Shown one piece after another: positions 1 to 64,000 of a DNA stretch of 64,000 nucleotides. The notes under the pieces were generated by a model that saw only the letters and a list, made by a program, of their open reading frames with translations, was not told where the DNA came from and did not search any database. The stretch lies in IMG/VR virus record IMGVR_UViG_3300046534_001361, positions 1-64,000 of that record; one strand, 5' to 3'. This DNA is from a virus. Made by a program: the position numbers and the translations under genes. Every line of letters begins with the position of its first letter. Within the stretch, counting starts at the first letter, position 1.

Positions 1-3000
1 TCCACAAGTAGGTGATCACATCACCAGCGTCAGGATCTGAACTGCCCGAACCGTCAAGGGTAACCAATCCGCCAGTTATAACACCCTGATCGACCCCAGC
101 ATTAGCCACCGGTGCAACGTTTGCCGCTGGCGTGTCATTCCAGCTTGTGTAACCAGCCTGGGTTGGCGCGTAAGTTTGTTCTGTTGAATTAACGAGCAAC
201 CTGACTTTTGCAGAGTTATTTAAACTCACCCACGGCAGCATAGGCTGTGTTATTGCCCCTCTGCCTGAGTGTGATCCAATCAATACATTGTTAACATAAA
301 CAAAATAATCACCAAGGTCTAAATCGATTTCTAGTCCGATAATATCGTCAACTGCTGCCGGGCTTGGAAATGCCGTTGTTAGTGCGCCAGAACCTGTAAG
401 TGTTGAAGTTGAACTTTCAATGGCATTCGACACGTAAACAAATTGGCCCGTAGGCGCTGATAATTCAATGTTGAATCCTGACTCTGCAAGCCCTATTTTA
501 GTGTCAGTGTCTGAAACTCCAGAAGCATCAATCCGGTACTCAATGTACCATTTTCCGCCTGCCCTCGCGATTAAACCCCGAACATTTGAAAGTGATCCAG
601 TTGACTGAATGATCCGATCCAGATTTGATATTGTGGCCTGAGTTGAAATGTCAAGCGGGTTAAAATGCTCCGTTGACGTCTGGCCCCAAGGTAAATACCC
701 TGTGGTTTGTGGTCCATGAATAAATTCGCTGGTTTCAACAAGTAATTTACACTCAGCAACACCCGTGTTACCGCCGCCAGCAAAGCGAAGAAAAGGTAGC
801 ATTTTGATCGGATAATTCCCAGCGGTTAACTGCCCCGTTGCAACACCGTTTATATAACCAATAGCCGATCCAGTATCAAGATCAATTTCCAATCCTAATA
901 TTGTAGTTTGATTCGTCTGCCGAGCGCTATTATGCGAGCCTGTGCTTATCGATCCAGATGTCGGGGTTTTAATTCCTAAGTGACTAAAATCATTAGATTG
1001 TGCGTTGTAGGGTTCAAGACTAAATAAACTACCGTAATTTACCGTAGTCTTACTTATAACACCACAGTAAAATTTAACCGGTTGGTTTGACGATGAACAA
1101 GAAAACTCAATAAATCTTTTACCGTCAAGATGCTCTATAATGCCTCTAATTTCCACAAATGGACCTGAAGTACCTAACCATCTCACTATTTTGTTTTGAG
1201 AAAAAACTGAAAGATCTAGGCTTTTTTCTGCTGCGTTCCAATGAATTAAAGAAGGTGTGAAATCGGCCTGATCATTCCAAGTTAAAAACCCTAATTGTGT
1301 GGGGATGTAATTTTGCTCTGTTGAGTTAACGAGTAACCGAGCAGTAGCACCGTTGTTTAAAATCATATACGGAACCATTGGGCTTGTTATTGCCCCATGT
1401 CCAGTAAATGATCCAAACAAAACATTGTTAACGTAAACAAAAAAATCACCCAGGTCTAAATTAACCTCAAGCGAAATGATATCGTTTATCAACGCTGGGC
1501 TTGGCATCGGCGTAGTAAGCGCATTAGTTCCGGTCGTTGTTGATGTAGATGATTCAATCTGATCCGATACGATAATGTACTGACCCGACGGAGTGTTAGC
1601 AGTTAAAGTAAAAGTTGTGTTGGCAAAGCCAAGTTTGATATCAGTATTGCTAACACCGCCGCTGTCAACCCGATACTCTATGTACCATTTTCCGCCAGTC
1701 CTGGCAACGGCACCCCGGCCAGATAATAAACCCCCGTCTGATAATAGACTACGGTCAAGATTGCTTATCTTTGCAGCAACTGAAATATCAACAGGGTTCA
1801 TGTGTTCGACCGATAATTTACCCCACGGCAAAAACTCTGCATTGGATGGACCAAAGACAAAATCATTTTCCGTTAGTAATAATTTAGTGTCACCCGTACC
1901 AGCTGGGCTGCCGGTGCTGATCATGCGTGACAGCGGATAAATAGCAGCAGCAAAATCATTAGCTGTAATTGTTTGTGCTAACAGGCCATCAATGTACAAC
2001 GCAATAGTACCGACAAGTAGATCAACCTCGATACCGATAACTTGAGTTTGATTTAGTATTTCGCCGCCCAGTGTTCCGGCGCTCACAGTTCCAGATAAAA
2101 CGGTCCTAGCGACGATTGAACTAGGAGCGTTTAGCTGCAATAATACAGTTTCGTTCGAAGACAACGCCCCGTAAACAGTTCCCGCCCGGCTTATCAGCCC
2201 TGGAGTAAAATTTATACCTGTGTCTGTTGAGGTGCAAATAAATTCAATAAATCGCTTGTCGCCACGATGGTCAACACTTCCACGACCATCAACAACCGAT
2301 CCGCCAGATTCTGATCTTTGTGAGTTTGTGTTTTGGTCTGTGATAGTCATTGATGAGGATTTATCAGTTAAACTCCAATAATCGCCCGAATACAATAAAC
2401 TGATCGGTTGTTCGATGTAAATATTTAAAATGGATAATTTTCCATTTTTGCAAAACAGCTCCACTTTTGATCGTACGTTATCTAAAGTAAACGTACTACC
2501 AAGATCTAAATTGCCCATTGTTTTTACTAAAGTTATAGGCCGGTCACTGTTTGAAATGGATAGTAAAACCCTTGCGCCCTCTTTACAATTGCTGATTGTG
2601 TGTAGCTGTGCAGTGCCTGTGCCAGCGTGATCAATCACGTGTGCAGAGCTAGATATAGTTATTGCACCACTAGCTACTAACAAATCAGCACCCGTTGTTG
2701 TAATATATTGTCCAGCATGGGATATGTCACCGTGACCGTTTATTTGGGCTTTAACAGTTTCGGCATTGCTATTAATCGTAATTATTGGATCGTCATCCTC
2801 GACGCTAGTTGACGTCAAAATTAATGGCGCTTTGATCTGTGCGCTTGATGCTGCTATCCATTTAAGGCCTGATGAATGAAAAATTATAGAATTGCCCGGA
2901 GCAATGGAATGATCACCCTGAGTACTGGTACTGTTCGGAAATGTGGCAATGTAATTTACTGTTGCTAAGACAGATAATATTGAATTTATCACTGTTAGCT

Positions 3001-3430
3001 GTATACCGTCGCTCCCAGGTACAGGCAGGGTGATAGCTGCATCAGCAGCTAGTGTATACAACACACTTTCGTAAATATCAACATCACTTAATGATAATGC
3101 CAGATCAATAGCAGGATCAATTACCTTTTGCCCGGCCCTTTGCTCTGATCCAAACTCAGTGTCTACGCCGTTAGTAGTTATTATATACGTTCCTGGCGCT
3201 ATATAAAAAGCAAAAACACCACTTCCATTAGCAACCGCGCCGGGCTGAGCTATTGGAGTGCTACCAGCATCATCAAGAAAAATAGGCGCTAAAAGGCCAC
3301 TGGATTTAAATTTAACAGAGACTACAGCACCAACTATAACATTAGTATTGTCCGCATCTAAAGCGCCCGCACCAGCTGCCGGTTGGTCTACTTGTGCAAT
3401 CACCGAAAATGACTGATGTATTAATGTCAA
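1..3430 (-). CDS. Tail fibre with SPRY-like repeats and a PKD-like domain (partial, C-terminus off window)
   Basis: One frame stays open from the left edge to a TTG codon at 3430, whose TTGA overlaps the TGA of the upstream tail gene, so I take TTG as a coupled start. The first ~330 residues look like an N-terminal tail-attachment part. After that, two module types alternate A-B-A-B (roughly 2370-1800, 1800-1275, 1275-690, 690-140). A modules carry GKRFIEF or DKRFIEF and B modules GKWYIEY; all carry a later (L/I)E(V/I)(D/N)L string and a (Y/V)(I/V)(N/D)(N/G)(V/L)L strand, as in SPRY/concanavalin-like folds. The sequence ends in a PKD-like motif (LDGSGSSDPD near 50). Likely receptor binding or virion decoration. 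The fibre role is inferred from position and fold. Confidence 0.75.
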   Translation of the reverse strand, partial: MTLIHQSFSVIAQVDQPAAGAGALDADNTNVIVGAVVSVKFKSSGLLAPIFLDDAGSTPIAQPGAVANGSGVFAFYIAPGTYIITTNGVDTEFGSEQRAGQKVIDPAIDLALSLSDVDIYESVLYTLAADAAITLPVPGSDGIQLTVINSILSVLATVNYIATFPNSTSTQGDHSIAPGNSIIFHSSGLKWIAASSAQIKAPLILTSTSVEDDDPIITINSNAETVKAQINGHGDISHAGQYITTTGADLLVASGAITISSSAHVIDHAGTGTAQLHTISNCKEGARVLLSISNSDRPITLVKTMGNLDLGSTFTLDNVRSKVELFCKNGKLSILNIYIEQPISLLYSGDYWSLTDKSSSMTITDQNTNSQRSESGGSVVDGRGSVDHRGDKRFIEFICTSTDTGINFTPGLISRAGTVYGALSSNETVLLQLNAPSSIVARTVLSGTVSAGTLGGEILNQTQVIGIEVDLLVGTIALYIDGLLAQTITANDFAAAIYPLSRMISTGSPAGTGDTKLLLTENDFVFGPSNAEFLPWGKLSVEHMNPVDISVAAKISNLDRSLLSDGGLLSGRGAVARTGGKWYIEYRVDSGGVSNTDIKLGFANTTFTLTANTPSGQYIIVSDQIESSTSTTTGTNALTTPMPSPALINDIISLEVNLDLGDFFVYVNNVLFGSFTGHGAITSPMVPYMILNNGATARLLVNSTEQNYIPTQLGFLTWNDQADFTPSLIHWNAAEKSLDLSVFSQNKIVRWLGTSGPFVEIRGIIEHLDGKRFIEFSCSSSNQPVKFYCGVISKTTVNYGSLFSLEPYNAQSNDFSHLGIKTPTSGSISTGSHNSARQTNQTTILGLEIDLDTGSAIGYINGVATGQLTAGNYPIKMLPFLRFAGGGNTGVAECKLLVETSEFIHGPQTTGYLPWGQTSTEHFNPLDISTQATISNLDRIIQSTGSLSNVRGLIARAGGKWYIEYRIDASGVSDTDTKIGLAESGFNIELSAPTGQFVYVSNAIESSTSTLTGSGALTTAFPSPAAVDDIIGLEIDLDLGDYFVYVNNVLIGSHSGRGAITQPMLPWVSLNNSAKVRLLVNSTEQTYAPTQAGYTSWNDTPAANVAPVANAGVDQGVITGGLVTLDGSGSSDPDAGDVITYLW

Positions 3431-5991
3431 GATCTTAACCCTCGAATGTTTAAATTGTTATCGCCACTTGTTATAGTAACAGTATTGCCGTTAGATACAA
3501 TAGCAAAACCCTGTTGGCCGCCAGTTGAGCCAGGTTGATTATCGCCAGGCGCACCCCATACCCCGCCGCTAGTAACTCCCACAGATCCGGGCGAGCCAAC
3601 TGATCCATTTTGACCGTCCAGGCCCTCGTCAACAAACCCACTAGATCCATCAAGCTCAACTGTTCCTTTTGAATGCCCATTGCCCCCGATGTAACCCTGA
3701 CCACCGGACCCACCATTACCCGCAGTACCGCCAACGCTGGGCGTGTTTTGACCGACGGACTTACCGCCACCAGCTGCGCCACCGCCCGACCATATAGCAC
3801 CTGCTCCAACATTTATAGAGCAATCAACAGTTGCTACAAATACGTTACCACCCGGCAAACCGTCGGTTCCAAGTTCTGTTTTGCTAGTGACAATAACATC
3901 AGCTGCTTGAGGTATCAGCAACTGCCCACCTGCGCCACCACGACCACCCGCGCCAAACATTGAACCCCTAATGATAAACTCAAAAGTGACACCCGGCGCT
4001 TGAGACCCAGTTGTAAATGCATTGTGCGCGGTTGTAGTCGCACCAATCACAACGCCCGTATCAATTAATATTATGTAGTTCCCGGCTGGTGGGGAGTATT
4101 CAGACGATAGATCATAATTTTCTTTATTTGCATCGATAATAAAATCAATGGTAACGCCCAGCAATGGATCTTGAAATAAACGAGCAACGCATTTGTACTG
4201 CATATTCCCCATGTAAGACAATGATATCAGCTGGTAATTTCTTGATCTCGTAGTTCCATCTAATTCCACACGCTGATCTGATGAAATACTAACAATAGTC
4301 CCCAATTCTAAAACGCTGCCCTGAGTCACACCTACGCTAGTAACGTCTAAAATAAAATCAACTTCAACCGGTATCTCAACAGATCGATCTATAACTCGTT
4401 GAGACATTGCAGCGCCAATAGTGACGTCATTGTTTGATGTCGTTAGCCAATTGTTGAAAAATATTTCTTTTTCGTTTACATCACCTTTTTTCGTAGGTGA
4501 TTCAACGCCAACCTCAACTGCACTAAACACAATTGAGTAATTTTCTATGCCGCTGTCTTTTGTAATGTCGTTAGATGCCCATGCTACAGGGTGTCTTGTA
4601 TATTGCTGCTTTGGTTTTCTTTTAAAATTAAGGCTTCTGGCTTTGAAATGTTCATTATCATTGAGCGATATGACTCCTGCCGATGCATCGGTAACCGGTT
4701 TAATCCTGATCTTGCTGGCCGTTGAGCTGTAAAACATTGTTAGATCACCAATTTTAACTAACTCATTGATTAACTTTTTTATGCTGGTAGGTTTGCTTAT
4801 TATGCGAGTTATTAAAATACTTGAGGTAGCATTGATGGCATCAGTGTAATTATCAAAAAAACGGGTAGGTATAGTAGTTAGATTCATTATAGTTTGAATT
4901 ATTACAACAACATTTACTTGTGCAAACTCAAGGCATTGTTGAACTGTTGAGTTTATTTCATGATCAGTTATTTTTGTCCCACCAATGCCGCGCTCAATAA
5001 TGTTCAGCACAAAATCACTAGCAACGGTAACCCTGATAACCTCAGAATCGATCCTTATTGCAGGGCTAGAGCCGACAACTCCGTAATCTAGTGCAGGCGC
5101 TGAGGTGTACTGTATTGTTGTACTAGCACTAGTTATTTGATTGCTAACAACAGTGCCCAAAGATTTTGCAGGAGCTTGAGCTTTTGTTTCTTCGGTGAGC
5201 ATTAACGGATCCAAAAGGCTTAGTGTAGCAACATTTTTTTCGCTAAGTTGAAAGTCATCAATTAGGTACTCGTCAGTTTGGTAATTATTAAGATTAAAGT
5301 TTTTCGGATCAAATCCAACGTGAGTTTTGACCGGTCGACCTTCAAAATATGGGTTTCGAACTTCAAGTTTGGCAAATAAATTTGAAAGGTTTGTGCGCCT
5401 GCCAGGGTACGGCACGTAGCTATCATAATCAGTATCACTTTGTATTGTGATATTTGCGCGAGCACTGCTTCCCATCGATTCGCCTGGGTCAACTTTAGCG
5501 CCAGATGGTCTATAATTTAAAAGTCCTGAATGGTATTTTTCGCCCAGCGGGAGCGGACACGATGGAAATCTAAACGTTGTCGATAGACCCTCTAAAAATG
5601 AATCCGGAGCGCTACAAGTTTGAGGAAATGATCTACAACTTCCATCAACTTCTCCGGAATGTTTTATTATCACTGATCCTGCTGAATGACTTAAGTTTAC
5701 TGTGCCAAATTTAGATCTACCGTCGATCTGAATGGTTAAATTGTCGATAATTGTTACACTAATTAACTCATCATCCCACAATATGTACGGGTCTGCGTTA
5801 ATAAAGTTGATAGGAGTGCCACCCGTAACAGCTATAGTTACAGCAGTTGCACTAGATGAGATTGCTGAGGATGTAGTGATAGTGCCATCAATAACCGATT
5901 GTGCGGTAGTGTGTCGACATTTATCAAGCAATATATCCACTATTTCAGAGATTGCCTGCCCTGACTGCTCTTTTAATAAGTCAAACGTCAT
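3427..5991 (-). CDS. Tail-tip/hub protein with glycine-rich C-terminal adhesin domain
   Basis: This 854-aa protein lies directly downstream of the distal tail protein, with a TAATG start overlap. Residues 1-620 resemble a baseplate hub or tail-tip protein of siphoviruses, with an Ig-like early part and mixed beta segments. After about residue 655 it becomes strongly glycine-rich (GAGGRGGAGG, GGGAAGGG, GGTAGNGGSGG and more) up to about residue 830. Such polyglycine regions are known receptor-binding domains in phage adhesins and in the tail-tip proteins of some lambda-like phages. The fusion suggests the tip itself contacts the host surface. Hub identity is inferred from gene order. Confidence 0.7.
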   Translation of the reverse strand: MTFDLLKEQSGQAISEIVDILLDKCRHTTAQSVIDGTITTSSAISSSATAVTIAVTGGTPINFINADPYILWDDELISVTIIDNLTIQIDGRSKFGTVNLSHSAGSVIIKHSGEVDGSCRSFPQTCSAPDSFLEGLSTTFRFPSCPLPLGEKYHSGLLNYRPSGAKVDPGESMGSSARANITIQSDTDYDSYVPYPGRRTNLSNLFAKLEVRNPYFEGRPVKTHVGFDPKNFNLNNYQTDEYLIDDFQLSEKNVATLSLLDPLMLTEETKAQAPAKSLGTVVSNQITSASTTIQYTSAPALDYGVVGSSPAIRIDSEVIRVTVASDFVLNIIERGIGGTKITDHEINSTVQQCLEFAQVNVVVIIQTIMNLTTIPTRFFDNYTDAINATSSILITRIISKPTSIKKLINELVKIGDLTMFYSSTASKIRIKPVTDASAGVISLNDNEHFKARSLNFKRKPKQQYTRHPVAWASNDITKDSGIENYSIVFSAVEVGVESPTKKGDVNEKEIFFNNWLTTSNNDVTIGAAMSQRVIDRSVEIPVEVDFILDVTSVGVTQGSVLELGTIVSISSDQRVELDGTTRSRNYQLISLSYMGNMQYKCVARLFQDPLLGVTIDFIIDANKENYDLSSEYSPPAGNYIILIDTGVVIGATTTAHNAFTTGSQAPGVTFEFIIRGSMFGAGGRGGAGGQLLIPQAADVIVTSKTELGTDGLPGGNVFVATVDCSINVGAGAIWSGGGAAGGGKSVGQNTPSVGGTAGNGGSGGQGYIGGNGHSKGTVELDGSSGFVDEGLDGQNGSVGSPGSVGVTSGGVWGAPGDNQPGSTGGQQGFAIVSNGNTVTITSGDNNLNIRGLRS

Positions 5992-6800
5992 TAAGCATAT
6001 CCATTAAATTCAAACGCGATTGTTGTGTATAGTCCACTAGAATATGTTGGATGCCTTAATTTGTCGGGGTCCTGTCGACCAAATATAACCTCATCAAGGC
6101 TGTTGTTCCATTTAAAGAATGTTGCTTTTGAATCAATCACGTGGTTTTGATATTCGTCCCACCACAAATTAACACCGCTGAAATCAATATAATCAAAAGA
6201 TCCCTTAGCCTCATGGCCCTTTAATTCTCGCCGTCCTTTTACAAAATTATTGCCACCAGAAGTAAAGCCAATCGCTTTATCTTGTAATGCAGTTTTGCCA
6301 GGCTGAAAACCCCTTGAGGGCGTTCTGGGAAACTGAATTGACTCACCAATATGGATCGCGCCGATATAGCATTTAGATGTAAAATTTAATGTTATACGTT
6401 GCTTATTACCAGTGATCTGATCAAAACACAATAAAAACGGCTTGTTATCAGTTAGCGTATTAAATGTTGCCGCAATTATATAACCAGTGCCTGGATCAAC
6501 CTCAACTTGACCTGTTAAACCCGCTGTGCCGCCGTTATGAATCGCTATCCCGACGTAATCAATAATAGATGCATCCGCTTGAACAAACTCAATAACAACT
6601 GATCCGCTCGTTGCTAACGGGCTGTATTGTGTGGCGTCTTTATTGTCGTGTGAGTTGATAAATAAATACTCGGGGTCTTCAGCCTGCCCACTTACAGAGG
6701 ATATTGGGATCGTATTCCTAAAGCCAAATACCGAAAAATCTTTTGTTTTACTGGCTTGCGCAGCTGTCAGCTGTGACTGTACGACAATACAATTTGACAT
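5991..6800 (-). CDS. Distal tail-like protein
   Basis: A 269-aa protein between the tape measure and the tail-tip gene, where siphoviruses encode the distal tail (Dit-like) ring. Both junctions are tight TAATG overlaps, so it belongs to the tail operon. It has no signal peptide or membrane segment. It ends in a beta-rich aromatic C-terminus (TTIAFEFNGYA). I do not recognise a named family with certainty; the role rests on position and size. Confidence 0.6.
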   Translation of the reverse strand: MSNCIVVQSQLTAAQASKTKDFSVFGFRNTIPISSVSGQAEDPEYLFINSHDNKDATQYSPLATSGSVVIEFVQADASIIDYVGIAIHNGGTAGLTGQVEVDPGTGYIIAATFNTLTDNKPFLLCFDQITGNKQRITLNFTSKCYIGAIHIGESIQFPRTPSRGFQPGKTALQDKAIGFTSGGNNFVKGRRELKGHEAKGSFDYIDFSGVNLWWDEYQNHVIDSKATFFKWNNSLDEVIFGRQDPDKLRHPTYSSGLYTTIAFEFNGYA

Positions 6801-9800
6801 TATGTTAGTACGCCCACTCTAGTTAATTCGGTCTGTGCGTTTGTGATGTTTATTATCGTGTCATCATCATTTGATAGCAAGTCCTGCAATTGCTCTCTAG
6901 TCATAATAAAGTTTTCTGGCGCTCTAATGTCAATTATTCTTTGCTGATTGGGTTGATCAACCGCTTGCTGAGATGGCGAGCCGGATCCAGATGGGGAGCC
7001 TGATCCAGATGGGGAGCTTACACTACCAGCCGATCCTAACGAAGATCCTTTTATAGCTGCAAATAGGGCTGCGCCCTCTGTAGCAACTATAGCCGCGTAA
7101 CGTAAATTTGCCGGAAAAGGGTTATCTAGCGCTTTCGCAACCGCCGAGGCTATGCTAACAATGCTTGATGATATTGCAACGGCTTTTTGTATTTTAAATG
7201 AATTTTTACCAAAAGTTGACAATATTGAAAGTAACGATGTAGCTGCTGATTGGGAATCATTAATTTCTTTCATTTTGGCGGCTCGCTTGATTTTAGCCTC
7301 ATCAATGGCCGCTTTTTTTCTAGCCTCAGCGCTCTTTAATTCTATTTCCGTTAGGGCGTCTTGGAAAACCTGATTATCAGTGATCTGCAATTCTCGAAGT
7401 GCCGCTATTGCCTGCCGTTTTGATTCCTCATCATTTTGAAGTCGTTCTAGTTCGATCTGGAGATCTTCCTCTTGCCTCGCAAGTCTTGTATCCCGTGCCA
7501 TAATTAGCGCGGCTTCCTCATCTGATATAAATCCAAGCTGAGCGGCTAGTTTAAATGCAAGCTGATCTTGAAGTGCTGACTGTTCATTTTTCAGGTCATC
7601 AATAAAAGATGACGGGTCAGATTTTGTTTTGCTAATATTATCCTGTAAAACTTTAGCTGCTGCTAAATTTGCAGCGTTAAAGTCGGCGGTGACTGCCGCT
7701 TTTGAAACCTCGTCATCTCTCAATTTTTTTATTTCAGCGTCAAAATCAGCTTGTCTTTTTTGACTCTTAATAGCGAATGACTGCACAAGCCCTGCTTGTT
7801 CTTCAGTAAAAAACCCTTCACTAACGCCTTTCCTAAAAAGTAGCTCTTGATTTAACAGTCGAGTTTCTTCAATTAGCAATTTTTGGAATTTAGAATCTTT
7901 TCGAGTTTTTGGCGCTTCTTTTACATCTGCCGTCTGCTCATCCAGACGGATTGTTGTTATAACCAATTGTTTGGCTGATATTGTATTAAGCTGATCTTCA
8001 AATTTTGCAACCTGTTCGAAAAGCCCCAGTATTTCGTCTGAGTTTTTTGCTACAGCAATTAATTCACTAATCCCCTGTGCGATTTTAGCAACCCTAATTT
8101 CATCCTCAGTTCCTGTAAACTCGATTTTTTCAGATTTAGTAAATTCATTAAGTTTCTCTCTTGAAATTGAGAGTTGCAAGTTTATTTTTTTAAACTGATC
8201 TTCGAGTTTTTTGGCCTCTGCTAATTGAGCACCATCAGACATTCGCACAAATGCAGCTGTTATTTTATCAATCTCTTCAACCGTGATTTTTGCTTTTGGC
8301 TTTATATTATCTTGAGAGTCAATAAAGGTTTTCATTGCTACTGCTGCAATTATTAAAACGCCAATCGGCCCACCCAAAAATGACATTGCAGTACTCAACC
8401 CTGCGGTTGCTGCTGTTGCTATTCTAGCCGCTACTGTATGCGCTCGCTCTGCTATAGTTAGTCTCACTGTTGCCGCTGTTGCTGCGGCTTTCGCTGAAGT
8501 CGAGACCTGGCTTGCAGCTGTTGAATTTCGATCAGCAATTAAAAGATTTGCTTTAGCTTTTGTTGCTATAACCTCAGCCGCAGAAAGCTCTTTTGTTGCT
8601 AGGGTGTTTGCCTTTTTTGCCGCTGCTAGGCTCCTTTCTGCTACCGATAGACTATCCGTAGTTACTTTGCTTTTTACTTTTGCCGTTTGAGATAACACCT
8701 CAAACTCTGCTGATTTTTTCGTGGCTTGTGCCGTTGCCAGTCTAGATTTTGCCTCTGCCACTGTTGCGGCTGATAGTGTTTTTGATGCTTTTGCGCTAGC
8801 TAAAGTTTGATTTGCTGCGTTGCGTTTAGATCCATCAGCCTTTATTATTGCCGCGCTATTTTCAGCAATTGCTTTTTTTTCTACCCCTTGAGCTATGGCA
8901 AAATCTCTAGTAGCTACTTGTGATTTTCTTGAGCTATCTGTTAATTTAATTTTTGCTTTTTCGTTGGCTTTTTCGGATCTGGTGAGGCTTTTTGTTGCAA
9001 GCCCTAATTCTTTTGTTGCTGATCTTTGATCATTCTTAGCTTTACCAAGTGCGCTCTCAGTTTTGCCTAATTTTCTTTTTTCTTTTTCTGATTTTACATC
9101 TGCACTTGCAGCGTTAAGGGTTTGTTGAGTTTGGTTTTTTGTTGAGTTTGCAGCGCTTAATGTTGTTGCGGCTTTGTGCTGATTAGCGTCTGCTGTTGCA
9201 AGTATCGCCGCTGTTCTTTGTTTTTCTGCCGCTGATAATCTTAATTGTTGATTTGCTAAATTTGCGGCTGCTGCTGCATCAGCCAGCTTTGTACCTGTGC
9301 TGGTTATTGTGGCTTTGGCGCTAGCTATTGTAGCTGCAATGTAGGCTGTTATTGATGGGACAACCCTTGCTAACATCACAGAGCTAAGAATTATTGCACC
9401 ATTTACTAATACGTCAATATTCTCAGACGCTGTTACAAACGCAGCACCAAACGCGGCAACAGTAGTTTTAACTACCGTTGAGCTGCCGATAAAGGCAGTT
9501 GCGTTGGTGTTTGCTATTTCAACATTTTGACCGAATGTTTTAACAGAATCCGCCATTTTTCGATCAATCACGTCTGCTGCCTTATCTAATGCAATGGCAA
9601 GCACTTTGGCGCTAATACCGCCAGTAGCGGCAAAATCCCTAAGTTCGCCTTGAGTCATTTGCAATTCACGCTGCAAGGCTTGCATTATTTCCGGCGCATT
9701 CTCCGCAATTGAATTAAATTCATCCCCGCGCAATACGCCGGAGCTAAAAGCTTGTCCTAACTGAGTAATTGCTCCTCTAGATTCAGCCGCTGATTTTCCT

Positions 9801-10228
9801 AACACTGAGAAGCTTTTTGATATGGTTTCTGTAAGCCTTAAATTTCGCTCAGTAGAAAAGCCAAGTTCTTTAGTTGAACTTGTTAATTGAGCATAAAGCT
9901 CTGAGGTTGCAACCAGTCCTGTTCTTGCGCGGTTAGAGACTCCAACTAAATCCTCAGTCCTTTGAGTTAATTCTGCCGTTGAGCTTGTTGTTTGTCGTAG
10001 CTGATTTTGCACTTGCGTAAACGCATCTGCATACTCTATTACTTTACTAGCAACAAGCGCCGTAGCAACACCAGCTGCTACTTTGCTCATTACCATAAAC
10101 TCAGATGTGGCGCGGTTGGCTGAACTTCTGAGGTTTGTTACCCCTCTATCTAATTGGCTTATTCCTCTCTGCGCTCTGTTTGTTCGCAGCTCAATTTCAA
10201 TTATTTCTCTTACAGTTGCCAAAATCAC
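6800..10228 (-). CDS. Tape measure protein
   Basis: This 1142-aa protein is the longest in the window and sets tail length in this phage type. Residues 100-215 carry the conserved TMP N-terminal motif (RGDEFNS at 168-174, then an ALQR and a QGELRDFAATGG segment). Residues 300-600 are an extended Ala/Lys/Ser coiled coil of near-repeats (AAKKANTLATKELSAAE type). A hydrophobic stretch near 620-645 may be the membrane-inserting part, and the C-terminus is Ser/Gly/Pro-rich. The start is GTG, overlapping the TGA of the frameshift ORF. A copy of the 169-214 motif occurs in the accessory gene at 43487-44842. Confidence 0.93.
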   Translation of the reverse strand: MILATVREIIEIELRTNRAQRGISQLDRGVTNLRSSANRATSEFMVMSKVAAGVATALVASKVIEYADAFTQVQNQLRQTTSSTAELTQRTEDLVGVSNRARTGLVATSELYAQLTSSTKELGFSTERNLRLTETISKSFSVLGKSAAESRGAITQLGQAFSSGVLRGDEFNSIAENAPEIMQALQRELQMTQGELRDFAATGGISAKVLAIALDKAADVIDRKMADSVKTFGQNVEIANTNATAFIGSSTVVKTTVAAFGAAFVTASENIDVLVNGAIILSSVMLARVVPSITAYIAATIASAKATITSTGTKLADAAAAANLANQQLRLSAAEKQRTAAILATADANQHKAATTLSAANSTKNQTQQTLNAASADVKSEKEKRKLGKTESALGKAKNDQRSATKELGLATKSLTRSEKANEKAKIKLTDSSRKSQVATRDFAIAQGVEKKAIAENSAAIIKADGSKRNAANQTLASAKASKTLSAATVAEAKSRLATAQATKKSAEFEVLSQTAKVKSKVTTDSLSVAERSLAAAKKANTLATKELSAAEVIATKAKANLLIADRNSTAASQVSTSAKAAATAATVRLTIAERAHTVAARIATAATAGLSTAMSFLGGPIGVLIIAAVAMKTFIDSQDNIKPKAKITVEEIDKITAAFVRMSDGAQLAEAKKLEDQFKKINLQLSISREKLNEFTKSEKIEFTGTEDEIRVAKIAQGISELIAVAKNSDEILGLFEQVAKFEDQLNTISAKQLVITTIRLDEQTADVKEAPKTRKDSKFQKLLIEETRLLNQELLFRKGVSEGFFTEEQAGLVQSFAIKSQKRQADFDAEIKKLRDDEVSKAAVTADFNAANLAAAKVLQDNISKTKSDPSSFIDDLKNEQSALQDQLAFKLAAQLGFISDEEAALIMARDTRLARQEEDLQIELERLQNDEESKRQAIAALRELQITDNQVFQDALTEIELKSAEARKKAAIDEAKIKRAAKMKEINDSQSAATSLLSILSTFGKNSFKIQKAVAISSSIVSIASAVAKALDNPFPANLRYAAIVATEGAALFAAIKGSSLGSAGSVSSPSGSGSPSGSGSPSQQAVDQPNQQRIIDIRAPENFIMTREQLQDLLSNDDDTIINITNAQTELTRVGVLT

Positions 10229-10524
10229 ACCTTACTATTTGTTTTGGTTATCCGGTTAATTTCGTCTAAAGTGTATTTTTCGTCTAGTTTGCGGATAGCG
10301 TAGATAAATAAATCATCGGGATAACCCCCAGCGCCGTTAAATTGAATATGAGACCTAATTGATGATTCTTTTATGTCCCGTGGCATACGGTCTATATAAT
10401 CACGCTCTCGACTAATATAATTAAAAGATTCAATTAATTTAGCCTGTTTTTTATTCAGATTCGGTTTGTTGATAAAAAACTGATCTTCGATGCCTGCATG
10501 TTTATATTGGTCATAAAGCAACAT
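10225..10524 (-). CDS. Tail assembly chaperone, downstream part (GT-type frameshift extension)
   Basis: A 99-aa frame just upstream of the tape measure gene. The frame is open upstream to a slippery heptamer at 10566-10572, so it is most likely expressed mainly as the C-terminal extension of the preceding 129-aa protein, as in lambda G/GT. The frameshift product would be 241 residues: 128 from the upstream frame plus 113 from this frame. Internal initiation at 10524 is possible but unneeded. The protein is charged (YDQYKHAGIEDQF near its start), fitting a chaperone that binds the tape measure. Confidence 0.75.
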   Translation of the reverse strand: MLLYDQYKHAGIEDQFFINKPNLNKKQAKLIESFNYISRERDYIDRMPRDIKESSIRSHIQFNGAGGYPDDLFIYAIRKLDEKYTLDEINRITKTNSKV

Positions 10525-10559
10525 TTCTTCCGCGCCATAACCGCAATTGGCCCGGTAAT

Positions 10560-10949
10560 CTAGTTCTTTTTTATAGTTTCGATGTCCCTATCAACTTCAT
10601 CATGTAAATAGTTCCCGTAGCTAACCGCATGATTAATTAGAATAGCAATAAAACTATCCTCAAGCTCTGGGTTTAATAATATTCTAGTCAAGTTTTGCTT
10701 GCTAAATTCGCAGCCCTCGATCTCACCATCCCAACCGGTAACGCCGTACTCAACAAGCCAGTGAGCCACGGTTTTGTTAAAGTTTTCGTTTCTATGATTG
10801 AAATCGTAGAGTTTTCGCCGGACCTCTGTCATTTCAATTTCAGATTGATGGACGCCAAATCGACGGATATAAATAATCACGTCCTCAAGGTAAAGTGGCG
10901 AACCCTTTTCCCTCTTTTCGGTGTCTTCTCTGTATGCTGACAAGTCCAT
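10560..10949 (-). CDS. Tail assembly chaperone, upstream part (G-type)
   Basis: A 129-aa acidic/basic soluble protein between the tail tube gene and the frameshift extension. Its last codons are ATA AAA AAG AAC TAG, which place an A-AAA-AAG slippery site in frame five nucleotides before the stop. This is the standard arrangement for tail chaperones of long-tailed phages, where a minority of ribosomes shift -1 to make the longer form. The sequence alone gives no family match I can name; position and frameshift define it. Confidence 0.8.
   Translation of the reverse strand: MDLSAYREDTEKREKGSPLYLEDVIIYIRRFGVHQSEIEMTEVRRKLYDFNHRNENFNKTVAHWLVEYGVTGWDGEIEGCEFSKQNLTRILLNPELEDSFIAILINHAVSYGNYLHDEVDRDIETIKKN
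10566..10572 (-). promoter_or_regulatory. Programmed -1 ribosomal frameshift site (A AAA AAG)
   Basis: On the minus strand the heptamer reads AAAAAAG in the correct phase (A AAA AAG). The zero-frame stop TAG follows one codon later, and the -1 frame is open into the 99-aa ORF. It lies between tail tube and tape measure, where this event is conserved among siphoviruses. Confidence 0.8.
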
Positions 10950-12140
10950 TTAGAAATTCCTGAAAATATGAACTGTACTTTCAAGGGTTGTGTCTTCTTC
11001 CGCCGAATAGGTCATTGAATTTGAAGAAACGGTATTTGCCCCATTGGGCATAGAATGCTCTGTGATTTTAGCTGCTAAAATATCAATGATCATCCACGTA
11101 CTATCAGGCCACTCAAACAAGATAGCAATCGATTTGTTTGTCTGAGACTCAAAAATTCGTTTCCAATTAAAGGTATCAGAAACTACCGCCACAGTTTCAA
11201 TAGCGCCCCCAACTTCGATGCTATCACCCATAGCGTAGGAATTTGTGTTGCAGCCCGCAGATAGATCAATTTGATAGCTGTTACTAAAAGAAAAATCGAT
11301 GGACTTTACGCCGCAATTAGCAGCAACACCGTTTACCATCATTGGCCTTACAGTATCTGTAGCCCCGGCAGATTCGCTTGTTTCGTTCGCCGTATCAGTC
11401 TGCCCGGCTATAGATAGGGAACTGGAAACTACCTGCTCTGCTTTCATTGCTAAAGTTCCAGTTACAATGCCAGACACAGGAATAGAAAAAGAACCAGTAT
11501 CAATAAATGCATCAATAAACGTTTCGTAATTGACATCACCGGCTATTGATTTGTCTGTTGTCCTGTTTTGAACTGTTAAATAGGTCTGGTCGGAACCATT
11601 AGCGGTTTTTGAACTCTCGATTGTAACGGATGGCCCCTCAGCCTCAGTTGCCACAGGTGGAGTATAGGTGACAACGTCGCCATTACTGTTTTTAGTGAGA
11701 ACTTTATATTTGGTGTTGTTTGCAGAGTTCGTCAATCCGATAATGTTAAACCAATCACCGGCTACTATATTAGTAAATGCTGAATTGCCCGAATCAACAA
11801 ATCCAACACTATTTGCAGATAAAGTGCTCAGTGTTACACCGTTATTAACTTGCGTACCGTGTATGATGGCATCAAGAAAAATTGCAGTCTGTTTGTTTAA
11901 CTCAAAGTTTATCTCCCCGGTATACTCTGTAGTGTCCTTAATGTTGCTCTTCCCTTGACGGCGATTCGACACTGCCGAGGATTGAACGAAGGAAATTACG
12001 GGTTTAAATACACCATCGACGCGCAAATGAGCTTTACTAAATACTGGGCTAGTGTTAATAACCCCTTTGTTCGTCTGTAGGGAAAAGTATACGCTAGTAT
12101 CACTACTTGCCACTCGTCTGTCGGTAACTATAGTCGCCAT
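10950..12140 (-). CDS. Major tail tube protein
   Basis: A 396-aa protein in the tube position, between the tail terminator and the tail chaperones. The N-terminal half looks like the beta-rich tube fold found in this head-tail lineage (TNKGVINTSPVF, later TGEINFELNKQ). The remainder is Thr/Ser-rich, with strings typical of an added Ig-like surface domain. No signal sequence. The identification rests on gene order plus general resemblance to tube proteins. Confidence 0.75.
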   Translation of the reverse strand: MATIVTDRRVASSDTSVYFSLQTNKGVINTSPVFSKAHLRVDGVFKPVISFVQSSAVSNRRQGKSNIKDTTEYTGEINFELNKQTAIFLDAIIHGTQVNNGVTLSTLSANSVGFVDSGNSAFTNIVAGDWFNIIGLTNSANNTKYKVLTKNSNGDVVTYTPPVATEAEGPSVTIESSKTANGSDQTYLTVQNRTTDKSIAGDVNYETFIDAFIDTGSFSIPVSGIVTGTLAMKAEQVVSSSLSIAGQTDTANETSESAGATDTVRPMMVNGVAANCGVKSIDFSFSNSYQIDLSAGCNTNSYAMGDSIEVGGAIETVAVVSDTFNWKRIFESQTNKSIAILFEWPDSTWMIIDILAAKITEHSMPNGANTVSSNSMTYSAEEDTTLESTVHIFRNF

Positions 12141-12142
12141 GT

Positions 12143-12547
12143 TTAAATGCCTTCAAAGTAAAATTTTACTATTATTCGAACTGTGTACCAGGATTCAAAC
12201 TCACCAACAATATCTATTTGAGACTCCTGACACCGTGTATTTCCGAACGATTGGTTTTGAAACGCTGTTTTTAATAACTCAGCGTCCTGTAATTGCAGTT
12301 GATCAAACTGACCTTTCGGGTAATTGATGCTGATCGCAAAATCACCGTACGTTCTAGTGTACTCGCCACCAGCCTCGACATTATCCTTAGTCCGAATAAT
12401 GATTACAGGCCAGATCCACTTTTCGTTTACAGTTGCAGTAAACGGCGCGTTTGGGTACTTTACCCTTTGATCTGTATATCCAGCTGGCAAGTTTGCTTGC
12501 AGTCGCAAATAAAGATCAGAGGAAGTTAAAGACAGACTATCGGGCAT
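12143..12547 (-). CDS. Tail terminator-like protein
   Basis: A 134-aa protein of the size and placement of tail terminators, resembling DUF4128 proteins (an RLQANLP-type N-terminal helix, then beta strands ending in IIVKFYFEGI). It should cap the tube and join it to the head connector. It overlaps the preceding gene by 11 bp, consistent with one late operon. Confidence 0.65.
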   Translation of the reverse strand: MPDSLSLTSSDLYLRLQANLPAGYTDQRVKYPNAPFTATVNEKWIWPVIIIRTKDNVEAGGEYTRTYGDFAISINYPKGQFDQLQLQDAELLKTAFQNQSFGNTRCQESQIDIVGEFESWYTVRIIVKFYFEGI

Positions 12548-12899
12548 TTACGATCCTAGCTATTGCGATTTGAACGAACCGGGCGGGCGCTTGTAGGCTA
12601 TGCCCATCGTTTAATTTTGGCCCGTAGTCTAAATTGTTGGTAATATAAATTGAATCAAAATCATCACCTAAAACCGACCCACCCAGCAAAATTGCTTGAG
12701 CCTCGGATATGGCTTGTGGTGCCCGCCGATTATGATCAGTTTTAGTTACGCGGTTATCCATCCCAACGTACCAATTTCCTCGAAACCTGCCCGTATCGAC
12801 TGGGGATACAATGGTAAACTCAGTTAGCAACTGCAAGGCCATTTTTCTTACTTCACGGTTGATATTACCGGTTAATTGAGCGTGAAACCTGCTAGCCAT
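12537..12899 (-). CDS. HK97 gp10-like neck/minor tail protein
   Basis: A 120-aa protein with the gp10-type pattern: a long N-terminal helix, then VSPVDTGRFRGNW, which matches the conserved PVDTGxxRxxW signature. This family acts at the head-tail junction, next to the tail terminator. Gene order here (connector, gp10-like, terminator, tube) agrees. Confidence 0.8.
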   Translation of the reverse strand: MASRFHAQLTGNINREVRKMALQLLTEFTIVSPVDTGRFRGNWYVGMDNRVTKTDHNRRAPQAISEAQAILLGGSVLGDDFDSIYITNNLDYGPKLNDGHSLQAPARFVQIAIARIVNAR

Positions 12900-13261
12900 T
12901 ATTTAGTCCGCATTTGAAATGTGGTTGCTGCATCTGCTGTATCTGTTGTAATACTTTCAATGTTCACTGGCAGACCGTTAAAAGTCGCACTTAAATTACC
13001 TGGAGATAGATCGACTGTGATTAATTGACGTTCAGCAGTAACAAAAAAATCACCTCTGACTATATTTACTCCGTCGATCTGTGATGATTCGTAATCACCC
13101 CGTATCCCCTCAATATTATCAATACCATTAGTTACAACGGATTGTGTGAGATAATCCGCGCCACCCGAACTAGTTAGAACCAAAGGTTCCTTGAAATCGC
13201 CAAAATGTTCATTTATGAGTTCTTTTGATAATTTCTGAAAAAAAACTTTAGTTAATAACAT
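12899..13261 (-). CDS. Head-tail connector component
   Basis: A 120-aa protein when started at the ATG at 13261, which follows a GAGAGGG ribosome site and sits one base past the TGA of the upstream gene. A longer reading from 13321 overlaps that gene by about 60 bp and is less likely. Mostly beta-strand sequence with no named motif. Its place between the DnaT-like connector and the gp10-like protein suggests a stopper or neck role. Confidence 0.6.
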   Translation of the reverse strand: MLLTKVFFQKLSKELINEHFGDFKEPLVLTSSGGADYLTQSVVTNGIDNIEGIRGDYESSQIDGVNIVRGDFFVTAERQLITVDLSPGNLSATFNGLPVNIESITTDTADAATTFQMRTK

Positions 13262-13262
13262 T

Positions 13263-13769
13263 TCAAACCCTCTCGTTATGCCCAAAACCGCTATTGGATT
13301 TAAAAAGATCAGATAGCGCATTTCTTACGCTGCTAAATGTTTTTGTTGAGTAAGCGCCGCCTTTATGAAACTCCGCTTCCATATTATTTAATTTGCCAAC
13401 TTTTAAATCTTGAACAGTCTCGTCAGTAATCAATGACTGTCCAGTGTTAGCAATTAAACCCGCCTCAAGTTGAGCTGTTTTTAACTGATGAGGTATTACA
13501 TTAGACGCTAATAATTCGCAATGAATATAAACATATTTACGCGGGTAAGGTAAATTTTGATTTAAGGGATCAACCTTTAGCCCCTTAAATGAGTTCCTCG
13601 ATTCATATTGCAAAATAAGCTTGATTGCCTTTCTTTGCAATATGTCCCGGTCTGATTCCAGAGCGGGTAATGTAACGCCAAATTTTGCAGCATAAGCCAC
13701 AAATTCAGCGTCCGTTGTAAAAGATTCGGCGCTAGCAACACCAGCGCCTGTCTCAACTATTAACGCCAT
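13263..13769 (-). CDS. Head-tail adaptor, DnaT-like domain family
   Basis: A 168-aa protein with the usual pattern of this adaptor family: an N-terminal strand, a helix (DAEFVAYAAKFG), an ILQRKAIKLIL helix, an FKGLKVDP...LPYPR turn, then a helical LKTAQLEAGL region. Despite the DnaT-like label, these proteins occur in head-tail connector clusters and probably form the ring beneath the portal. It starts at the stop codon of the 88-aa protein upstream. Confidence 0.7.
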   Translation of the reverse strand: MALIVETGAGVASAESFTTDAEFVAYAAKFGVTLPALESDRDILQRKAIKLILQYESRNSFKGLKVDPLNQNLPYPRKYVYIHCELLASNVIPHQLKTAQLEAGLIANTGQSLITDETVQDLKVGKLNNMEAEFHKGGAYSTKTFSSVRNALSDLFKSNSGFGHNERV

Positions 13770-14035
13770 TATTCGGCGATTTCCTTGTACAATTCTGATA
13801 ATTCAAATTTGCTTGAATTGCTGGCGAAATTTACGCCAGCAAGATCAAGTTCAAATTTATACCAGTTTGCACTGTTGATTTTGTGCGGGTTTTTACTATC
13901 ATCCAAAACAAGACCAGGCTCAACAAGATCAGGCTCAACGTATACTTGGTGATCTTCCGTGAGGTCACATGTATTGATAAAGCAAAATCCGCGTTTACTT
14001 TGATTGTTGACGATTTTAGTCGTTGGAACTCTCAC
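13769..14035 (-). CDS. Small head-region protein, unknown
   Basis: An 88-aa protein directly after the coat gene, with 2 bp between them. It is acidic and has no recognisable motif or membrane segment. Position allows a decoration, head-tail or spacer role, but nothing in the sequence decides between them. Confidence 0.6.
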   Translation of the reverse strand: MRVPTTKIVNNQSKRGFCFINTCDLTEDHQVYVEPDLVEPGLVLDDSKNPHKINSANWYKFELDLAGVNFASNSSKFELSELYKEIAE

Positions 14036-14037
14036 AG

Positions 14038-15177
14038 TTAACCCACCAACATTGCGATATGTTCCGGTTTGATCGCTTTAACACCCCAGAGAATTTGTAC
14101 TCTGTAGCCTGTCACACCGTCGCCTTTCCACTCGGAAAATTCGAAAGCGATATTCGATCGTTCATCAGTGATGACGATTTCACCTGTTCTGGCATCACCG
14201 CCAGGAGCTTGTTCAGGTAACCGGGTGATTAGTTGTATCGCATTTCGCGTAAAACCGAGATTAACTTCATACTCCGCAGACAATGTTACGGTTGCACCAT
14301 CAATAATGGGTTTCATCAATCCAGGATTGTTGATAGTGATAACACTACCAGCAAAAGATTTAACGACGTATTTGTTTTGATCGCCTGAAATTACGACAAT
14401 ATCACCAGGGATGATTGTGCCAGTACCAGTATCAACCGCGATTGCGGTTGTTCCTTTAGCGTAACCAGCACCGTTATTAACCAAATAACCCGCCCCTGTT
14501 CCTGGAGTATGAACGACCGCCTGGCCTGTTTCTCGCACTGTAAAACCATGCACCGGTTGACTAAAAGTACCGAGCCTCAGAAGATCGGAATCACCAGACT
14601 CATTGACTTTAGTAAGACTGGTATTTTCCAACGCGTTAGCACCAGATTCAGTATTTAAAACTAGCTGTTTGCCCGCCATTGGGGCACCATTGTCTTTAAG
14701 TATTTTACCAACCTGGGCGGTGTCCTTCACTCCTGTTGCAAATGGAGTAGTTCCCGGCACGCCGTATGCCCTGCAAGCATTCAAGTACCCTTCGGTTAAC
14801 AAATCAAGCTCCATTTCATTTAGCAGCTCGCGTAGAGCTTCCGTAACGTTTGCCTGCAACGTTGCGCTAACTGTTGCGCCACTATCCAAAGCCACGGCCT
14901 CTTCACCAGTAATAGCAAAGAAAACCATTCGGTCCTTTGTTAGTGAAACCTGGACTGCTTCAGTTACCAAATCGGTGGGCGTCTGAGTTGTCATGCTAGG
15001 AACGTTGTCACGTCCGGTTGCTTTAGTTGATACGTTAATTGTGATTGGTCGATTTAATCCCGCTCTAGCTGCGCTTAAGTTCATGCCAACCGAGGGAACC
15101 ATGCCGATAATTTCTTTAGAAATTTCGTTTACTGAAGCAAAAAGTGTACCGTAAGCAAGTGTAAAAATGTTACTCAT
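14038..15177 (-). CDS. Major capsid protein, P22 coat family
   Basis: A 379-aa coat protein with the P22 gp5-type layout: an N-terminal arm (EISKEIIGMVPSVG), an RPITINVSTKATGRD strand region, a central helical spine (LRELLNEMELDLLTEGYLN), an inserted Ig-like/telokin-type beta domain around 230-310 (TGTGTIIPGDIVVISG), and a C-terminal strand (GVTGYRVQILWGVKAI). It follows the scaffold gene and has its own ribosome site. P22-like coat genes paired with long-tailed modules are known. Confidence 0.85.
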   Translation of the reverse strand: MSNIFTLAYGTLFASVNEISKEIIGMVPSVGMNLSAARAGLNRPITINVSTKATGRDNVPSMTTQTPTDLVTEAVQVSLTKDRMVFFAITGEEAVALDSGATVSATLQANVTEALRELLNEMELDLLTEGYLNACRAYGVPGTTPFATGVKDTAQVGKILKDNGAPMAGKQLVLNTESGANALENTSLTKVNESGDSDLLRLGTFSQPVHGFTVRETGQAVVHTPGTGAGYLVNNGAGYAKGTTAIAVDTGTGTIIPGDIVVISGDQNKYVVKSFAGSVITINNPGLMKPIIDGATVTLSAEYEVNLGFTRNAIQLITRLPEQAPGGDARTGEIVITDERSNIAFEFSEWKGDGVTGYRVQILWGVKAIKPEHIAMLVG

Positions 15178-15188
15178 AATTTATCCTG

Positions 15189-16034
15189 TTAATGTTGTGT
15201 GACGATACCGCCGCTTGTCATATATTTATGCTGTTCTGATGAGTTCATCAATTTGAACTTGTCATCACTCATTTTTTGCCTGTTAGTACCACTTTCAGAA
15301 CCGCCACCCTGAGCGCCAACACCGCCTTTGGCCTGATGATTTTTAAATGGTTTAAAAAGATCATCAGTTTCAAACGATGCTATCAAAGCATTTTGATCAG
15401 GCAATTCCCGACCAGAGTGGTCGGTGTAATGTAAAACGCCGTTAATATTTTCAACTCGGCCCGTGGCTTTTAGCATTTCAGCCACGCCTTTAGAACTTGC
15501 CGCGTTAGAATAACCGGCAGCAATAGTTTGGACGGCTGATGATAGCTGTAGGCTATAGCTTTCAAGTTTAACTTTTTCGGCTTGATCAATGAGTTCTTTG
15601 TTCGTTAATTCGAGGGCTGTGAATCGCGCTTTTTCCAGGAGCATTGCAGCGTCAGCATTTGATTGAGCCTGATCAGACAACTTTTTTGAAACTGCCATTG
15701 CCTCGTCATGCTTACCCTTTGATAGGTAATTTCCCAGTTCGTCAGTAAGCGCTTGCTTCGCCGCCTCTGCCGTCGCCGTTTCAAGCGCTAATTTGTCGGC
15801 TTCTTGATTTTTAATAAAATTAGCAAGTTTTAATTGGCTTTCTTTGCTCGCTTGATTTGCAATTTCAGTAGCGGCGTTCGCAGCAGTCAAACCAAGATTA
15901 CCTTCATTTAGCTGCGCTTGCATAGCGATCATTTCGTTGTGAACGTATGATACTCCGGCATCACTTTTCACTTCGGAATAATTGTCGCCCTCATCGTCTG
16001 GGATGTCTTGTTTATTTAAGTAGGATAGAGCCAT
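15189..16034 (-). CDS. Scaffolding protein
   Basis: A 281-aa, highly helical protein just before the coat gene. Long Ala/Glu/Lys heptads span residues 30-190, a charged and Gly-rich segment follows (KGGVGAQGGG near 240), and a small basic C-terminus ends it (KLMNSSEQHKYMTSGG). P22-type scaffolds bind coat through a short helical C-terminus. It has tandem promoter signals upstream (16035-16161). Confidence 0.75.
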   Translation of the reverse strand: MALSYLNKQDIPDDEGDNYSEVKSDAGVSYVHNEMIAMQAQLNEGNLGLTAANAATEIANQASKESQLKLANFIKNQEADKLALETATAEAAKQALTDELGNYLSKGKHDEAMAVSKKLSDQAQSNADAAMLLEKARFTALELTNKELIDQAEKVKLESYSLQLSSAVQTIAAGYSNAASSKGVAEMLKATGRVENINGVLHYTDHSGRELPDQNALIASFETDDLFKPFKNHQAKGGVGAQGGGSESGTNRQKMSDDKFKLMNSSEQHKYMTSGGIVTQH

Positions 16035-16123
16035 TATTATCGGGCCTTACGTTGATTAGTTTCATTACTTAGTCAAATATACTATCTATTGGCGTAAATA
16101 ACAACATAGTAACTATATAAATA

Positions 16124-16158
16124 TTAGTCAAGTTAACTAATTTAGTCAAATTGACTAA
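16124..16158. promoter_or_regulatory. Tandem palindromes with overlapping promoter for scaffold/coat
   Basis: Two 17-bp palindromes (TTAGTCAA-N-TTxACTAA) lie 18 bp apart between portal and scaffold. Read on the minus strand each supplies a TTGACT -35; the first has TAATAT 17 bp on and the second TATGTT 17 bp on. A third TTGACTAA half-site lies at about 16066. Similar half-sites lie upstream of the portal gene (17650-17690) and in the divergent promoter at 22064. They could be a phage operator or activator site for late genes. Confidence 0.55.
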
Positions 16159-16161
16159 TGA

Positions 16162-17628
16162 TTATTCTCCAGTTAATGTTGCTCGCTTCAAGATATCCTC
16201 AACATCCCCAATCAAAACACCACCGGATTTTAACTGAAGAAGCGCTTCCTCCCGATCAGTCACACCATCTAAATATGATTTTCGGATAACATCTTGTTGT
16301 TGTGGCGATATTTTTACTTTGTCGAATTCTTTGTTTATGGTTAATTTTATATTTTCGAAATTAGGCGCTGATTCCATAAATTGAAGACATGATTTAAGCG
16401 ACCTCATATAACCGGCTTCGGTTGAAGTCGCTATATTGATTAGGCTAGATAAAACCTCTGCTTGTTTTAGCTGTGCGACCCCCACCGCCTCATCATTGCT
16501 GTCTGATGTATTAAAAGCGCCGCCAAGTGCTCTGATTTGTTTTTGATTGTTATCCATAAATACTACAAAAGCGTTATTATCTCCATCCCAAGTTAAGTAT
16601 CCTATATTGCCACCTGGCGGTAACGGTATGTGGGCATCAATCCCCGATCCAAACGTCTCTGATCCCGTCATGTCTTTAAAAATTTCAAAAGAGTGTGCAT
16701 CCCAACCTGAACTCCAAGCTGTGGGGGATCCGGCTTTGTGTAGACTAGCCATGTAATCAGCACTAACCTGATACCTAGTTATCGTTTTCAAGCATATTGG
16801 ATATAAAATCCCCATTGATTTGGGTATAGAATGCATACTATCTTTTTGATCAATGATAATTTCAAATGGAATTTTTTTAAATGTATTACCGCTGCCGTCT
16901 CGTGGGTATTTTTTTTCAGAAAGCTCTTGAGAGCTACCTTCGCTGCCGGGTTCCGGCTTTGTCGCTTTGCGCTGATAATAACCGATATCATCTAACCCTA
17001 AAATTAATCTGCTTGTTAGGTTTTTACGCTGGCCCGTTTCATGATCGACAACTGCTATTTCTTCAGTTAATTTAGCATAAACAAGCTGCTTAATTCCGTT
17101 AACAACTCCAAAATCCCAATCAACTAATGACTGGCGCGGATAGTGTTTTATAGTCGCTTTAAAACCCATAGATTTTGCTTGAGCATCGGTAAGATCACCT
17201 TCGATGTCTACACCGTTATAATCAGATAATAAACAATGGAATTTAACTTGTGCAATACTTGATTGAGTCATCTCAATTGACTCTGATAGTGGTGTACCTG
17301 ATCCGTCTGAGTCCGATACAAGGTAATCTATGCTTTTTGGCAATTCTATGTTGGGTGGACTTGCTGACATAGCGCCGCACCATCGACTCAGTGTGTGAGC
17401 TGGAATTCCATCAAATTCCGCTCGATCTTTATACGCTAAAAACTTCGCATCGTTGTGACCATTATAATTTACATAATCTTTAGCTTCAGACGGATTTTTA
17501 AGATATTCGGCATTGCGATCGCCGTATTTAACACACCAACTACCCTGGACACAATCCAGGACCAGCCTGACCTGTTCAATCGTGTCTGAATAATGTGGAT
17601 GTGTAGTGTTGAAAATAAAACTGTCCAT
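16162..17628 (-). CDS. Portal protein (DUF4055-like)
   Basis: A 488-aa protein in the portal position between minor head protein and scaffold. The N-terminal part (QVRLVLDCVQGSWCVKYGD, then FDGIPAHTLSRWCGAM) and the central PRQSLVDWDFG segment match DUF4055 proteins, which include phage portals. The dodecameric portal would be the DNA entry channel and the terminase dock. A promoter-like TTGCAA, 16 bp, TATGAT lies upstream on the minus strand. Confidence 0.8.
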   Translation of the reverse strand: MDSFIFNTTHPHYSDTIEQVRLVLDCVQGSWCVKYGDRNAEYLKNPSEAKDYVNYNGHNDAKFLAYKDRAEFDGIPAHTLSRWCGAMSASPPNIELPKSIDYLVSDSDGSGTPLSESIEMTQSSIAQVKFHCLLSDYNGVDIEGDLTDAQAKSMGFKATIKHYPRQSLVDWDFGVVNGIKQLVYAKLTEEIAVVDHETGQRKNLTSRLILGLDDIGYYQRKATKPEPGSEGSSQELSEKKYPRDGSGNTFKKIPFEIIIDQKDSMHSIPKSMGILYPICLKTITRYQVSADYMASLHKAGSPTAWSSGWDAHSFEIFKDMTGSETFGSGIDAHIPLPPGGNIGYLTWDGDNNAFVVFMDNNQKQIRALGGAFNTSDSNDEAVGVAQLKQAEVLSSLINIATSTEAGYMRSLKSCLQFMESAPNFENIKLTINKEFDKVKISPQQQDVIRKSYLDGVTDREEALLQLKSGGVLIGDVEDILKRATLTGE

Positions 17629-17659
17629 GATTAACCCGTAAAAACCATTAATTAGTCAA

Positions 17660-17690
17660 TCATACCACTATTTAGTTAATTTGCAATTTA
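17660..17690 (-). promoter_or_regulatory. Promoter upstream of portal
   Basis: The minus strand between minor head and portal reads TTGCAA, 16 bp, TATGAT, about 35 bp before the portal ATG, embedded in repeated TTAACTAA/TTGACTAA half-sites like those before the scaffold gene. Prediction from hexamers only. Confidence 0.45.
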
Positions 17691-18863
17691 GTCTAACCCG
17701 GCACGTTTAAAGTTTTTTTCAAATCTAGGTATATTCCTTAGCTGATCGATTGTCAGAGGCATATCATTAGCGTCTGTAAAATCATTAACGCTAAATCCGC
17801 CATCAAGAAACAACCGACCTCTTGTTGGTCCAAATTTATCTAGTATAAAAGCATCAGGTTGATCTCTCAACCATTGATCTGTTGTAGTTTTTGAAGAAAC
17901 CCGCTTGATACCGTAAACATCAGTGTCAGCTCTACCCCGATATTTGGGCTTGCGTTTGTAATCAGCTATATCATTTGATTTTCCACCTACTGAAGGACGC
18001 ATTCCGGATAGTGCATCAGTACCGGCAACTTGCACTATATAAACAGATCGTTCATTAAAATGAAATGGTAATCTAGGGTACGTGTCGTCGTTAATGTCAT
18101 ACTCTCGCAAATTGCGGCTGTAACAAATGGGGGTTGTTCGATTATCTAAAGTGGCAAACAAAATCCTTACATCAATGATATCAGCATTCATCAAATAAAG
18201 TTTGTCTCTTGCTGCGTTAGCGTAGTGATTAGTGCCAGTTCTAACCAAGGTTGCGGCATTTCTTAATTGCGTTGCATTGGTAATTATCCCCCCCATATAT
18301 CTTTTTTCTGACCTGTTATAATTCCCTCTTAAGTCAGTTACTATTTCGGAATTTGACTTTCCACTTTGATACCCACTTAATATAGTGCTGACAATTTCTT
18401 TGGATAATTTATCAGTATTTGTTCTGACAAATTCAGCCCAAACACCTGTTATAGTCCTTGCCAAAGCGTTTTTTGTGGCCGGGATGTTAATCGACAACAA
18501 CGCAGCTTTAACCGCTGTGGTGATCGCTGATTCTGATGTCATTGTGAAATTGGCATCAACAATATCATTGTAAATCCCCATGACATGATCCGCATCAAGC
18601 AACGCCATTTTTTCTAACTGCGTTGTTATTTCGGCCCACATGGTTGTCCATTGGTCAATAAATTCCTTAGTTATCAGTTTTTCAGCGGCGTTCCTTTCAA
18701 CCCGATTCAGATCCGAACCCTCTCCCTGTGCGCCAATAATCCTTGGTGCTAGCCTAGCCATTTCTTTGATGGTTTTATTTATGTGCTCAATGATGAGGTG
18801 AGAAGCGAATCTTTGCAGGTAAACTTCTCTTCTCAAAAGAGTATCAGTAATTGTATGTTTCAA
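17688..18863 (-). CDS. Minor head protein, SPP1 gp7/Mu gpF-like morphogenesis
   Basis: A 391-aa protein with the gp7-type C-terminal region: a long helical N-terminus, GYQSGKSNSEIV and TNATQLRNAATLVRTG helices, then DNRTTPICYSRNLREY, matching the family's conserved D-x-R-T-x-x-x-C signature. These proteins enter the prohead with the portal and help DNA exit or ejection. The downstream neighbour is the portal gene. Confidence 0.8.
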   Translation of the reverse strand: MKHTITDTLLRREVYLQRFASHLIIEHINKTIKEMARLAPRIIGAQGEGSDLNRVERNAAEKLITKEFIDQWTTMWAEITTQLEKMALLDADHVMGIYNDIVDANFTMTSESAITTAVKAALLSINIPATKNALARTITGVWAEFVRTNTDKLSKEIVSTILSGYQSGKSNSEIVTDLRGNYNRSEKRYMGGIITNATQLRNAATLVRTGTNHYANAARDKLYLMNADIIDVRILFATLDNRTTPICYSRNLREYDINDDTYPRLPFHFNERSVYIVQVAGTDALSGMRPSVGGKSNDIADYKRKPKYRGRADTDVYGIKRVSSKTTTDQWLRDQPDAFILDKFGPTRGRLFLDGGFSVNDFTDANDMPLTIDQLRNIPRFEKNFKRAGLD

Positions 18864-18883
18864 CTTTCTTTACTCTTTTATGT

Positions 18884-18976
18884 TTAGACAAACAAGCTCG
18901 GTTTGTTTTCATAGGCATTGACCTTGGTTTCTTCGTTTTCACGCTCAAAAAAAGGCATTTGTTTATTTGCAGACAT
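18884..18976 (-). CDS. 30-aa head-operon microprotein
   Basis: A short frame with an excellent ribosome site (GGAG, 7 nt before ATG) lies just upstream of the minor head gene. The peptide is charged, begins MSANKQMPFFERE and ends KPSLFV. It is in line with the operon and has no recognisable function. Real expression is inferred from the ribosome site. Confidence 0.5.
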   Translation of the reverse strand: MSANKQMPFFERENEETKVNAYENKPSLFV

Positions 18977-19055
18977 GTTAATTTCTCCAATTGATTTTAT
19001 GTGACTTTAGCATAATTTTAGTGATATTAAAAACTGGCGTGAATTCAAGGCAATA

Positions 19056-19079
19056 AAAAACCCCAACCAAGGGGTTTTT
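19056..19079. terminator. Bidirectional terminator
   Basis: AAAAACCCC / GGGGTTTTT hairpin with a CAACCAA-type loop. It ends the minus-strand transcript of the 253-aa gene and separates it from the head operon. Confidence 0.8.
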
Positions 19080-19189
19080 AATAGGGTCTAATTCGCTGGG
19101 GTTGTTATGGGGTGTCTACTGTAACTTACGTATATTATAAAGTGTTTTACTATACATTGTTAATTATCAAATCTGACCTGCTTACTTTT

Positions 19190-19951
19190 TCATTCATTCA
19201 CGCTGCGGAGAGCATCAAATAAATTATCCCGTTCTTGTTGCCAATATTCAAACTGTGTTGAATCCCATGCTGAAAGCAATTCTGAAAGACATGCTGAAAA
19301 TCCTCCTGCAACTGCTGAACGTGGCGCCGAATGTGCCGAATATACTGATTCTGCTGACAATCCCGCCGAATATGCCGCTGACTCTGCGGCTGACTCTGCG
19401 GCTGACTCTGCGGCTGTAAAAAAGCCTGGGGATTCTGACCATGATTTGTGTGCTGCTTTCTGCGCGGCCCTCCACTGTCTAATAAGGGCGAATAACACCA
19501 CCTCTTTATGTGCTTTTGTGTTTGCTGACTGCCACATTTCAATTGTTGCATTCTCCCAATTCTGGTGTAATTCAATCACCGCATTGATGCAAGGTTTTAT
19601 TTCACCCGTTGCTACCGCTGCTAACGGCGTTAACCGGGCAATTGCCGTTAAATGTAAAACTGGGGTTAAATCGGTATCAACCGGGATCAACTCGAGCAAC
19701 TGTACCGGAAAAAATACAGCTTCTCCTTCCGGTAATCCCTCAAAAATAGCTTCTGACAGATAAACGAACCAAAGGGGCACACCCATAAATACCGCTGCTT
19801 TTTCTAGCGCGTTATCATCCGTTTGCATCATGCACCCGTAACAGCAGCCTACGCCGGAAATTGGGTTAAACCAATCTCCCTGTTGAATTAGATCTGCAAC
19901 CTGGTGGCCTTTCATCAGTTCGATTGCCGTTTCTTTTTGTAATTTGTTCAT
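19190..19951 (-). CDS. Ala/Ser-repeat accessory protein, copy 1
   Basis: A 253-aa protein whose first ~140 residues are nearly identical to the plus-strand gene at 60247-60903; the first 68 residues match exactly. Cysteines cluster in a GCCYGCMMQ motif near residue 35. The C-terminal part has SAAESAAE repeats like the repeat tails of the Imm5-like genes here. Compared with copy 2 it carries an inserted ~20 residues after EMW, encoded by DNA that resembles an intergenic stretch at 32866. Function unknown; an accessory role is inferred from the phage context and duplication. Confidence 0.7.
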   Translation of the reverse strand: MNKLQKETAIELMKGHQVADLIQQGDWFNPISGVGCCYGCMMQTDDNALEKAAVFMGVPLWFVYLSEAIFEGLPEGEAVFFPVQLLELIPVDTDLTPVLHLTAIARLTPLAAVATGEIKPCINAVIELHQNWENATIEMWQSANTKAHKEVVLFALIRQWRAAQKAAHKSWSESPGFFTAAESAAESAAESAAYSAGLSAESVYSAHSAPRSAVAGGFSACLSELLSAWDSTQFEYWQQERDNLFDALRSVNE

Positions 19952-20013
19952 CGTTCTTCACCTTTATTTTGTTTTTTAAGGCCAGGCAAACAATCCACCT
20001 GGGCCTGCCTTTG

Positions 20014-20478
20014 TTATAATAATTCGCCGCTGGGTAGGTTGCTTGCTCCTTTATCGAGGATGCTCATAGCAATCACAGCTTGGTTAGCGCACTCATCCAG
20101 CGGCAAATCTGTTTTTTGAATTATACTACACATTAATCTCACACACGTTTCTCTACGCCAAGCAATGTGCGATTCATTGGTCGATTCAATGCTGGTAATA
20201 TGATCACCTGCCTTTTCTTGCTGCTGATTTTGTTTTTTGACTTTGCTAATGGCATTGTCAATAAATTTACAATCATGGGCATCTGGGTTCCTAAAATATT
20301 TAACCCAGCCTAAAACGTTCCCATTGCAATCAATCAGATCGATCGTTATACCACCAAAACAACTATTACGGTTTGTAAACCCAACCCGCCAACCCGTCGG
20401 CTTTAATTTTTTAATTCTGTCTAAAAGTTTCCCATTCAGTTCGTTTATAGTGTTTATAGTGCTTATATGGTCATTCAT
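20014..20478 (-). CDS. Hypothetical protein, 154 aa
   Basis: A soluble protein with an N-terminal helix, a strand region (GWRVGFTNRNSCFGGI) and a Cys-containing helical C-terminus. A TGAGG ribosome site precedes ATG. No family recognised. It lies in the small-gene accessory run 19190-21969, transcribed leftward. Confidence 0.55.
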   Translation of the reverse strand: MNDHISTINTINELNGKLLDRIKKLKPTGWRVGFTNRNSCFGGITIDLIDCNGNVLGWVKYFRNPDAHDCKFIDNAISKVKKQNQQQEKAGDHITSIESTNESHIAWRRETCVRLMCSIIQKTDLPLDECANQAVIAMSILDKGASNLPSGELL

Positions 20479-20568
20479 TATTTCTAAACCTCAATTTAAT
20501 GGTTAAGCCTAGCCGAATCTTTTGTTATACTAAATCAATTAATAATTTATTGCGATGCTACAATCTAT

Positions 20569-20688
20569 TTAGATTAAAGACAGTGCAAGGTGGGCGGCTA
20601 CTAAAAGTGCCAGTAAACCCTCAGATAGCATTCTTTCTGCCAGCGTGGGCGGCGCAAGGGTTGTTTTTGTATCGATATGCAATGTCAT
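20569..20688 (-). CDS. 39-aa protein with hydrophobic C-terminus
   Basis: It starts a few bases after the stop of the 88-aa gene, with GAGGAT as ribosome site, suggesting translational coupling. The C-terminal ~18 residues are hydrophobic (GLLALLVAAHLALSLI), enough for one membrane helix. No homologue recognised. Confidence 0.4.
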   Translation of the reverse strand: MTLHIDTKTTLAPPTLAERMLSEGLLALLVAAHLALSLI

Positions 20689-20691
20689 TTT

Positions 20692-20958
20692 TTAATCCTC
20701 TGTTTCGGAATAATCAAAGCTGCTTGCATCAACTACAACCCCCCAAAATTCAAAAGCTTTTTTAATAAACATGGCCCAGTCTTTTTCATTCACAGCGCCG
20801 TGTGTGCAAAAACGACACTCAGGTGCTCCAGCCATTTGATCGCTGATACTATTGTGTAAATCTATGCCGTATTTACTAAACCTACCAACTGTGGACCCAT
20901 CATCACAATGAATCCAAACAGTGTCTCGGTTGGCACTAGTTTGTATTTCATATTTCAT
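20692..20958 (-). CDS. Hypothetical protein, 88 aa
   Basis: An acidic 88-aa protein with a strand-rich N-terminus (VWIHCDDGSTVGRF) and a CRFCTHG motif near residue 50 that hints at metal binding. It starts inside the end of the upstream 117-aa gene, so the pair is probably co-translated. Function unknown. Confidence 0.55.
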   Translation of the reverse strand: MKYEIQTSANRDTVWIHCDDGSTVGRFSKYGIDLHNSISDQMAGAPECRFCTHGAVNEKDWAMFIKKAFEFWGVVVDASSFDYSETED

Positions 20959-21301
20959 GTTTTATTTTCTTATGGGCTGGTTGAGAGATTGCAATCAATC
21001 CGCGACCGCTGCTATCTTTTCTAATGAACGCGTGTATCAGCTCCTTTGTTATCGCTGTTTGAGTGATCGGAGTTATTGGTAACAGTGCTGTAGCAACTGC
21101 GCAAAACGCCTCCATTTCGATACCCCATTTATCAAATAGCAACTCGTCTAAATCGACATTTTCATTTATCGCGTCTACCATCTGAGTTTCATTCATACCG
21201 ATAGCTGATAGTGCCAGCTCTTCTAAATCATAAACTAGAAAGCTGGGTTTAAGTCGTTTATTTTTAGGTTCAATGGCTGTTTTGCTTTTTACGTTGCTCA
21301 T
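20948..21301 (-). CDS. Hypothetical protein, 117 aa
   Basis: A basic N-terminus (IEPKNKRLKPSF) then a helical, acidic middle and a hydrophobic segment near 70-82. Size and charge are like many small tail- or transcription-linked phage proteins, but no motif can be named. It overlaps the downstream gene by 11 bp. Confidence 0.5.
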   Translation of the reverse strand: MSNVKSKTAIEPKNKRLKPSFLVYDLEELALSAIGMNETQMVDAINENVDLDELLFDKWGIEMEAFCAVATALLPITPITQTAITKELIHAFIRKDSSGRGLIAISQPAHKKIKHEI

Positions 21302-21331
21302 ATTTATTCATCCTTTGCAGTTGATTTAATG

Positions 21332-21553
21332 TTAGTTATTTTCTTTTAATGCGCCCGGATTTTTGGGCGCTTTTGGTGTTGATAAATAATCTGCGATGGT
21401 TTCCAGCTCGACTGATAGCTCAAAAAAATCTGAACCTTGGTAAGCTTGCGCTTCGCCGTTACTTGCTCTGAGCGAATTTTCAGCTTCCATACCTTTTATT
21501 TCTGCATCTATGGACATTGCTCTGATCAACGTTATAGTATATGGATTGTTCAT
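21332..21553 (-). CDS. Hypothetical protein, 73 aa
   Basis: A small acidic helical protein (ELSVELETIADYL near the C-terminus). Part of the minus-strand run driven from the promoter at about 22029-22056. No family recognised. Confidence 0.5.
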   Translation of the reverse strand: MNNPYTITLIRAMSIDAEIKGMEAENSLRASNGEAQAYQGSDFFELSVELETIADYLSTPKAPKNPGALKENN

Positions 21554-21663
21554 TGTTCTACTCCTGTTTTAAATTAATTTTAACCTACCCAACCCTTTAC
21601 GAGCTGGGTTTTATTTATTCTATTTAGTTTTGATTTGCTGCCCACCAGTCTGTTCTTAACAGC

Positions 21664-21969
21664 TCATCTTCTAACATTTTTATATTCCTCAAATTGTGTT
21701 GTCATCGCTAACCATTCTGCCGCTTTTGACTCTACTTTAGACCACGCCGTACCGGTGCCGTGCTCAATGGAATCCCATTTAATATAAAATCCGTACTCCT
21801 CAGAACCCTCTTGCATTCCCCTAGGTGCATACACTAACTCCCCCTCGCAATCAGGACCGGTGTAATTCAAACCGTACAAGTAGCCACTGTCAGCGACACC
21901 CTCGCCTCTAGTAATGCCCATTCTTGCCAGCTCGTCAAAGTTTTCGTTGATAATTTCTTCAGTTGTCAT
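21664..21969 (-). CDS. Hypothetical protein, 101 aa
   Basis: First gene of the leftward accessory run. An acidic protein with an N-terminal helix (EEIINENFDELARMG) and a compact aromatic/glycine core (GYLYGLNYTGPDCEGELVY). Its promoter, TTTACT-16-TATACT, is visible just upstream. Function unknown. Confidence 0.55.
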   Translation of the reverse strand: MTTEEIINENFDELARMGITRGEGVADSGYLYGLNYTGPDCEGELVYAPRGMQEGSEEYGFYIKWDSIEHGTGTAWSKVESKAAEWLAMTTQFEEYKNVRR

Positions 21970-22028
21970 TTCATTTTCCTGTTAAGTATTTTTTTAATCT
22001 GCCAAAGCGGCCCTTTTGATTTACACTG

Positions 22029-22056
22029 AGTATAGGCGATTAAAAACAAAAGTAAA
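22029..22056 (-). promoter_or_regulatory. Leftward promoter of divergent pair
   Basis: Minus-strand TTTACT, 16 bp, TATACT, starting the 21969-19190 accessory run. Its -35 lies 8 bp from the -35 of the rightward promoter, so one regulator could control both. Confidence 0.6.
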
Positions 22057-22063
22057 CTTATAT

Positions 22064-22092
22064 TTGACTAAACGAAAAAATAATACGATAAT
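22064..22092 (+). promoter_or_regulatory. Rightward promoter of divergent pair
   Basis: TTGACT, 17 bp, GATAAT, about 30 bp before the ATG at 22123. The -35 sits in a TTGACTAA string like the late-gene half-sites at 16124-16158, hinting at shared control. Confidence 0.6.
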
Positions 22093-22122
22093 AGGCTTAT
22101 CACTTAATAAAGAGTAATAAAT

Positions 22123-22305
22123 ATGAATGCAACACGAAAATTAACTAAACAAGTCAAAATCTTTGACCGTGTACACGCAATGGCTAAAGAGATTGTGGAT
22201 TATCAAATGGAAGGCAACGTGTCACCATCAACTATACAAGGAGTTATCAATCAGGCTGTAATTGACGCTCACGATCGGATGAAAAAAAAGGAGAAGAAGC
22301 AATGA
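22123..22305 (+). CDS. Small basic protein, possible regulator
   Basis: A 60-aa Lys-rich protein opening the plus-strand block. It has an N-terminal basic helix (RKLTKQVKIFDRVHAMAKE), a VSPSTIQGVINQAV segment resembling one helix-turn-helix half, and a KKKEKK tail. Its stop overlaps the next start (ATGA). DNA or RNA binding is a guess from charge. Confidence 0.5.
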   Translation: MNATRKLTKQVKIFDRVHAMAKEIVDYQMEGNVSPSTIQGVINQAVIDAHDRMKKKEKKQ

Positions 22306-22706
22306 GTGAATCTGAATCTATATTAAAAGAAATCACTATTGATATATCACGGCTAATATCAGAGTTAAAACCTGATCAAATCGCAAGCATTTGCAAAATC
22401 GGTACGTTTATTTCAGATGGTGCGTTATTTTCCTCCTCTGGTTTTATTAAAACAAGACAAGAAAATATAGCGCAATTTTTGAAGTCCTTTAGTGTTTTTA
22501 ATATAACAATTTACCGCAATATCGAAACTGCATACATACAAATAACAAACACTAAAGGGCTGATGTTTGGCATTGAGTTAACACTAATCGAGGCAGGGCA
22601 GTCAGATGTCATTGCAGAGGCCTGGAGCCATGCAACGAATGCATTTAAAGCAGATGAAATCATTTCTAATAGCATGATAATAAAACCAGAGGAGAAGAGG
22701 CAATGA
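22302..22706 (+). CDS. Tandem paralogue A, unknown
   Basis: A 134-aa protein sharing a pattern with the next gene: LKEI(T/S)(I/Y)(D/N)IS-x-LIS near the start, an (I/L)(S/T)IYR strand mid-protein, and GIELTL/SIELTL then AE-x-W-x-x-A near the end. The two genes overlap (ATGA), so they arose by tandem duplication and are co-translated. No known family identified. Confidence 0.6.
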   Translation: MSESESILKEITIDISRLISELKPDQIASICKIGTFISDGALFSSSGFIKTRQENIAQFLKSFSVFNITIYRNIETAYIQITNTKGLMFGIELTLIEAGQSDVIAEAWSHATNAFKADEIISNSMIIKPEEKRQ

Positions 22707-23065
22707 GCGGCGAATTAAAAGAAATCTCGTATAATATATCAACACTGATATCATCGCTAATTGACGGTGAATCTTTAACTGTTTGCAACGGCGATTTCAT
22801 TTTGCCAAAAAGTTATGTGAGCATTTTTCCGCAGCAATTACTTTATATGCCGGAATTGTTGCAGCATTTAGGTGTTTCTAGGCTGTCAATATATCGCTAC
22901 GAAAAAACTGCAAACATAGTAATAACATACACTGGTGATAACATGTTTAGCATTGAGTTAACGCTAGATCAGGCAGAGCAGCCGGTAATAATTGCAGAGA
23001 CCTGGAACGATGCGCATTCAAAATTTAACGCACGTAAAGTAGCGGGTCCTAGTGCGATATATTGA
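22703..23065 (+). CDS. Tandem paralogue B, unknown
   Basis: A 120-aa diverged copy of the preceding gene, same order of strands and helices, with the shared SIELTL and AETW motifs near residues 90-105. Possibly a heteromeric partner of copy A. Function unknown. Confidence 0.6.
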   Translation: MSGELKEISYNISTLISSLIDGESLTVCNGDFILPKSYVSIFPQQLLYMPELLQHLGVSRLSIYRYEKTANIVITYTGDNMFSIELTLDQAEQPVIIAETWNDAHSKFNARKVAGPSAIY

Positions 23066-23116
23066 TAGCAATCTATCTCGTACAGCATCAATTTTAAACA
23101 AAAGAGGTTAAAGGTT

Positions 23117-23383
23117 ATGAGTAAAATTAACATGGCAATAACGTGTGGTATTTCCACATCTGTATTTTTGGCTTTGGTCATTTCCGTTGGTCTCATCACT
23201 AATTGGGATTGGCAGATAATTAGTAATTTATCCGTTTTGATTCCCATATTATCATTACTGTTTTTTTCACTGTACCTTATTATAGCCACGGCAACACTTA
23301 AAATAGCTACATTAATATTAAGAACATACCGTCATCGGCAAGTGTCAACCACCAAAAACAAAACAGAGCGAGATCGAAAATGA
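23117..23383 (+). CDS. Two-TM membrane protein
   Basis: An 88-aa protein with hydrophobic stretches near 10-28 and 38-68 and a basic cytoplasmic tail (RTYRHRQVSTTKNKTERDRK). Its stop overlaps the ATG of the Imm5-like gene (ATGA), so the two are translated together, which may point to a membrane-linked role for the pair. Holin-like topology cannot be excluded. Confidence 0.55.
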   Translation: MSKINMAITCGISTSVFLALVISVGLITNWDWQIISNLSVLIPILSLLFFSLYLIIATATLKIATLILRTYRHRQVSTTKNKTERDRK

Positions 23384-23961
23384 CAGCAGCAACAATTACA
23401 AAGCAAAAATTATTAAACCTTGGCGCACACCAGGGCTTAATCAGCCGGTTTATCGAACAAACAGGCAACACCGATCAGCCAGTTGATATCCTAAGTTTAA
23501 TCGGCGCAGAGAACGCCACGGATGATCTTTTATGGTTAGCAGGGCAAACCCTCCCGAAAATCAAGATTGTACAGTTTGCCGTGGAATGTGCTGAAAGTGT
23601 GTTGCATCTCAACAGTGATCCCAGAGCTATTGCTGCGATCCAATCGGCAAAGGACTGGTTAGAGGAACCATCCGAAGAAAATAGGCTGTTAGCTCGTGAG
23701 GCTTTTACTTATGCTAATAATGCTACTTATGATACTGATGCTGCCCGTGCTGCATATTATGCGGCTAATGCTGCTGCGGCTGATAATGCTTATGCTGCTA
23801 TTAATACTGCTTATGCTGCTGCGGCTGCTGCGTGTGCTGTAGAGGCTAATGATGCCGCTAATTATGCTAATGCTGCTGCTATTTATGCTAATGCTTATGC
23901 TGATTATGCGGAATCAAATGAAGTGGTTCAAACCTCACTCATGAATCTATTTTCAGAATAA
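23380..23961 (+). CDS. Imm5-like alanine-repeat protein, copy 1
   Basis: A 193-aa member of a six-gene family in this window. The conserved N-terminal ~110 residues carry LGAHQGLISRFIEQTGNTDQ, then LLWLAGQTLP and FAVECAESVLHL, as in phage proteins labelled putative immunity (Imm5-like). The C-terminal third is a Tyr/Ala/Asn low-complexity helix (AAYYAANAAA). It is translationally coupled to a 2TM protein and followed by a terminator. A protective role is suggested by the family label and multicopy state, not shown by sequence. Confidence 0.65.
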   Translation: MTAATITKQKLLNLGAHQGLISRFIEQTGNTDQPVDILSLIGAENATDDLLWLAGQTLPKIKIVQFAVECAESVLHLNSDPRAIAAIQSAKDWLEEPSEENRLLAREAFTYANNATYDTDAARAAYYAANAAAADNAYAAINTAYAAAAAACAVEANDAANYANAAAIYANAYADYAESNEVVQTSLMNLFSE

Positions 23962-23974
23962 ACCGATCAACCAC

Positions 23975-23997
23975 AAGCCCCTTAATTGGGGCTTTTT
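23975..23997 (+). terminator. Rho-independent terminator
   Basis: AAGCCCC, TTAATT loop, GGGGCTT then T-run, directly after the Imm5-like copy 1. It is a variant of the cassette hairpins seen after the other copies. Confidence 0.8.
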
Positions 23998-24041
23998 GGG
24001 TAGTAATGCACTAATCAAAAACACAAAAAGGTAAAGTCATA

Positions 24042-24593
24042 ATGGAACAAATTAACTACAAAAACCGGACAGAGCAAGTCCGAGATCTCATAGCCAACGC
24101 CGACATAAACACCGAAAAATACGCGGTAGATATATTAAACCCGGGCAGAAAGAACGCGAGCTTTGTGGGCTATTACGTCAGCCCAGACGGCATGAAAACT
24201 CTAATGATACGTGTACCTCTAAACACAGATGGTGTAGCTTGCAATATTAAGCGCTGGCTAGGGGTTTTCGGCAAGACCAAAACACCGTGTGCAGCGCCAA
24301 ATCCAGAGCAAGCGCCGGCAGATGTTGGCATGGGGAAAATAATAGCCCCGATCAATACTGAATCACTAGTGCCAGCTGATAACAAATCACGAGGGGCGTT
24401 GAAGCGTGATCAGACGTTAGATAAACAACCAGTTGCTTGGATATTGCTAGAGCAACATTGCAGGGCGGTAGATGATTGTGAAGACGTGCCGGTGCTTTGC
24501 TTCGCTAGCGAGATTAGCGAGACAGAACTTAATAAATACATTGAATCTGGCCGGGCTACGCCGCTTTACACCAAGCATGGAGCAGCATCATGA
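24042..24593 (+). CDS. Hypothetical protein, 183 aa
   Basis: A soluble protein of mixed charge. A middle segment is proline/alanine-rich, and the C-terminal half (WILLEQHCRAVDDCEDVPVLCF, then TPLYTKHGAAS) resembles small phage-encoded additions to tail or host-takeover genes. No family named. First of three genes joined by ATGA-type or gap-free junctions. Confidence 0.5.
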   Translation: MEQINYKNRTEQVRDLIANADINTEKYAVDILNPGRKNASFVGYYVSPDGMKTLMIRVPLNTDGVACNIKRWLGVFGKTKTPCAAPNPEQAPADVGMGKIIAPINTESLVPADNKSRGALKRDQTLDKQPVAWILLEQHCRAVDDCEDVPVLCFASEISETELNKYIESGRATPLYTKHGAAS

Positions 24594-24823
24594 GTTTACC
24601 AGAAGCGTTAAATACTGATAGTGACAATGCTGCACTGATTGATCAGGTTAAAGGGTTTTTGAGGGACTGGGTGCTAGATGATTTTGACGCCGACAAATGC
24701 CTTGCCATGATCCGGACTGGCATTGCCAGTGAAGCTTACGGCCGCCAAATAGCACTAATGGCTACGCTCTTGTTTGAGATTGGTGTTGTGCGAGATAGTT
24801 TTAAAGAGGCGCTAGACCAGTGA
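24590..24823 (+). CDS. Hypothetical protein, 77 aa
   Basis: An acidic 77-aa protein beginning at the stop of the preceding gene (ATGA overlap). Mostly helical, no recognised motif. Operon membership supports expression. Confidence 0.5.
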   Translation: MSLPEALNTDSDNAALIDQVKGFLRDWVLDDFDADKCLAMIRTGIASEAYGRQIALMATLLFEIGVVRDSFKEALDQ

Positions 24824-25014
24824 GCAGCAATCAAAAATACCTACATCTTATCGGTGATAGTCACAACGACGACGCCCCGCTTGGCGTTGATGCCGATGGC
24901 TGGGGCAGTATGAGCCAGGAGCAGCGCAAAGAATTAGTCAGTGAAGTTGCCCGTAATATTTACGATGAACACGATTTAACACTGTTTAAAGTGATCCAAG
25001 ACAGTGAAGACTAA
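24820..25014 (+). CDS. Hypothetical protein, 64 aa
   Basis: A very acidic 64-aa protein starting with GTG in a GTGA overlap with the previous gene (DSHNDDAPLGVDADGWG near the start). Low pI small proteins like this are often DNA mimics in phages, but nothing else supports that here. Confidence 0.45.
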   Translation: MSSNQKYLHLIGDSHNDDAPLGVDADGWGSMSQEQRKELVSEVARNIYDEHDLTLFKVIQDSED

Positions 25015-25034
25015 GCGCTTGTTTTTAAATACAC

Positions 25035-25099
25035 TACGCCAATTATCGCAAATTACATTTGATTGGTGTATTTACATTAATAAAATGTAGGTCTATAAT
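25035..25099 (+). promoter_or_regulatory. Promoter with inverted-repeat operator
   Basis: TTTACA (25071-25076), 17 bp, TATAAT (25094-25099), upstream of the small RHH-type gene. An inverted repeat, TACGCCAAT (25035) and ATTGGTGTA (ends 25070), lies just before the -35, fitting an autoregulated operator. The -10 overlaps the first possible TTG start, which argues for the ATG at 25135. Confidence 0.65.
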
Positions 25100-25134
25100 T
25101 GAATCTACTTAAATACATCAACAGGTCTGTTTAT

Positions 25135-25329
25135 ATGACAAGTAAAGGCGGGCCTGGCAGAGGTCAAGGAAACAAACGATTACCCGAGGGTAGTCGCAAG
25201 ATATCTAAAACATTTAGGCTTAAACCTGGTGTAGTGGAGCTTCTTAAGTCTATATCAAAAGAAAATTCACAGTCTCAGGCTGCAATAATTGAACAGGCTG
25301 TAATGGCACAACACGGAGAAATCAAATGA
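25135..25329 (+). CDS. Ribbon-helix-helix-like regulator
   Basis: A 64-aa basic protein. The C-terminal ~40 residues read KTFRLKPGVVELLKSIS then SQAAIIEQAV, a strand followed by two helices as in Arc/MetJ-type repressors. The N-terminus is a Gly/Arg tail (GGPGRGQGNKR). It sits just before the endolysin gene, under an inverted-repeat promoter. The start at 25135 is chosen because an upstream TTG lies inside the -10. Confidence 0.55.
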   Translation: MTSKGGPGRGQGNKRLPEGSRKISKTFRLKPGVVELLKSISKENSQSQAAIIEQAVMAQHGEIK

Positions 25330-25385
25330 CAGGTAAAGAAATAGCGATTTCACTTCATTTCGTAAAATTATAAGGGCACTGACAA

Positions 25386-25823
25386 ATGGCGATCTATTTA
25401 CCAAATACTAAAAACTTCACTGCACAAGAACTGGTTCCACCAGAGGTATTTAAGCTCATTGATGCACACCACATACACCAACTATTTAAACCGGGTTTAT
25501 TGCAAACCTTATACAAGGTACGTGAGACATTTGGTTCCACTACAGTAAACACGTGGCATCATTCTGACGATGGTCACACAGGGCATAGATACAGAGGCTA
25601 TCGGCCTTTAGATTGCTTGATTGGTGCAAAATCCAGCCAACACAAATTTGGTGCCGCTGTTGATTGCGTATTTTCAGGAGTGACAGCGGAAGAATCCCGC
25701 CAGTACATTTTAAAGAATCCTGACAAATTCCCAGCAATAACGACGATAGAAGGCCAAGTAAATTGGCTGCATTTTGATATTCGTCCGCGCACCACTGATA
25801 AAATTTTTGTCTTCAACCCATGA
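25386..25823 (+). CDS. M15 peptidase endolysin
   Basis: A 145-aa Zn-peptidase of the VanY/M15 group that cuts the peptide cross-link of peptidoglycan. The metal-site pattern is visible: SSQHKFGAAVD (S-x-H-x-x-G-x-A-x-D) near residues 82-92 and WLHFDIR near 128. No signal peptide, so release through a holin is expected. The 3TM holin candidate is at 42917-43339, far away. Confidence 0.85.
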   Translation: MAIYLPNTKNFTAQELVPPEVFKLIDAHHIHQLFKPGLLQTLYKVRETFGSTTVNTWHHSDDGHTGHRYRGYRPLDCLIGAKSSQHKFGAAVDCVFSGVTAEESRQYILKNPDKFPAITTIEGQVNWLHFDIRPRTTDKIFVFNP

Positions 25824-25963
25824 GGTCAATATGCAACACATGAGATCTAAATTATTCTGCGAGGCTGAGCGTATAAAGTAGGTTATAGATAACCCAAGGC
25901 CTAAAAATATGCCTTGGCAAGCGCTGAGTATCGTATCAAAACTTAAAGTAAAAAAGGCAAAAA

Positions 25964-26212
25964 ATGGCAACTTTAAATGAAGCGCGTAAATTTCTTAATG
26001 AGATTTGTCCAGGTGCAACAATCGAAAAGGTTAATCAAGAGGGCGATATATCCGCTTTTATGACGTTGGCAGGTGAATATTTATTTTACGGCCAAAATAA
26101 AAATCATGAATTTCATAAAGACCCCGGCTGGTCAATGGCTAAATTTTGGAGCGAATTGATAGAAGAGATTGATAACAGTACCATTGAAAAGTCACCTGAC
26201 ACTTTGCAATAG
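25964..26212 (+). CDS. Hypothetical protein, 82 aa
   Basis: A short acidic protein between the endolysin and an Imm5-like gene (GEYLFYGQNKNHEFHKDPG near the middle). No motif recognised. A GAAAAAGG-type ribosome site precedes the start. Confidence 0.45.
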   Translation: MATLNEARKFLNEICPGATIEKVNQEGDISAFMTLAGEYLFYGQNKNHEFHKDPGWSMAKFWSELIEEIDNSTIEKSPDTLQ

Positions 26213-26268
26213 TGAATGGCATTACTGCATCGACAAGTAGCCAAAACAAAACAGAAAGAGGATTCATA

Positions 26269-26742
26269 ATGAAAATTACGCAACAACAATTAGTAGATCT
26301 CGGTGCGTGTAAGCCGGGTTTTGATCGGTTTATCGAACAAACAGGCAATACGGATCAGCCAGTTAAAATATTGAACTTGATCGGTGGGAAAAATACCACG
26401 GATGATCTTTTATGGTTCGCTGGTGAAACATTACCAAAAATGAAGATTGTAATATTTGCCGTTGAATGCGCTGAAAGTGTGTTGCATCTACACACCGATC
26501 CACGTGTTCTTGCTGCTATCCAAGCGGCCAGGGATTGGATAAAGGAACCGTCCGAGGTGCATAGATTAAACGCCCGTGATGCCGCTGATAATGCCGGTGA
26601 TAATGCTCCTTCTGCTGCTGCTTATGCTGCTGCTTATACTTCTTCAAATGTTGTTATCTATGCTAGTAATGCTGCTCGTCATGCTAACGCTGCACCTAAT
26701 GAAGCGGTTAAAACCTCACTGATTCAGCTGTTTTCAGAGTAA
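26269..26742 (+). CDS. Imm5-like alanine-repeat protein, copy 2
   Basis: A 157-aa family member started at the ATG with a GAGG ribosome site (an upstream in-frame ATG at 26212 is poorer). The core matches copy 1 (LGACKPGFDRFIEQTGNTDQ, LLWFAGETLPK, FAVECAESVLHL). The tail is the shortest of the family (about 45 residues). The cassette hairpin (26759-26780) follows. Confidence 0.65.
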   Translation: MKITQQQLVDLGACKPGFDRFIEQTGNTDQPVKILNLIGGKNTTDDLLWFAGETLPKMKIVIFAVECAESVLHLHTDPRVLAAIQAARDWIKEPSEVHRLNARDAADNAGDNAPSAAAYAAAYTSSNVVIYASNAARHANAAPNEAVKTSLIQLFSE

Positions 26743-26758
26743 AACCGATCAACCACAA

Positions 26759-26780
26759 GCCCGGCTATCTAATGCCGGGC
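26759..26780 (+). terminator. Cassette terminator hairpin
   Basis: GCCCGGC / GCCGGGC stem with a TATCTAAT loop, next to the dyad promoter of the following Imm5-like gene. The same hairpin recurs near 32458, 33799, 46094, 54380 and 55060. Confidence 0.65.
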
Positions 26781-26788
26781 AAACTAAA

Positions 26789-26838
26789 TTAAACCAATTT
26801 TATTTAAAAGTTGCAGTCTGTCATCAGTGTGTTAATAT
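26789..26838 (+). promoter_or_regulatory. Dyad promoter, cassette type (copy a)
   Basis: A TTTAAA-armed dyad (26789-26808), then TTGCAG (26811-26816), 16 bp ending GTGTGT, and TAATAT (26833-26838). It drives the Imm5-like gene at 26888. Six more copies of this architecture occur in the window. Confidence 0.75.
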
Positions 26839-26887
26839 CAATTCATCGGCAAGACGCCGCAAGCCACTACCAAAAGCGAGAAATAAA

Positions 26888-27550
26888 ATGACAGCACCAA
26901 CAATTACAAAGCAAGAACTAATAAAATTAGGCGCAGACCAGGACCTAATTAGCCGGTTCATCGAACAAACCAATAACACCGATCAGCCAGTTGATATCCT
27001 AAGTTTAATCGGCGCAGAGAACGCCACGGATGATCTTTTATGGTTAGCCGGTAAAATTCTCCCAAAAATCAAAATTGTACAGTTTACCGTTGAGTGCGCA
27101 GAAAGTTTGTCGCATCTACACACCGATCCCAGTGCTATTGCTGCGATCCAAGCGGCCAGGGATTGGATATCGGAACATCCCGAGGGGAATAGATTAAAAG
27201 CTCGTGATGCTGCTTATGCTGCGGCTAATGCTGCTGCTTCTGCTGCTGCTTCTGCTGCGGCTTATACTGCGGCTAATGCTGCGGCTAATGCTGCTGCTTA
27301 TACTGCTGCTTCTGCTGCGGCTTATACTGCGGCTAATGCTGCGGCTAATGCTGCTGCTTATACTGCGGCTTATGCTGCTGCTTCTGCTGCTGCGGCTAAT
27401 GCTGCTAATACTGCTATCTATGCCGCTTATGCTGCTTCAAATGCTGCTGTTAATGCTGCTTACGCTGCTTATGCTGCTAGTGCTGCTGCTGATTATGCTG
27501 CATCAAATGAAGTGGTTCGGGCCTCGCTGATCAAGATGTTTTCAGAATAA
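26888..27550 (+). CDS. Imm5-like alanine-repeat protein, copy 3 (longest tail)
   Basis: A 220-aa protein with the family core (LGADQDLISRFIEQTNNTDQ, LLWLAGKILPK, ECAESLSHLHTDP). Its repeat tail of about 120 residues is built from AAN, AAY and AAS triplets and is the longest here. Leader bases between promoter and start (GGCAAGACGCC) are shared with other cassettes. A membrane or surface-protective role is possible; the helical tail may be variable in length. Confidence 0.65.
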   Translation: MTAPTITKQELIKLGADQDLISRFIEQTNNTDQPVDILSLIGAENATDDLLWLAGKILPKIKIVQFTVECAESLSHLHTDPSAIAAIQAARDWISEHPEGNRLKARDAAYAAANAAASAAASAAAYTAANAAANAAAYTAASAAAYTAANAAANAAAYTAAYAAASAAAANAANTAIYAAYAASNAAVNAAYAAYAASAAADYAASNEVVRASLIKMFSE

Positions 27551-27598
27551 ACGGAGTAACCACGATCCCTTGATAATCTTTAATTTACGTTGAGCAGA

Positions 27599-27633
27599 TT
27601 GAGTTTGAAATTAATTTCAAACTCAATTATACT
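27599..27633 (+). promoter_or_regulatory. Promoter overlapped by a 28-bp perfect palindrome
   Basis: 27599-27626 is a perfect palindrome (half site TTGAGTTTGAAATT). Inside it lies TTGAAA (27605-27610), then 17 bp, then TATACT (27628-27633). A repressor at the palindrome would block this promoter. Confidence 0.65.
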
Positions 27634-27639
27634 TAAAGT

Positions 27640-27772
27640 ATTGACACAGACCGGAACCTTTTAGGGGTGTTGATGTCGGAGGAAACTTTCCCAGCCTGTG
27701 TGCGGGATATTGAAAGGCAACGCCGGATTTGATTTTATTCTATAAAAAAGCGCATTAACAATGCTCTTTTTT
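27640..27772 (+). ncRNA. Candidate ~130-nt regulated transcript
   Basis: From the start predicted by the TTGAAA-17-TATACT promoter to the terminator at 27744-27772. ACACAG (27644) can pair with CTGTGT (27696), and CCGG strings lie near both ends. It also holds a 19-codon frame (27673-27732) after an AGGGG ribosome site, so it could be a leader peptide or an sRNA. No family recognised. Confidence 0.4.
27744..27772. terminator. Bidirectional terminator
   Basis: AAAAAAGCGCAT, TAACA loop, ATGCTCTTTTTT: a 12-bp stem with one mismatch and T-runs on both strands. It separates the plus-strand unit from the 121-aa minus-strand gene. Confidence 0.75.
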
Positions 27773-27793
27773 GTTGCAAGATACAGTATCCGT

Positions 27794-28159
27794 TTATTTA
27801 CTGCCCCATCTATGCGGCCTATGCCTATCCTGATGATTCAATCTTTTAAATCCATCAATTAGCATTTCATTTGCGCAGTTAATTACATCAGGTTCTAATT
27901 TCTTGTTATTTTTCCGATTGACTTTGTAATGAACACCACGAATGTCATACCAATACTGACCAATTTTAGAGTAAACGTGACCCTCAATACAGTCATGCCA
28001 GATCTCATGATTGGCTTGCCCTACAATGTTTCTTAATATTAGACTAAACCGGTAGCACTCACCTTCAGTATAGAGCCTGACGGCATCAGGATTACTATCT
28101 CGTATAGCGCCTATAATGGCAACAAGATGTTTTTTTGTTGGTTTATTGAACGCCATCAT
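27794..28159 (-). CDS. Conserved phage hypothetical, 121 aa
   Basis: A basic protein with a TEGECYRFSLILR segment and GHVYSKIGQYWYDIRG, a pattern I associate with small phage proteins found near packaging or lysis genes. No catalytic motif can be named. It lies downstream of the large terminase and may be in the same leftward unit. Confidence 0.5.
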   Translation of the reverse strand: MMAFNKPTKKHLVAIIGAIRDSNPDAVRLYTEGECYRFSLILRNIVGQANHEIWHDCIEGHVYSKIGQYWYDIRGVHYKVNRKNNKKLEPDVINCANEMLIDGFKRLNHQDRHRPHRWGSK

Positions 28160-28405
28160 AAAGCCTCTTTGCTTTTGAATGAATTGAGTTTGACTTTTTA
28201 TTTATCTGATCGTAAAAATAGCGTGGCCGAATATCTCACCCTAAATAGTTTTAAATATTAAGCCAGTAAATACAATCGTGTATTACTGGCCCTTCGCAAA
28301 GTTTTAACCCTGTGTTTATATACCCCTGACCTTATCACATTATATTGTTTAGCTTTGATTGATTCAAAGTGATACCAACCAATATAATAGACTTTAATTC
28401 CAAGC
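28160..28405. other. Noncoding stretch after terL with hairpin
   Basis: 246 bp with no convincing gene. It contains an inverted repeat at 28262-28290 (GCCAGTAA arms, then an AT-rich tail on the minus strand) that may terminate or attenuate the terminase transcript. Confidence 0.5.
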
Positions 28406-30016
28406 CTACTTAAATTTAGGTCCAAAAACTGCTTTTTTACGGCCTAAAATAGTAACAGCTGCATATCTGAATGCGTCTGCCCCGTGTGATGACCAATCAT
28501 GTAACGGTTGATCACGCCAGCATTCGCCTTTATCATTCCATGCTTTTCGGTATGCCTCCAGTGCTTTAATTCCAAGCTCGCAGGTCTTTTCGTCAAAAAC
28601 CGATTTATCTAAAAGTTTCCTGGCGTGATTTATACCCTGATCAACACCCAGCTTTGGCACTGTCTGAAATATTATTTTATACAATTGCCCGTCATCATCT
28701 AAATCAAACCCTATTGCGGCCACTTGTTTAGTTGTTTTTGCTCCAGTAGCTGAAAATTGCCTATTGTCGATATCATGGGGGCCGTAGTGAGTGCCATACG
28801 TGTACTTCTTGGCAATCCCTCTATTCCTGATGTATTTAGCGTAATGATCCAAACCTTCACCGCTGTTTTCATAGTAATCAACAAAATGAATTTGATTGTT
28901 AATTTCTTGCCAAAACCAAATTGCAGTTGAATCACCTACGCCCAGATCCCATGCTGTATTAACCCTAGCGTCATTGCCAAATCCTGAGCAAATACGTTTT
29001 TCTTTGTGTATTTCGGTAAATTGAGTTTTATAGTAAGCGCCTTGAATGGTTTTTTCAAACGCTTCTTCAGGTGTTGTTGGGTATTCCTGCCGCATCTCAT
29101 CCCGTAGAGTGTTCCATTTACCAGAATACCAAGCTCTTCGATCGTCATTAATAACTATACCAAGCGTAGCTTCTAGATTATCAAAGTAAGGGATCAGCGT
29201 TTGCGCTATGTCGCCGCCCGGTAAAATATATTCTTCCCTCTGGAACCAGCTGTAAAAATGCCCCTTCCAATCGAGATTTGATAACACTTTTTGAAGCCTC
29301 ACATTTTTTAGGCCGTCCTGACAGATTTCATAATAATAACCCTCCCGCCCATCTGCTGTAGACTCCAGGGTTATACTTCCGTTGACTGGTACAGCCTCAA
29401 ACGCACCGCTGATTATCTCTTTTGCAACGTCTGGGCTATTCCTGCATATTTTTCCAAATTCAGACACGTGTAAATCATCCAGTGTATCACCCCGGTACCC
29501 TGTGCTGACCTCTACACTGGATCCGTTAGAAAATACATATGAGTTACTAGTGTCTGATTTTGCTAATGGCAGCTCATACCCCATTTCTGAGATGATCTCT
29601 CGCTGCACCTGGGTTATTGACTCAAACGCGAATTTTATTTTATTGCGGAATATTTTTTTGGCGTCATCCATTTTATGACATATAACACCGGAGGCAAAAT
29701 TAGCAACAAACAAACAACTGTCCAAGTTTTGAATCATTTTAAACGTAGTAAAACCTAATTGCCTGACCTTTAAAATAACATCCCTTGTGTGGCTGTTTAG
29801 ATAGTAGTGTTCCTGTTCTTTGTTTGCTTTAAATGTGATCACTTTGCTTGCGCAATCCTCGTCCTCGTCCGGGCTTGCCTTTGTCTTTATCTTGTAGAGC
29901 GTGTTAATCCTAAACCAGGTGTAGGTCATGGCCTCAGCCATTTGGTCTATATTAAGATCGCTTACATTGTTTAAATACCAACACGCTTGATTGTGGTTCT
30001 CAGTGCTTACTGCCAC
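28406..30016 (-). CDS. terL: Terminase large subunit
   Basis: A 536-aa packaging motor. The N-terminal ATPase shows a Walker-A-like VRQLGFTT segment (about 85-92), an adenine/coupling region ending LESTADGREG near 215-224, and the C-terminal nuclease has TAWDLGVGDSTAIWFW with the first acidic residue, ending DAFRYAA. It starts with GTG at 30016, overlapping the small subunit by 17 bp. Family: headful-type large terminase, inferred from fold order. Confidence 0.85.
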   Translation of the reverse strand: MAVSTENHNQACWYLNNVSDLNIDQMAEAMTYTWFRINTLYKIKTKASPDEDEDCASKVITFKANKEQEHYYLNSHTRDVILKVRQLGFTTFKMIQNLDSCLFVANFASGVICHKMDDAKKIFRNKIKFAFESITQVQREIISEMGYELPLAKSDTSNSYVFSNGSSVEVSTGYRGDTLDDLHVSEFGKICRNSPDVAKEIISGAFEAVPVNGSITLESTADGREGYYYEICQDGLKNVRLQKVLSNLDWKGHFYSWFQREEYILPGGDIAQTLIPYFDNLEATLGIVINDDRRAWYSGKWNTLRDEMRQEYPTTPEEAFEKTIQGAYYKTQFTEIHKEKRICSGFGNDARVNTAWDLGVGDSTAIWFWQEINNQIHFVDYYENSGEGLDHYAKYIRNRGIAKKYTYGTHYGPHDIDNRQFSATGAKTTKQVAAIGFDLDDDGQLYKIIFQTVPKLGVDQGINHARKLLDKSVFDEKTCELGIKALEAYRKAWNDKGECWRDQPLHDWSSHGADAFRYAAVTILGRKKAVFGPKFK

Positions 30017-30596
30017 CTTTTAGCCTCTGCTCTAAAGTTAACTCGCCAGTATGCGCTACCTCTGACTGTGTCGGTTTGTCATATCCCATCAATTTAGCAA
30101 GCTGAGCTTTTGCGACTTTTGAATCATGTATTTTTATTTTGAACCCTTCCTTGCCCGCCGTTAGCTCAGTGATCAGTGATAAATCCGACTCGGATAGCGC
30201 GTTAGAACTTTTAAACTGCCATACAGATTGAGTTGTCGGATTACCCTCTTCATCACTAACAATCGTATCGCCAAAAGTTATAAGTTTTGATAGGGACCCA
30301 CGCGCCTGATTAGTCAAGGACCTTGCCATTTCATCGCGGGACATTATAGCGTCATCTACACGTCCGTAATGCTCTGACGCCATTGACCCAATGAATGCAA
30401 CAACATTAAGATTTGATAAGATTTGACTTACGCTGGTTCTTAGTGTCCTGTCTGCCTTTGCTTTGCCTGATGAGTTTTTATAGGCGTCAACATCGCTCAT
30501 CCCCTTGATCGAGTTTAATGATATTTCCCTTTGTAACGGAGTTAATTTATCAAACAGATCTTTTTGCTCCTGCGTCATTTTGAATTGCTTTACCAT
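30000..30596 (-). CDS. terS: Terminase small subunit
   Basis: A 198-aa protein with LTPLQREISLNSIKG then a helical YKNSSGKAKADRTLRTSVSQIL segment, the pattern of Terminase_2-type small subunits. It recognises the packaging site and feeds the large subunit. C-terminal LTLEQRLKGG helix. The gene overlaps terL. Confidence 0.82.
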   Translation of the reverse strand: MVKQFKMTQEQKDLFDKLTPLQREISLNSIKGMSDVDAYKNSSGKAKADRTLRTSVSQILSNLNVVAFIGSMASEHYGRVDDAIMSRDEMARSLTNQARGSLSKLITFGDTIVSDEEGNPTTQSVWQFKSSNALSESDLSLITELTAGKEGFKIKIHDSKVAKAQLAKLMGYDKPTQSEVAHTGELTLEQRLKGGSKH

Positions 30597-30692
30597 AATG
30601 GCCTCGCGCGTTACTTTTTTAATTGTGATAGTTTATTATACACAAATCGCAACAGGAAACAAATAACCACATTATAGGCGGAGTTACTTACA

Positions 30693-30971
30693 TTAGGGCA
30701 CATTGCCATCAGGGTTTTTATACGTCATCGTTAATCCTAACTGACACATTTTAAATTTAAATTCAGAACCCGATCCAATGGGGCAATTAATTGAGTAATA
30801 TTTTTTTTGCTTCGGGTAATTGTCAACCTCAACGCTCCATGTGTTTTTCATATAGCAAATTATTTTCGCGACCGTTTTCCTGTGATGATTGTACAACTCA
30901 CAATGATAGCGCGCATATGGGTTTTTAATCAGTCGGATATTGTCGAAAATTTCATGCGGTAATAATTTCAC
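30693..30971 (-). CDS. Hypothetical protein, 92 aa
   Basis: It starts with GTG in a GTGA overlap with the upstream 35-aa membrane peptide. Basic, Tyr-rich and Cys-containing (YHCELYNHHRKTVAKIICY). No family recognised. Possibly expressed with the packaging genes. Confidence 0.5.
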   Translation of the reverse strand: MKLLPHEIFDNIRLIKNPYARYHCELYNHHRKTVAKIICYMKNTWSVEVDNYPKQKKYYSINCPIGSGSEFKFKMCQLGLTMTYKNPDGNVP

Positions 30972-31075
30972 TTTCCTTCCTTATTCTTAACATACAATCC
31001 TAAAATTTTATAACCCACTTTTAGACTAATTAAATACCATAAAACCATTGCCATAATCCCTGTGCGATCAAACAT
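30968..31075 (-). CDS. 35-aa single-TM peptide
   Basis: It begins MFDRTGIMAMVLWYLISLK and ends in a basic tail (VKNKEGK). Its TGA overlaps the GTG start of the 92-aa gene, which supports coupled translation. One membrane helix; function unknown. The ribosome site is weak. Confidence 0.4.
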   Translation of the reverse strand: MFDRTGIMAMVLWYLISLKVGYKILGLYVKNKEGK

Positions 31076-31133
31076 AAATACTGCTTTTTTATGATTTAAC
31101 CCTTAATATTTTTGTTATGGCGCAATGCACCGG

Positions 31134-31304
31134 CTATTCCAGGTCCCACACATCAGAGTGAATAAAATCTAAATCTTTGGATTCTTCAAGGTCCGCAAGT
31201 TTTTTGCGGACCTTTGTTGCTTTTTCAGTATCGTTGGCGTTTCGATACCATAACGGTTTTCGGCTGACTAGAGCACCGACTTTCTTTTGCTCAGACATAC
31301 TCAT
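31134..31304 (-). CDS. Small protein with FIHSDVWDLE tail, copy 1
   Basis: A 56-aa protein from the ATG after GAGGAT (31304). Its C-terminus and the ~40 bp past its stop are nearly identical to the gene at 32176-32358 (FIHSxVWDLE). The N-terminal parts differ, so a shared 3' segment has been attached to different starts. Function unknown. Confidence 0.45.
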   Translation of the reverse strand: MSMSEQKKVGALVSRKPLWYRNANDTEKATKVRKKLADLEESKDLDFIHSDVWDLE

Positions 31305-31315
31305 GATTTTAATCC

Positions 31316-31777
31316 TCATAGTTTATAGAAATACTCAGATGCTCCGGGTCGATATAACCCGCTGACAGATTGACAAACACTAAATCCTTTTGATTGCAAT
31401 AATGGCGCTAACTCGGCATTTCGTTCATTTGATACAGTAATCTGAATATTATCACTGTCTAATGTTGATATTGCCAACCCCATTAAATCATTACCCACGC
31501 CCCCACCTCTATATTTCGGCGAAACATAGAATGTACAAATCTTATTTTCTGATATGCTTTTTTTCAGCAGCGCGACACCTACAATTTCATACCCGTTGTG
31601 AGCTAAAACGACCAGCCTCTGACCTGTACCAAGACTGTTACAAAAAGTAAAATTAAACCATGATTTAAAATTAGGATAAAGAGGTTCAACGTTAGCTAAA
31701 AAACTATATAATGCTGAACGGTCAATTGAGTTCAGTACCTCAAAAGTGAACACTTTCTTTCGCCGAAATATACTCAT
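31316..31777 (-). CDS. GNAT-family acetyltransferase
   Basis: A 153-aa protein with an acetyl-CoA-binding signature (FYVSPKYRGGGVGNDLM, matching Q/R-x-x-G-x-G/A) and a following helix-strand (LAPLLQSKGFSVCQS). The ATG at 31777 follows GAGAAT. Phage GNATs can modify host or phage proteins; the substrate cannot be read from sequence. A second GNAT lies at 40226. Confidence 0.7.
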   Translation of the reverse strand: MSIFRRKKVFTFEVLNSIDRSALYSFLANVEPLYPNFKSWFNFTFCNSLGTGQRLVVLAHNGYEIVGVALLKKSISENKICTFYVSPKYRGGGVGNDLMGLAISTLDSDNIQITVSNERNAELAPLLQSKGFSVCQSVSGLYRPGASEYFYKL

Positions 31778-31781
31778 GATT

Positions 31782-31886
31782 CTAATTCTCAATTTTTGGT
31801 GGTTTTGTTTTACCAGCACCCGTAGGGACGATTAACACTATCTTACCCGCGCAATTGAAAAAAGTGATTAATGGTGCTTTATTCAT
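31782..31886 (-). CDS. 34-aa microprotein with Walker-A-like motif
   Basis: It starts ATG in an 8-bp overlap with the previous gene's stop and ends just before the GNAT start. It reads APLITFFNCAGK then IVLIVPTGAGKT, a P-loop-shaped string, with a basic end. A lone P-loop of 34 residues cannot be an ATPase; it could be a hydrophobic regulator or a fragment. Coupling on both sides supports expression. Confidence 0.4.
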   Translation of the reverse strand: MNKAPLITFFNCAGKIVLIVPTGAGKTKPPKIEN

Positions 31887-32136
31887 TGACTGGGTGTTCT
31901 AAACGTGTACCTTGATGATGGAACCTGCTATCGTCTATATTTAGCTCGATACCGTGCGCCTCAAAAACCTCACTATAAAGCGAACTCAACGCCCCCACTG
32001 TGAAGTTTTTGTTTGTAGGCCAAACCAACGGGAGCATACAACCTACGCAATGGTTTGCTATGGCTCGGTCAGCGTCGGCAACGTCATAAAGTGTACACTC
32101 TCTATCCAGTACAACGGTCATAGTTACTGTTCTCAT
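31879..32136 (-). CDS. Hypothetical protein, 85 aa
   Basis: A soluble protein with a GAGGAT ribosome site. It contains CVGCMLPLVWPTN (possible metal-binding pair) and an acidic C-terminal part. No family recognised. Downstream genes are coupled to it by overlap. Confidence 0.5.
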   Translation of the reverse strand: MRTVTMTVVLDRECTLYDVADADRAIANHCVGCMLPLVWPTNKNFTVGALSSLYSEVFEAHGIELNIDDSRFHHQGTRLEHPVNE

Positions 32137-32175
32137 CGTTTAATCCTCAATTTTTGTTATGGTGCAATGCACCGA

Positions 32176-32358
32176 CTATTCCAGGTCCCACACCTCAGAG
32201 TGAATAAATTCTAACTCTTTGGCCTTTTCAAGCTCTGACAGCACGTTACGCGCTATACGTTGCATGGATCTTTTATTGACCCTGCGCCATGCCAACGCTA
32301 GAGGTGTGCGCTCGATAAATGTGTCTAATGTATCAGTGTTGTAAGTGCATGATTTCAT
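32176..32358 (-). CDS. Small protein with FIHSEVWDLE tail, copy 2
   Basis: A 60-aa protein sharing its last ~12 residues and about 78 bp of DNA at and beyond its end with the 31134-31304 gene. The N-terminal half is unrelated (Arg-rich helix). It is driven by a cassette-type dyad promoter (32400-32450). Confidence 0.5.
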   Translation of the reverse strand: MKSCTYNTDTLDTFIERTPLALAWRRVNKRSMQRIARNVLSELEKAKELEFIHSEVWDLE

Positions 32359-32399
32359 AATGTAAGCCTTGGGGTTGTTTGCTGCGTTTCAGTAATTTA

Positions 32400-32450
32400 A
32401 TAATAACACACCCAGTGCGGGATGCAACTTTTAAATCAAATTGGTTTAAA
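32400..32450 (-). promoter_or_regulatory. Dyad promoter, cassette type (copy b)
   Basis: A perfect TTTAAA-armed 21-bp dyad (32430-32450), TTGCAT, 16 bp ending GTGTGT, TATTAT. Same architecture as 26789, orientated leftward. It drives the 60-aa FIHSEVWDLE gene. Confidence 0.75.
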
Positions 32451-32457
32451 TTAAATT

Positions 32458-32478
32458 CCCGGCAATTAGATAGCCGGG
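32458..32478 (-). terminator. Cassette terminator hairpin
   Basis: CCCGGC / GCCGGG stem with a 9-base loop, between the 104-aa gene and the dyad promoter at 32400. Same unit as at 26759. Confidence 0.6.
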
Positions 32479-32495
32479 ATCGTGGTTGCTCGGTT

Positions 32496-32810
32496 TTATT
32501 CAAATATTCCTGTTTCTTTTAACGCCCTATTTTCCGTTTCAGATCCACGGTAACCGCTAAAATCTTCTTCGAACTTTTCGGCGGTTATTACCGCGTAAAA
32601 AGGCTCGTCGGTTTCGCTCCAACTTTGCGGGCCGACATATGGCCTACCATTTAAGTTAGTTGCTATGATTAAAACATTCCCGTCTTCTTTTCTGTATGCC
32701 ATAGCCACCATTTGGTTAATAGATGTTTTGCCGATTTGTTCAATATTTCCATACGGAATTGTAACGCCGCCGATTTTGTTTAGTACTTTTGTTAATGAGA
32801 CCGTTTTCAT
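32496..32810 (-). CDS. Hypothetical protein, 104 aa
   Basis: A soluble alpha/beta protein (VLIIATNLNGRPYVGPQSW) ending in an acidic helix. It is followed by the cassette hairpin and promoter. An inverted repeat (TCGCCCT / AGGGCGA) lies upstream at ~32856. No family recognised. Confidence 0.5.
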   Translation of the reverse strand: MKTVSLTKVLNKIGGVTIPYGNIEQIGKTSINQMVAMAYRKEDGNVLIIATNLNGRPYVGPQSWSETDEPFYAVITAEKFEEDFSGYRGSETENRALKETGIFE

Positions 32811-33069
32811 GTTTTTTTCCTTTATTGATTTTACTTCAGTGCAGTAAAATATTACTCGCCCTGTTTGTCTAATAAGGGCGACTCACGCCACCTCTTTATT
32901 TTATATTTCCTGTGGTTGATTGATTTTGGTTGACAGTTATCTTAGCTTTGCTTAGTATACAAATATCAGCTTGTAGATGACCACTGATTTAAGCCACTAC
33001 ATAAGCAACCGTTTATCGGAGAAAAGCCTCAATCATTTGATTGGGGCTTTTCACTTTATATAGCGCCGT
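32811..33069. other. Intergenic region with hairpins and a repeat
   Basis: No gene-sized frame. It holds a TCGCCCT/AGGGCGA inverted repeat with its arms at about 32856 and 32873, a ~34-bp repeat (32866-32899) that matches DNA inside the gene at 19190, and the terminator at 33021. Confidence 0.55.
33021..33052. terminator. Strong bidirectional terminator
   Basis: GAAAAGCCtCAATCA / TGATTGgGGCTTTTC, a 15-base stem with one mismatch and T-runs on both strands, downstream of the small 28-aa gene. Confidence 0.85.
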
Positions 33070-33156
33070 TCAAAACCCCTTGATTTTATGACATTCAGGC
33101 CATGCACCGTTTGCAAACACCTGTTTATGCTTTTGACGTTTGGTTTTAATGTTCAT
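33070..33156 (-). CDS. 28-aa basic microprotein
   Basis: A short frame with an excellent AGAGG ribosome site (5-6 nt before ATG). The peptide starts MNIKTKRQKHKQVF. The first residues resemble the 37-aa peptide at 41238-41351 (MKIKTKRGARR). Likely real by ribosome site. RNA- or DNA-binding charge, function unknown. Confidence 0.5.
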   Translation of the reverse strand: MNIKTKRQKHKQVFANGAWPECHKIKGF

Positions 33157-33244
33157 AATTTCCTCTTTGTTTAATTATCGATTATAAGCATCATAATTAT
33201 ATCTCCTGGGATTGTGTATTTAAATTTAAGGTAAAAATAAGGGC

Positions 33245-33682
33245 TTACGCCGCCCTTAAAGTGATCACCCAGCCATTGTTTTTATCAGCCAGCTCTTTAA
33301 TCTGATTAGTCAATCTTGTTTTGAACTCCCAAACAAAGATACTCGCAGAATCATTAATAATGCAGGCATGAACAAACCCATCGGCAACAGCATTTTTAAC
33401 GTATGAATAAAATGGCCCGTCCCCGATTATTCTACCGACTGGCGAAAAACATTTATATTTTTCTTTTTCATTGACCACTAAAAAGTATTCGTTTTCAATT
33501 AATTTCACAAGGCCCTTTACAGTTTTAAACGTGCCAGGGGCATTGTTAACGGATTTATGTATCTCTGCCGAATTGTTAGCAGGGCAATCATGACTATTGA
33601 TGTGATCCATAAATTCTGCTTTATTTGAAAAGGGTAAATTAACTTTAACAGACGGAGTAGGTTTGATTTTAACTAATGACAT
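33245..33682 (-). CDS. Hypothetical protein, 145 aa
   Basis: A soluble protein with strand-helix character (FKTVKGLVKLIENEYFLVV), driven by the cassette dyad promoter at 33741-33791. No family recognised. It is the downstream neighbour of an Imm5-like scar, so it probably replaced an Imm5 gene. Confidence 0.5.
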   Translation of the reverse strand: MSLVKIKPTPSVKVNLPFSNKAEFMDHINSHDCPANNSAEIHKSVNNAPGTFKTVKGLVKLIENEYFLVVNEKEKYKCFSPVGRIIGDGPFYSYVKNAVADGFVHACIINDSASIFVWEFKTRLTNQIKELADKNNGWVITLRAA

Positions 33683-33740
33683 TGTGTTATCCTCTTGGTG
33701 GTTTGTTTAGCTTTAGGCGGTGCGCCTTGTCGATGAATTA

Positions 33741-33791
33741 ATAATAACACACTGAGCGGAGACTGCAACTTTTAAATTAAATCAGTTTAAA
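33741..33791 (-). promoter_or_regulatory. Dyad promoter, cassette type (copy c)
   Basis: TTTAAA-armed dyad (33771-33791), TTGCAG (33763-33768), 16 bp ending GTGTGT, TATTAT (33741-33746), with CCCGGC/GCCGGG hairpin at 33799-33819 behind it. Confidence 0.7.
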
Positions 33792-33798
33792 TTAAATT

Positions 33799-33819
33799 CC
33801 CGGCAATTAGATAGCCGGG
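33799..33819 (-). terminator. Cassette terminator hairpin
   Basis: CCCGGC / GCCGGG with AATTAGATA loop, followed by GATCTTGG on the plus strand. It belongs to the scar of an Imm5-like cassette whose 3' end is at 33833-33866. Confidence 0.6.
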
Positions 33820-33866
33820 ATCTTGGTTGCTCCGTTTATTCTCAAAATAGATTGATGAGTGAAGCC
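33820..33866 (-). pseudogene. 3'-end scar of an Imm5-like cassette
   Basis: On the minus strand the bases match the 3' end of the Imm5-like genes (the GCTTCACTCAT segment, TTTT-x-AGAATAAACGGAGCAACC, then the hairpin), but no upstream Imm5 coding remains. The last ~30 bp of coding plus the trailer survive. It indicates deletion or replacement of a cassette. Confidence 0.6.
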
Positions 33867-33892
33867 CTATCAGCCGAGATCATACGTTTAGG

Positions 33893-34270
33893 TTAAATAT
33901 TAAAATTAAATACTGGCTCACGCAATCCGCACCACGCGCATAATTCAATCAATGTTTCTTTGCCCACCAAGCTCCTGTATTTGAATCCTTTATTGCCCAA
34001 GACTATGTAGGCCTGTTCTTTGGTGACAATTTTTAGTGATAACAGGCAGTCGGCAGCACGGGGGGATAATCCATCAGCCCAGCTACCTTTTTGTTTAAAC
34101 ATATTGGTAGCGTCTTGATCCATAAGTGATCGAACCCAAGGTGCAAGTTTTTTCCCAGGCGACAGTTTGGCCGCTTTGACAAAAAACGCCTTGTCTTCGG
34201 GTGTCACCCGCAATACTATAGTCGCAGTGGCCGGATCGTTTTTTTTTGCATTTTTGTTACCTGGTTTCAT
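33893..34270 (-). CDS. Protein with alpha-CTD-like C-terminal domain
   Basis: A 125-aa protein started at the ATG after GGGGGAAG (34270), overlapping the IbrB-like gene. Residues 15-60 read TATIVLRVTPEDKAFFVKAA, a strand-helix like ribbon-helix-helix or BrnA. Residues 75-120 read GLSPRAADCLLSL, IVTKEQAYIV, YRSLVGKETLIELC, which follows the helix-hairpin-helix pattern of the RNA polymerase alpha C-terminal domain. It could recruit or compete with host RNAP. The fold comparison is by eye. Confidence 0.5.
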   Translation of the reverse strand: MKPGNKNAKKNDPATATIVLRVTPEDKAFFVKAAKLSPGKKLAPWVRSLMDQDATNMFKQKGSWADGLSPRAADCLLSLKIVTKEQAYIVLGNKGFKYRSLVGKETLIELCAWCGLREPVFNFNI

Positions 34271-34802
34271 TGTCTTCCCCCATTTGTTTAAACTCCCCCT
34301 CAGTAACCCAAGCTCGGCTAAAACCATGGTTGGTAAACAAACTGGCCAAACCGCTAATTTGCTTTAGCCTTAACAGTTCATCAGCATCCATACCGATGTG
34401 TCTTAATATCCATTGGTCGGACATGCCGGAATCGACCAGTTCGGCAACAATATCCCGCATTAAATCAATGGAGTGAGATCCCCGTGCGCGGTTGTGTCGA
34501 ATGGTCGAGGCCATTCGGTTGGCTTTGTCTTTGTCGATGACGCTAACCGGTAATAGTCCTCCTTCTCTTTCTCTGATCCGTTTACTCGTGAGCATTGTGG
34601 TGTAGCGGTGATAACCATCCACAATCTCGTAAACGTCTTCCTCTGCAATGTGATAGCACACCACCGGCATGGTATAACCGTCTTCCCAAATAGACACCTC
34701 TAGTAATTTCATTTCAGGCGGAGCCACCTTATTGGGGTTGTACGCGTTTGCGCGGATTTTTTCTAGCGGAATTCCTTGTACGTTATACACTGGACTAGGC
34801 AT
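34257..34802 (-). CDS. ibrB: IbrB-like ParB-superfamily protein
   Basis: A 181-aa protein (GAGG site places the ATG at 34802; an ATG six bases earlier is possible). Motifs: NPNKVAPPEM, IVDGYHRYTTM (the ParB/sulfiredoxin-like GxHRxx box), then TIRHNRARGSHS. IbrB-type proteins pair with IbrA-type sulfotransferase-like enzymes, as here. Likely role: nucleotide or DNA modification or a defence/regulatory function; the reaction is not known. Confidence 0.75.
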   Translation of the reverse strand: MPSPVYNVQGIPLEKIRANAYNPNKVAPPEMKLLEVSIWEDGYTMPVVCYHIAEEDVYEIVDGYHRYTTMLTSKRIREREGGLLPVSVIDKDKANRMASTIRHNRARGSHSIDLMRDIVAELVDSGMSDQWILRHIGMDADELLRLKQISGLASLFTNHGFSRAWVTEGEFKQMGEDNETR

Positions 34803-34896
34803 TTTCATTATCCTCTTTTATGGTCATTTCCCATTGACCAAACATCTTCTGGTCACTTTCTGTTGACTCGCCTTGCGTGATTTTTGTGATTTTCAT
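34795..34896 (-). CDS. 33-aa microprotein between ibrA and ibrB
   Basis: It starts after GGGGAAAG and its stop lies past the IbrB start (overlap). The peptide is acidic (MKITKITQGESTESDQKM then QWEMTIKEDN). Its position makes it a candidate partner or coupling peptide of the IbrAB pair. Confidence 0.4.
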   Translation of the reverse strand: MKITKITQGESTESDQKMFGQWEMTIKEDNENA

Positions 34897-34905
34897 TGCT
34901 TTCCC

Positions 34906-36216
34906 CTACAGCGACTTGTATTTCGCAATCGCAGCTTTTCGCTTTTCGCTTTCAACTTTTGTTTGACTGAATCCCATAAATTTACACAAATGGTCATTTT
35001 TTAATATACAGATGGCCATGCGCTTATATGATGGGACTGATTGAAACTCTTTCACATCGGGTTCATCCGGATAAGCATTAAACGTGACCAGCTTTTTGTC
35101 GGAGTTGTAATTGCTTTTGCCACCCACCACACACTCAATGCCTATCCCGTGCAACTCGGTAATGGTTTCTTCTGACAATACGCCACCGCGCTCCCGCCAA
35201 AACTTGATAGAGGTGGCGAACTTTTCTCGATAGGTCGCTGCTGTTTCGTCCGGCAAGGTCTTTAGCAGAAACTCAACATAAGATTGCCAAGTATGCCCTT
35301 TTGGCAGTTTTATTTTTTTCCATCCGGTGGCGCTGGTACCGCCATAGATGGCGCAAAAATTAGCGCCATGAACCCGCCCTATCATACTGGCCCAAATGCC
35401 CGGTTCTAACACGCGATACAGTTTAAGGCTATTGATCGCCCAATCGTTGAAGGGGCTGGCGACCCGCATTTCATGCACTGACAACCCGGCATAATGAAAC
35501 AAATCATAGAGATTATTGTAGTCAAATTCGAATTTGGCATTGGCCGTCCACACATCTTCCGCAGTCCAATCATAAACGGGGTAGCCGGTATACACGTCCT
35601 TGATAATTTTGGTAGTCCAAGGCTTATCGTTAAAACAACTCTTTTTGGCTACAATCGCCCGGTATCGGTTGAGGCTTTCTTGCGTTCGTATTCCAACCAG
35701 CCCAATCGTTTTACCTTTTTTGCCGCCAACATGCCGGTGATACCAACCTCCAAACTGCCGATATACGTCCTCTTGAAGCATGCCGTATTTGTAAAAATCG
35801 AATTGATGATTGTCGATGTTGATCACACACTCATCTGTTGGCATATCTCGCACCCAAATGTCCTTTTTGGCACATTCCCACGGCAGCCAGTACTGCTCAA
35901 ACATTGATGTCGCGGTTTTGCAAGCCATGGGGAGGCACACCCAATAAGGGGTGATTAAATCCAGATTATCACGCAGGGTACGCTCAACATACTCTGTGGT
36001 GGCCGAGTACTGGGCCTCAAAATCTTGGTGGAACACCCCAATTTTTTTGGTGATATTGTTTTCTCGCATGTACTGGAGTGTAGTCTCCAGTAAAATCCCA
36101 CTGTCTTTACCACCAGAAAATGACAGGTAAATATTGTCAAAGTGCTCAAAGATGTACTTTAGCCGCTGCTGAGTGGCTCGGTAAACGTCAATACTTAACC
36201 TTATGTCAGTTCGCAT
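34906..36216 (-). CDS. ibrA: IbrA-like PAPS-reductase-family protein (DUF3440)
   Basis: A 436-aa protein with the PP-loop LSFSGGKDSGIL (about 31-42), IGVFHQDFEAQYS, and the DUF3440 string GWYHRHVGGKKGK then LVGIRTQESLNRYR. The C-terminal part is YDWTAEDVWTA and GTSATGWKKIKLP. PAPS-reductase-type enzymes activate a sulfur or phosphate group at the PP-loop. Some members sit in DNA-modification systems. The substrate here is unknown. It overlaps the SNF2-type gene by one base. Confidence 0.8.
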   Translation of the reverse strand: MRTDIRLSIDVYRATQQRLKYIFEHFDNIYLSFSGGKDSGILLETTLQYMRENNITKKIGVFHQDFEAQYSATTEYVERTLRDNLDLITPYWVCLPMACKTATSMFEQYWLPWECAKKDIWVRDMPTDECVINIDNHQFDFYKYGMLQEDVYRQFGGWYHRHVGGKKGKTIGLVGIRTQESLNRYRAIVAKKSCFNDKPWTTKIIKDVYTGYPVYDWTAEDVWTANAKFEFDYNNLYDLFHYAGLSVHEMRVASPFNDWAINSLKLYRVLEPGIWASMIGRVHGANFCAIYGGTSATGWKKIKLPKGHTWQSYVEFLLKTLPDETAATYREKFATSIKFWRERGGVLSEETITELHGIGIECVVGGKSNYNSDKKLVTFNAYPDEPDVKEFQSVPSYKRMAICILKNDHLCKFMGFSQTKVESEKRKAAIAKYKSL

Positions 36217-37637
36217 TATAATGATCCTATTAAGTTTTTTAACTGGCCCTTACCCATGTCTTTGACAGCATCAATCTCGCTGCGAAAGACGCCTAGTGCA
36301 TCGGCTTTCATACCAATGGCTGACCGTATTCTGTCTTCTATGCCACAATTAACCCAAATATCAAAATAGCTTACCGGCAACGTTTGACCAATCCGATGTA
36401 AACGGTCCTCGGCCTGTATCCGTTCACTATATTTAAACGTATTGGTGTAAAACAAGGCGTGGTGAGATTCAACCAACGTCAGTCCATAGCCGCCACAACT
36501 GGCCGTGGCAACAAATACCCCGCCCAGTCGGCGCCACCGAGCCAAGCTATCTGCCCTTTGCGCCTCGTTCATATCGCCGTAATACTTACTGATATTGATA
36601 TCTGGCAGTTCTTTTTCTAAGCAAGATTGAACCGATGCCACCGAACGGCGATATTTTACCCAAACCACTACATGCTTACCTTGCAATTGTCCAAGATGCC
36701 GGATAAGTTCCCTATTCTTCAAGGTGTCGATGGCTTCTCCGGCACCCGGGTTGTTTGCGGGGATCACCCCATTAACCACAGATTGTAACGCTGAAAACAG
36801 CCGAAAGATGGCCCCGCCCATATCATCAAAGTCTAAATCTTGCGCTTCCTCTTCAAACGCCTTCTTGGCATCTTGGTAATAGGCTTGTTGTTCGCCAGTC
36901 ATTTCAACCAAGGCGTAGTTCGTCGTTTTGGTCGGCAAGGTCAAGCACTCTTCTTTGGTGACCTGATAAACGTAGGGCGCAATTTTAGCCCCCAGCCAAT
37001 CAGTGTGGTACCGCTCTTTGATCATCCCCTTAAAGTGCTCACTGTATTCCAGGTGCTTGCGTCTAAAGGCGTACCACGATGTATAACCTAAAATTTTGGT
37101 GCTCAGAAAGGTGATTTGTGTATATAGGTCTTCAATACCTTGACTGATAGGGGTGCCATTCAATACCAGGCGATACCGCGCCCGACCACCCAGCAAGATC
37201 AGGCGTTGTGATCGGTTTGAACGATGCCCCTTTATAAATGAACTTTCATCAACAACCAACATGGTTTTGTCATCGATAAGCCTGTCCATGGCCATAACCA
37301 CCCGATCACTACTACCCAGACTCTCCAGTCCCACAATATGCCAAAACTTGTTAGGCAGATTATGGGAGGCCGTCTTGTTGTTGAACACATTAACATCACC
37401 CGGTATGCAAGATGTGTGTTGCATGATTTGATCGTGCGTGTTTAGCTTTAACGACACAGGACAACACCAAACCACCTTGCTGATCTTTTGTCTTCTCAAA
37501 AAGGCGAGCATAATAACCACTAGGCTTTTACCCGTGCCCATGTCCATAAACAAACCGCCAACCCTCAACTTCATCATTTTCATAAATGCGGTGTCTTGAT
37601 GGGTTAGCGGTGTCGTGGTGATGGCCCAATCAGTCAT
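36216..37637 (-). CDS. SNF2-family DNA-dependent ATPase
   Basis: A 473-aa helicase-like protein with Walker A MGTGKSLVV (about 33-41), Walker B VVDESS, motif III NGTPI, and C-terminal motif V/VI ending AEDRLHRIGQ. It has the SNF2 core without extra domains. The operon pairs it with IbrA/IbrB-like enzymes and a zinc-ribbon protein, so it may move along or scan DNA as part of that module. Confidence 0.8.
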   Translation of the reverse strand: MTDWAITTTPLTHQDTAFMKMMKLRVGGLFMDMGTGKSLVVIMLAFLRRQKISKVVWCCPVSLKLNTHDQIMQHTSCIPGDVNVFNNKTASHNLPNKFWHIVGLESLGSSDRVVMAMDRLIDDKTMLVVDESSFIKGHRSNRSQRLILLGGRARYRLVLNGTPISQGIEDLYTQITFLSTKILGYTSWYAFRRKHLEYSEHFKGMIKERYHTDWLGAKIAPYVYQVTKEECLTLPTKTTNYALVEMTGEQQAYYQDAKKAFEEEAQDLDFDDMGGAIFRLFSALQSVVNGVIPANNPGAGEAIDTLKNRELIRHLGQLQGKHVVVWVKYRRSVASVQSCLEKELPDINISKYYGDMNEAQRADSLARWRRLGGVFVATASCGGYGLTLVESHHALFYTNTFKYSERIQAEDRLHRIGQTLPVSYFDIWVNCGIEDRIRSAIGMKADALGVFRSEIDAVKDMGKGQLKNLIGSL

Positions 37638-38784
37638 CTAACAAGCTCTTATCAATGCCTATATTTTCCAAGACTGGTTCAACCGATTCAATATCAATTC
37701 CTTCTGAGACTGGTAATGCCCGTTTGAGCAATTGGCTTTCATGTGCTTCTTTTGTTGACTTTATAAGAGCTTTGGCCCCAGGAGAAACATGCAACAAATG
37801 ACGGCTGATCATATCCTCGATGATGTCCACATACTTGCACGGAAGCAACCATTTTTTGTGCTCATAATGACCGCGCTTATCTGCATCATTAAGAACTCGA
37901 AGTTCATTAAACAATGAATGATTATCATCAAACCAATGTACCGCGAATTTGCCACCTTGATTTACCACCCAACGCGGATATCGAGGTTTAAACTCTCCTG
38001 CCAATGCTTTTTCTTTTACCTCAACATCTAGACACTTAACAATAATGTTTTTGGCCAGTATGTGGTTAACCACTTCGGCGGCTCTATCCAATAGAGCCCC
38101 ATCAATCACACTGCATTCGAGTACCCACAACTTTCCATTCCAACGGAAAAACAATTGATGCATAATTTCGGTTAAAGTTGTGAATCGATTTGGAAAATGA
38201 ACCAAAACGTGGTTGAACCTAGCATCTACAATAACCTCGGCAATTTCTGGACTAGCAGGTTCTTTTGGGCGTACGGTAGCCTCTTCAAGAACTTTTACTG
38301 CTTCAGGTTTACTATCTGACAGTTTGCGAACTGTCAGTGGGAGGGTTTTTTTAAACAGAGATTCAGCATTAAGATCACGATTATCAATCCACTGTCGAAC
38401 ATCAGTTTCTACTTGAAGTAGTGTGACAAAACAGTCAAAAGCGTCGAGCTGATTTTCTCCCTCAAGTTCGCAGCTTTCAAATAACACCGCTTGATTTTGT
38501 TCAAACCAATCAAACGAATATGTGATGATTCGCTTGTGACGGATAACAATTGCCCAGTCAATCTGTTTATCCGACCCAACCAGTTCAGGCAAGCCATGCT
38601 CAAGGCTAAAAGCGATTGCCTCATCTCTTTCTTGTTTTTTCTTTTTTTCTTCACACAACTCACAGATTTTCCCATTTTGCGAGTGCCAGTCGGCACGTCT
38701 TTGTGATTCTTTTGAGTTGCACCCGGAAAACTGCATTTTGATGTCGGTTCCGCATGATACACATCCGCAGTACGCTCTTGCCAT
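37630..38784 (-). CDS. Zinc-ribbon SNF2-associated protein, unknown
   Basis: A 384-aa protein whose N-terminus has CGCVSCGTD and CELCEEKKKK, a four-Cys ribbon. The central FFRWNGKLWVLE string and helical C-terminal part are unassigned. It starts the leftward operon 38784-33893 and overlaps the SNF2 gene by 8 bp. Likely a DNA-binding partner of the ATPase; this is inference. Confidence 0.6.
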   Translation of the reverse strand: MARAYCGCVSCGTDIKMQFSGCNSKESQRRADWHSQNGKICELCEEKKKKQERDEAIAFSLEHGLPELVGSDKQIDWAIVIRHKRIITYSFDWFEQNQAVLFESCELEGENQLDAFDCFVTLLQVETDVRQWIDNRDLNAESLFKKTLPLTVRKLSDSKPEAVKVLEEATVRPKEPASPEIAEVIVDARFNHVLVHFPNRFTTLTEIMHQLFFRWNGKLWVLECSVIDGALLDRAAEVVNHILAKNIIVKCLDVEVKEKALAGEFKPRYPRWVVNQGGKFAVHWFDDNHSLFNELRVLNDADKRGHYEHKKWLLPCKYVDIIEDMISRHLLHVSPGAKALIKSTKEAHESQLLKRALPVSEGIDIESVEPVLENIGIDKSLLDD

Positions 38785-39075
38785 TTTATTTCTCCAGTTA
38801 TTCCTGGTCCCGCCAGGTCGGTTACTATAGGTTAATTATACTTAACTAAATTTGTTTTGTATATACATATCGACGGTTTGTTTTTGAGTTTCATTTACGG
38901 TTTAGGTTAGGCGGCGAACCGCCCCGGTTGATGTAGCTACACTATATCAGTTTAAATCTACGTGCAAGCTATATTTTACGTTTACTAATTTAAATTACGT
39001 GCGAGTATTTATTTACATGCATCATTAGTAGTGGCATGATAACCGTAGTTTTTTAATCACTGAGTATTTATTTAA
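38785..39075. promoter_or_regulatory. Divergent control region with ACGTG repeats
   Basis: Leftward promoter: TATACA, 17 bp, TATAAT before the zinc-ribbon gene, with a CCTGG/CCAGG hairpin in the 5' leader (38801-38815). Rightward promoter: TTTACA (39012), 17 bp, CATGAT (39035), before the HTH gene. TTACGTG-type strings at 38958, 38975 and 38995, and again at 39292 and 39323, may be operator sites. Confidence 0.55.
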
Positions 39076-39285
39076 ATGAATTCCCTACAATTAGCATTAT
39101 TTTTTTCAACATTTAAAACAAAACCCGAGCTACAAGCTGCTATTAGGAGCTTTTTAACGGATAACTCGCAGAGTATGTATTCTGCTGAGCAAAAGTACGA
39201 GGTGAGCCGGGGGAGCCTGGCACGGGCTTTAGAGCGGGTGGATAAATATCATCAGTTTACGTTAGAAATGGCAAAACTGGAATAA
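39076..39285 (+). CDS. Small HTH regulator, TrfB/KorA-like
   Basis: A 69-aa protein with a helical N-terminus and the segment YSAEQKYEVSRGSLARALERV, which has the spacing of a KorA/TrfB-type helix-turn-helix. It lies divergent from the IbrAB-SNF2 operon, with repeated TTACGTG strings on both sides, fitting an autoregulator of that region. No close family confirmed. Confidence 0.55.
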   Translation: MNSLQLALFFSTFKTKPELQAAIRSFLTDNSQSMYSAEQKYEVSRGSLARALERVDKYHQFTLEMAKLE

Positions 39286-39309
39286 ATCAAATTACACGTA
39301 AAATACCGC

Positions 39310-39337
39310 TTGCAAGTTTATTTTTACGTGTTATAGT
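39310..39337 (+). promoter_or_regulatory. Promoter before the 119-aa gene
   Basis: TTGCAA (39310), 16 bp ending ACGTGT, TATAGT (39332). The spacer carries one of the TTTACGTG sites. Confidence 0.5.
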
Positions 39338-39374
39338 TACCCCATCGAAGCGAAACAAAGCAAAGGAAGTTACT

Positions 39375-39734
39375 ATGAATTTATCAATCCAGGGCCTTAA
39401 CGACTTATTAGACGGTAGTCAGTACCAGGCAGTAGGTATCAGAGCAATGACAGGCGGGTTTGTAGTTAACCCAGGGGATGAAATCAATGACAGTTTTGTA
39501 TGGGTTGATGGTGAATGCACTGACGAGACCTTGGAGGGTGCTAGCGCACTTAATTTAGAGTTTGACGGTTGGGAAGTGCAATCGGACCGATTTAATGAAA
39601 TGCTTTTACAGTCAAAATCATACGGCCACGAAAATCAGTTAGTCGTTGTTGGCTGTTGCGGTAATGACCACTACGAGGGAAATGATATGAATGAAGTGGT
39701 TTTGCCAAACGCTGTATGCATTGCAATAATTTAA
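39375..39734 (+). CDS. Hypothetical acidic protein, 119 aa
   Basis: An acidic, beta-rich protein (GIRAMTGGFVVNPGDEIND, then GDEINDSFVWVDG). No motif recognised. It is preceded by an AAGGAAGTT ribosome site and the ACGTG-controlled promoter. Confidence 0.5.
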   Translation: MNLSIQGLNDLLDGSQYQAVGIRAMTGGFVVNPGDEINDSFVWVDGECTDETLEGASALNLEFDGWEVQSDRFNEMLLQSKSYGHENQLVVVGCCGNDHYEGNDMNEVVLPNAVCIAII

Positions 39735-39820
39735 CCTCATTGAAACAAAGCAAATTAAGGTATTGTCATGGTGAACGTGTTAAATGCCCACATTGCGGCG
39801 TAATGACAGAGGTTTGGTAA
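39716..39820 (+). CDS. Possible 34-aa zinc-ribbon peptide
   Basis: A short frame overlapping the end of the 119-aa gene encodes MHCNNLTSLKQ then YCHGERVKCPHCG, with four Cys (3, 17, 25, 28) as in Com-type zinc peptides. There is no clear ribosome site, so coupling or false signal are both possible. Confidence 0.3.
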   Translation: MHCNNLTSLKQSKLRYCHGERVKCPHCGVMTEVW

Positions 39821-39867
39821 CTCGTTAGATAGGCCGTGATTGTTATTTAACTGGCTACTACCGACAA

Positions 39868-39885
39868 AGCCCGCAAGCGCGGGCT
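39868..39885. terminator. Hairpin between converging genes
   Basis: AGCCCGC, AAGC loop, GCGGGCT, followed by TTTGT on the minus strand. It separates the plus-strand acidic gene from the leftward sponge gene. Confidence 0.55.
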
Positions 39886-39919
39886 GATAAAGTCAGGGGG
39901 AGATTCAGCCCCGGTCTGT

Positions 39920-40144
39920 TTAAAACGTGGTCGGTTGCGCGACACCGCGAATCGCCCACATAAAGCCCTGTTGCAGATTGGTTCTACCCAGGGCCACCGC
40001 GCGTTTATCCGTCGAGGCATCAGATTCGAGCGCCGCGATAAATTCGCCGACTTGTTCAGCCAATGCTTTACCCTGATTCATTAAATCAATCTCGCGCTGC
40101 GAAAGGTCGCGGTACCCTTTTATTTTCTGGTGTTGATTGTCCAT
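39920..40144 (-). CDS. Acb2/Tad1-type nucleotide sponge (anti-CBASS/anti-Thoeris)
   Basis: A 74-aa helical protein that matches the Acb2/Tad1 hairpin family throughout: HQKIKGYRDLSQREIDLMN at the start, a middle helix, then TNLQQGFMWAIRGVAQP at the end. Such proteins bind cyclic di- or trinucleotides or related signals and block CBASS or Thoeris defence. Recognition is by sequence pattern; ligand choice cannot be told from the sequence. Confidence 0.8.
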   Translation of the reverse strand: MDNQHQKIKGYRDLSQREIDLMNQGKALAEQVGEFIAALESDASTDKRAVALGRTNLQQGFMWAIRGVAQPTTF

Positions 40145-40225
40145 TTTAAATTCTCGCTCTTTTTTATATTATTGAGTTACTACATTAAGTTTTGTCGCCA
40201 CAAGTACAGTGCCGATGAATTCATA

Positions 40226-40702
40226 TTAACACAAATTATTGATTATTGTTTCGGCCTGCCCTTTATTAGCCATTAATACACTATCACCGTTGAGGTATAC
40301 AGCCTGGAAACCTCGGCTTTCGTAATATCGCTGTAGATTAAAACCCTTTAGTTGAGGTTCTGCTGTTAGAGCCACGAGTATGTCTACTTTTGTAACATCT
40401 AATGTCTGACTCTCAAAATTCGACATCAAAACCTTACCGTATCCCTGCCCTCGCCATATACGCTTAACGTATAGCTCAGCTAACAAACCCACCGTACCAT
40501 ATTTATCGCGTAAAATCGAGATCAGCGCATTGATGTAGCCGGATTTGTCAGGCAATGAAAGTATTAATTCGCCTTTCATCCATTTATAGCTCTCATCGTC
40601 GCTAGCTATGACTGTTCTGACTCGACCGTGATCACTCTCAGTTAGACATACGTGATCACGAGTCCACATTCCATCCGGCCAATTGCTACCGTTGACTATC
40701 AT
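40226..40702 (-). CDS. GNAT-family acetyltransferase
   Basis: A 158-aa protein with the acetyl-CoA motif VKRIWRGQGYGKVLM and a C-terminal YYESRGFQAVYL, typical of GNATs. Unrelated in detail to the GNAT at 31316. The target is unknown. It lies next to the sponge gene, in the defence/accessory zone. Confidence 0.7.
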   Translation of the reverse strand: MIVNGSNWPDGMWTRDHVCLTESDHGRVRTVIASDDESYKWMKGELILSLPDKSGYINALISILRDKYGTVGLLAELYVKRIWRGQGYGKVLMSNFESQTLDVTKVDILVALTAEPQLKGFNLQRYYESRGFQAVYLNGDSVLMANKGQAETIINNLC

Positions 40703-40764
40703 ATTAATCGGCCTGTTTAATCTAATTTCCCCTGGTTATGTATTGATTGTTAATCCAACCTTTG

Positions 40765-41202
40765 TTATCCGATTGGGTTTAATACTGGCCGGATAACAAC
40801 GGTTGTGTGTTCGGCGTGCGAAGCGCTTGGTTTAGTCGACACGTTAATATCTCCACCCCAAACAATAATGCACTCGGGCGTTGTAAAAATTTTGGGTTGG
40901 TGTTTAAACGCATCTAGCTGCCACTCATCAAGATTATGTGTGATTATATCCCTGGCCTCGTCAACAGAGTGCGCAAGGGCTGACACTGTGCTAGGGCCAT
41001 ACTCTATAGCCGCGTTGTCCCAGACGTATAGTTTTAGTTGTTCGTTTAATTTTTTAAACACAGCTTCATTGTTGAGATCTTGATCTTCATAATATGTATC
41101 AACTATATCACGGGTTTCGCTATACTCACACAACGGGCTTTGATTATGAATACGCTTATACATACGCTTTGTCGTTATGTGTTGATGAGTCGGGTTTTTC
41201 AT
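40765..41202 (-). CDS. Hypothetical protein, 145 aa
   Basis: A basic N-terminus (HQHITTKRMYKRIHNQ) and an acidic remainder. No family recognised. It follows three microprotein genes in the same leftward unit. Confidence 0.45.
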   Translation of the reverse strand: MKNPTHQHITTKRMYKRIHNQSPLCEYSETRDIVDTYYEDQDLNNEAVFKKLNEQLKLYVWDNAAIEYGPSTVSALAHSVDEARDIITHNLDEWQLDAFKHQPKIFTTPECIIVWGGDINVSTKPSASHAEHTTVVIRPVLNPIG

Positions 41203-41237
41203 TTTACATTACCTTTGATTTGTGTTGATTGTGGATT

Positions 41238-41351
41238 CTATCGCACGAAGAATCCTGATAGAAAACGTACACCGCGTTGGGTTACGTATATGTGGTCTAC
41301 AACTCGTTGGTTGCGCATTCGACGTGCGCCGCGCTTTGTTTTAATTTTCAT
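41238..41351 (-). CDS. 37-aa Arg-rich microprotein
   Basis: Begins MKIKTKRGARRMRNQR. It lies four bases after the stop of the 58-aa TM protein in a TGGAACTAAACCATG junction, the same junction form as between the 47-aa and 58-aa genes. A nucleic-acid-binding charge; function unknown. Similar start to the peptide at 33070. Confidence 0.45.
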   Translation of the reverse strand: MKIKTKRGARRMRNQRVVDHIYVTQRGVRFLSGFFVR

Positions 41352-41354
41352 GGT

Positions 41355-41531
41355 TTAGTTCCAGTAGGTTACTGTAGATAGGTTGGCCCAAATCCACACT
41401 GTTAAAATCAAACATGCAATAGACGTTATTTTTACCGATTTCCTTACATTGTCCCCTAGCAAGAATCCAATAGACATTAATATAATTATCACCGATAGCA
41501 GAGTGTTAACACATAATATAAAATGAATCAT
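41355..41531 (-). CDS. 58-aa two-TM protein
   Basis: Hydrophobic helices at about 4-25 and 37-50 with a short basic loop (NVRKSVK) between them. It lies between the zinc peptide and the Arg-rich peptide in a microprotein operon. Holin- or antiholin-like topology is possible but not shown. Confidence 0.45.
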   Translation of the reverse strand: MIHFILCVNTLLSVIIILMSIGFLLGDNVRKSVKITSIACLILTVWIWANLSTVTYWN

Positions 41532-41534
41532 GGT

Positions 41535-41678
41535 TTAGCTCCACTTGCCCGTTTTACGTAGATAGGTGTTACACCGCTTACACAACCGCCATACTTGGTT
41601 ACGATGGCCGCCAATGCCCCGCTTGACCGTTGCAGTTTGACCACATCCACAACGGAATCGTTTTACTTGTTCCTTCAT
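41535..41678 (-). CDS. 47-aa zinc-ribbon-like peptide
   Basis: Cys at RFRCGCGQT and RLCKRCNTY give a CxC...CxxC arrangement. AGGAT ribosome site. It is the first of three consecutive microprotein genes with nearly identical junctions. Confidence 0.5.
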   Translation of the reverse strand: MKEQVKRFRCGCGQTATVKRGIGGHRNQVWRLCKRCNTYLRKTGKWS

Positions 41679-41716
41679 AATTTTTTATCCTGCGGGGCTA
41701 CTGCCCCGGTCTGTGT

Positions 41717-41980
41717 TTAAATTGGTTCACAAAACGATTTTCGGGCTTTGTCACATCTTGTTAATTGTGGCCCTAGTTGTTTTTGCACTGCATCAAACAA
41801 ACCAGGGACAGCTTGCGCGTGAGGCTCTAAATAATGTCGACCCAACTGGGCGTAAAAACCCCTTAAGTAAGCTTCTGGACCATATGTGAACATTGCCATC
41901 AACGCTCGCGCCTCTTTTTCCGGCAATTCAAAATGCAGTGTTGCCTCAAGTGTTGCTTGGTTTGTTACTTTCATTTTCAT
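41717..41980 (-). CDS. Hypothetical protein, 87 aa
   Basis: I take the ATG at 41980 or 41974 (GGA site), since the longer 109-aa reading starts far from a ribosome site. A helical protein (LPEKEARALMAMF). A GGGGCAGTAGCCCC-type hairpin follows. No family recognised. Confidence 0.45.
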   Translation of the reverse strand: MKMKVTNQATLEATLHFELPEKEARALMAMFTYGPEAYLRGFYAQLGRHYLEPHAQAVPGLFDAVQKQLGPQLTRCDKARKSFCEPI

Positions 41981-42046
41981 TCCAGCGGGGCCAATACCCC
42001 GGTTTGTTAAATAATTGACTCGTCTTTTACTCTGGTACGATTCCAA

Positions 42047-42323
42047 TTTTTTTTACAGCATTGCAACTGACTCTAGATGTATAGCAGGCTCCGATATTTA
42101 AAAGCGCCCTCACCATTTCTAGCTGGCTGCGTCGGATTTAAGCTAACTTTCCTATTTAAATTCCGTGGCTTTGTCGTTAAGCACTCGTAAAGCCAGTTAC
42201 AATATTGTTGGCCGTGTTCTGGCCTATTTCGGTTAGCTCCTTGCTATCACCGACTAGCATCCCACCATTATCTCCATTGCCAGTTATGCCCGTTAACGTT
42301 AGGCTCCGCCATTTTTACCTATT
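42047..42323. other. Gap with only marginal small frames
   Basis: About 280 bp with no gene I can support. Two weak minus-strand frames exist (42027-42116 and a 27-codon frame ending near 42190), neither with a convincing ribosome site. The upstream segment could be the remains of a decayed gene. Confidence 0.4.
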
Positions 42324-42920
42324 TTAAACCGGTGACGCGTTATCTTGGTGTTCGTCATCAGCTACAATTTCACCGCTAACCAGATCATAACTATGAATCG
42401 TACCAATCTCGCCGAAATCCGGTGTAACACCATGAGTTTTACACCAGGTTGCTATTAAGTTATGCAAACCATTGGTTAGCTCGTCTTCGGCTTCGATTGA
42501 TACATCCAAGTAGTCCTCTGCGCAATCACCCCCTATATCCTCTGCCTGACACTGCATATCCTCCAATATTACGTGAGCGTTGGGAAAAAATTTATGGTTT
42601 TCAACCGTTATTACCTGACAAATAAACACGGTTTGTTGATCATCGGCATTAGTGCGAGCGTCGGCCAATGCCGATTCTACCGAGTCAAACAAACCGTTAT
42701 CAAATCGATAATTGTCCCAACTGTAACTAAAATTACATTTATTAATCAGTTTTACCATGTTAGCCTCTGGGTGGTATTTATTATGAACAGCCTGGATTTG
42801 TTCAAATAGTTTGTGACTGTCAGGGTAGTTGCCAGGTGAATTTCCTTTAGCCGGCCTAGCCTGTTCTATGATGCGTTGGTATTTTCTTAATTCATCAGTC
42901 TCTTTGCTCGATATGCTCAT
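42324..42920 (-). CDS. Hypothetical protein, 198 aa
   Basis: An acidic soluble protein with three helices (LRKYQRIIEQARPAK, LFEQIQAVHNKYHP) and a C-terminal IGTIHSYDLVSGEIV segment. It starts at the stop of the holin gene. Function unknown; it may be a holin partner by position only. Confidence 0.5.
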   Translation of the reverse strand: MSISSKETDELRKYQRIIEQARPAKGNSPGNYPDSHKLFEQIQAVHNKYHPEANMVKLINKCNFSYSWDNYRFDNGLFDSVESALADARTNADDQQTVFICQVITVENHKFFPNAHVILEDMQCQAEDIGGDCAEDYLDVSIEAEDELTNGLHNLIATWCKTHGVTPDFGEIGTIHSYDLVSGEIVADDEHQDNASPV

Positions 42921-43339
42921 TTTGATTTACCTCTTAATTTCTCAACTGTTCGCATTGCACCCAATCCCAACAACATTCCAACTAATTCCATCAAGCCATC
43001 ACCGGAAAATGGAAACTCTTGTATTTGATTTGCTGCCAAACTTTGCATTGCCCAAAGATAGGTAGCAACTGCGTATTTAACGGGAAAGAAGAAAAACAAC
43101 CCCAAAGCTGAAACCCACAATAAAGCTGGTCGCCCACCAGCTACAAAAAACGACGCGTGCCGGGCTGACTCTATGTTTGCCATGGCTTGCATCAGTTCAG
43201 GTTTCAGTTTTATCTCTTCTAACTGATTATTTAACTGCTGGCGCTCTTCATCTGACGTAAACAACCTGTCCCCAACTTTCCCCACCTGTTCAATGATGGT
43301 TCCTGCATCACCACCAATAAACTTTGTCAAAAAACTCAT
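42917..43339 (-). CDS. Holin, 3TM type
   Basis: A 140-aa protein started at the ATG after GGAGGT (43339). N-terminal cytoplasmic helix (LTKFIGGDAGTIIEQVG), then hydrophobic spans near 65-85 (FVAGGRPALLWVSALGLF), 85-105 and 115-135. The pattern fits the 3TM holin family found in phages and gene-transfer agents. It would release the M15 endolysin at 25386. Confidence 0.75.
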   Translation of the reverse strand: MSFLTKFIGGDAGTIIEQVGKVGDRLFTSDEERQQLNNQLEEIKLKPELMQAMANIESARHASFFVAGGRPALLWVSALGLFFFFPVKYAVATYLWAMQSLAANQIQEFPFSGDGLMELVGMLLGLGAMRTVEKLRGKSK

Positions 43340-43422
43340 ACACACCTCCAATTAATTAGAATAAATATCAATACTGATACTGATACACCTGCTTTTATAA
43401 TTATAATGCACTTACATTGTGC

Positions 43423-43476
43423 GCTTAAATGCAGTAAAAATCAAACCAAATCAATTATATTCTGCTGCATTTAAGC
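43423..43476. promoter_or_regulatory. Inverted repeat and promoter before holin
   Basis: Twelve-base arms GCTTAAATGCAG (43423-43434) and CTGCATTTAAGC (43465-43476) are 30 bp apart. On the minus strand TTAAGC, 17 bp, TATAAT forms a possible holin promoter. The repeat could be an operator. Confidence 0.4.
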
Positions 43477-43486
43477 TAACGCGCTG

Positions 43487-44842
43487 TTAATTTGAGAATT
43501 TACTTTTTATAATAGTAAGAGCTAAACTTTCTTTGGTTTTTGCGCTAATATCACACCAGTCGATTAAATGCTTTTCGTAGATGTATTCAAAAAGACTAAT
43601 CCAATCAAGTTTTCCAAATCCTTTTTGGTTGTGATTTGCGCCTGCTATTTTTACAATATCGTCAAGCATTGATGCCTTTTCCATTTGTAATGCGTGAGAC
43701 AAATGATTACCTTTATCAGACAGTGATGCTTCGGACCACCAAACTTTAGGGTTTTTTGTTATAGCATGAATGTAACTGATTAATTGTTTGTAGTCCGTCC
43801 TGAAAATGTTAAATATTTCTTTTGCTTCATTGGAAAATTTAATGTAAAACTGGTCGGCAGCGTCGATACTACCCGCGTCTTTTGCCCGCACTATTTTTCC
43901 CCCATATGTAACATTTTTTGACAAAGATAAGTCATGAACATATTCAACTACGTCGACAAGTGTCCCTGTAAAGCGATAGGTAAAGTTTTTGAAATTAAAC
44001 CGAACTTCGAAATTAAAACAACCAGGACACTGGATATCTATCAGATCAGCCGAAAATAATTTTAATGCTGAGCGCATTGCGTCAAGCAGAAAAATACCTG
44101 GAACTGTGAACAAATCAAAAGCTTGAACAACGAGATCAATTTGACTTTTAGTACCAACAAAAGTATTAACAAATCCATTGAATCTCATTGTGCATTTAAA
44201 TTTACCAGACCCGATGTAAATTCGACTAAGTACATCAAGCCCTGTATTTTCTGGCGAGTCAGTAGTATTTAGCGGGTGACCCTCACAGTGATTAACTGCC
44301 CTGTTAATCTCAGTTGTCTTTTCTTTATTTAATAGCTCATAATTAAATGCACCTGCTATCACTTTTGTAGTTATGAATCCTGCGGCGGCTAAATCCCTTA
44401 AACTGCCCTGTTTGGTATTGAAATGCCTTTGCAACGCTCGCATTGTTTCCGGCGAAGCCTCAGTCACTGAATTAAATTCATCCACGCTCAACGGAATGTT
44501 GCTACCACCGCAAGCAAAACTATAGGAAGGTCCACCAGAACCACAGAATACACCAACACTACCACCACCGCCGCCATGAAATATCGTGTCAGGTGGCTCA
44601 CTGGTTACTTTTGCACCGTTTTTATCTTTATCGGTTGCAAATTTATTTAAATGCAACTTCCCAGAATCAAAACGTGCGCTATGCCAGTTTATAACGTCGC
44701 CTGAATCATGGTTGATAAAGTTAATATCAAATCCCCCACAAGTGGGTTTTACAACCAAATCTATTTCACCATTTTTAATTACCAATGGGCCGTCATGCCC
44801 TGGCAATGAGATCACTTGAGTCTTTTTTGTTTCAACTTTCAT
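43487..44842 (-). CDS. Accessory protein carrying a tape-measure motif
   Basis: A 451-aa protein (ATG at 44842). Residues 121-166 align with the tape measure 169-214 with 26 identities of 46 by eye, including DEFNS, ALQR and LRD, and the DNA is also similar (44345-44482 against 9587-9724). The N-terminus is beta-rich with a HGGGGGS loop and the C-terminal half is helical. It is not a tape measure (no long coil). It could be a decoy or chaperone competitor. Neighbours: proteasome-like gene and holin. Confidence 0.65.
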   Translation of the reverse strand: MKVETKKTQVISLPGHDGPLVIKNGEIDLVVKPTCGGFDINFINHDSGDVINWHSARFDSGKLHLNKFATDKDKNGAKVTSEPPDTIFHGGGGGSVGVFCGSGGPSYSFACGGSNIPLSVDEFNSVTEASPETMRALQRHFNTKQGSLRDLAAAGFITTKVIAGAFNYELLNKEKTTEINRAVNHCEGHPLNTTDSPENTGLDVLSRIYIGSGKFKCTMRFNGFVNTFVGTKSQIDLVVQAFDLFTVPGIFLLDAMRSALKLFSADLIDIQCPGCFNFEVRFNFKNFTYRFTGTLVDVVEYVHDLSLSKNVTYGGKIVRAKDAGSIDAADQFYIKFSNEAKEIFNIFRTDYKQLISYIHAITKNPKVWWSEASLSDKGNHLSHALQMEKASMLDDIVKIAGANHNQKGFGKLDWISLFEYIYEKHLIDWCDISAKTKESLALTIIKSKFSN

Positions 44843-44870
44843 CTTCACTCTCTTTATATTTTTTTACATT

Positions 44871-45491
44871 TTAATCAGCGGAATTATCTTTTGACTCTAT
44901 TTTAGAATCTATTTTTCCTCTTTTTTTTGGCGTGTAGCATTCAACAAAATTAGGATCAGGTTGCGGCGGGGGATAGCTAACAAAATGAGATCCACCACCG
45001 AACGGCGTACTAGTATCAAAATCTTTATTTTGATCAACTTCAAAATCGTCGTTAACAAGCTCCCCTTTTTCAATATCATAAACCGAAACTTTACCACCGG
45101 TGTAAATATCCCGCTCAACTGCATACTGCACCGCATCACGTGCAGACTGACCAAAATCAAGGGCAGCCAAGGCAAAATGCTGACCAGTGCCGATCGCCCA
45201 ACTTGATTCTAAAGAATATGTAAATAATTTAAAATCCTCACCGACTCCACAGGCAAAAGCCTCATGATTCCTAACAAAAAAGGCACCAACCTGTGTACTT
45301 TCGCAAAGACCCCCAGTAGTAAATGCATGAATAAACTCTTGCTCAGCGTCTAAATTACCGCATAAAAAAAGCAGATCATCACCAGCACGGACCATTTTTT
45401 GGCTATCTAAACGAACAATTACATCACCATTAGTTAGCTGTCCGTCAAAAGCAATTTGACCAGCCTCTTTGTCATACACTATAGTTGTCAT
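44871..45491 (-). CDS. Proteasome-like Ntn hydrolase (HslV/phage type)
   Basis: A 206-aa protein that starts MTTIVYD, so removal of Met exposes a Thr nucleophile. Asp16 (AFDGQLT) and Lys32 follow at proteasome-like spacing. The later string WAIGTGQHFALAALDFG matches phage proteasome-like enzymes, and the C-terminal part is a charged tail. It should cleave peptides or itself; the substrate is unknown. A TG-TATAAT promoter precedes it. Confidence 0.75.
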   Translation of the reverse strand: MTTIVYDKEAGQIAFDGQLTNGDVIVRLDSQKMVRAGDDLLFLCGNLDAEQEFIHAFTTGGLCESTQVGAFFVRNHEAFACGVGEDFKLFTYSLESSWAIGTGQHFALAALDFGQSARDAVQYAVERDIYTGGKVSVYDIEKGELVNDDFEVDQNKDFDTSTPFGGGSHFVSYPPPQPDPNFVECYTPKKRGKIDSKIESKDNSAD

Positions 45492-45517
45492 TATGTTTCC
45501 TCTTTTTTTGACCTTTA

Positions 45518-45523
45518 ATTATA
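45518..45523 (-). promoter_or_regulatory. Extended -10 promoter for proteasome-like gene
   Basis: On the minus strand TGGTATAAT is an extended -10 about 25 bp upstream of the ATG at 45491. No good -35 at 17 bp, so the extended element would carry activity. Confidence 0.5.
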
Positions 45524-45549
45524 CCATATTAATTAACTAATATAGCAAT

Positions 45550-46065
45550 TTATTTATCTAATATAACACGATTTCCAGTTAATAACGCAAGTGAAAAATC
45601 ACGGGCCTTATAGCAGTCCTCAGCTTCAAACCAGGCAAAATGACAATCAACTTCTTTGATTTCCATCAGGACAGCGAGTCGTTTATAAGCCCTGCCTGCA
45701 CCAATTAACTTACAAAGGGCCGTAAATGGAACTTTGCATTTTGCCCTAGTGGCTCTTAATTTTGCTTTAGCCATTGTGCCAATGGGGATGTATGTCCATA
45801 CATGACATCTTACGTGGCTGTCGCACGGTTCACAGCGGTAAATCCAAGGCCACTCGTTCGACTGCCCCCCAAAAACAACAAATCGATCAACTAGATTGAC
45901 TGGCCCGCCGCAATGCCTACAAAATTTAGGCACAGGCATTGGGTTTTGGTTTTTTATTTTATTTTTCATTTTACGTTTACTTTTGATTTTTGACTTTCGA
46001 TTTTTGAACTTCGTTATTTCATAACTCGCGGCTTTTTTAATGTAGTTTTTACCTGATTTTGACAT
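45550..46065 (-). CDS. DUF3268-like zinc-finger protein
   Basis: A 171-aa protein with a basic N-terminal tail (KFKNRKSKIKSKRKMK), then CRHCGGPV, YRCEPCDSHVRCH and a helical C-terminus with YKRLAVLME and EVDCHFAWF. It fits zinc-containing DUF3268 proteins found in phages. Nucleic-acid binding is likely; role unknown. The preceding cassette ends at 46113. Confidence 0.65.
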   Translation of the reverse strand: MSKSGKNYIKKAASYEITKFKNRKSKIKSKRKMKNKIKNQNPMPVPKFCRHCGGPVNLVDRFVVFGGQSNEWPWIYRCEPCDSHVRCHVWTYIPIGTMAKAKLRATRAKCKVPFTALCKLIGAGRAYKRLAVLMEIKEVDCHFAWFEAEDCYKARDFSLALLTGNRVILDK

Positions 46066-46093
46066 TGTGTTCTCGCTCTGTTAAATTTAGTTG

Positions 46094-46113
46094 CCCGGCA
46101 TTAGATAGCCGGG
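46094..46113 (-). terminator. Cassette terminator hairpin
   Basis: CCCGGC / GCCGGG with ATTAGATA loop, after Imm5-like copy 4 and before the DUF3268-like gene. Confidence 0.6.
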
Positions 46114-46132
46114 ATCGTGGTTGCTCGGTTTG

Positions 46133-46741
46133 CTATGAAAATAGCTTCCTTAGTGAAGCCTGAACCACTCTATTGGATGCAACATAAGCCGCATAAGCAG
46201 CATAATTAGGATCAAAAGCATCAGCATTAGCATCATAAGCAGCATTAGCAGCATTAGCAGCATAATAAGCGGCATTATAAGCAGCATTAGCAGCATTAGC
46301 ATCATAAGCAGCCTTAGCAGCGTAATAAGAAGCATAAGCCGCATTGGCCGCATTGGCAAAAGCAGCAGGATAAGCAGCGTTAAGAGCATTACTAGCAGCA
46401 TAAGCAGCGTAATTAGCAGTATTACGGGCGTTCAATCTATTCTCCTCGCATGGTTTCCTTATCCAGTCATTAGCCGATTGGATCGCAGCATTATCACTCG
46501 GATTATTGTTCAGATGCGACACGCTTTCCGCGCACTCAACGGCAAACTGTACAATCTTGATTTTTGGGAGAGTTTTACCGGCAAACCATAAAAGATCAGC
46601 CGTGGTATTCTTTCCGCAGATTAAACTAAGTACATTAACAGCCTGATCAGTGTTGCCTGTTTGTTCGATAAACCGGCTAATTAGGCCCTTGTCTGCGCCA
46701 AGGTCTACTAATTGTTTTTTCGTAATTGTTGCCGTTGTCAT
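46133..46741 (-). CDS. Imm5-like alanine-repeat protein, copy 4
   Basis: A 202-aa protein with the family core (LGADKGLISRFIEQTGNTDQ, LLWFAGKTLPK, FAVECAESVSHL) and a Tyr/Ala/Asn-rich tail of about 90 residues. It is driven by the dyad promoter at 46795-46845 with the GGCAAGACGCC leader, and followed by the cassette hairpin. Confidence 0.65.
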   Translation of the reverse strand: MTTATITKKQLVDLGADKGLISRFIEQTGNTDQAVNVLSLICGKNTTADLLWFAGKTLPKIKIVQFAVECAESVSHLNNNPSDNAAIQSANDWIRKPCEENRLNARNTANYAAYAASNALNAAYPAAFANAANAAYASYYAAKAAYDANAANAAYNAAYYAANAANAAYDANADAFDPNYAAYAAYVASNRVVQASLRKLFS

Positions 46742-46794
46742 TTTCGATTTCGCTCTATTTTAGTGGTCGGTTGTGGCGTCTTGCCGACGAATTA

Positions 46795-46845
46795 ATATTA
46801 ACACATTAACAGTTGATTGCAACTTTTAAATCAAATTGGTTTGAA
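46795..46845 (-). promoter_or_regulatory. Dyad promoter, cassette type (copy d)
   Basis: TTTAAA/TTTGAA-armed dyad (46825-46845), TTGCAA (46817-46822), 16 bp ending TGTGT, TAATAT (46795-46800). Drives Imm5-like copy 4. Confidence 0.75.
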
Positions 46846-46875
46846 TTAAGTAGCTAGTTAGGATTTTAGGGCAAT

Positions 46876-46898
46876 AAAAAGGCCACCCGCAGGTAGCC
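46876..46898 (-). terminator. Intrinsic terminator after 91-aa gene
   Basis: GGCTACC / GGTGGCC-type stem followed by TTTTTATTG on the minus strand. It ends the 47189-46914 transcript. Confidence 0.65.
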
Positions 46899-46913
46899 AA
46901 TTTAAGCATTGAT

Positions 46914-47189
46914 TTACAACCCCAATTCTAAATCATCAAAATATTTATCATCTTCACGCTGTTTTTTTAAACGCTGAAAATTATCAATTTTGTAATTTAC
47001 TTCGATTAATTTATTTTCAAAAACAATTAGTTGTTTTATCAGCATTTCATGCATCAATCCTGCATCAATTATAATTACAGACTCACTATCTATCACTCTT
47101 AGCGAATCAACAGTCAGAATAAAGCGTTTTGCTATTGCAATGCTATTCTCTACCTCGTTTTTTTGCTCTAACAATTCATTCATTTTCAT
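46914..47189 (-). CDS. Coiled-coil protein, 91 aa
   Basis: A helical Lys/Glu protein (LLEQKNEVENSIAIAKR, then VFENKLIEVNYKIDNF). Predicted coiled coil over residues 5-75. No family named. Last gene of the unit that begins with the HTH-repeat genes. Confidence 0.5.
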   Translation of the reverse strand: MKMNELLEQKNEVENSIAIAKRFILTVDSLRVIDSESVIIIDAGLMHEMLIKQLIVFENKLIEVNYKIDNFQRLKKQREDDKYFDDLELGL

Positions 47190-47222
47190 TTTTTACCTTT
47201 ACCTTTACTGTTTTATTAGTTG

Positions 47223-47552
47223 TTACCAATCGATTCTCGCATTAGATTTTTTAGCCTGCGCCATTGCACTATACATCGACACCAAAAACGGCGCTAGATA
47301 CGTTACAGCCGCCGCAACTTTATCAATAGACTCATTGCCAAAAATTGCACTATACTGATTAGCTATTGTTAATGCAGTGCCTATTACTATCGACACTCTG
47401 ATCGCTGCCGGGGCAAATTTAATCATTCTTAATTTTTTCTGCTGAGTAGATATTGGTCTGTAATCAAGGGGTTTCCCGGATTTGATCTTATAGCTCTTGC
47501 AGGTTCGATTAAAGGATTTTGTATCCTGTGCTATTTTTTTTTGTGATTCCAT
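47223..47552 (-). CDS. NrtS-like two-TM protein
   Basis: A 109-aa protein with a basic N-terminus, a helix (IRVSIVIGTALTIANQYSAIF) and a second (VAAAVTYLAPFLVSMYSAMAQA). The pattern resembles the NrtS family of small membrane proteins described for nitrate/nitrite transport. In a phage it may serve another membrane function such as lysis or exclusion. Identification is tentative. Confidence 0.5.
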   Translation of the reverse strand: MESQKKIAQDTKSFNRTCKSYKIKSGKPLDYRPISTQQKKLRMIKFAPAAIRVSIVIGTALTIANQYSAIFGNESIDKVAAAVTYLAPFLVSMYSAMAQAKKSNARIDW

Positions 47553-47554
47553 GA

Positions 47555-48382
47555 TTATTTTTTACCTGAGTTGTTTATTTTTTTGAATGAGTTTATTGCA
47601 GAGGTGAAATCGTCAACTCCGAGGTGTTTGCACGTTCTGATTATTACACTAATCATTGACGGCTTGACACCGGATAGAATTGAAATCTGCTTGGTATTCA
47701 TTAATCCCTCTTGATAAACAAACTTTATCGCTAGTAGACGTTTACGTCGGTCATCAATCACGCCGGTTACGTCCTGACCCCGGCCAATGCTTACTTTACT
47801 GATCAGCCCGGAAACAAACTCATAACTTAGCCCGACGGCCTCAGAAATCTCCTTGATAGTCATTAATTTGCCTTGATAAATAAACTGCTTGCCTCTTTTT
47901 GTAAGCCGGTCATCAATCACGCCGGTTACGTCATTACCAGGTTCGATGTTCGATTTATTGATCAGGATGCGAACGTGTGGATACCCCAGCCCGACGGCAT
48001 TAGAAATATCATGAACAGACATTAATTTATTTTGATAAATGTACTGATCTACTTTATTTCGGTCATCAATAAGGCTAGTTATGTCATGGTCGGGGCGAAT
48101 GCTTGCTTTGCGGATCAGCCGACAAACTAATTGGTAGCTCAACCCGACGGCATCAGAAATATCACGTATAGACATTAATTGATTTTGATAAATGTACTTT
48201 ATCCCTGATCTCCCCCCCCCTTCACGCCGGTCATCAATTAGGCTGGTTACGTCGTGGCCGGATTTGATGCTGGATTTACGTATCAGCTGGACAACCAAAT
48301 TATAGCTTCGCCCAATGGTCTCAGAAATATCACGCATAGACATTAATTTTCCGCTGTATAAATAAACTACAGATTTACTCAT
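47555..48382 (-). CDS. Tandem HTH-repeat protein, five modules
   Basis: A 275-aa protein made of five ~52-56-residue modules. Each reads (I/V/F)YQ-x-x-LM, then (R/K)(D/E)IS-x-x-x-GxSY-x-x-V, then I-x-GHDVTSLIDDR or variants, a short strand and a helix-turn-helix-like core. Modules are close to NUMOD-type elements of phage HNH proteins but stand alone here. A G9 tract lies at 48212-48220 inside codons for module 1-2. It shares an operon with a four-module paralogue and an NrtS-like protein. Sequence-specific DNA binding by repeats is a plausible role. Confidence 0.6.
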   Translation of the reverse strand: MSKSVVYLYSGKLMSMRDISETIGRSYNLVVQLIRKSSIKSGHDVTSLIDDRREGGGRSGIKYIYQNQLMSIRDISDAVGLSYQLVCRLIRKASIRPDHDITSLIDDRNKVDQYIYQNKLMSVHDISNAVGLGYPHVRILINKSNIEPGNDVTGVIDDRLTKRGKQFIYQGKLMTIKEISEAVGLSYEFVSGLISKVSIGRGQDVTGVIDDRRKRLLAIKFVYQEGLMNTKQISILSGVKPSMISVIIRTCKHLGVDDFTSAINSFKKINNSGKK

Positions 48383-49062
48383 TACTGATCACCTTTTTTA
48401 ACTTGAGTTCGTTTCATTTGACGCTGACCAAAACCCCTCAAAACCAATTCGGTAACGTCGCTGCCAGGTGGGTAATTGCCTGATTTTATTCTTTTAACAA
48501 TTCCGTGATATCCAACGCAGGAATTTTCTGACAGCTCTTTTTGTCCCATTAACTTACCCATAAGCAACCATTTACCGGCTTTTCTTGCTGGGTTTAAAGC
48601 TAACTCTGTAACGTCGCTGCCAGCCGGGTAATTGCCTGATTTGATTCTGCGCAAAACTGTGGAATAGAGAACCCAGGATTTTTCTGACAGTTCTTTTACG
48701 CCCATTAACTTACCTTGATAAATGTACTTTATCCCTGACCGCCCCCCCGTTTTACGCCGGTCATCAATTAGGCTGGTTACGTCGTGACCAGGTTCGATGC
48801 TCGCTTTATTGATCGGCCTGCGAACCAAATTATAGCTTCGCCCAATGGCCTCAGAAATATCACGAGTAGACATTAATTTATTTTGATAAATGTACTTTAC
48901 CCCTGATCTCCACCGGTCATTAATAAAGCAGGTTACGTCATGACCAGGTTGGATGTTCACTTTATTGATCAGCAGACAAACTAATTGGTAGCTCAACCCG
49001 GCAGATTTAGAAATATCACGCATAGACATTAATTTACCATCGTATAAATAAAATTTACTCAT
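48382..49062 (-). CDS. Tandem HTH-repeat protein, four modules
   Basis: A 226-aa paralogue of the preceding gene, made of four modules of the same kind, with the last two diverged (KELSEKSWVLYSTV, KELSENSCVGYHGI) and a basic tail (RQMKRTQVKKGDQ). A TAATG overlap joins it to the five-module gene, and DNA of matching modules is near identical, so modules were copied recently. A G7 tract is at 48742-48748. Confidence 0.6.
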   Translation of the reverse strand: MSKFYLYDGKLMSMRDISKSAGLSYQLVCLLINKVNIQPGHDVTCFINDRWRSGVKYIYQNKLMSTRDISEAIGRSYNLVRRPINKASIEPGHDVTSLIDDRRKTGGRSGIKYIYQGKLMGVKELSEKSWVLYSTVLRRIKSGNYPAGSDVTELALNPARKAGKWLLMGKLMGQKELSENSCVGYHGIVKRIKSGNYPPGSDVTELVLRGFGQRQMKRTQVKKGDQ

Positions 49063-49331
49063 TCTGAAACTCCCTCAATATTAAAGTTCGTAGAAATCCT
49101 TCCCAGTTCAACGCCAGCAGCAACCGCGCCCCCATCACCAACGTCACCATTGCGACACAGATCAACTTTACTGAAATCATAAAAAGCCAACTCACAATCA
49201 CCCATACAAAACGACCCGAGCCGTCCTGATGGACATGATTTCGCAATCTTTTCAAGCCTCACTAACCAAGCCTTTTCCGCCGTCGTTAGTGGCTTGCAAC
49301 TCAAATCTTCATCTGCTGTGTACGATGGCAT
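49059..49331 (-). CDS. Hypothetical protein, 90 aa
   Basis: Chosen start is the ATG at 49331 behind AAGGGT. Residues LTTAEKAWLVRLEKIAKSCPSGRLG resemble a family of small phage proteins (TAxEKxWLxxLExxxxxCPS) of unknown role. Its stop overlaps the four-module HTH gene (ATGA), so it leads this operon. Confidence 0.55.
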   Translation of the reverse strand: MPSYTADEDLSCKPLTTAEKAWLVRLEKIAKSCPSGRLGSFCMGDCELAFYDFSKVDLCRNGDVGDGGAVAAGVELGRISTNFNIEGVSE

Positions 49332-49569
49332 TAGCAACCCTTATTTATTATCTTAACGAGCCACTTATGCAGCTCAAAATCAGGATTCAATATTCACATA
49401 AATAAACTGATTAAGCAATGGTTATTTGCAATTTTATTATAAATTATGTTTTATGTTTTCTAACGAGCATAAAAAAGCCGCAAATAAAATATAAATGCGG
49501 CTAGCTGAATAATCAGCAATTGCCAGCTCGGCTGGCTACAGGTGGTAAATCACAACAAGTTAAGGCATA
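49332..49569. other. Divergent intergenic region with hairpins
   Basis: An AT-rich region between the leftward HTH operon and the rightward coiled-coil gene. GCCGCA/TGCGGC (about 49478-49502) and GCCAGC/GCTGGC (about 49524-49538) form hairpins, and a TTGCAA string near 49428 may serve a promoter for either side. No protein gene. Confidence 0.5.
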
Positions 49570-50115
49570 ATGTATAATATCACAATAAACTATCAGATAA
49601 CAATGTCAATCGAAAAAAGAATGAGCGCAATTGAGGCCTCCCAAAACCAAACAAATGAACTCGCAAGTAAAACTTTTGAAATGCTTGTAAAATCGACAAA
49701 TGCAATGTCAAATGCAGTCGATAAATCAACGGAGGTTAATCATAAACTAGATAAGACGATTCAAAAATTTAATCATCAATACGAAAGGACTGGTGAAAAA
49801 ATGGACGCATTCAACGATTCGGTTGGAGAAATAAAAACCAATGTTGCACTGATAAAAGACATACAAAATAAACATGCCAAAGAGTTGTTTTTGTTATGCG
49901 AGGATAAAGCAAGCAGGGACGAAAGAAGAAAGGATCGAGAAAGCGACAGGAAGGAGGTTAAATTGGAAATAAACCATCTGCAAATATCACAAAGATCTTA
50001 TGAAGATTTTAAAAATAAGTCGGAAAAAAAGAGCCTTGCTTCTTGGACCGCTATACTCACTATTGCAGGTGGCCTAGTCGCCGCTTTATTCGGCGCTTTT
50101 ATAAAAAAGCAATAA
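49570..50115 (+). CDS. Coiled-coil protein with C-terminal TM (XhlA-like)
   Basis: A 181-aa protein: long helical coiled coil (EASQNQTNELASKTFEMLVK through KASRDERRKDRESDRKEV) and a C-terminal hydrophobic helix (SWTAILTIAGGLVAALFGAF) ending in KKQ. The layout resembles XhlA-type membrane proteins in lysis cassettes. It is isolated on the plus strand. The lysis role is inferred from topology only. Confidence 0.5.
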   Translation: MYNITINYQITMSIEKRMSAIEASQNQTNELASKTFEMLVKSTNAMSNAVDKSTEVNHKLDKTIQKFNHQYERTGEKMDAFNDSVGEIKTNVALIKDIQNKHAKELFLLCEDKASRDERRKDRESDRKEVKLEINHLQISQRSYEDFKNKSEKKSLASWTAILTIAGGLVAALFGAFIKKQ

Positions 50116-50505
50116 CCTATCAAATGACGTTGAAAGAACTGATATCTCAATCAAAGTGTAACAAATAGAGAAATACTCACGAACCCCTGACATCTGAAAA
50201 TTTAATTCCTTGCTCTGCCAGCCAACATTGAAAACCACTGCTATAATACAAAATACACATAACGTAATTATCCGAACGGAACTACCGCAGCAATACAGCA
50301 TAAATAGCATAAATACAACTAGAGGGACCCTAGCTATAGAGTCTATAATGTAATAATCATAATATTTAAATTCGTTGATTAAATAGTACTGACTAATAAA
50401 CCCCACAAAAACACTTGCGACGACTGATAAAAACACATAAAAGTCGCCGCAATGAAGGAATTTAGGCCGGTGGAGTGAGTACACCGGCATCACCTTCAGG
50501 CTCAT
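50086..50505 (-). CDS. Four-TM membrane protein
   Basis: A 139-aa protein with hydrophobic spans near 22-38, 60-75, 80-95 and 110-125 (YVFLSVVASVFVGFIS, ITLCVFCIIAVVF). Start taken at the ATG within the 38-aa gene upstream. Overlaps the end of the plus-strand gene by 30 bp tail to tail. Function unknown. Confidence 0.45.
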   Translation of the reverse strand: MSLKVMPVYSLHRPKFLHCGDFYVFLSVVASVFVGFISQYYLINEFKYYDYYIIDSIARVPLVVFMLFMLYCCGSSVRIITLCVFCIIAVVFNVGWQSKELNFQMSGVREYFSICYTLIEISVLSTSFDRLLLFYKSAE

Positions 50506-50578
50506 TGTCTTTCTGCTTTTCAGCAGTAGAGGCAGTAGAGGCAGTAGAGATTTTCGTGATATTTGGTTTTTCAAGCAT
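50462..50578 (-). CDS. 38-aa Ser/Thr/Ala microprotein
   Basis: A short gene with GAGGAATTTTATT before ATG. It contains STASTASTA repeats and an acidic end (DNEPEGDAGV). Its coding DNA has tandem ACTGCC units. The downstream membrane gene starts inside it, so they are likely co-translated. Confidence 0.45.
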   Translation of the reverse strand: MLEKPNITKISTASTASTAEKQKDNEPEGDAGVLTPPA

Positions 50579-50639
50579 AATAAAATTCCTCGATTTTGAT
50601 TTTTTACTCAGGGTCTTTTTGACACGCTAGACCAAATGT

Positions 50640-50670
50640 CTTACTAGTATAGAGCTAGTAAGGCTTTTTT
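50640..50670 (+). terminator. Hairpin with T-run
   Basis: CTTACTAG / CTAGTAAG stem then GCTTTTTT on the plus strand, upstream of the leftward 38-aa gene. It may end any plus-strand readthrough or act in the leftward leader. Confidence 0.5.
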
Positions 50671-50710
50671 AGGTTTAAAGTGTAAGGTTTACAAAGCCTC
50701 ATGAACTATT

Positions 50711-51139
50711 TTATAATGTTACCTGCTCGCTGTCAAGGCCCCAGCCCACTAAAAGCTCACCTCTGTATCTGCATTGCAACTTCTTAGGCGTCATTGAGTC
50801 AGCTCTAAAATTGCCATCAACAGTTTCAGGTCTGCCATTTTTCCAAACCTCGTAAGTCACTCGTTTTAACAGCGTGTTTACAGATGCAACATGATCAATA
50901 CTTACACCGTCTGCAATGACAGAAAAGGCACTACGATCTAATTTATCACCACTATAAAAATCCATTTTTGCAATACGCATATTAAACCAATCGGCATCAA
51001 GCTCAAAGTCGTCTTTAGAAACTGCGTCGCTAACAGCGGTCGCAAGAAAATCTGGCAAAAGTTCAATATTTTGAAATAGCAGCTCTGCTAAGTCTTTGAA
51101 ATTACCGAGTTTATCTATATTAATTTGTAACTTATCCAT
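50711..51139 (-). CDS. Hypothetical protein, 142 aa
   Basis: An acidic protein, helical in the N-terminal half (LAELLFQNIELLPDFLATAV), with a basic C-terminal strand (PKKLQCRYRGELLVGW). No family recognised. Confidence 0.45.
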   Translation of the reverse strand: MDKLQINIDKLGNFKDLAELLFQNIELLPDFLATAVSDAVSKDDFELDADWFNMRIAKMDFYSGDKLDRSAFSVIADGVSIDHVASVNTLLKRVTYEVWKNGRPETVDGNFRADSMTPKKLQCRYRGELLVGWGLDSEQVTL

Positions 51140-51202
51140 TTTTTAATCCTGGTTTTGTTTAAAAAACCGTTCTACATGACCGGCAGCATTTAGTAAGGCA
51201 GA

Positions 51203-52153
51203 CTAATTCAAATCATCAATATGCAAATCATAATCTGCAATCGCAATTGAAATCAAAAACTCGAAATATGAATTCATGTTTTTAAATTTCGTTTGTTTTT
51301 CATACCCTTTATCAAAAACCTCTCTCGTTGCCCGGGCAATTTTGTAACTAGCAGTTTTAAGCTTATTTATCAAAACAAACTGATCAACTTCGGTCTCCGG
51401 TATTGTACATACCGCTCCATTTTGCAACTGGTATTTTAGAATTCCATCTTTGACACCAAGCGATTTGCAATTGTTCCCTGAAATCTTCATTTTTCGATCA
51501 AGTTTTCTAATTTCATCAGCTAAACAATAGCTAACCACAAACTCACTGAGTCGACTATCAACCAATTTGTCTGTATAAATTTTGTCACCAATATGCAGCA
51601 AAATTTCAGCGTGTTCTATAGCCGTGTACTTTTTTCTTCCGTTTTTAACACCTAAATAGTGAGCGTCGAATGACGCTTTTAACTGACTGGTTACGCGCAT
51701 TTGAATCATTACGCCCCCGCCTATCACTAGCCTGTTCGTTCGATTGCCACTGTTAACTCGATTGTCACTCAAGGTAATTGTAGATAAATTAGCGGCTGAA
51801 AGGTAAATACTATCGACGCCAACCGCCCCCTGATAACTTAAAAACCCGTCATTTAGAGATATTACATTGTAAAATTGATTGCTAATTTTGAATTTTCTGC
51901 CAGGTTTCGATAACGCAGATAATTTACTACTGTTATTACCGTTGGTAGATCGACCGTTTAAAAATATTTTTTCGATATTGTCTGATAGACATATTTTTTT
52001 TACTGCCGTTTCATTTTCAACCTTATAGCTCAATATTCCGCCTACAACGCCCATACTAATAGCATCCTGCCCGGCGAACTGAATTAGCGTACCTTCTTTT
52101 GATATTTTTCTGCACTTTCTTCGAAGCGCGATATACTGTGGTGTTTGTCTCAT
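51203..52153 (-). CDS. Repeat-containing hypothetical, 316 aa
   Basis: The ATG at 52153 is favoured by an AGGC site. At least three times the protein returns to a G(V/L)-x-(D/G)G-x-LxYQ or GV(K/V)(D/N)G pattern (GVVGGILSYKVEN near 35, NDGFLSYQG near 105, GVKDGILKYQLQNG near 240), each followed by a charged strand. It has no motif I can assign. It lies between the NinG cluster and the membrane genes. Confidence 0.5.
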   Translation of the reverse strand: MRQTPQYIALRRKCRKISKEGTLIQFAGQDAISMGVVGGILSYKVENETAVKKICLSDNIEKIFLNGRSTNGNNSSKLSALSKPGRKFKISNQFYNVISLNDGFLSYQGAVGVDSIYLSAANLSTITLSDNRVNSGNRTNRLVIGGGVMIQMRVTSQLKASFDAHYLGVKNGRKKYTAIEHAEILLHIGDKIYTDKLVDSRLSEFVVSYCLADEIRKLDRKMKISGNNCKSLGVKDGILKYQLQNGAVCTIPETEVDQFVLINKLKTASYKIARATREVFDKGYEKQTKFKNMNSYFEFLISIAIADYDLHIDDLN

Positions 52154-52217
52154 AAACATGCCTGATTGATTGATGAACTTAATTGATTTTAAATAAATTA
52201 ACCGAATGGTGCAAGGT

Positions 52218-52817
52218 TTATAATATTAATCTCAGTTTTTCCCTAAATAAAACCCTGATATCGCTTAAGGATTCTATCGTATAAGTTACTTTTTCATGCC
52301 GCTTTTTATCCAGATCATCGACAGCCTGTTGACCAATTTTCTTTATCAAATTTGGCGTGTACTCGCCTGAATCACCACCGTTGTACATGTTGCAGTCTGC
52401 GCGTTGACCGTGGATATTATTTTCATCGTATCTTATCGATGGATTATTGCCAGACTCCCAAAAGTGACCCGCTTGGTAATTTTCACCCATGGGTTTGTTG
52501 CAGCAAATACACAAATCAAACTTGTCCCTTTCTCTTATGAATTCATGAACAACTTTTTTTGTGTTTTTTTCCGCTGCCTTTAACAACTGCGAGTTTGATT
52601 TTTTCTCATTTTTCGGTGTTCTTTTTTTGTTTGGGTGTATTACACTTTGGTAATGCAATGATGCTTTTTTGATTTCATTCATTTTTATTTTTTCAAGCGC
52701 CGCTTTAGCATTGCAACTCATAGAGCATCTATTTTTCATAAACGCTGGGTCTTTTCCGTGAGTGTATTTATATTCAACTTTACACTCTAAACAATTTACA
52801 GCTCTTTCACGGGCCAT
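52218..52817 (-). CDS. ninG: NinG/Rap-like recombination protein
   Basis: A 199-aa protein with the NinG pattern: N-terminal Cys (NCLECKVEYKY, later NRCSMSCN), then CICCNKP and AGHFWESGNNPSIRYDE, ADCN-x-YNGG, ending in a helical LREKL-type end. NinG stimulates phage recombination and resembles an HNH-type endonuclease. The ATG at 52817 follows GAGGTGG and overlaps the stop of DUF1367 by TAATG. Confidence 0.85.
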   Translation of the reverse strand: MARERAVNCLECKVEYKYTHGKDPAFMKNRCSMSCNAKAALEKIKMNEIKKASLHYQSVIHPNKKRTPKNEKKSNSQLLKAAEKNTKKVVHEFIRERDKFDLCICCNKPMGENYQAGHFWESGNNPSIRYDENNIHGQRADCNMYNGGDSGEYTPNLIKKIGQQAVDDLDKKRHEKVTYTIESLSDIRVLFREKLRLIL

Positions 52818-53257
52818 TAAAACCACCTCAAAAGTTCATTTATTAAATGCTCATCTGTACTATCATCAAATACAATGTTAAGCGCAGCATTTACGGCCCT
52901 AGCATAAAACTCTTGCCGTTCTTCTGTAGGCATTTTTTCGTAAGAAATAGACCTCGGAATAAATTTAAAAAACTTACCATTTCTATCAAACGTCGGGTCA
53001 CAATGACCGGCCGCGATAGTGATCACTTCACGAACGATGCTAAGTTGCACGGGGTTTTTATGTTCATCCACCCCACCATAATAATGGTCTGTACAGTATG
53101 AAAAAAATGCAAATATTTTGCGGTGTAACCCATAGTTTTGTTCTAATTTCACATCGCAACTATAAGTCTCGTTAAATTTAATTTTCTTCATTAAATCCTG
53201 GCTTTTCTCGTCCGCAGGATAAAAGCCAGTTTTATTTTTTACGAGGTGTATTTTCAT
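52817..53257 (-). CDS. DUF1367 protein
   Basis: A 146-aa protein with the DUF1367 pattern (SQDLMKKIKFNETYSCDVKLEQNYGLHRKIFAFF). Family members flank ninG-like genes in lambdoid phages. A DNA-metabolism role is suggested only by that context. It starts at ATGA with the methylase. Confidence 0.7.
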   Translation of the reverse strand: MKIHLVKNKTGFYPADEKSQDLMKKIKFNETYSCDVKLEQNYGLHRKIFAFFSYCTDHYYGGVDEHKNPVQLSIVREVITIAAGHCDPTFDRNGKFFKFIPRSISYEKMPTEERQEFYARAVNAALNIVFDDSTDEHLINELLRWF

Positions 53258-54135
53258 TTAATCCAGTATGTACCCGCATTGCGCCCCTGCCTTGGGTTTT
53301 TTCCAACCTGTCCCTCTTCATACATTTCATTCAGTCCGCCTAAAATTGATGCAGTCGAAAAGGAGCATTTAGGGTGAGCTGATATTTCGCTAGCCGTTAA
53401 ATGCCGCCTAAGCTCTTTCATAATCAAGGTAATTATTGATCTCCTTCTCCCTGATGTTTTTTTTGAATCTGAATTCATTTTTGATTTTCGTTTTTTTGTT
53501 TGTTTCGTTGCGTTGCTACTTTTGATACCTTGGTATGCTAATTCTAAAATAGTCATGTTTTCACTGCCTGTTTTATTGTTTATGTTTATTGAATTTTGGA
53601 CTTGATTACCGAAAACATCCCAGCCAGGTTTGCTATGCCGTGCGAACATTTCCAGTTTTCTCACATTTGGCCCGTACCTAACTACAATTTGTTTTCTGAA
53701 AAAGTTAGGCTTTTCAGAATGTACCCCGGTGTGTGGGATCTTATAGCTAGTATACTGGTTTCTTTTTTTGCCCTCGCGATACAGGGAGCAAACACTACCC
53801 CGGCCAAAAAGCAGTATATACTCGCAATCGGTCATACCATGCGGCCCTGGCGTTCCGTGCCGTTTTTGCCTTTTAGTTGACTTGACCCAAACTTTATCTA
53901 ATCGTATGAATTTAAACCCCCATGCGTTGCCAACGTTTTTGGCCTCTTGAATGAAAGCACCTGTTACCCACATATGCAACGCGCAGTTATCAGCTGTTAA
54001 CGCGTTAACGTCCATCATACACAGCTCTTTTATTGACATGGTTTGGTAAATCAACTCGCAAAATTTACCACCGACAGGACCGCCTGATGTATATTTCCAA
54101 GCTGGATCACAATAGATAACATCGTACTCGTTCAT
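53254..54135 (-). CDS. MT-A70-type N6-adenine methyltransferase with C-terminal wHTH
   Basis: A 293-aa protein. The N-terminal catalytic domain has DPAWKYTSGG (the DPPW motif is DPAW here), RHGTPGPHGMTDCEYILLF and a GWDVFGNQV end. A Lys-rich linker (KQTKKRKSKMNSDSKKTSG) leads to a basic C-terminal domain (LTASEISAHPKCSFSTASIL) that looks like a winged helix-turn-helix. It may methylate phage DNA or RNA in a site-directed way. The first Pro change is the only motif deviation. Confidence 0.8.
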   Translation of the reverse strand: MNEYDVIYCDPAWKYTSGGPVGGKFCELIYQTMSIKELCMMDVNALTADNCALHMWVTGAFIQEAKNVGNAWGFKFIRLDKVWVKSTKRQKRHGTPGPHGMTDCEYILLFGRGSVCSLYREGKKRNQYTSYKIPHTGVHSEKPNFFRKQIVVRYGPNVRKLEMFARHSKPGWDVFGNQVQNSININNKTGSENMTILELAYQGIKSSNATKQTKKRKSKMNSDSKKTSGRRRSIITLIMKELRRHLTASEISAHPKCSFSTASILGGLNEMYEEGQVGKNPRQGRNAGTYWIK

Positions 54136-54218
54136 AATTCACCTGATTATTTTTAATAATTGAAGTGCTAATGCTATCATATTATGTGCAAATAGTAAAC
54201 CTATTATGTTTAATCAGT

Positions 54219-54320
54219 TTAATTGCGCTGGTCGGTATTGTTATCATCAAACGAGTTGACAATAGTATGAATGGCAATAACGGCAACCGCAATCAACAGT
54301 AAAGCAGCTAAAGTTCTCAT
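54219..54320 (-). CDS. 33-aa single-TM microprotein
   Basis: Reads MRTLAALLLIAVAVIAIH, one clear membrane helix, then a short acidic tail. Its ATG overlaps the TGA of a 10-codon leader (54317-54349), suggesting coupled translation. Similar tiny TM proteins are used by phages in membrane or lysis control. Confidence 0.45.
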   Translation of the reverse strand: MRTLAALLLIAVAVIAIHTIVNSFDDNNTDQRN

Positions 54321-54349
54321 GGCGCACCGCAAGGGTTCAATATTTTCAT
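54317..54349 (-). CDS. 10-aa leader peptide
   Basis: The short frame (MKILNPCGAP) ends in a TGA that overlaps the ATG of the TM microprotein. Its role would be translational coupling or regulation. Expression unproven. Confidence 0.25.
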   Translation of the reverse strand: MKILNPCGAP

Positions 54350-54379
54350 TATGGATGACACCTCTGTTTAATTTAGTTT

Positions 54380-54402
54380 GCCCGGGGATTAAATAGCCGG
54401 GC
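54380..54402 (-). terminator. Cassette terminator hairpin
   Basis: GCCCGG / CCGGGC stem with a GGATTAAATAG-type loop, after Imm5-like copy 5. Variant of the repeated cassette hairpin. Confidence 0.6.
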
Positions 54403-54421
54403 TTGTGGTCGATCGGTTTTG

Positions 54422-54946
<525 letters not shown>

Positions 54947-54999
54947 TTTCGATCTCGCTCTATTTTAGTGGTGGGTTGTGGCGTCTTGCCGATGAATTG

Positions 55000-55050
55000 A
55001 TATTAACACATTCAAAGCAGACTGAAGATTTTAAATCTAATTAGTTTAAA
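55000..55050 (-). promoter_or_regulatory. Dyad promoter, cassette type (copy e)
   Basis: TTTAAA dyad (55030-55050), CTTCAG (55022-55027), 16 bp ending TGTGT, TAATAT (55000-55005). The -35 is weaker than in other copies. Confidence 0.7.
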
Positions 55051-55059
55051 TTAAGTTTA

Positions 55060-55080
55060 CCCGGCTATTAGATGGCCGGG
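55060..55080 (-). terminator. Cassette terminator hairpin
   Basis: CCCGGC / GCCGGG stem with TATTAGATG loop, between Imm5-like copies 6 and 5. GGATCGTGGTTGCTCC-type trailer matches other cassettes. Confidence 0.65.
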
Positions 55081-55096
55081 ATCGTGGTTGCTCCGT

Positions 55097-55693
55097 TTAT
55101 TCTGAAAACATCTTCATGAGTGAAGCTTGAACCACTTCATTTGATTCCGCATAAGCAGCAGTATAAGCAGCAGCATAAGCATCATCAGCATAGATAGCAG
55201 CATCATTAGCATTAGCATGAGCAGCAGCATAAGCAGCAGCATAAGCAGCATAAACAGCAGAAACAGCAGCATCAGCAGCACAATAAGCAGGAGAAGCTAC
55301 ATAAGCAGCAGAAGCAGCATAAGCAGCAGCATCATAAGCAGCATCACAGACTTTCAATCTATTCACCTCGGATGGTTCCGATATCCAATCCTTAGCCGAT
55401 TGGATCGCAGCATTAGCTCTGGGATCGGTGTGTAGATGCGACACACTTTCAGCGCATTCAACGGCGAACTGCACTATCCTGTGCTTTGGCAGGGTTTTAC
55501 CGGCCAACCACAGAAAATCAGCCGTGGTATTTTTGCCACCGATCAAACTAAAAATCTCAACGGGTTGATCGGTGTTGCCGGTTTGTGCGATAAATCGATC
55601 AAAACCCGGCTTACACGCACCGAGATCTACTAATTGTTTTTTCGTAATTGTTGGTGCTGGTGCTGGTGCTGGTATTGGTATTGGTGCTTTCAT
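55097..55693 (-). CDS. Imm5-like alanine-repeat protein, copy 6
   Basis: A 198-aa copy with a longer PIPIPAPAPAP N-terminal repeat, the family core (LGACKPGFDRFIAQTGNTDQ, LWLAGKTLPKH, ECAESVSHLHTDP) and an Ala/Tyr/Asp tail. It directly follows the dnaB gene and uses the dyad promoter at 55747-55797, whose dyad overlaps the dnaB stop. Confidence 0.65.
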   Translation of the reverse strand: MKAPIPIPAPAPAPTITKKQLVDLGACKPGFDRFIAQTGNTDQPVEIFSLIGGKNTTADFLWLAGKTLPKHRIVQFAVECAESVSHLHTDPRANAAIQSAKDWISEPSEVNRLKVCDAAYDAAAYAASAAYVASPAYCAADAAVSAVYAAYAAAYAAAHANANDAAIYADDAYAAAYTAAYAESNEVVQASLMKMFSE

Positions 55694-55746
55694 TTTCGAT
55701 CTCGCTCTATTTTAGTGGTGGGTTGTGGCGTCTTGCCGATGAATTG

Positions 55747-55797
55747 ATATTAACACACTGGCGGCAGGGTGCAACTTTTAAATCAAATAAGTTTAAT
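55747..55797 (-). promoter_or_regulatory. Dyad promoter, cassette type (copy f)
   Basis: TTTAAA dyad (55777-55797), TTGCAC, 16 bp ending TGTGT, TAATAT. The dyad abuts the stop of dnaB, so the cassette was inserted right after the replication operon. Confidence 0.7.
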
Positions 55798-57161
55798 TAA
55801 GTAGAATACTTACGGGGTTCATTTTGCTCAACTATCGGCACAGGGCGATCTGTAGAAACAAATTTACTCCGACTCAAATGACTTTCCAGAACATCAGATC
55901 CCACTTCACCCATTCGCACTTTTCCAGAAATTATTTTAGCCAACATGCCGTCCTCATTTTCTTTCCCGTATTCGTCCCGATGAATTAGCATGATCCAATC
56001 CGCAGTTTGCTCTATTGCACTAGCACCAAATAACTCGGATATTTTAGGCTCACCTATGCCTGATCTGTTCATTTGGGATAAAACTATAATCGGGCAATTC
56101 ATCTCTTTTGCTAAGTTTTTAAGCCCCAAAACATTTGATCCAATTTCTTCGGTTTTACTCCTGCCACTACCTGTTATTAGCTGTAGATAATCAACAAAAA
56201 TACCGTCAACTTTACCATGTTTTATTTTTTGCATTCTGACTCTCGAATTGATTTGAGCTAGTGATAATCCGCCGCTATCATCGAGGTAAAGATTTGAATC
56301 ATAAAGGTCTGCCATCGCTTTAGATACTAACGTAAATTGAGTATCATCAGACATATAATCCGATCGCTTAACGCTGTTAATGCCAATATTTGACATGGAG
56401 CTGATCAGTTTATGGCGAATTAAAATGTCAGGCATTTCTAGACTAAAAAACAAAATGTGTTTCTTTTCGTGGATCGCCATGCTTTCAAGAATGTTCATAG
56501 CAAAAGTTGTTTTTCCCATTGAGGGCAGCCCGCCAATTACAATAAGATCTCCATCTTGGGCACCACCAGATCTTTGATCAAGATCAGCAAATCCAGTGCT
56601 AATACCCGTCAACGCAGAGTCGCTCTGAAATACCTTTTCGGCATGATCAACATATTCGCCCATTTGATCTTTAATGTGCTTTAATCTGCCTTCATTTTCA
56701 CTTTCGATTCCAACCCCCGCAACCGCAGCAATTGAATCACTAACGCGCTGTGAAATCATCCCAGAGCCGTTTAATATATTTAATGCGTCAATATATCCCT
56801 TATGTAGTTTTCTGGCGCTAGAGTAGCTTTGAATGCGCTTTACGTGACCATCTGAGAATATTCTGGGTGAGCTTTTAGCTATTTCACCCAAATAACCAAA
56901 CCCACCGATCTGATTAGACTGCCCCAATTCGTCAATATGCTGATTTAAGTTTACTAAATCAAAACTATCACCTTTTCCGTTAAGATGTACAATTGATGCC
57001 ATGATCAATCGATTTTTCTCAAAATAAAAATCATCAAATGATAATCCATCAAATGCTATTGCGTTGCTCTCTGTTAGTCGAGCGTTGTTGATTAAGGAGC
57101 CAAGCACAGCAGCTTCAGATTCAGCTGAAAACAAATTGTGTTGTGGATTTAGATTTAGCAT
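55797..57161 (-). CDS. Replicative helicase, DnaB-like
   Basis: A 454-aa hexameric helicase for phage DNA replication. N-terminal domain (EAAVLGSLINN), then Walker A GGLPSMGKTT (~225), Walker B VDGIFVDYLQL (~325), LSQMNRSG arginine-finger region and the C-terminal QTADWIMLIHRDEYG motif. Short for DnaB but complete. The ATG at 57161 lies inside the end of the loader gene. It is recruited by the loader from the initiator. Confidence 0.88.
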   Translation of the reverse strand: MLNLNPQHNLFSAESEAAVLGSLINNARLTESNAIAFDGLSFDDFYFEKNRLIMASIVHLNGKGDSFDLVNLNQHIDELGQSNQIGGFGYLGEIAKSSPRIFSDGHVKRIQSYSSARKLHKGYIDALNILNGSGMISQRVSDSIAAVAGVGIESENEGRLKHIKDQMGEYVDHAEKVFQSDSALTGISTGFADLDQRSGGAQDGDLIVIGGLPSMGKTTFAMNILESMAIHEKKHILFFSLEMPDILIRHKLISSMSNIGINSVKRSDYMSDDTQFTLVSKAMADLYDSNLYLDDSGGLSLAQINSRVRMQKIKHGKVDGIFVDYLQLITGSGRSKTEEIGSNVLGLKNLAKEMNCPIIVLSQMNRSGIGEPKISELFGASAIEQTADWIMLIHRDEYGKENEDGMLAKIISGKVRMGEVGSDVLESHLSRSKFVSTDRPVPIVEQNEPRKYST

Positions 57162-57922
57162 CGAAGAGATCCCCAATCGAAAGCAATTTCAAAACCGCCG
57201 TCTTGTTTTAACCGGTCCATGCATCGCTCACCGATCACGGCGGAAACGGATTCACGGGTTAAATTGCTAATCAGGATCGTAGGTCGTCGTTGTTGGTAGC
57301 GATTGTCGATAACATCAAAGATAAACATTTTTTCAGTGTCGGTCCCACGCTGTACGCCGATCTCGTCAATAACCAATAAATCTAAATTACTGTAGTGATC
57401 GATAATATCAGACTCTTCGAATTCAGATGATTTACTCCATGACCCTTTGAGCTTGCGGATCATATCCATGAGTTTAACGATCTCGCAATTGTGATTATCA
57501 ACTAGCGATTCAACGATGCACGATGCCAATAACGTTTTACCGGTACCAACTGATCCGATCATTAACATGTTACTGACATCAGGGAAGTTAAATAAAAAAC
57601 AATTTACGGCGTTTACGGCAATGAACTGATTGTTTGTTGTCACAGGAAAATTGTTAATGTCGTTACCAATAAATCTTGGTGAGATACCGGCATTGACGCA
57701 TTTCTTGTTATGACGTTCACATACGAGTTTTGATCTTACACCTTGCATGTGAATTTGATTTTCTTCGGAAATCCTGTCAGATGCGCATTTTGGACATGTC
57801 TCAGAGTGTACATATCTCAGTGAAAATCCAGCCCCGACTTGTATATAAGTTGGTTTGAAATCCCCGTGAATATTGCACCGTATCGGGATAATGTTTTTTG
57901 GCATTGTAGTTGACTCGATCAT
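57155..57922 (-). CDS. DnaC-like helicase loader
   Basis: A 255-aa AAA+ protein. An N-terminal Cys region (CNIHGD, ETCPKCASDR) is followed by Walker A GSVGTGKTLLA (~125), Walker B LDLLVIDEIGVQ (~185) and a SNLTRES sensor region. It loads DnaB at the origin in the initiator gene. Its 3' end overlaps the dnaB gene by 7 bp. Confidence 0.85.
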   Translation of the reverse strand: MIESTTMPKNIIPIRCNIHGDFKPTYIQVGAGFSLRYVHSETCPKCASDRISEENQIHMQGVRSKLVCERHNKKCVNAGISPRFIGNDINNFPVTTNNQFIAVNAVNCFLFNFPDVSNMLMIGSVGTGKTLLASCIVESLVDNHNCEIVKLMDMIRKLKGSWSKSSEFEESDIIDHYSNLDLLVIDEIGVQRGTDTEKMFIFDVIDNRYQQRRPTILISNLTRESVSAVIGERCMDRLKQDGGFEIAFDWGSLRC

Positions 57923-58701
57923 AATTTACCGCCCTGAAATGGCCCTGTTGCCATTTTCATGTTCATTGGTGTTGATTGCTGGCTTTGCGTGAATTTCTGA
58001 TTGGCAGTGTTTCTGCCAATAAATTCCTCAACTTTACCGGCGTTCCTAAATATCAGATCAATTGAGTTGAAAACCGTTCCAGAATCATTTTTACCCATGT
58101 GATAATCAGATTTTTTACAGCCTCTGATTGCCTCGATCAGCTGATCAGGGGTAAAACCCTCTTTCAATCGGGCCTCAATTTTTGATCTCCGATCTTTGGT
58201 TAGTTTGGAACTGCTCTTGCCCATAATTTCTTGCCAGCGGCTAAAGACAAATTCACAGTCAGTTTTAATAACAATTTTTAATTCCTCAATAGTGTTCGGA
58301 TCACTTTTAAGTTCATTGTTAAGTTCATTGTTAGGATCGTCCGCAGATTCTGCGGGGGTGTGGTGCAGATTCTGCGGGGGTGTGGTGCAGATTCTGCGGG
58401 GGTGTGGTGCAGATTCTGCGGGGGTTGGCTGATCGTGCAGCTCGATCTCAATGCTTTTTAATGTGTAAATACTACTTGTTCCAGCACGTTCTTTGATGTT
58501 TAAAAAGCCGTCTTTTTCCAGTGTTTTTACATGGCCTTGGAATGCCCTTTCAGACATCGAACAGTTGCCAGCCATTTTAGGTATCGAGTACCAACTAACG
58601 CCGTCGTCGTTTGAATTATTAGCTAGCTGCAATAGAGTTAATTTTAATGGAGCTTTTTTTATTTCTTGTTCCCACGCCCAAAAAGTCCATTTAGCTGACA
58701 T
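57919..58701 (-). CDS. O-like replication initiator with internal origin
   Basis: A 260-aa protein with an N-terminal winged helix (LQLANNSNDDGVSWYSIPKMAGN then SMSERAFQGHVKTLEKDGFL) for DNA binding and a C-terminal helical domain (SKLTKDRRSKIEARLKEGF) for loader contact. The central proline/Ala linker is encoded by four tandem 22-bp iterons at 58343-58425, as in lambda O. Start at 58701 from an AAGGA site. An ATG two codons upstream is possible. Confidence 0.8.
   Translation of the reverse strand: MSAKWTFWAWEQEIKKAPLKLTLLQLANNSNDDGVSWYSIPKMAGNCSMSERAFQGHVKTLEKDGFLNIKERAGTSSIYTLKSIEIELHDQPTPAESAPHPRRICTTPPQNLHHTPAESADDPNNELNNELKSDPNTIEELKIVIKTDCEFVFSRWQEIMGKSSSKLTKDRRSKIEARLKEGFTPDQLIEAIRGCKKSDYHMGKNDSGTVFNSIDLIFRNAGKVEEFIGRNTANQKFTQSQQSTPMNMKMATGPFQGGKL
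58262..58425. repeat. Replication origin: iterons and AT-rich flank
   Basis: Four copies of GCAGATTCTGCGGGGGT start at 58343, 58365, 58387 and 58409, exactly 22 bp apart. Each contains the dyad GCAGAtTCTGC. Two AAGTTCATTGTT repeats and an AT-rich segment (58262-58330) lie on one side. This is the classic lambdoid ori inside the initiator gene. Confidence 0.8.
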
Positions 58702-59329
58702 TGGCATTTCCTTCTTCGTAGCCTGTGGATTTTAATATAGCCAATCTGACCGCCTCATCATTGTTGTTAAGAACATCCGCAAGCAGCGCTATGTCATTAT
58801 GCAGTTTACTTCTTAATTTTAACTGCATAACAGTGGCCTCTTCCCAACAAGTAACTCCGCAAGCCAGTTTTATTTTTGAGGCTACGCTTGTTATTGTTTT
58901 TGGGAAATCTGTTTTTCTTGTTTCCCTGACAAAAAGCGCACCGCACATTTTCTTGTAACTGTCCCCACTTTCATTTCGATGCTTAATAAGGCTATCAAAT
59001 ATCCATTCATAAGTTTCAATTTTTAACTTGGGGCTAATGGCTAGCGCCATGTCAATAAATAAAAGTGGGTGTAGCCAAGTGTGGGCGCCTCTGCCTCGCG
59101 CTGATTTTTTCACTTTGTCCTTACCAAACTTTATTTGAAGCTCAGATACAAACTCCTTAGTGCCCTTGTTTTGTAACCAAGCCTTCATCACAAAAAGCGG
59201 CATTGAATTTACTGCCCGCCAAGAATTGCCAAGCTTAACTAAGTCGGTTGCGCTAAACATCTCTGTTTTGCTGTGCTGCGTTATATGTCCGCCTAGTAGC
59301 GGTCTTTGCATTAGTGTTACTGTCTTCAT
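58691..59329 (-). CDS. KilA-N domain protein
   Basis: A 212-aa protein with the KilA-N pattern: TEMFSATDLVKLGNSWR, WLQNKGTKEFVSELQ and GAHTWLHPLLFIDMALAI, then a helical end. KilA-N proteins bind DNA in phages and often affect host replication. First gene of the replication operon, under the 59362-59390 promoter. Confidence 0.8.
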   Translation of the reverse strand: MKTVTLMQRPLLGGHITQHSKTEMFSATDLVKLGNSWRAVNSMPLFVMKAWLQNKGTKEFVSELQIKFGKDKVKKSARGRGAHTWLHPLLFIDMALAISPKLKIETYEWIFDSLIKHRNESGDSYKKMCGALFVRETRKTDFPKTITSVASKIKLACGVTCWEEATVMQLKLRSKLHNDIALLADVLNNNDEAVRLAILKSTGYEEGNANVS

Positions 59330-59361
59330 GAATACTCACTTAGGGGTTGTTAATATCCTTA

Positions 59362-59390
59362 ATAATATCACCCTTTTATTAAACCGTCAA
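59362..59390 (-). promoter_or_regulatory. Replication-operon promoter
   Basis: Minus-strand TTGACG, 17 bp, TATTAT. A TCAATAATATTGA palindrome overlaps the -35, fitting operator control by the repressor at 59828. A near-consensus promoter for KilA-N, initiator, loader and helicase. Confidence 0.65.
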
Positions 59391-59521
59391 TAATATTGAG
59401 GATTTATAGGCGGGTTTATTTTTAATGAAATTTAACACTCTATTATTTTGACGTGCTTACTTTTGCTAGGGGGTTTTTATTGGGAGTAATTCAATCAGGG
59501 GTCGATATTTTAATTACAAGG

Positions 59522-59557
59522 ATCTTTAATATTAAACCTGAGTTTAATATTAAAGAT
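59522..59557 (-). terminator. Perfect 16-bp hairpin downstream of the 84-aa gene
   Basis: Arms ATCTTTAATATTAAAC and its exact complement flank a CTGA loop. On the minus strand it lies after the stop at 59570 and could terminate that transcript, though GC content is low and no T-run follows. An operator role is also possible. Confidence 0.45.
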
Positions 59558-59569
59558 TTCATTTTAGCC

Positions 59570-59824
59570 TTACTGGTTAATCAATGATCCTTGACTCGCC
59601 AATCGCTCTAAAACATCAACAAACCCGCGCATACATTCAACATTACCGATCATTTTATCAACGCTAAACTTATCAATAATGTCTTGCTCTAAATAACCTG
59701 CACCGCCATTTTTAAACAGTAACGTATCACCCTCGTAAATAGGATTGCCGCGCGAGTCTATTAATGTTGTATTCCGTTTCATTTCTAATAATTGTTCAAG
59801 CTCACTTTCTGGTAAATTATTCAT
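59570..59824 (-). CDS. Hypothetical protein, 84 aa
   Basis: Helical acidic start (PESELEQLLEMKRNTTLID), then a strand (GNPIYEGDTLLFKNGGAGY) resembling small YopX/DUF-type phage proteins that contain a two-strand IYEGDxLLFK motif. Not assigned. Tight spacing after the HTH gene suggests shared control. Confidence 0.5.
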   Translation of the reverse strand: MNNLPESELEQLLEMKRNTTLIDSRGNPIYEGDTLLFKNGGAGYLEQDIIDKFSVDKMIGNVECMRGFVDVLERLASQGSLINQ

Positions 59825-59827
59825 GAT

Positions 59828-60073
59828 TTACCCCTCGATCTTATCAGTGTTATTGCTCAAAACTCTGGTATAAATAACTTTCCTATTTACCTGAATTTCA
59901 ATCTCAAGACCCAGATCCTCAAGAATTCTTTTTGTTGGGTTGGCCCTGCCACAGGTTACCGATGAAATAAAGGAAGCTGATACACCAAGATGTTTAGCGT
60001 ACTTACCTTGATTTGAACCGTGGTTGGCAGCAATGTAAATTCTGAGTTCTTTTGCAAAGTTAACTTCTGACAT
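59828..60073 (-). CDS. Cro/CI-like XRE regulator
   Basis: An 81-aa helix-turn-helix protein: QGKYAKHLGVSASFISSVTCGRANP is the HTH, with a short C-terminal strand for dimerisation. Size fits Cro. It faces a divergent promoter region with TGGTTAA direct repeats (60105-60128). It likely represses the plus-strand early genes or itself. Confidence 0.7.
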   Translation of the reverse strand: MSEVNFAKELRIYIAANHGSNQGKYAKHLGVSASFISSVTCGRANPTKRILEDLGLEIEIQVNRKVIYTRVLSNNTDKIEG

Positions 60074-60246
60074 ATTTATTCCTATTTGGTTTTTATATAC
60101 CTTAGCATTTAACCAACAAGTTAACCAGATAATTATTTAATTAATTACAAGAAATGAACTAAAATTTAGTTGTGATTGAGGTTTGACTGTGCTAAGATGG
60201 AATCTAAATAAATTGCTACAACGACAATTAAAACAGGTGAAGAACG
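60074..60246. promoter_or_regulatory. Divergent early control region
   Basis: Between the XRE gene and the plus-strand unit. TGGTTAA direct repeats lie near 60105-60128; plus-strand TTGTGA, 17 bp, TAAGAT or TTGACT, 16 bp, TAAATA are both possible promoters. The exact elements are uncertain. Confidence 0.5.
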
Positions 60247-60903
60247 ATGAACAAATTACAAAAAGAAACGGCAATCGAACTGATGAAAGGCCACCAGGTT
60301 GCTGATCTAATTCAACAGGGAGATTGGTTTAACCCAATTTCCGGCGTAGGCTGCTGTTACGGGTGCATGATGCAAACGGATGATAACGCGCTAGAAAAAG
60401 CAGCGGTATTTATGGGCGTACCCCTTTGGTTCGTTTATCTGTCAGAAGCTGTGTTCGAGGGATTGCCGGAAGAAGATTCTATCTTTTTTCCGGTACAATT
60501 GCTGCAATTGATCCCGGTCGATACCGATTTAACCCCAGTCCTGCATTTAACGGCAATTGCCCGGTTAACGCCGCTAGCGGCGTTAACAACGGGTGAAGTG
60601 AAATCTTGCATCAATGCGGTGATTGATTTACACAAGGATTGGGAGAATGCAACAATTGAAATGTGGAGGGCCGCGCAGAAAGCAGCACACAAAGCATGGT
60701 TAGAATGTCCAGTGTTTACAGCCGCAGAGTCAGCCGCAAAGTCAGCGGCATATTCGGCGGGATTGTCAGCAGAGTCAGTATATTCGGTATGTTCGGGGGC
60801 ATGGTCAGCACTTTCAGCACTTTCAGCACGGGGTTCAGGAGGCATATCGCCAAGGGAACAGGAGCGGGATAATTTATTTGCAGCCCTGCGCAGTATCAGT
60901 TAA
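60247..60903 (+). CDS. Ala/Ser-repeat accessory protein, copy 2
   Basis: A 218-aa inverted paralogue of the gene at 19190-19951, sharing the AGGTGAAGAACG leader and a near-identical first 140 residues (GCCYGCMMQ motif, first 68 identical). It lacks the ~20-residue insertion and has its own SAAKSAAYSA tail. The two copies, 40 kb apart and in opposite orientation, could recombine. Function unknown. Confidence 0.7.
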   Translation: MNKLQKETAIELMKGHQVADLIQQGDWFNPISGVGCCYGCMMQTDDNALEKAAVFMGVPLWFVYLSEAVFEGLPEEDSIFFPVQLLQLIPVDTDLTPVLHLTAIARLTPLAALTTGEVKSCINAVIDLHKDWENATIEMWRAAQKAAHKAWLECPVFTAAESAAKSAAYSAGLSAESVYSVCSGAWSALSALSARGSGGISPREQERDNLFAALRSIS

Positions 60904-60944
60904 ATCTAAATTAAACAATAAATAAATCTAATTCGGTAATTATA

Positions 60945-61166
60945 ATGTTGGTAAATAATTGGAATGAAGTAGTGTTTTTACTTTTGCTGGCTTTTTGTTT
61001 TATGATATTTTTTTTATCTCTTTGTGCATGTGCGTACATTTCATATAAGTCATTTCTTGGTGATCATCAATTCACCTGCCAGGCTGAAAAAAATAGGCAG
61101 GGAGACACTGCAATTATAAAGGTGATGATTCTATTTATTGGAACATTTATTTTAAGCCAAATTTAA
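60945..61166 (+). CDS. Two-TM membrane protein
   Basis: A 73-aa protein with spans near 8-30 and 55-73, connected by a basic loop. Mostly Phe/Leu (VVFLLLLAFCFMIFFLSLCA). No homologue recognised. It follows the accessory gene by 41 bp, so it may share its transcript. Confidence 0.5.
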   Translation: MLVNNWNEVVFLLLLAFCFMIFFLSLCACAYISYKSFLGDHQFTCQAEKNRQGDTAIIKVMILFIGTFILSQI

Positions 61167-61205
61167 ATATATCATTTTCTAGCCCCCTACATAAAGGTGA
61201 TCATC

Positions 61206-61385
61206 ATGGCAACTACATCATTCAACAAAAACTTTGTTGTAACAGATCAAACTAGTATAAAAAACTTAGCAAAAGATCTTCTTACGCCACATAAAATTGT
61301 AATTAATAAACGTGATTATCAAACTGATAAAGTTAAAGGTATCGAACTATTAAAACAACGATTGCTCAGCTTAAAGGCTTGCTAA
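61206..61385 (+). CDS. Hypothetical protein, 59 aa
   Basis: The ATG at 61206 follows AAAGGTGAT. A basic protein with a helical C-terminus (KGIELLKQRLLSLK). Short tail-less antitoxin-like look, but no partner toxin is visible. Function unknown. Confidence 0.45.
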   Translation: MATTSFNKNFVVTDQTSIKNLAKDLLTPHKIVINKRDYQTDKVKGIELLKQRLLSLKAC

Positions 61386-61845
61386 AAGCATTTAATAAAG
61401 AAGTATTTTAAGTTAAACAATAACTCAAAACATAGGGAAATACCTTACTAATGATCAAACGAGACTAAGAACTAATTTGAGGCGTTGATAAAATGATCGT
61501 TTATCCTGGCATCATAGGCACTAGCAAAGGGTCTCGATTATTTTTTAGGTTGCCTGTCTTGAATGACACCTAGTGCGCATAAATCATAAACCCGATAACT
61601 AATTTGAAATAAATAGATTTAAAAATTGCAGTGTTATATAAGTATCTGTATAGTACGTAATGTAAACTAATATAGTATGAACAAACTATATTAATTATAC
61701 AGCATTATATTCCTGCAAATTTCACCTTACGCGAACTTATTAACTTTCAATAAGTCAAAATGTAAAAAACATATACTACCAACATGGAAAGCATAAGAAC
61801 CTTATAGTGGTATGTCATATTTTAAGAATAAATAGAGGATCTAAA
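61386..61845. other. Long noncoding leader with promoter and inverted repeat
   Basis: 460 bp without a supported gene. TTGCAG (61626-61631), 17 bp, TATAGT (61649-61654) is a promoter for the HTH gene. A TAATATAGT/ACTATATTA inverted repeat (61668-61693) lies just downstream, inside the ~190-nt leader, and could be an operator or RNA hairpin. Confidence 0.5.
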
Positions 61846-62139
61846 ATGAAGTCATTCAATAACGCTTTCGAGTTGTTAACAGACGATGTCAAAGAGATAG
61901 AAAACTACACAATGCGTTCAAACATGATGAATGCGATCGTTGATTTAATTAAGGAGAAAGATTGGACACAAAAAGAAGCAGCTAAACACTTAGATGTGTC
62001 ACAGCCGCGCATTAGCAACCTGAAGAACGGGAAAGTAAGTAAGTTTTCAGTTGATATGCTAATAGGGATGTTAGCTAAGCTAGGTTTTACCTTTGAATTT
62101 AACTACACCCCCACAAAGCAAGCCGACATTAATTTATAA
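61846..62139 (+). CDS. HigA-like XRE antitoxin/repressor
   Basis: A 97-aa protein started at the ATG behind GAGGATC (61846). Residues TQKEAAKHLDVSQPRISNLKNGK are a canonical XRE HTH, followed by a GMLAKLGFTFEF dimerisation region as in HigA-type antitoxins. No toxin gene is adjacent, so it may be a phage repressor instead. Confidence 0.65.
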   Translation: MKSFNNAFELLTDDVKEIENYTMRSNMMNAIVDLIKEKDWTQKEAAKHLDVSQPRISNLKNGKVSKFSVDMLIGMLAKLGFTFEFNYTPTKQADINL

Positions 62140-62158
62140 GTAAATAACGGGAATTAAC

Positions 62159-62578
62159 ATGAATAACGAACTTAACAAAAAGTACCTTTTCGCTCTGTGT
62201 GAATTTATAAAAAATAAAGAGGAAATGGAAGAATTCAAATTGGAATCAATACAGTCTGGATTGCTAACTAAACAGGATTGTTCAAATTTTGAGTGCTCTG
62301 ATCAACCACTGCCATTGACTAACTATCCTGGTTCCGTTGAAGGTCCAATGAAAAAAATTACTCATTTTATGGAACTCAACCCGGACTATGCGCACTCCTG
62401 GACGGCCAATATTGCAATGCTGATGTTTGACGAGGGCGTTAGCCATCATTCAGCAAATCAGCGGGCATCTAGGTTTGTTGCTCGCGTGTTTGATTTATCG
62501 TTTATTCCGGAGCAGCCAGAGCGGGCTAACGATAATGCAATAAACACGCCGGCGGTTACAATGGAATTATCCACATAA
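62159..62578 (+). CDS. Hypothetical protein, 139 aa
   Basis: Acidic, helical protein (LCEFIKNKEEMEEFKLES). Second half has WTANIAMLMFDEGVSHHSANQRASRF. No family recognised. It follows the XRE gene by 20 bp. Confidence 0.5.
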   Translation: MNNELNKKYLFALCEFIKNKEEMEEFKLESIQSGLLTKQDCSNFECSDQPLPLTNYPGSVEGPMKKITHFMELNPDYAHSWTANIAMLMFDEGVSHHSANQRASRFVARVFDLSFIPEQPERANDNAINTPAVTMELST

Positions 62579-62629
62579 TTCAAACCAATTAGATTTAAAG
62601 ATTGCATCTTACGGTTAATGTGTTAATAT
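62579..62629 (+). promoter_or_regulatory. Dyad promoter, cassette type (copy g)
   Basis: Dyad (62579-62599), TTGCAT (62602-62607), 16 bp ending TGTGT, TAATAT (62624-62629). This is the rightmost copy and drives the 95-aa gene. Confidence 0.7.
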
Positions 62630-62677
62630 ACCCTCAATGAAGCAAAACATACGTTTTGCGATTTGAGGCCACACAAA

Positions 62678-62965
62678 ATGAATAAAATTGATCAAACTGG
62701 ATTTACAGTGCTGTACACTCAAGAGCAGATTGATACGCTAGTAAATTTTGCTGTAATGTCGGTTTTCATGCCGATATGTCCAAAAATACTTGCCATTCAA
62801 ATGGCACGTTCATGGAGTAGCGAACTTAGCGTCCAACTTGACATGCTTAGCATTGTTGAATACGCGGTAAATATAGGTAAGCTTAATAAAATCTCTTTTA
62901 AATGCAACACCGGATTATCTGTTCGACATATGATTGTGTTGCCAGGATTCCACATTGTTGATTAA
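62678..62965 (+). CDS. Hypothetical protein, 95 aa
   Basis: The ATG at 62678 follows TGAGG (an in-frame TTG at 62663 is inside that site). A soluble helical protein with FAVMSVFMPICPKI. The only cassette gene on the plus strand outside the Imm5-like family. Function unknown. Confidence 0.5.
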   Translation: MNKIDQTGFTVLYTQEQIDTLVNFAVMSVFMPICPKILAIQMARSWSSELSVQLDMLSIVEYAVNIGKLNKISFKCNTGLSVRHMIVLPGFHIVD

Positions 62966-63049
62966 AACACTATTTGATATATAGTGTTTTACTTTATTCG
63001 TTTAGACGGGTTATAAATTTAACGTCAAAAAATAGCGAAGGATGTTAAA

Positions 63050-63223
63050 ATGATTAGAAAAAATATTAAAATCTCAGGAAGAAAAGTTAAAGAATTTAAT
63101 AAAACCCAGCCTGAAATCCATTTAACTAATGAGTATATAAATGGTAGGCAAGTTATGCCCGTAATTAAACAAATTACAGTCAGAGATTGTTTACTGCCAA
63201 AAATTGGTGTTCGATGTGGATAG
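63050..63223 (+). CDS. Hypothetical protein, 57 aa
   Basis: AAGGAT ribosome site at 7 nt. Basic protein (KISGRKVKEFNK) ending RDCLLPKIGVRCG. Its stop overlaps the next gene's possible GTG start. Confidence 0.45.
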   Translation: MIRKNIKISGRKVKEFNKTQPEIHLTNEYINGRQVMPVIKQITVRDCLLPKIGVRCG

Positions 63224-63476
63224 TTTGGTTTTTATTATTTTTCTGTTTACATTGTCATCCACATTAATTGGCCTGGCATTTCTTTTCCTTTTTAAAGAAA
63301 AAATAAATAACGAATCAATGGAGCGTCAAGTTTTTCTTGCTGTAAAGAATGTGATATCTGATTTAAATATAAGGTTTGATGATACTGATCAAATCACAGC
63401 AGTAAATCTTAAAAAGATTCTAATGGATATTGAAAAAGGCAGGGCAGTTGACATAAAGCGATCAGTTAATCGCTGA
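63207..63476 (+). CDS. Single-TM coiled-coil protein, 89 aa
   Basis: A hydrophobic N-terminal helix (VFIIFLFTLSSTLIGLAFLFLF) then a helical charged tail (ESMERQVFLAVKNVIS). Start GTG at 63207 or 63216. It could anchor to the membrane; function unknown. Confidence 0.45.
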   Translation: MFDVDSLVFIIFLFTLSSTLIGLAFLFLFKEKINNESMERQVFLAVKNVISDLNIRFDDTDQITAVNLKKILMDIEKGRAVDIKRSVNR

Positions 63477-63537
63477 TTTAATTAAAGCGCCAGCATACCG
63501 GCGCTAACAACCTACAACTTAACTACAGCTGTCATTA

Positions 63538-63567
63538 ACCTACCATCCTTTAAGTCTAGGATGGTAG
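63538..63567. promoter_or_regulatory. Inverted repeat upstream of 59-aa gene
   Basis: CTACCATCC / GGATGGTAG arms around 10 bp, about 50 bp upstream of the ATG at 63619. It could be an operator or RNA hairpin. Another hairpin (AGCGCC/GGCGCT) lies at about 63486-63505. Confidence 0.4.
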
Positions 63568-63618
63568 GCAGCAATAATTTGTACAGTAAACAATTGTATA
63601 ATAACAGGATAAATTATA

Positions 63619-63798
63619 ATGAGTAAAGCAACAGAATGGTCCGACTACGGTCAGGTAATGTTCGAAGAGAAACATTGGAAGCAAGTTCTAAAAAATAGGT
63701 CGGCTGTCGGTTGTCGTGGTAATGGTCCAGGGTCCACCGAAGAAGCCCTAGACAAGTTGAGAAAAGCCCGAGAAAAAGCCGCCTTTTACCGACGGTAA
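63619..63798 (+). CDS. Hypothetical protein, 59 aa
   Basis: AGGAT ribosome site. A basic protein (NRSAVGCRGNGPGSTEEALDK). It overlaps tail to tail the end of the methyltransferase remnant at 63786. No family recognised. Confidence 0.5.
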   Translation: MSKATEWSDYGQVMFEEKHWKQVLKNRSAVGCRGNGPGSTEEALDKLRKAREKAAFYRR

Positions 63799-64000
63799 TA
63801 CTGAAGTTTTTTAATTAACTGCCTACCGATGTGCTCAGTGTAAATAGGGGGGATAGCCTGAGCCAATTCTTTCTGACCCAGCCAATCAATGCCCATTGCT
63901 GCCTGTGCAAATTTAACGCCGGAAAAATTTCAGACTACATGCATAAATTTCCCCTCTTCAGGTGGCCGCCCCATTTTAACATTTTTTGCGGTATGCTTGT
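63786..64000 (-). pseudogene. C5-methyltransferase-like C-terminus with in-frame stop (partial)
   Basis: Reading leftward from the right edge, the frame gives MGRPPEEGKFMHVV, a TGA (63930-63932), then NFSGVKFAQAAMGIDWLGQ, ELAQAIPPIYTEHIG and a basic end. The IPPxYTExIG string is the conserved C-terminal motif of phage DNA cytosine methyltransferases. The TGA would truncate the protein; it may be a pseudogene, a sequencing error or readthrough. The upstream part lies outside the window. Confidence 0.6.

What the first reader, a model, noticed from the sequence alone, without database searches (positions are those of the whole stretch)
26759..62629. Seven co-regulated cassette promoters with a shared dyad, several paired with a conserved hairpin
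The sequence shows seven near-identical units (26789, 32400, 33741, 46795, 55000, 55747, 62579): an about 21-bp TTTAAA-armed dyad, TTGCA-type -35, exactly 16 bp ending TGTGT, TAATAT or TATTAT. Several are immediately preceded by a CCCGGC/GCCGGG hairpin that ends the previous gene. Four drive Imm5-like genes and three drive unrelated small genes. This resembles phage morons, but with one common operator-like dyad, implying one regulator for a whole accessory regulon. Such a dyad-linked regulon is, to my knowledge, not a named phage element.
Basis: partly seen in the sequence, partly recalled or inferred. Interest (0 to 1): 0.86.

Follow-up and report, generated by a model that had tools for sequence, protein, structure and literature searches.

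The report
Shuffled promoter–hairpin modules in a phage
One phage genome carries eight copies of the same promoter, several attached to a hairpin that ends the previous gene, placed in front of accessory genes; this looks like a kit of reusable on/off parts for swapping genes, while the idea that one regulator controls them all remains unproven.

Summary
All seven units are present: a 21-bp TTTAAA-armed imperfect dyad, 2 bp, TTGCA, 12 variable bases and TGTGTTAATAT/TATTAT. An eighth, diverged copy lies at 61603. The dyad, -35 and -10 are conserved (85–100% mean pairwise identity) while the spacer is not (44%), so the parts are constrained rather than freshly copied. No exact match was found in IMG/VR or one-per-species GTDB genomes. 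The parts also occur separately: hairpin without promoter (46094, 54381), promoter without hairpin (46795, 55747, 62579, 61603), -10 plus leader only (40210), leader only (23380, 26269), and a 3' scrap of a lost gene (33820). That is the signature of gene shuffling at conserved regulatory junctions, as in the PeSL promoter/stem-loop elements of T4-like phages and a related motif in haloarchaeal virus HGTV-1. The dyad lies where an UP element or an upstream activator site would. Its symmetry is only modestly better than chance (p about 0.004–0.01), and no binding protein was identified. The 'Imm5-like' genes are DUF6931-related. Verdict: a real PeSL-like composite element in a lambda-organised phage; the single-regulator regulon is possible but unproven. 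In passing: an SraL-family small RNA gene at 27640–27775.

The parts
26788..26838 (+). unit 1: dyad 26788-26808, -35 TTGCAG 26811-26816, -10 TAATAT 26833-26838; before DUF6931-like gene 26888-27550
32400..32450 (-). unit 2: dyad 32430-32450, TTGCAT, TATTAT; before ORF 32176-32358 (60 aa)
33741..33791 (-). unit 3: before ORF 33245-33682 (145 aa, no family)
46795..46845 (-). unit 4: before DUF6931 gene 46133-46741; no CCCGGC hairpin, but an intrinsic terminator upstream at 46881-46898
55000..55050 (-). unit 5: -35 degraded to CTTCAG; before DUF6931 gene 54422-54946
55747..55797 (-). unit 6: abuts the stop codon of the DnaB-like gene; before DUF6931-like gene 55097-55693
62579..62629 (+). unit 7: directly follows the stop codon of ORF 62159-62578; before ORF 62678-62965
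61603..61654 (+). unit 8 (new, diverged): TTTGAAATAAATAGATTTAAA-AA-TTGCAG-17-TATAGT, about 190 bp before HTH gene 61846-62139
26760..26779 (+). hairpin CCCGGC-TATCTAAT-GCCGGG after DUF6931 gene 26269-26742
32458..32478 (-). hairpin directly before unit 2
33799..33819 (-). hairpin directly before unit 3
55060..55080 (-). hairpin directly before unit 5
46094..46113 (-). hairpin after DUF6931 gene 46133-46741, no promoter following; joins straight to the RBS leader of 45550-46065
54381..54401 (-). hairpin (5-bp stem) after DUF6931 gene 54422-54946, no promoter following
23975..23998 (+). GCCCC-TTAATT-GGGGC-TTTTT intrinsic terminator in the same 3' context after DUF6931 gene 23380-23961
40210..40233 (-). 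partial unit: TGTGTTAATAT plus the first leader bases, no dyad or -35; at the 3' end of GNAT gene 40226-40702
33820..33866 (-). vestige of a lost DUF6931 gene 3' end (reads RASLINLF*E*) before the unit 3 hairpin
61846..62139 (+). HTH_37/XRE protein, candidate but unproven regulator; also has a 26-bp inverted repeat upstream (61668-61693)

Best explanation
The units are PeSL-like regulatory junction modules. Each is a host sigma-70-type promoter (extended -10 TGTTAATAT, TTGCA -35 and a conserved A/T-rich upstream element with imperfect dyad symmetry), often joined to a terminator-like hairpin that closes the preceding gene. Because the same parts recur at many junctions, recombination between them (the phage carries RecT and a YqaJ-type exonuclease) can insert, swap or delete accessory genes, each arriving with its own start signal. 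Shown: the modules, their constraint, and mixed or partial copies. Inferred: promoter activity, partial termination at the hairpin, and recombination as the route. The upstream element most likely raises promoter strength, either by RNA polymerase alpha-CTD contact or by a dimeric activator; the evidence does not separate the two.
For: Eight copies at constant dyad-to--35 geometry. Dyad 0.85, -35 0.89, TGTGT 1.00 and -10 0.92 mean pairwise identity against spacer 0.44; four units less alike in their leaders give the same pattern. Every promoter is co-directional with its neighbours. Parts occur in different combinations: hairpin+promoter x4, hairpin alone x2, promoter without this hairpin x4, -10+leader only, leader only, and a gene-end vestige. 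At 23961 the CCCGGC stem is replaced by a GCCCC/GGGGC stem with a U-tract in the same flank, which fits terminator ancestry. Two units abut the stop codon of the gene before. RecT and YqaJ genes are present.
Against: Most hairpins lack a U-tract, so termination may be weak or absent. No related genome was available to see a junction with and without a gene. The hexamers are poor sigma-70 matches (TTGCAN 3-4 of 6), below the consensus scan's threshold, so an activator may be needed. The upstream block fits the UP consensus poorly in phase (own comparison from general knowledge).
Confidence: 0.6

Rival explanations
1. Single-regulator regulon: a phage-encoded dimeric protein binds the dyad centred near -48 and activates all eight promoters together, as Ogr/Delta do at P2 late promoters. 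The leading candidate is the HTH_37 protein 61846-62139, whose own upstream region holds the eighth copy.
For: Proximal arm ATTTAAA invariant in 8 of 8 and distal AAAC in 7 of 8; fixed 2-bp distance to the -35; weak -35 hexamers; symmetry above composition-matched shuffles (p 0.004 to 0.011); eighth copy upstream of an HTH gene; module not found elsewhere, pointing to a phage factor.
Against: Inner pairs are not kept (pair 7/15 never complementary, 8/14 and 9/13 in about half the copies or fewer; read). TTTAAA is self-complementary, so symmetry is partly automatic. The 61846 gene has a better inverted repeat of its own (61668-61693), and two phage homologues show no similar dyad upstream.
Confidence: 0.22
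2. Plain sigma-70 promoters with an UP element, spread only because DUF6931 cassettes duplicated; no special junction role.
For: The 21-bp block occupies the UP interval; three DUF6931 units share long, nearly identical leaders, so duplication did happen.
Against: Three units drive unrelated genes with different leaders but keep the dyad; spacers diverged while dyads did not; separate partial parts exist.
Confidence: 0.12
3. Dispersed repressor operators (as P1 C1 sites or L5 stoperators) silencing accessory genes in a prophage or plasmid state.
For: Scattered near-identical sites in one genome; P1 has 22 dispersed C1 operators (PMC8546580); a ParB-like gene and no tyrosine integrase hit would fit a plasmid prophage.
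Against: The dyad lies upstream of the -35, an unusual place for repression; dyads occur only at these promoters; no CI-like repressor was recognised among the proteins scanned.
Confidence: 0.05

Closest known systems
PeSLs (promoter early stem-loops) of T4-like phages (Arbiol 2010, Comeau 2014; originals not held, read through PMC4503421)
   Same: Early-type promoter combined with a stem-loop in gene junctions, repeated in one genome, proposed to mediate gene shuffling
   Different: Lambda-organised, non-T4 genome; an added conserved upstream dyad; hairpin mostly without U-tract; promoters sit on both strands
HGTV-1 conserved motif (haloarchaeal tailed virus; PMC3950731)
   Same: A repeated promoter-like box with an inverted repeat before many ORFs, likened to PeSLs
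   Different: Archaeal TATA-type promoter and a different virus
Phage morons
   Same: Accessory gene with its own promoter and terminator set among phage genes
   Different: Here the flanking signals are the same sequence at many places
Phage P1 dispersed C1 operators (PMC8546580)
   Same: One short site repeated over a phage genome
   Different: P1 operators are 17-bp and asymmetric and bind a known repressor; here the binding protein is unknown
P2 Ogr / P4 Delta late-promoter sites (own knowledge)
   Same: Dyad upstream of the -35 at several promoters of one phage
   Different: Those sites centre near -55 and drive late structural genes; here centre near -48 and accessory genes; no Ogr-like protein noted

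Membership tests
PeSL | promoter and stem-loop form one composite repeated at gene junctions | tested here: met
   4 of 8 promoters directly follow the hairpin
PeSL | promoter resembles the strong early promoters of T4 (UP/-35/TGn/-10) | tested here: inconclusive
   TGn and -10 present and an A/T-rich block in the UP interval, but -35 matches are poor (PMC2988021)
PeSL | found in T4-like myoviruses | tested here: not met
   lambda-type layout and long-tailed non-T4 structural genes
PeSL | shuffling seen between related genomes | not testable with these tools
   no related genome found; only within-genome mixed modules
phage moron | extra gene with own promoter and terminator | tested here: inconclusive
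   promoter present; hairpins mostly lack a U-tract
single-regulator regulon (operator family) | symmetric site kept by compensatory change across copies | tested here: not met
   inner positions lose symmetry in half or more of the copies
single-regulator regulon (operator family) | a cognate DNA-binding protein | not testable with these tools
   HTH_37 protein 61846 is a candidate only
Imm5-like | score over the Pfam Imm5_like cut-off | tested here: not met
   best 17.3 and 19.6 bits against 25; DUF6931 matches better

The most novel reading that the evidence does not exclude
A phage-encoded activator recognises the -48 dyad and switches on a dispersed accessory regulon, so any gene recombined into one of these junctions joins the same regulatory programme automatically: a plug-in regulon built on PeSL-like modules.
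Probability: 0.22. Interest if true: 0.65.

Novelty: new variant of a known kind. Interest (0 to 1): 0.42.

Why it matters
It carries the PeSL idea (regulatory signals doubling as recombination joints) to an unrelated lambda-organised phage, and gives a compact system to ask whether accessory genes in such junctions share one control point. The partial modules show how junctions may be built and broken.

Tried and rejected
Terminase-based search for related phages in IMG/VR: none. DUF6931 relatives in Vibrio, Shewanella and Salmonella phages: found, but without the dyad. DUF6931 module in bacterial genomes and plasmids: none. Dyad in the SraL-bearing Vibrio plasmids: none. Upstream regions of two HTH_37 homologues: no similar dyad. 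Defence families (PADLOC) for accessory genes: none. Structure model of the DUF6931 protein: too poor to use (pLDDT 55). My first genome pattern used a wrong spacer length. IHF and lambda CII sites were considered and set aside because the consensus did not fit (by eye, own knowledge). Homology of the gene convergent with the SraL-like RNA between phage and plasmids: not supported.

Full report
The window is bases 1–64000 of a 76,279-base virus record. Its layout is lambda-like: replication genes (O-like, DnaC-like, DnaB), NinG, holin, terminase and structural genes on the minus strand, and RecT, YqaJ exonuclease and single-strand-binding genes on the plus strand (the single-strand-binding protein was recognised by eye). 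The nearest known phage terminases are about 55% identical (Pseudoalteromonas phages), and no close relative turned up in IMG/VR.

Observation. The seven units are real and have constant geometry: TTYAAACYNATTNNATTTAAA (first base A in two copies), two bases, TTGCA, twelve variable bases, TGTGTTAATAT or TGTGTTATTAT. With the matrix from the seven, the next best site in the genome scores far lower. An eighth, diverged copy at 61603 has the dyad and TTGCA at the same distance but a 17-bp spacer to TATAGT. Mean pairwise identity is 0.85 in the dyad, 1.00 in its proximal arm, 0.89 in the -35, 1.00 in TGTGT and 0.92 in the -10, but only 0.44 in the spacer and 0.50 in the 12 bases before the dyad. 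Units before unrelated genes (32400, 33741, 62579) keep the dyad too. The block is therefore constrained.

Modules. The hairpin CCCGGC-N8/9-GCCGGG with the flank ACCGAGCAACCACGAT belongs to the 3' side of genes, mostly DUF6931 genes. It occurs six times; four are followed at once by a promoter unit and two are not (46094, 54381). In those two the hairpin runs through CTAAATTTAAC or CTAAATTAAAC, close to the bases of the distal dyad arm, straight into a ribosome-binding leader. After gene 23380–23961 the same flank carries a true terminator with another stem and a U-tract. A -10 plus leader fragment lies at 40210, leader remnants stand before 23380 and 26269, and the end of a lost DUF6931 gene (RASLINLF*E*) is left at 33820 before unit 3. 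Units 6 and 7 abut the stop codon of the gene before. These combinations are what recombination at short shared junctions would leave; the recombination itself is inferred.

Nature of the dyad. Counted from the -35, the dyad covers the UP-element interval and centres near -48. Symmetry exceeds composition-matched shuffles (p 0.004 for a 21-bp frame, 0.011 for any frame), but this was measured on the consensus. In single copies the pair 7/15 is never complementary and pairs 8/14 and 9/13 are complementary in half or fewer. TTTAAA is its own complement, so two direct repeats give the same picture. The hexamers match the sigma-70 consensus poorly and the generic scan does not list the units, which would fit dependence on an activator or on upstream contacts. 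No result here decides between these.

Regulator. The HTH_37 protein at 61846–62139 (PF13744, 5.5e-23) lies downstream of unit 8, which suggests autoregulation, but a 26-bp inverted repeat (61668–61693) lies closer to it and would be as good an operator. Other DNA-binding candidates are 59828–60073 (weak CII/repressor-like match), KilA-N 58691–59329 and the repeat-HTH proteins 47555–49062. None is tied to the dyad.

Genes. The four 'Imm5-like' genes and two more paralogues (23380, 26269) share a 66-residue N-terminal module found in otherwise unrelated Vibrio, Shewanella and Salmonella 9NA-like phages and an alanine-rich tail; Pfam's better match is DUF6931. The other three driven ORFs have no family.

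Comparison. PeSLs are described as promoter early stem loops that mediate gene shuffling between T4-like phages (PMC4503421, citing Arbiol 2010 and Comeau 2014, which are not held), and HGTV-1 has a similar motif with an inverted repeat (PMC3950731). The present element works like these but is not in a T4-like phage and carries an extra conserved upstream block, so I call it a new variant of a known kind. The claim of one common regulator is left open at about one in four to five.

Side finding. A gene for an SraL-family small RNA lies at 27640–27775, right after the DUF6931 gene of unit 1. It has homologues above the Rfam cut-off on three 79–81 kb Vibrio plasmids and does not share the dyad. 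It is unrelated to the regulon question but may deserve its own follow-up.

Noticed in passing
window 27640-27775 (+): SraL-family small RNA gene (Rfam RF01408, 58 bits against a cut-off of 39, full length) with promoter-like TTGAAA-17-TATACT and a terminator-like 3' hairpin. SraL in Salmonella pairs with the rho mRNA leader (PMC6582626). Homologues above the cut-off occur on three 79-81 kb Vibrio plasmids, and partial DNA matches on small E. coli, Enterobacter and Klebsiella plasmids. Not found in the other phages searched.
   Followed up: partly
window 27598-27627: Perfect 30-bp palindrome ATTGAGTTTGAAATTAATTTCAAACTCAAT directly upstream of the SraL-like -10, overlapping its -35: possible operator.
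   Followed up: no
window 58343-58447: Four 22-bp direct repeats (GCAGATTCTGCGGGGGTGTGGT) inside the O-like replication initiator gene 57919-58701: probable lambda-like origin iterons.
   Followed up: no
window 47555-49062; L006 10976-11677: Proteins built of tandem repeats of about 50 residues, each with a helix-turn-helix-like stretch (KLMSxxDISxxxGxSYxxVxxLI); a third relative lies at genome position 70976-71677.
   Followed up: no
window 19190-19951 and 60247-60903: Paralogous pair with an identical N-terminus (MNKLQKETAIELMKGHQVADLIQQGDW), far apart on opposite strands, no family match.
   Followed up: no
window 59522-59557: 36-bp inverted repeat with perfect 16-bp arms (ATCTTTAATATTAAAC / GTTTAATATTAAAGAT).
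   Followed up: no
window 31108-31193 and 32150-32235: Two small ORFs share a nearly identical 3' end (FIHSDVWDLE / FIHSEVWDLE) and downstream sequence, another sign of local gene shuffling.
   Followed up: no
L007 and L009, about 60 bp before position 2495: In two Vibrio phages the DUF6931-module gene has a different promoter-like stretch with a dyad over the -10 (TTGTTCTCAGGTATTATGCTTGAGAACAA), so own promoters with a dyad recur with unrelated sequence.
   Followed up: no
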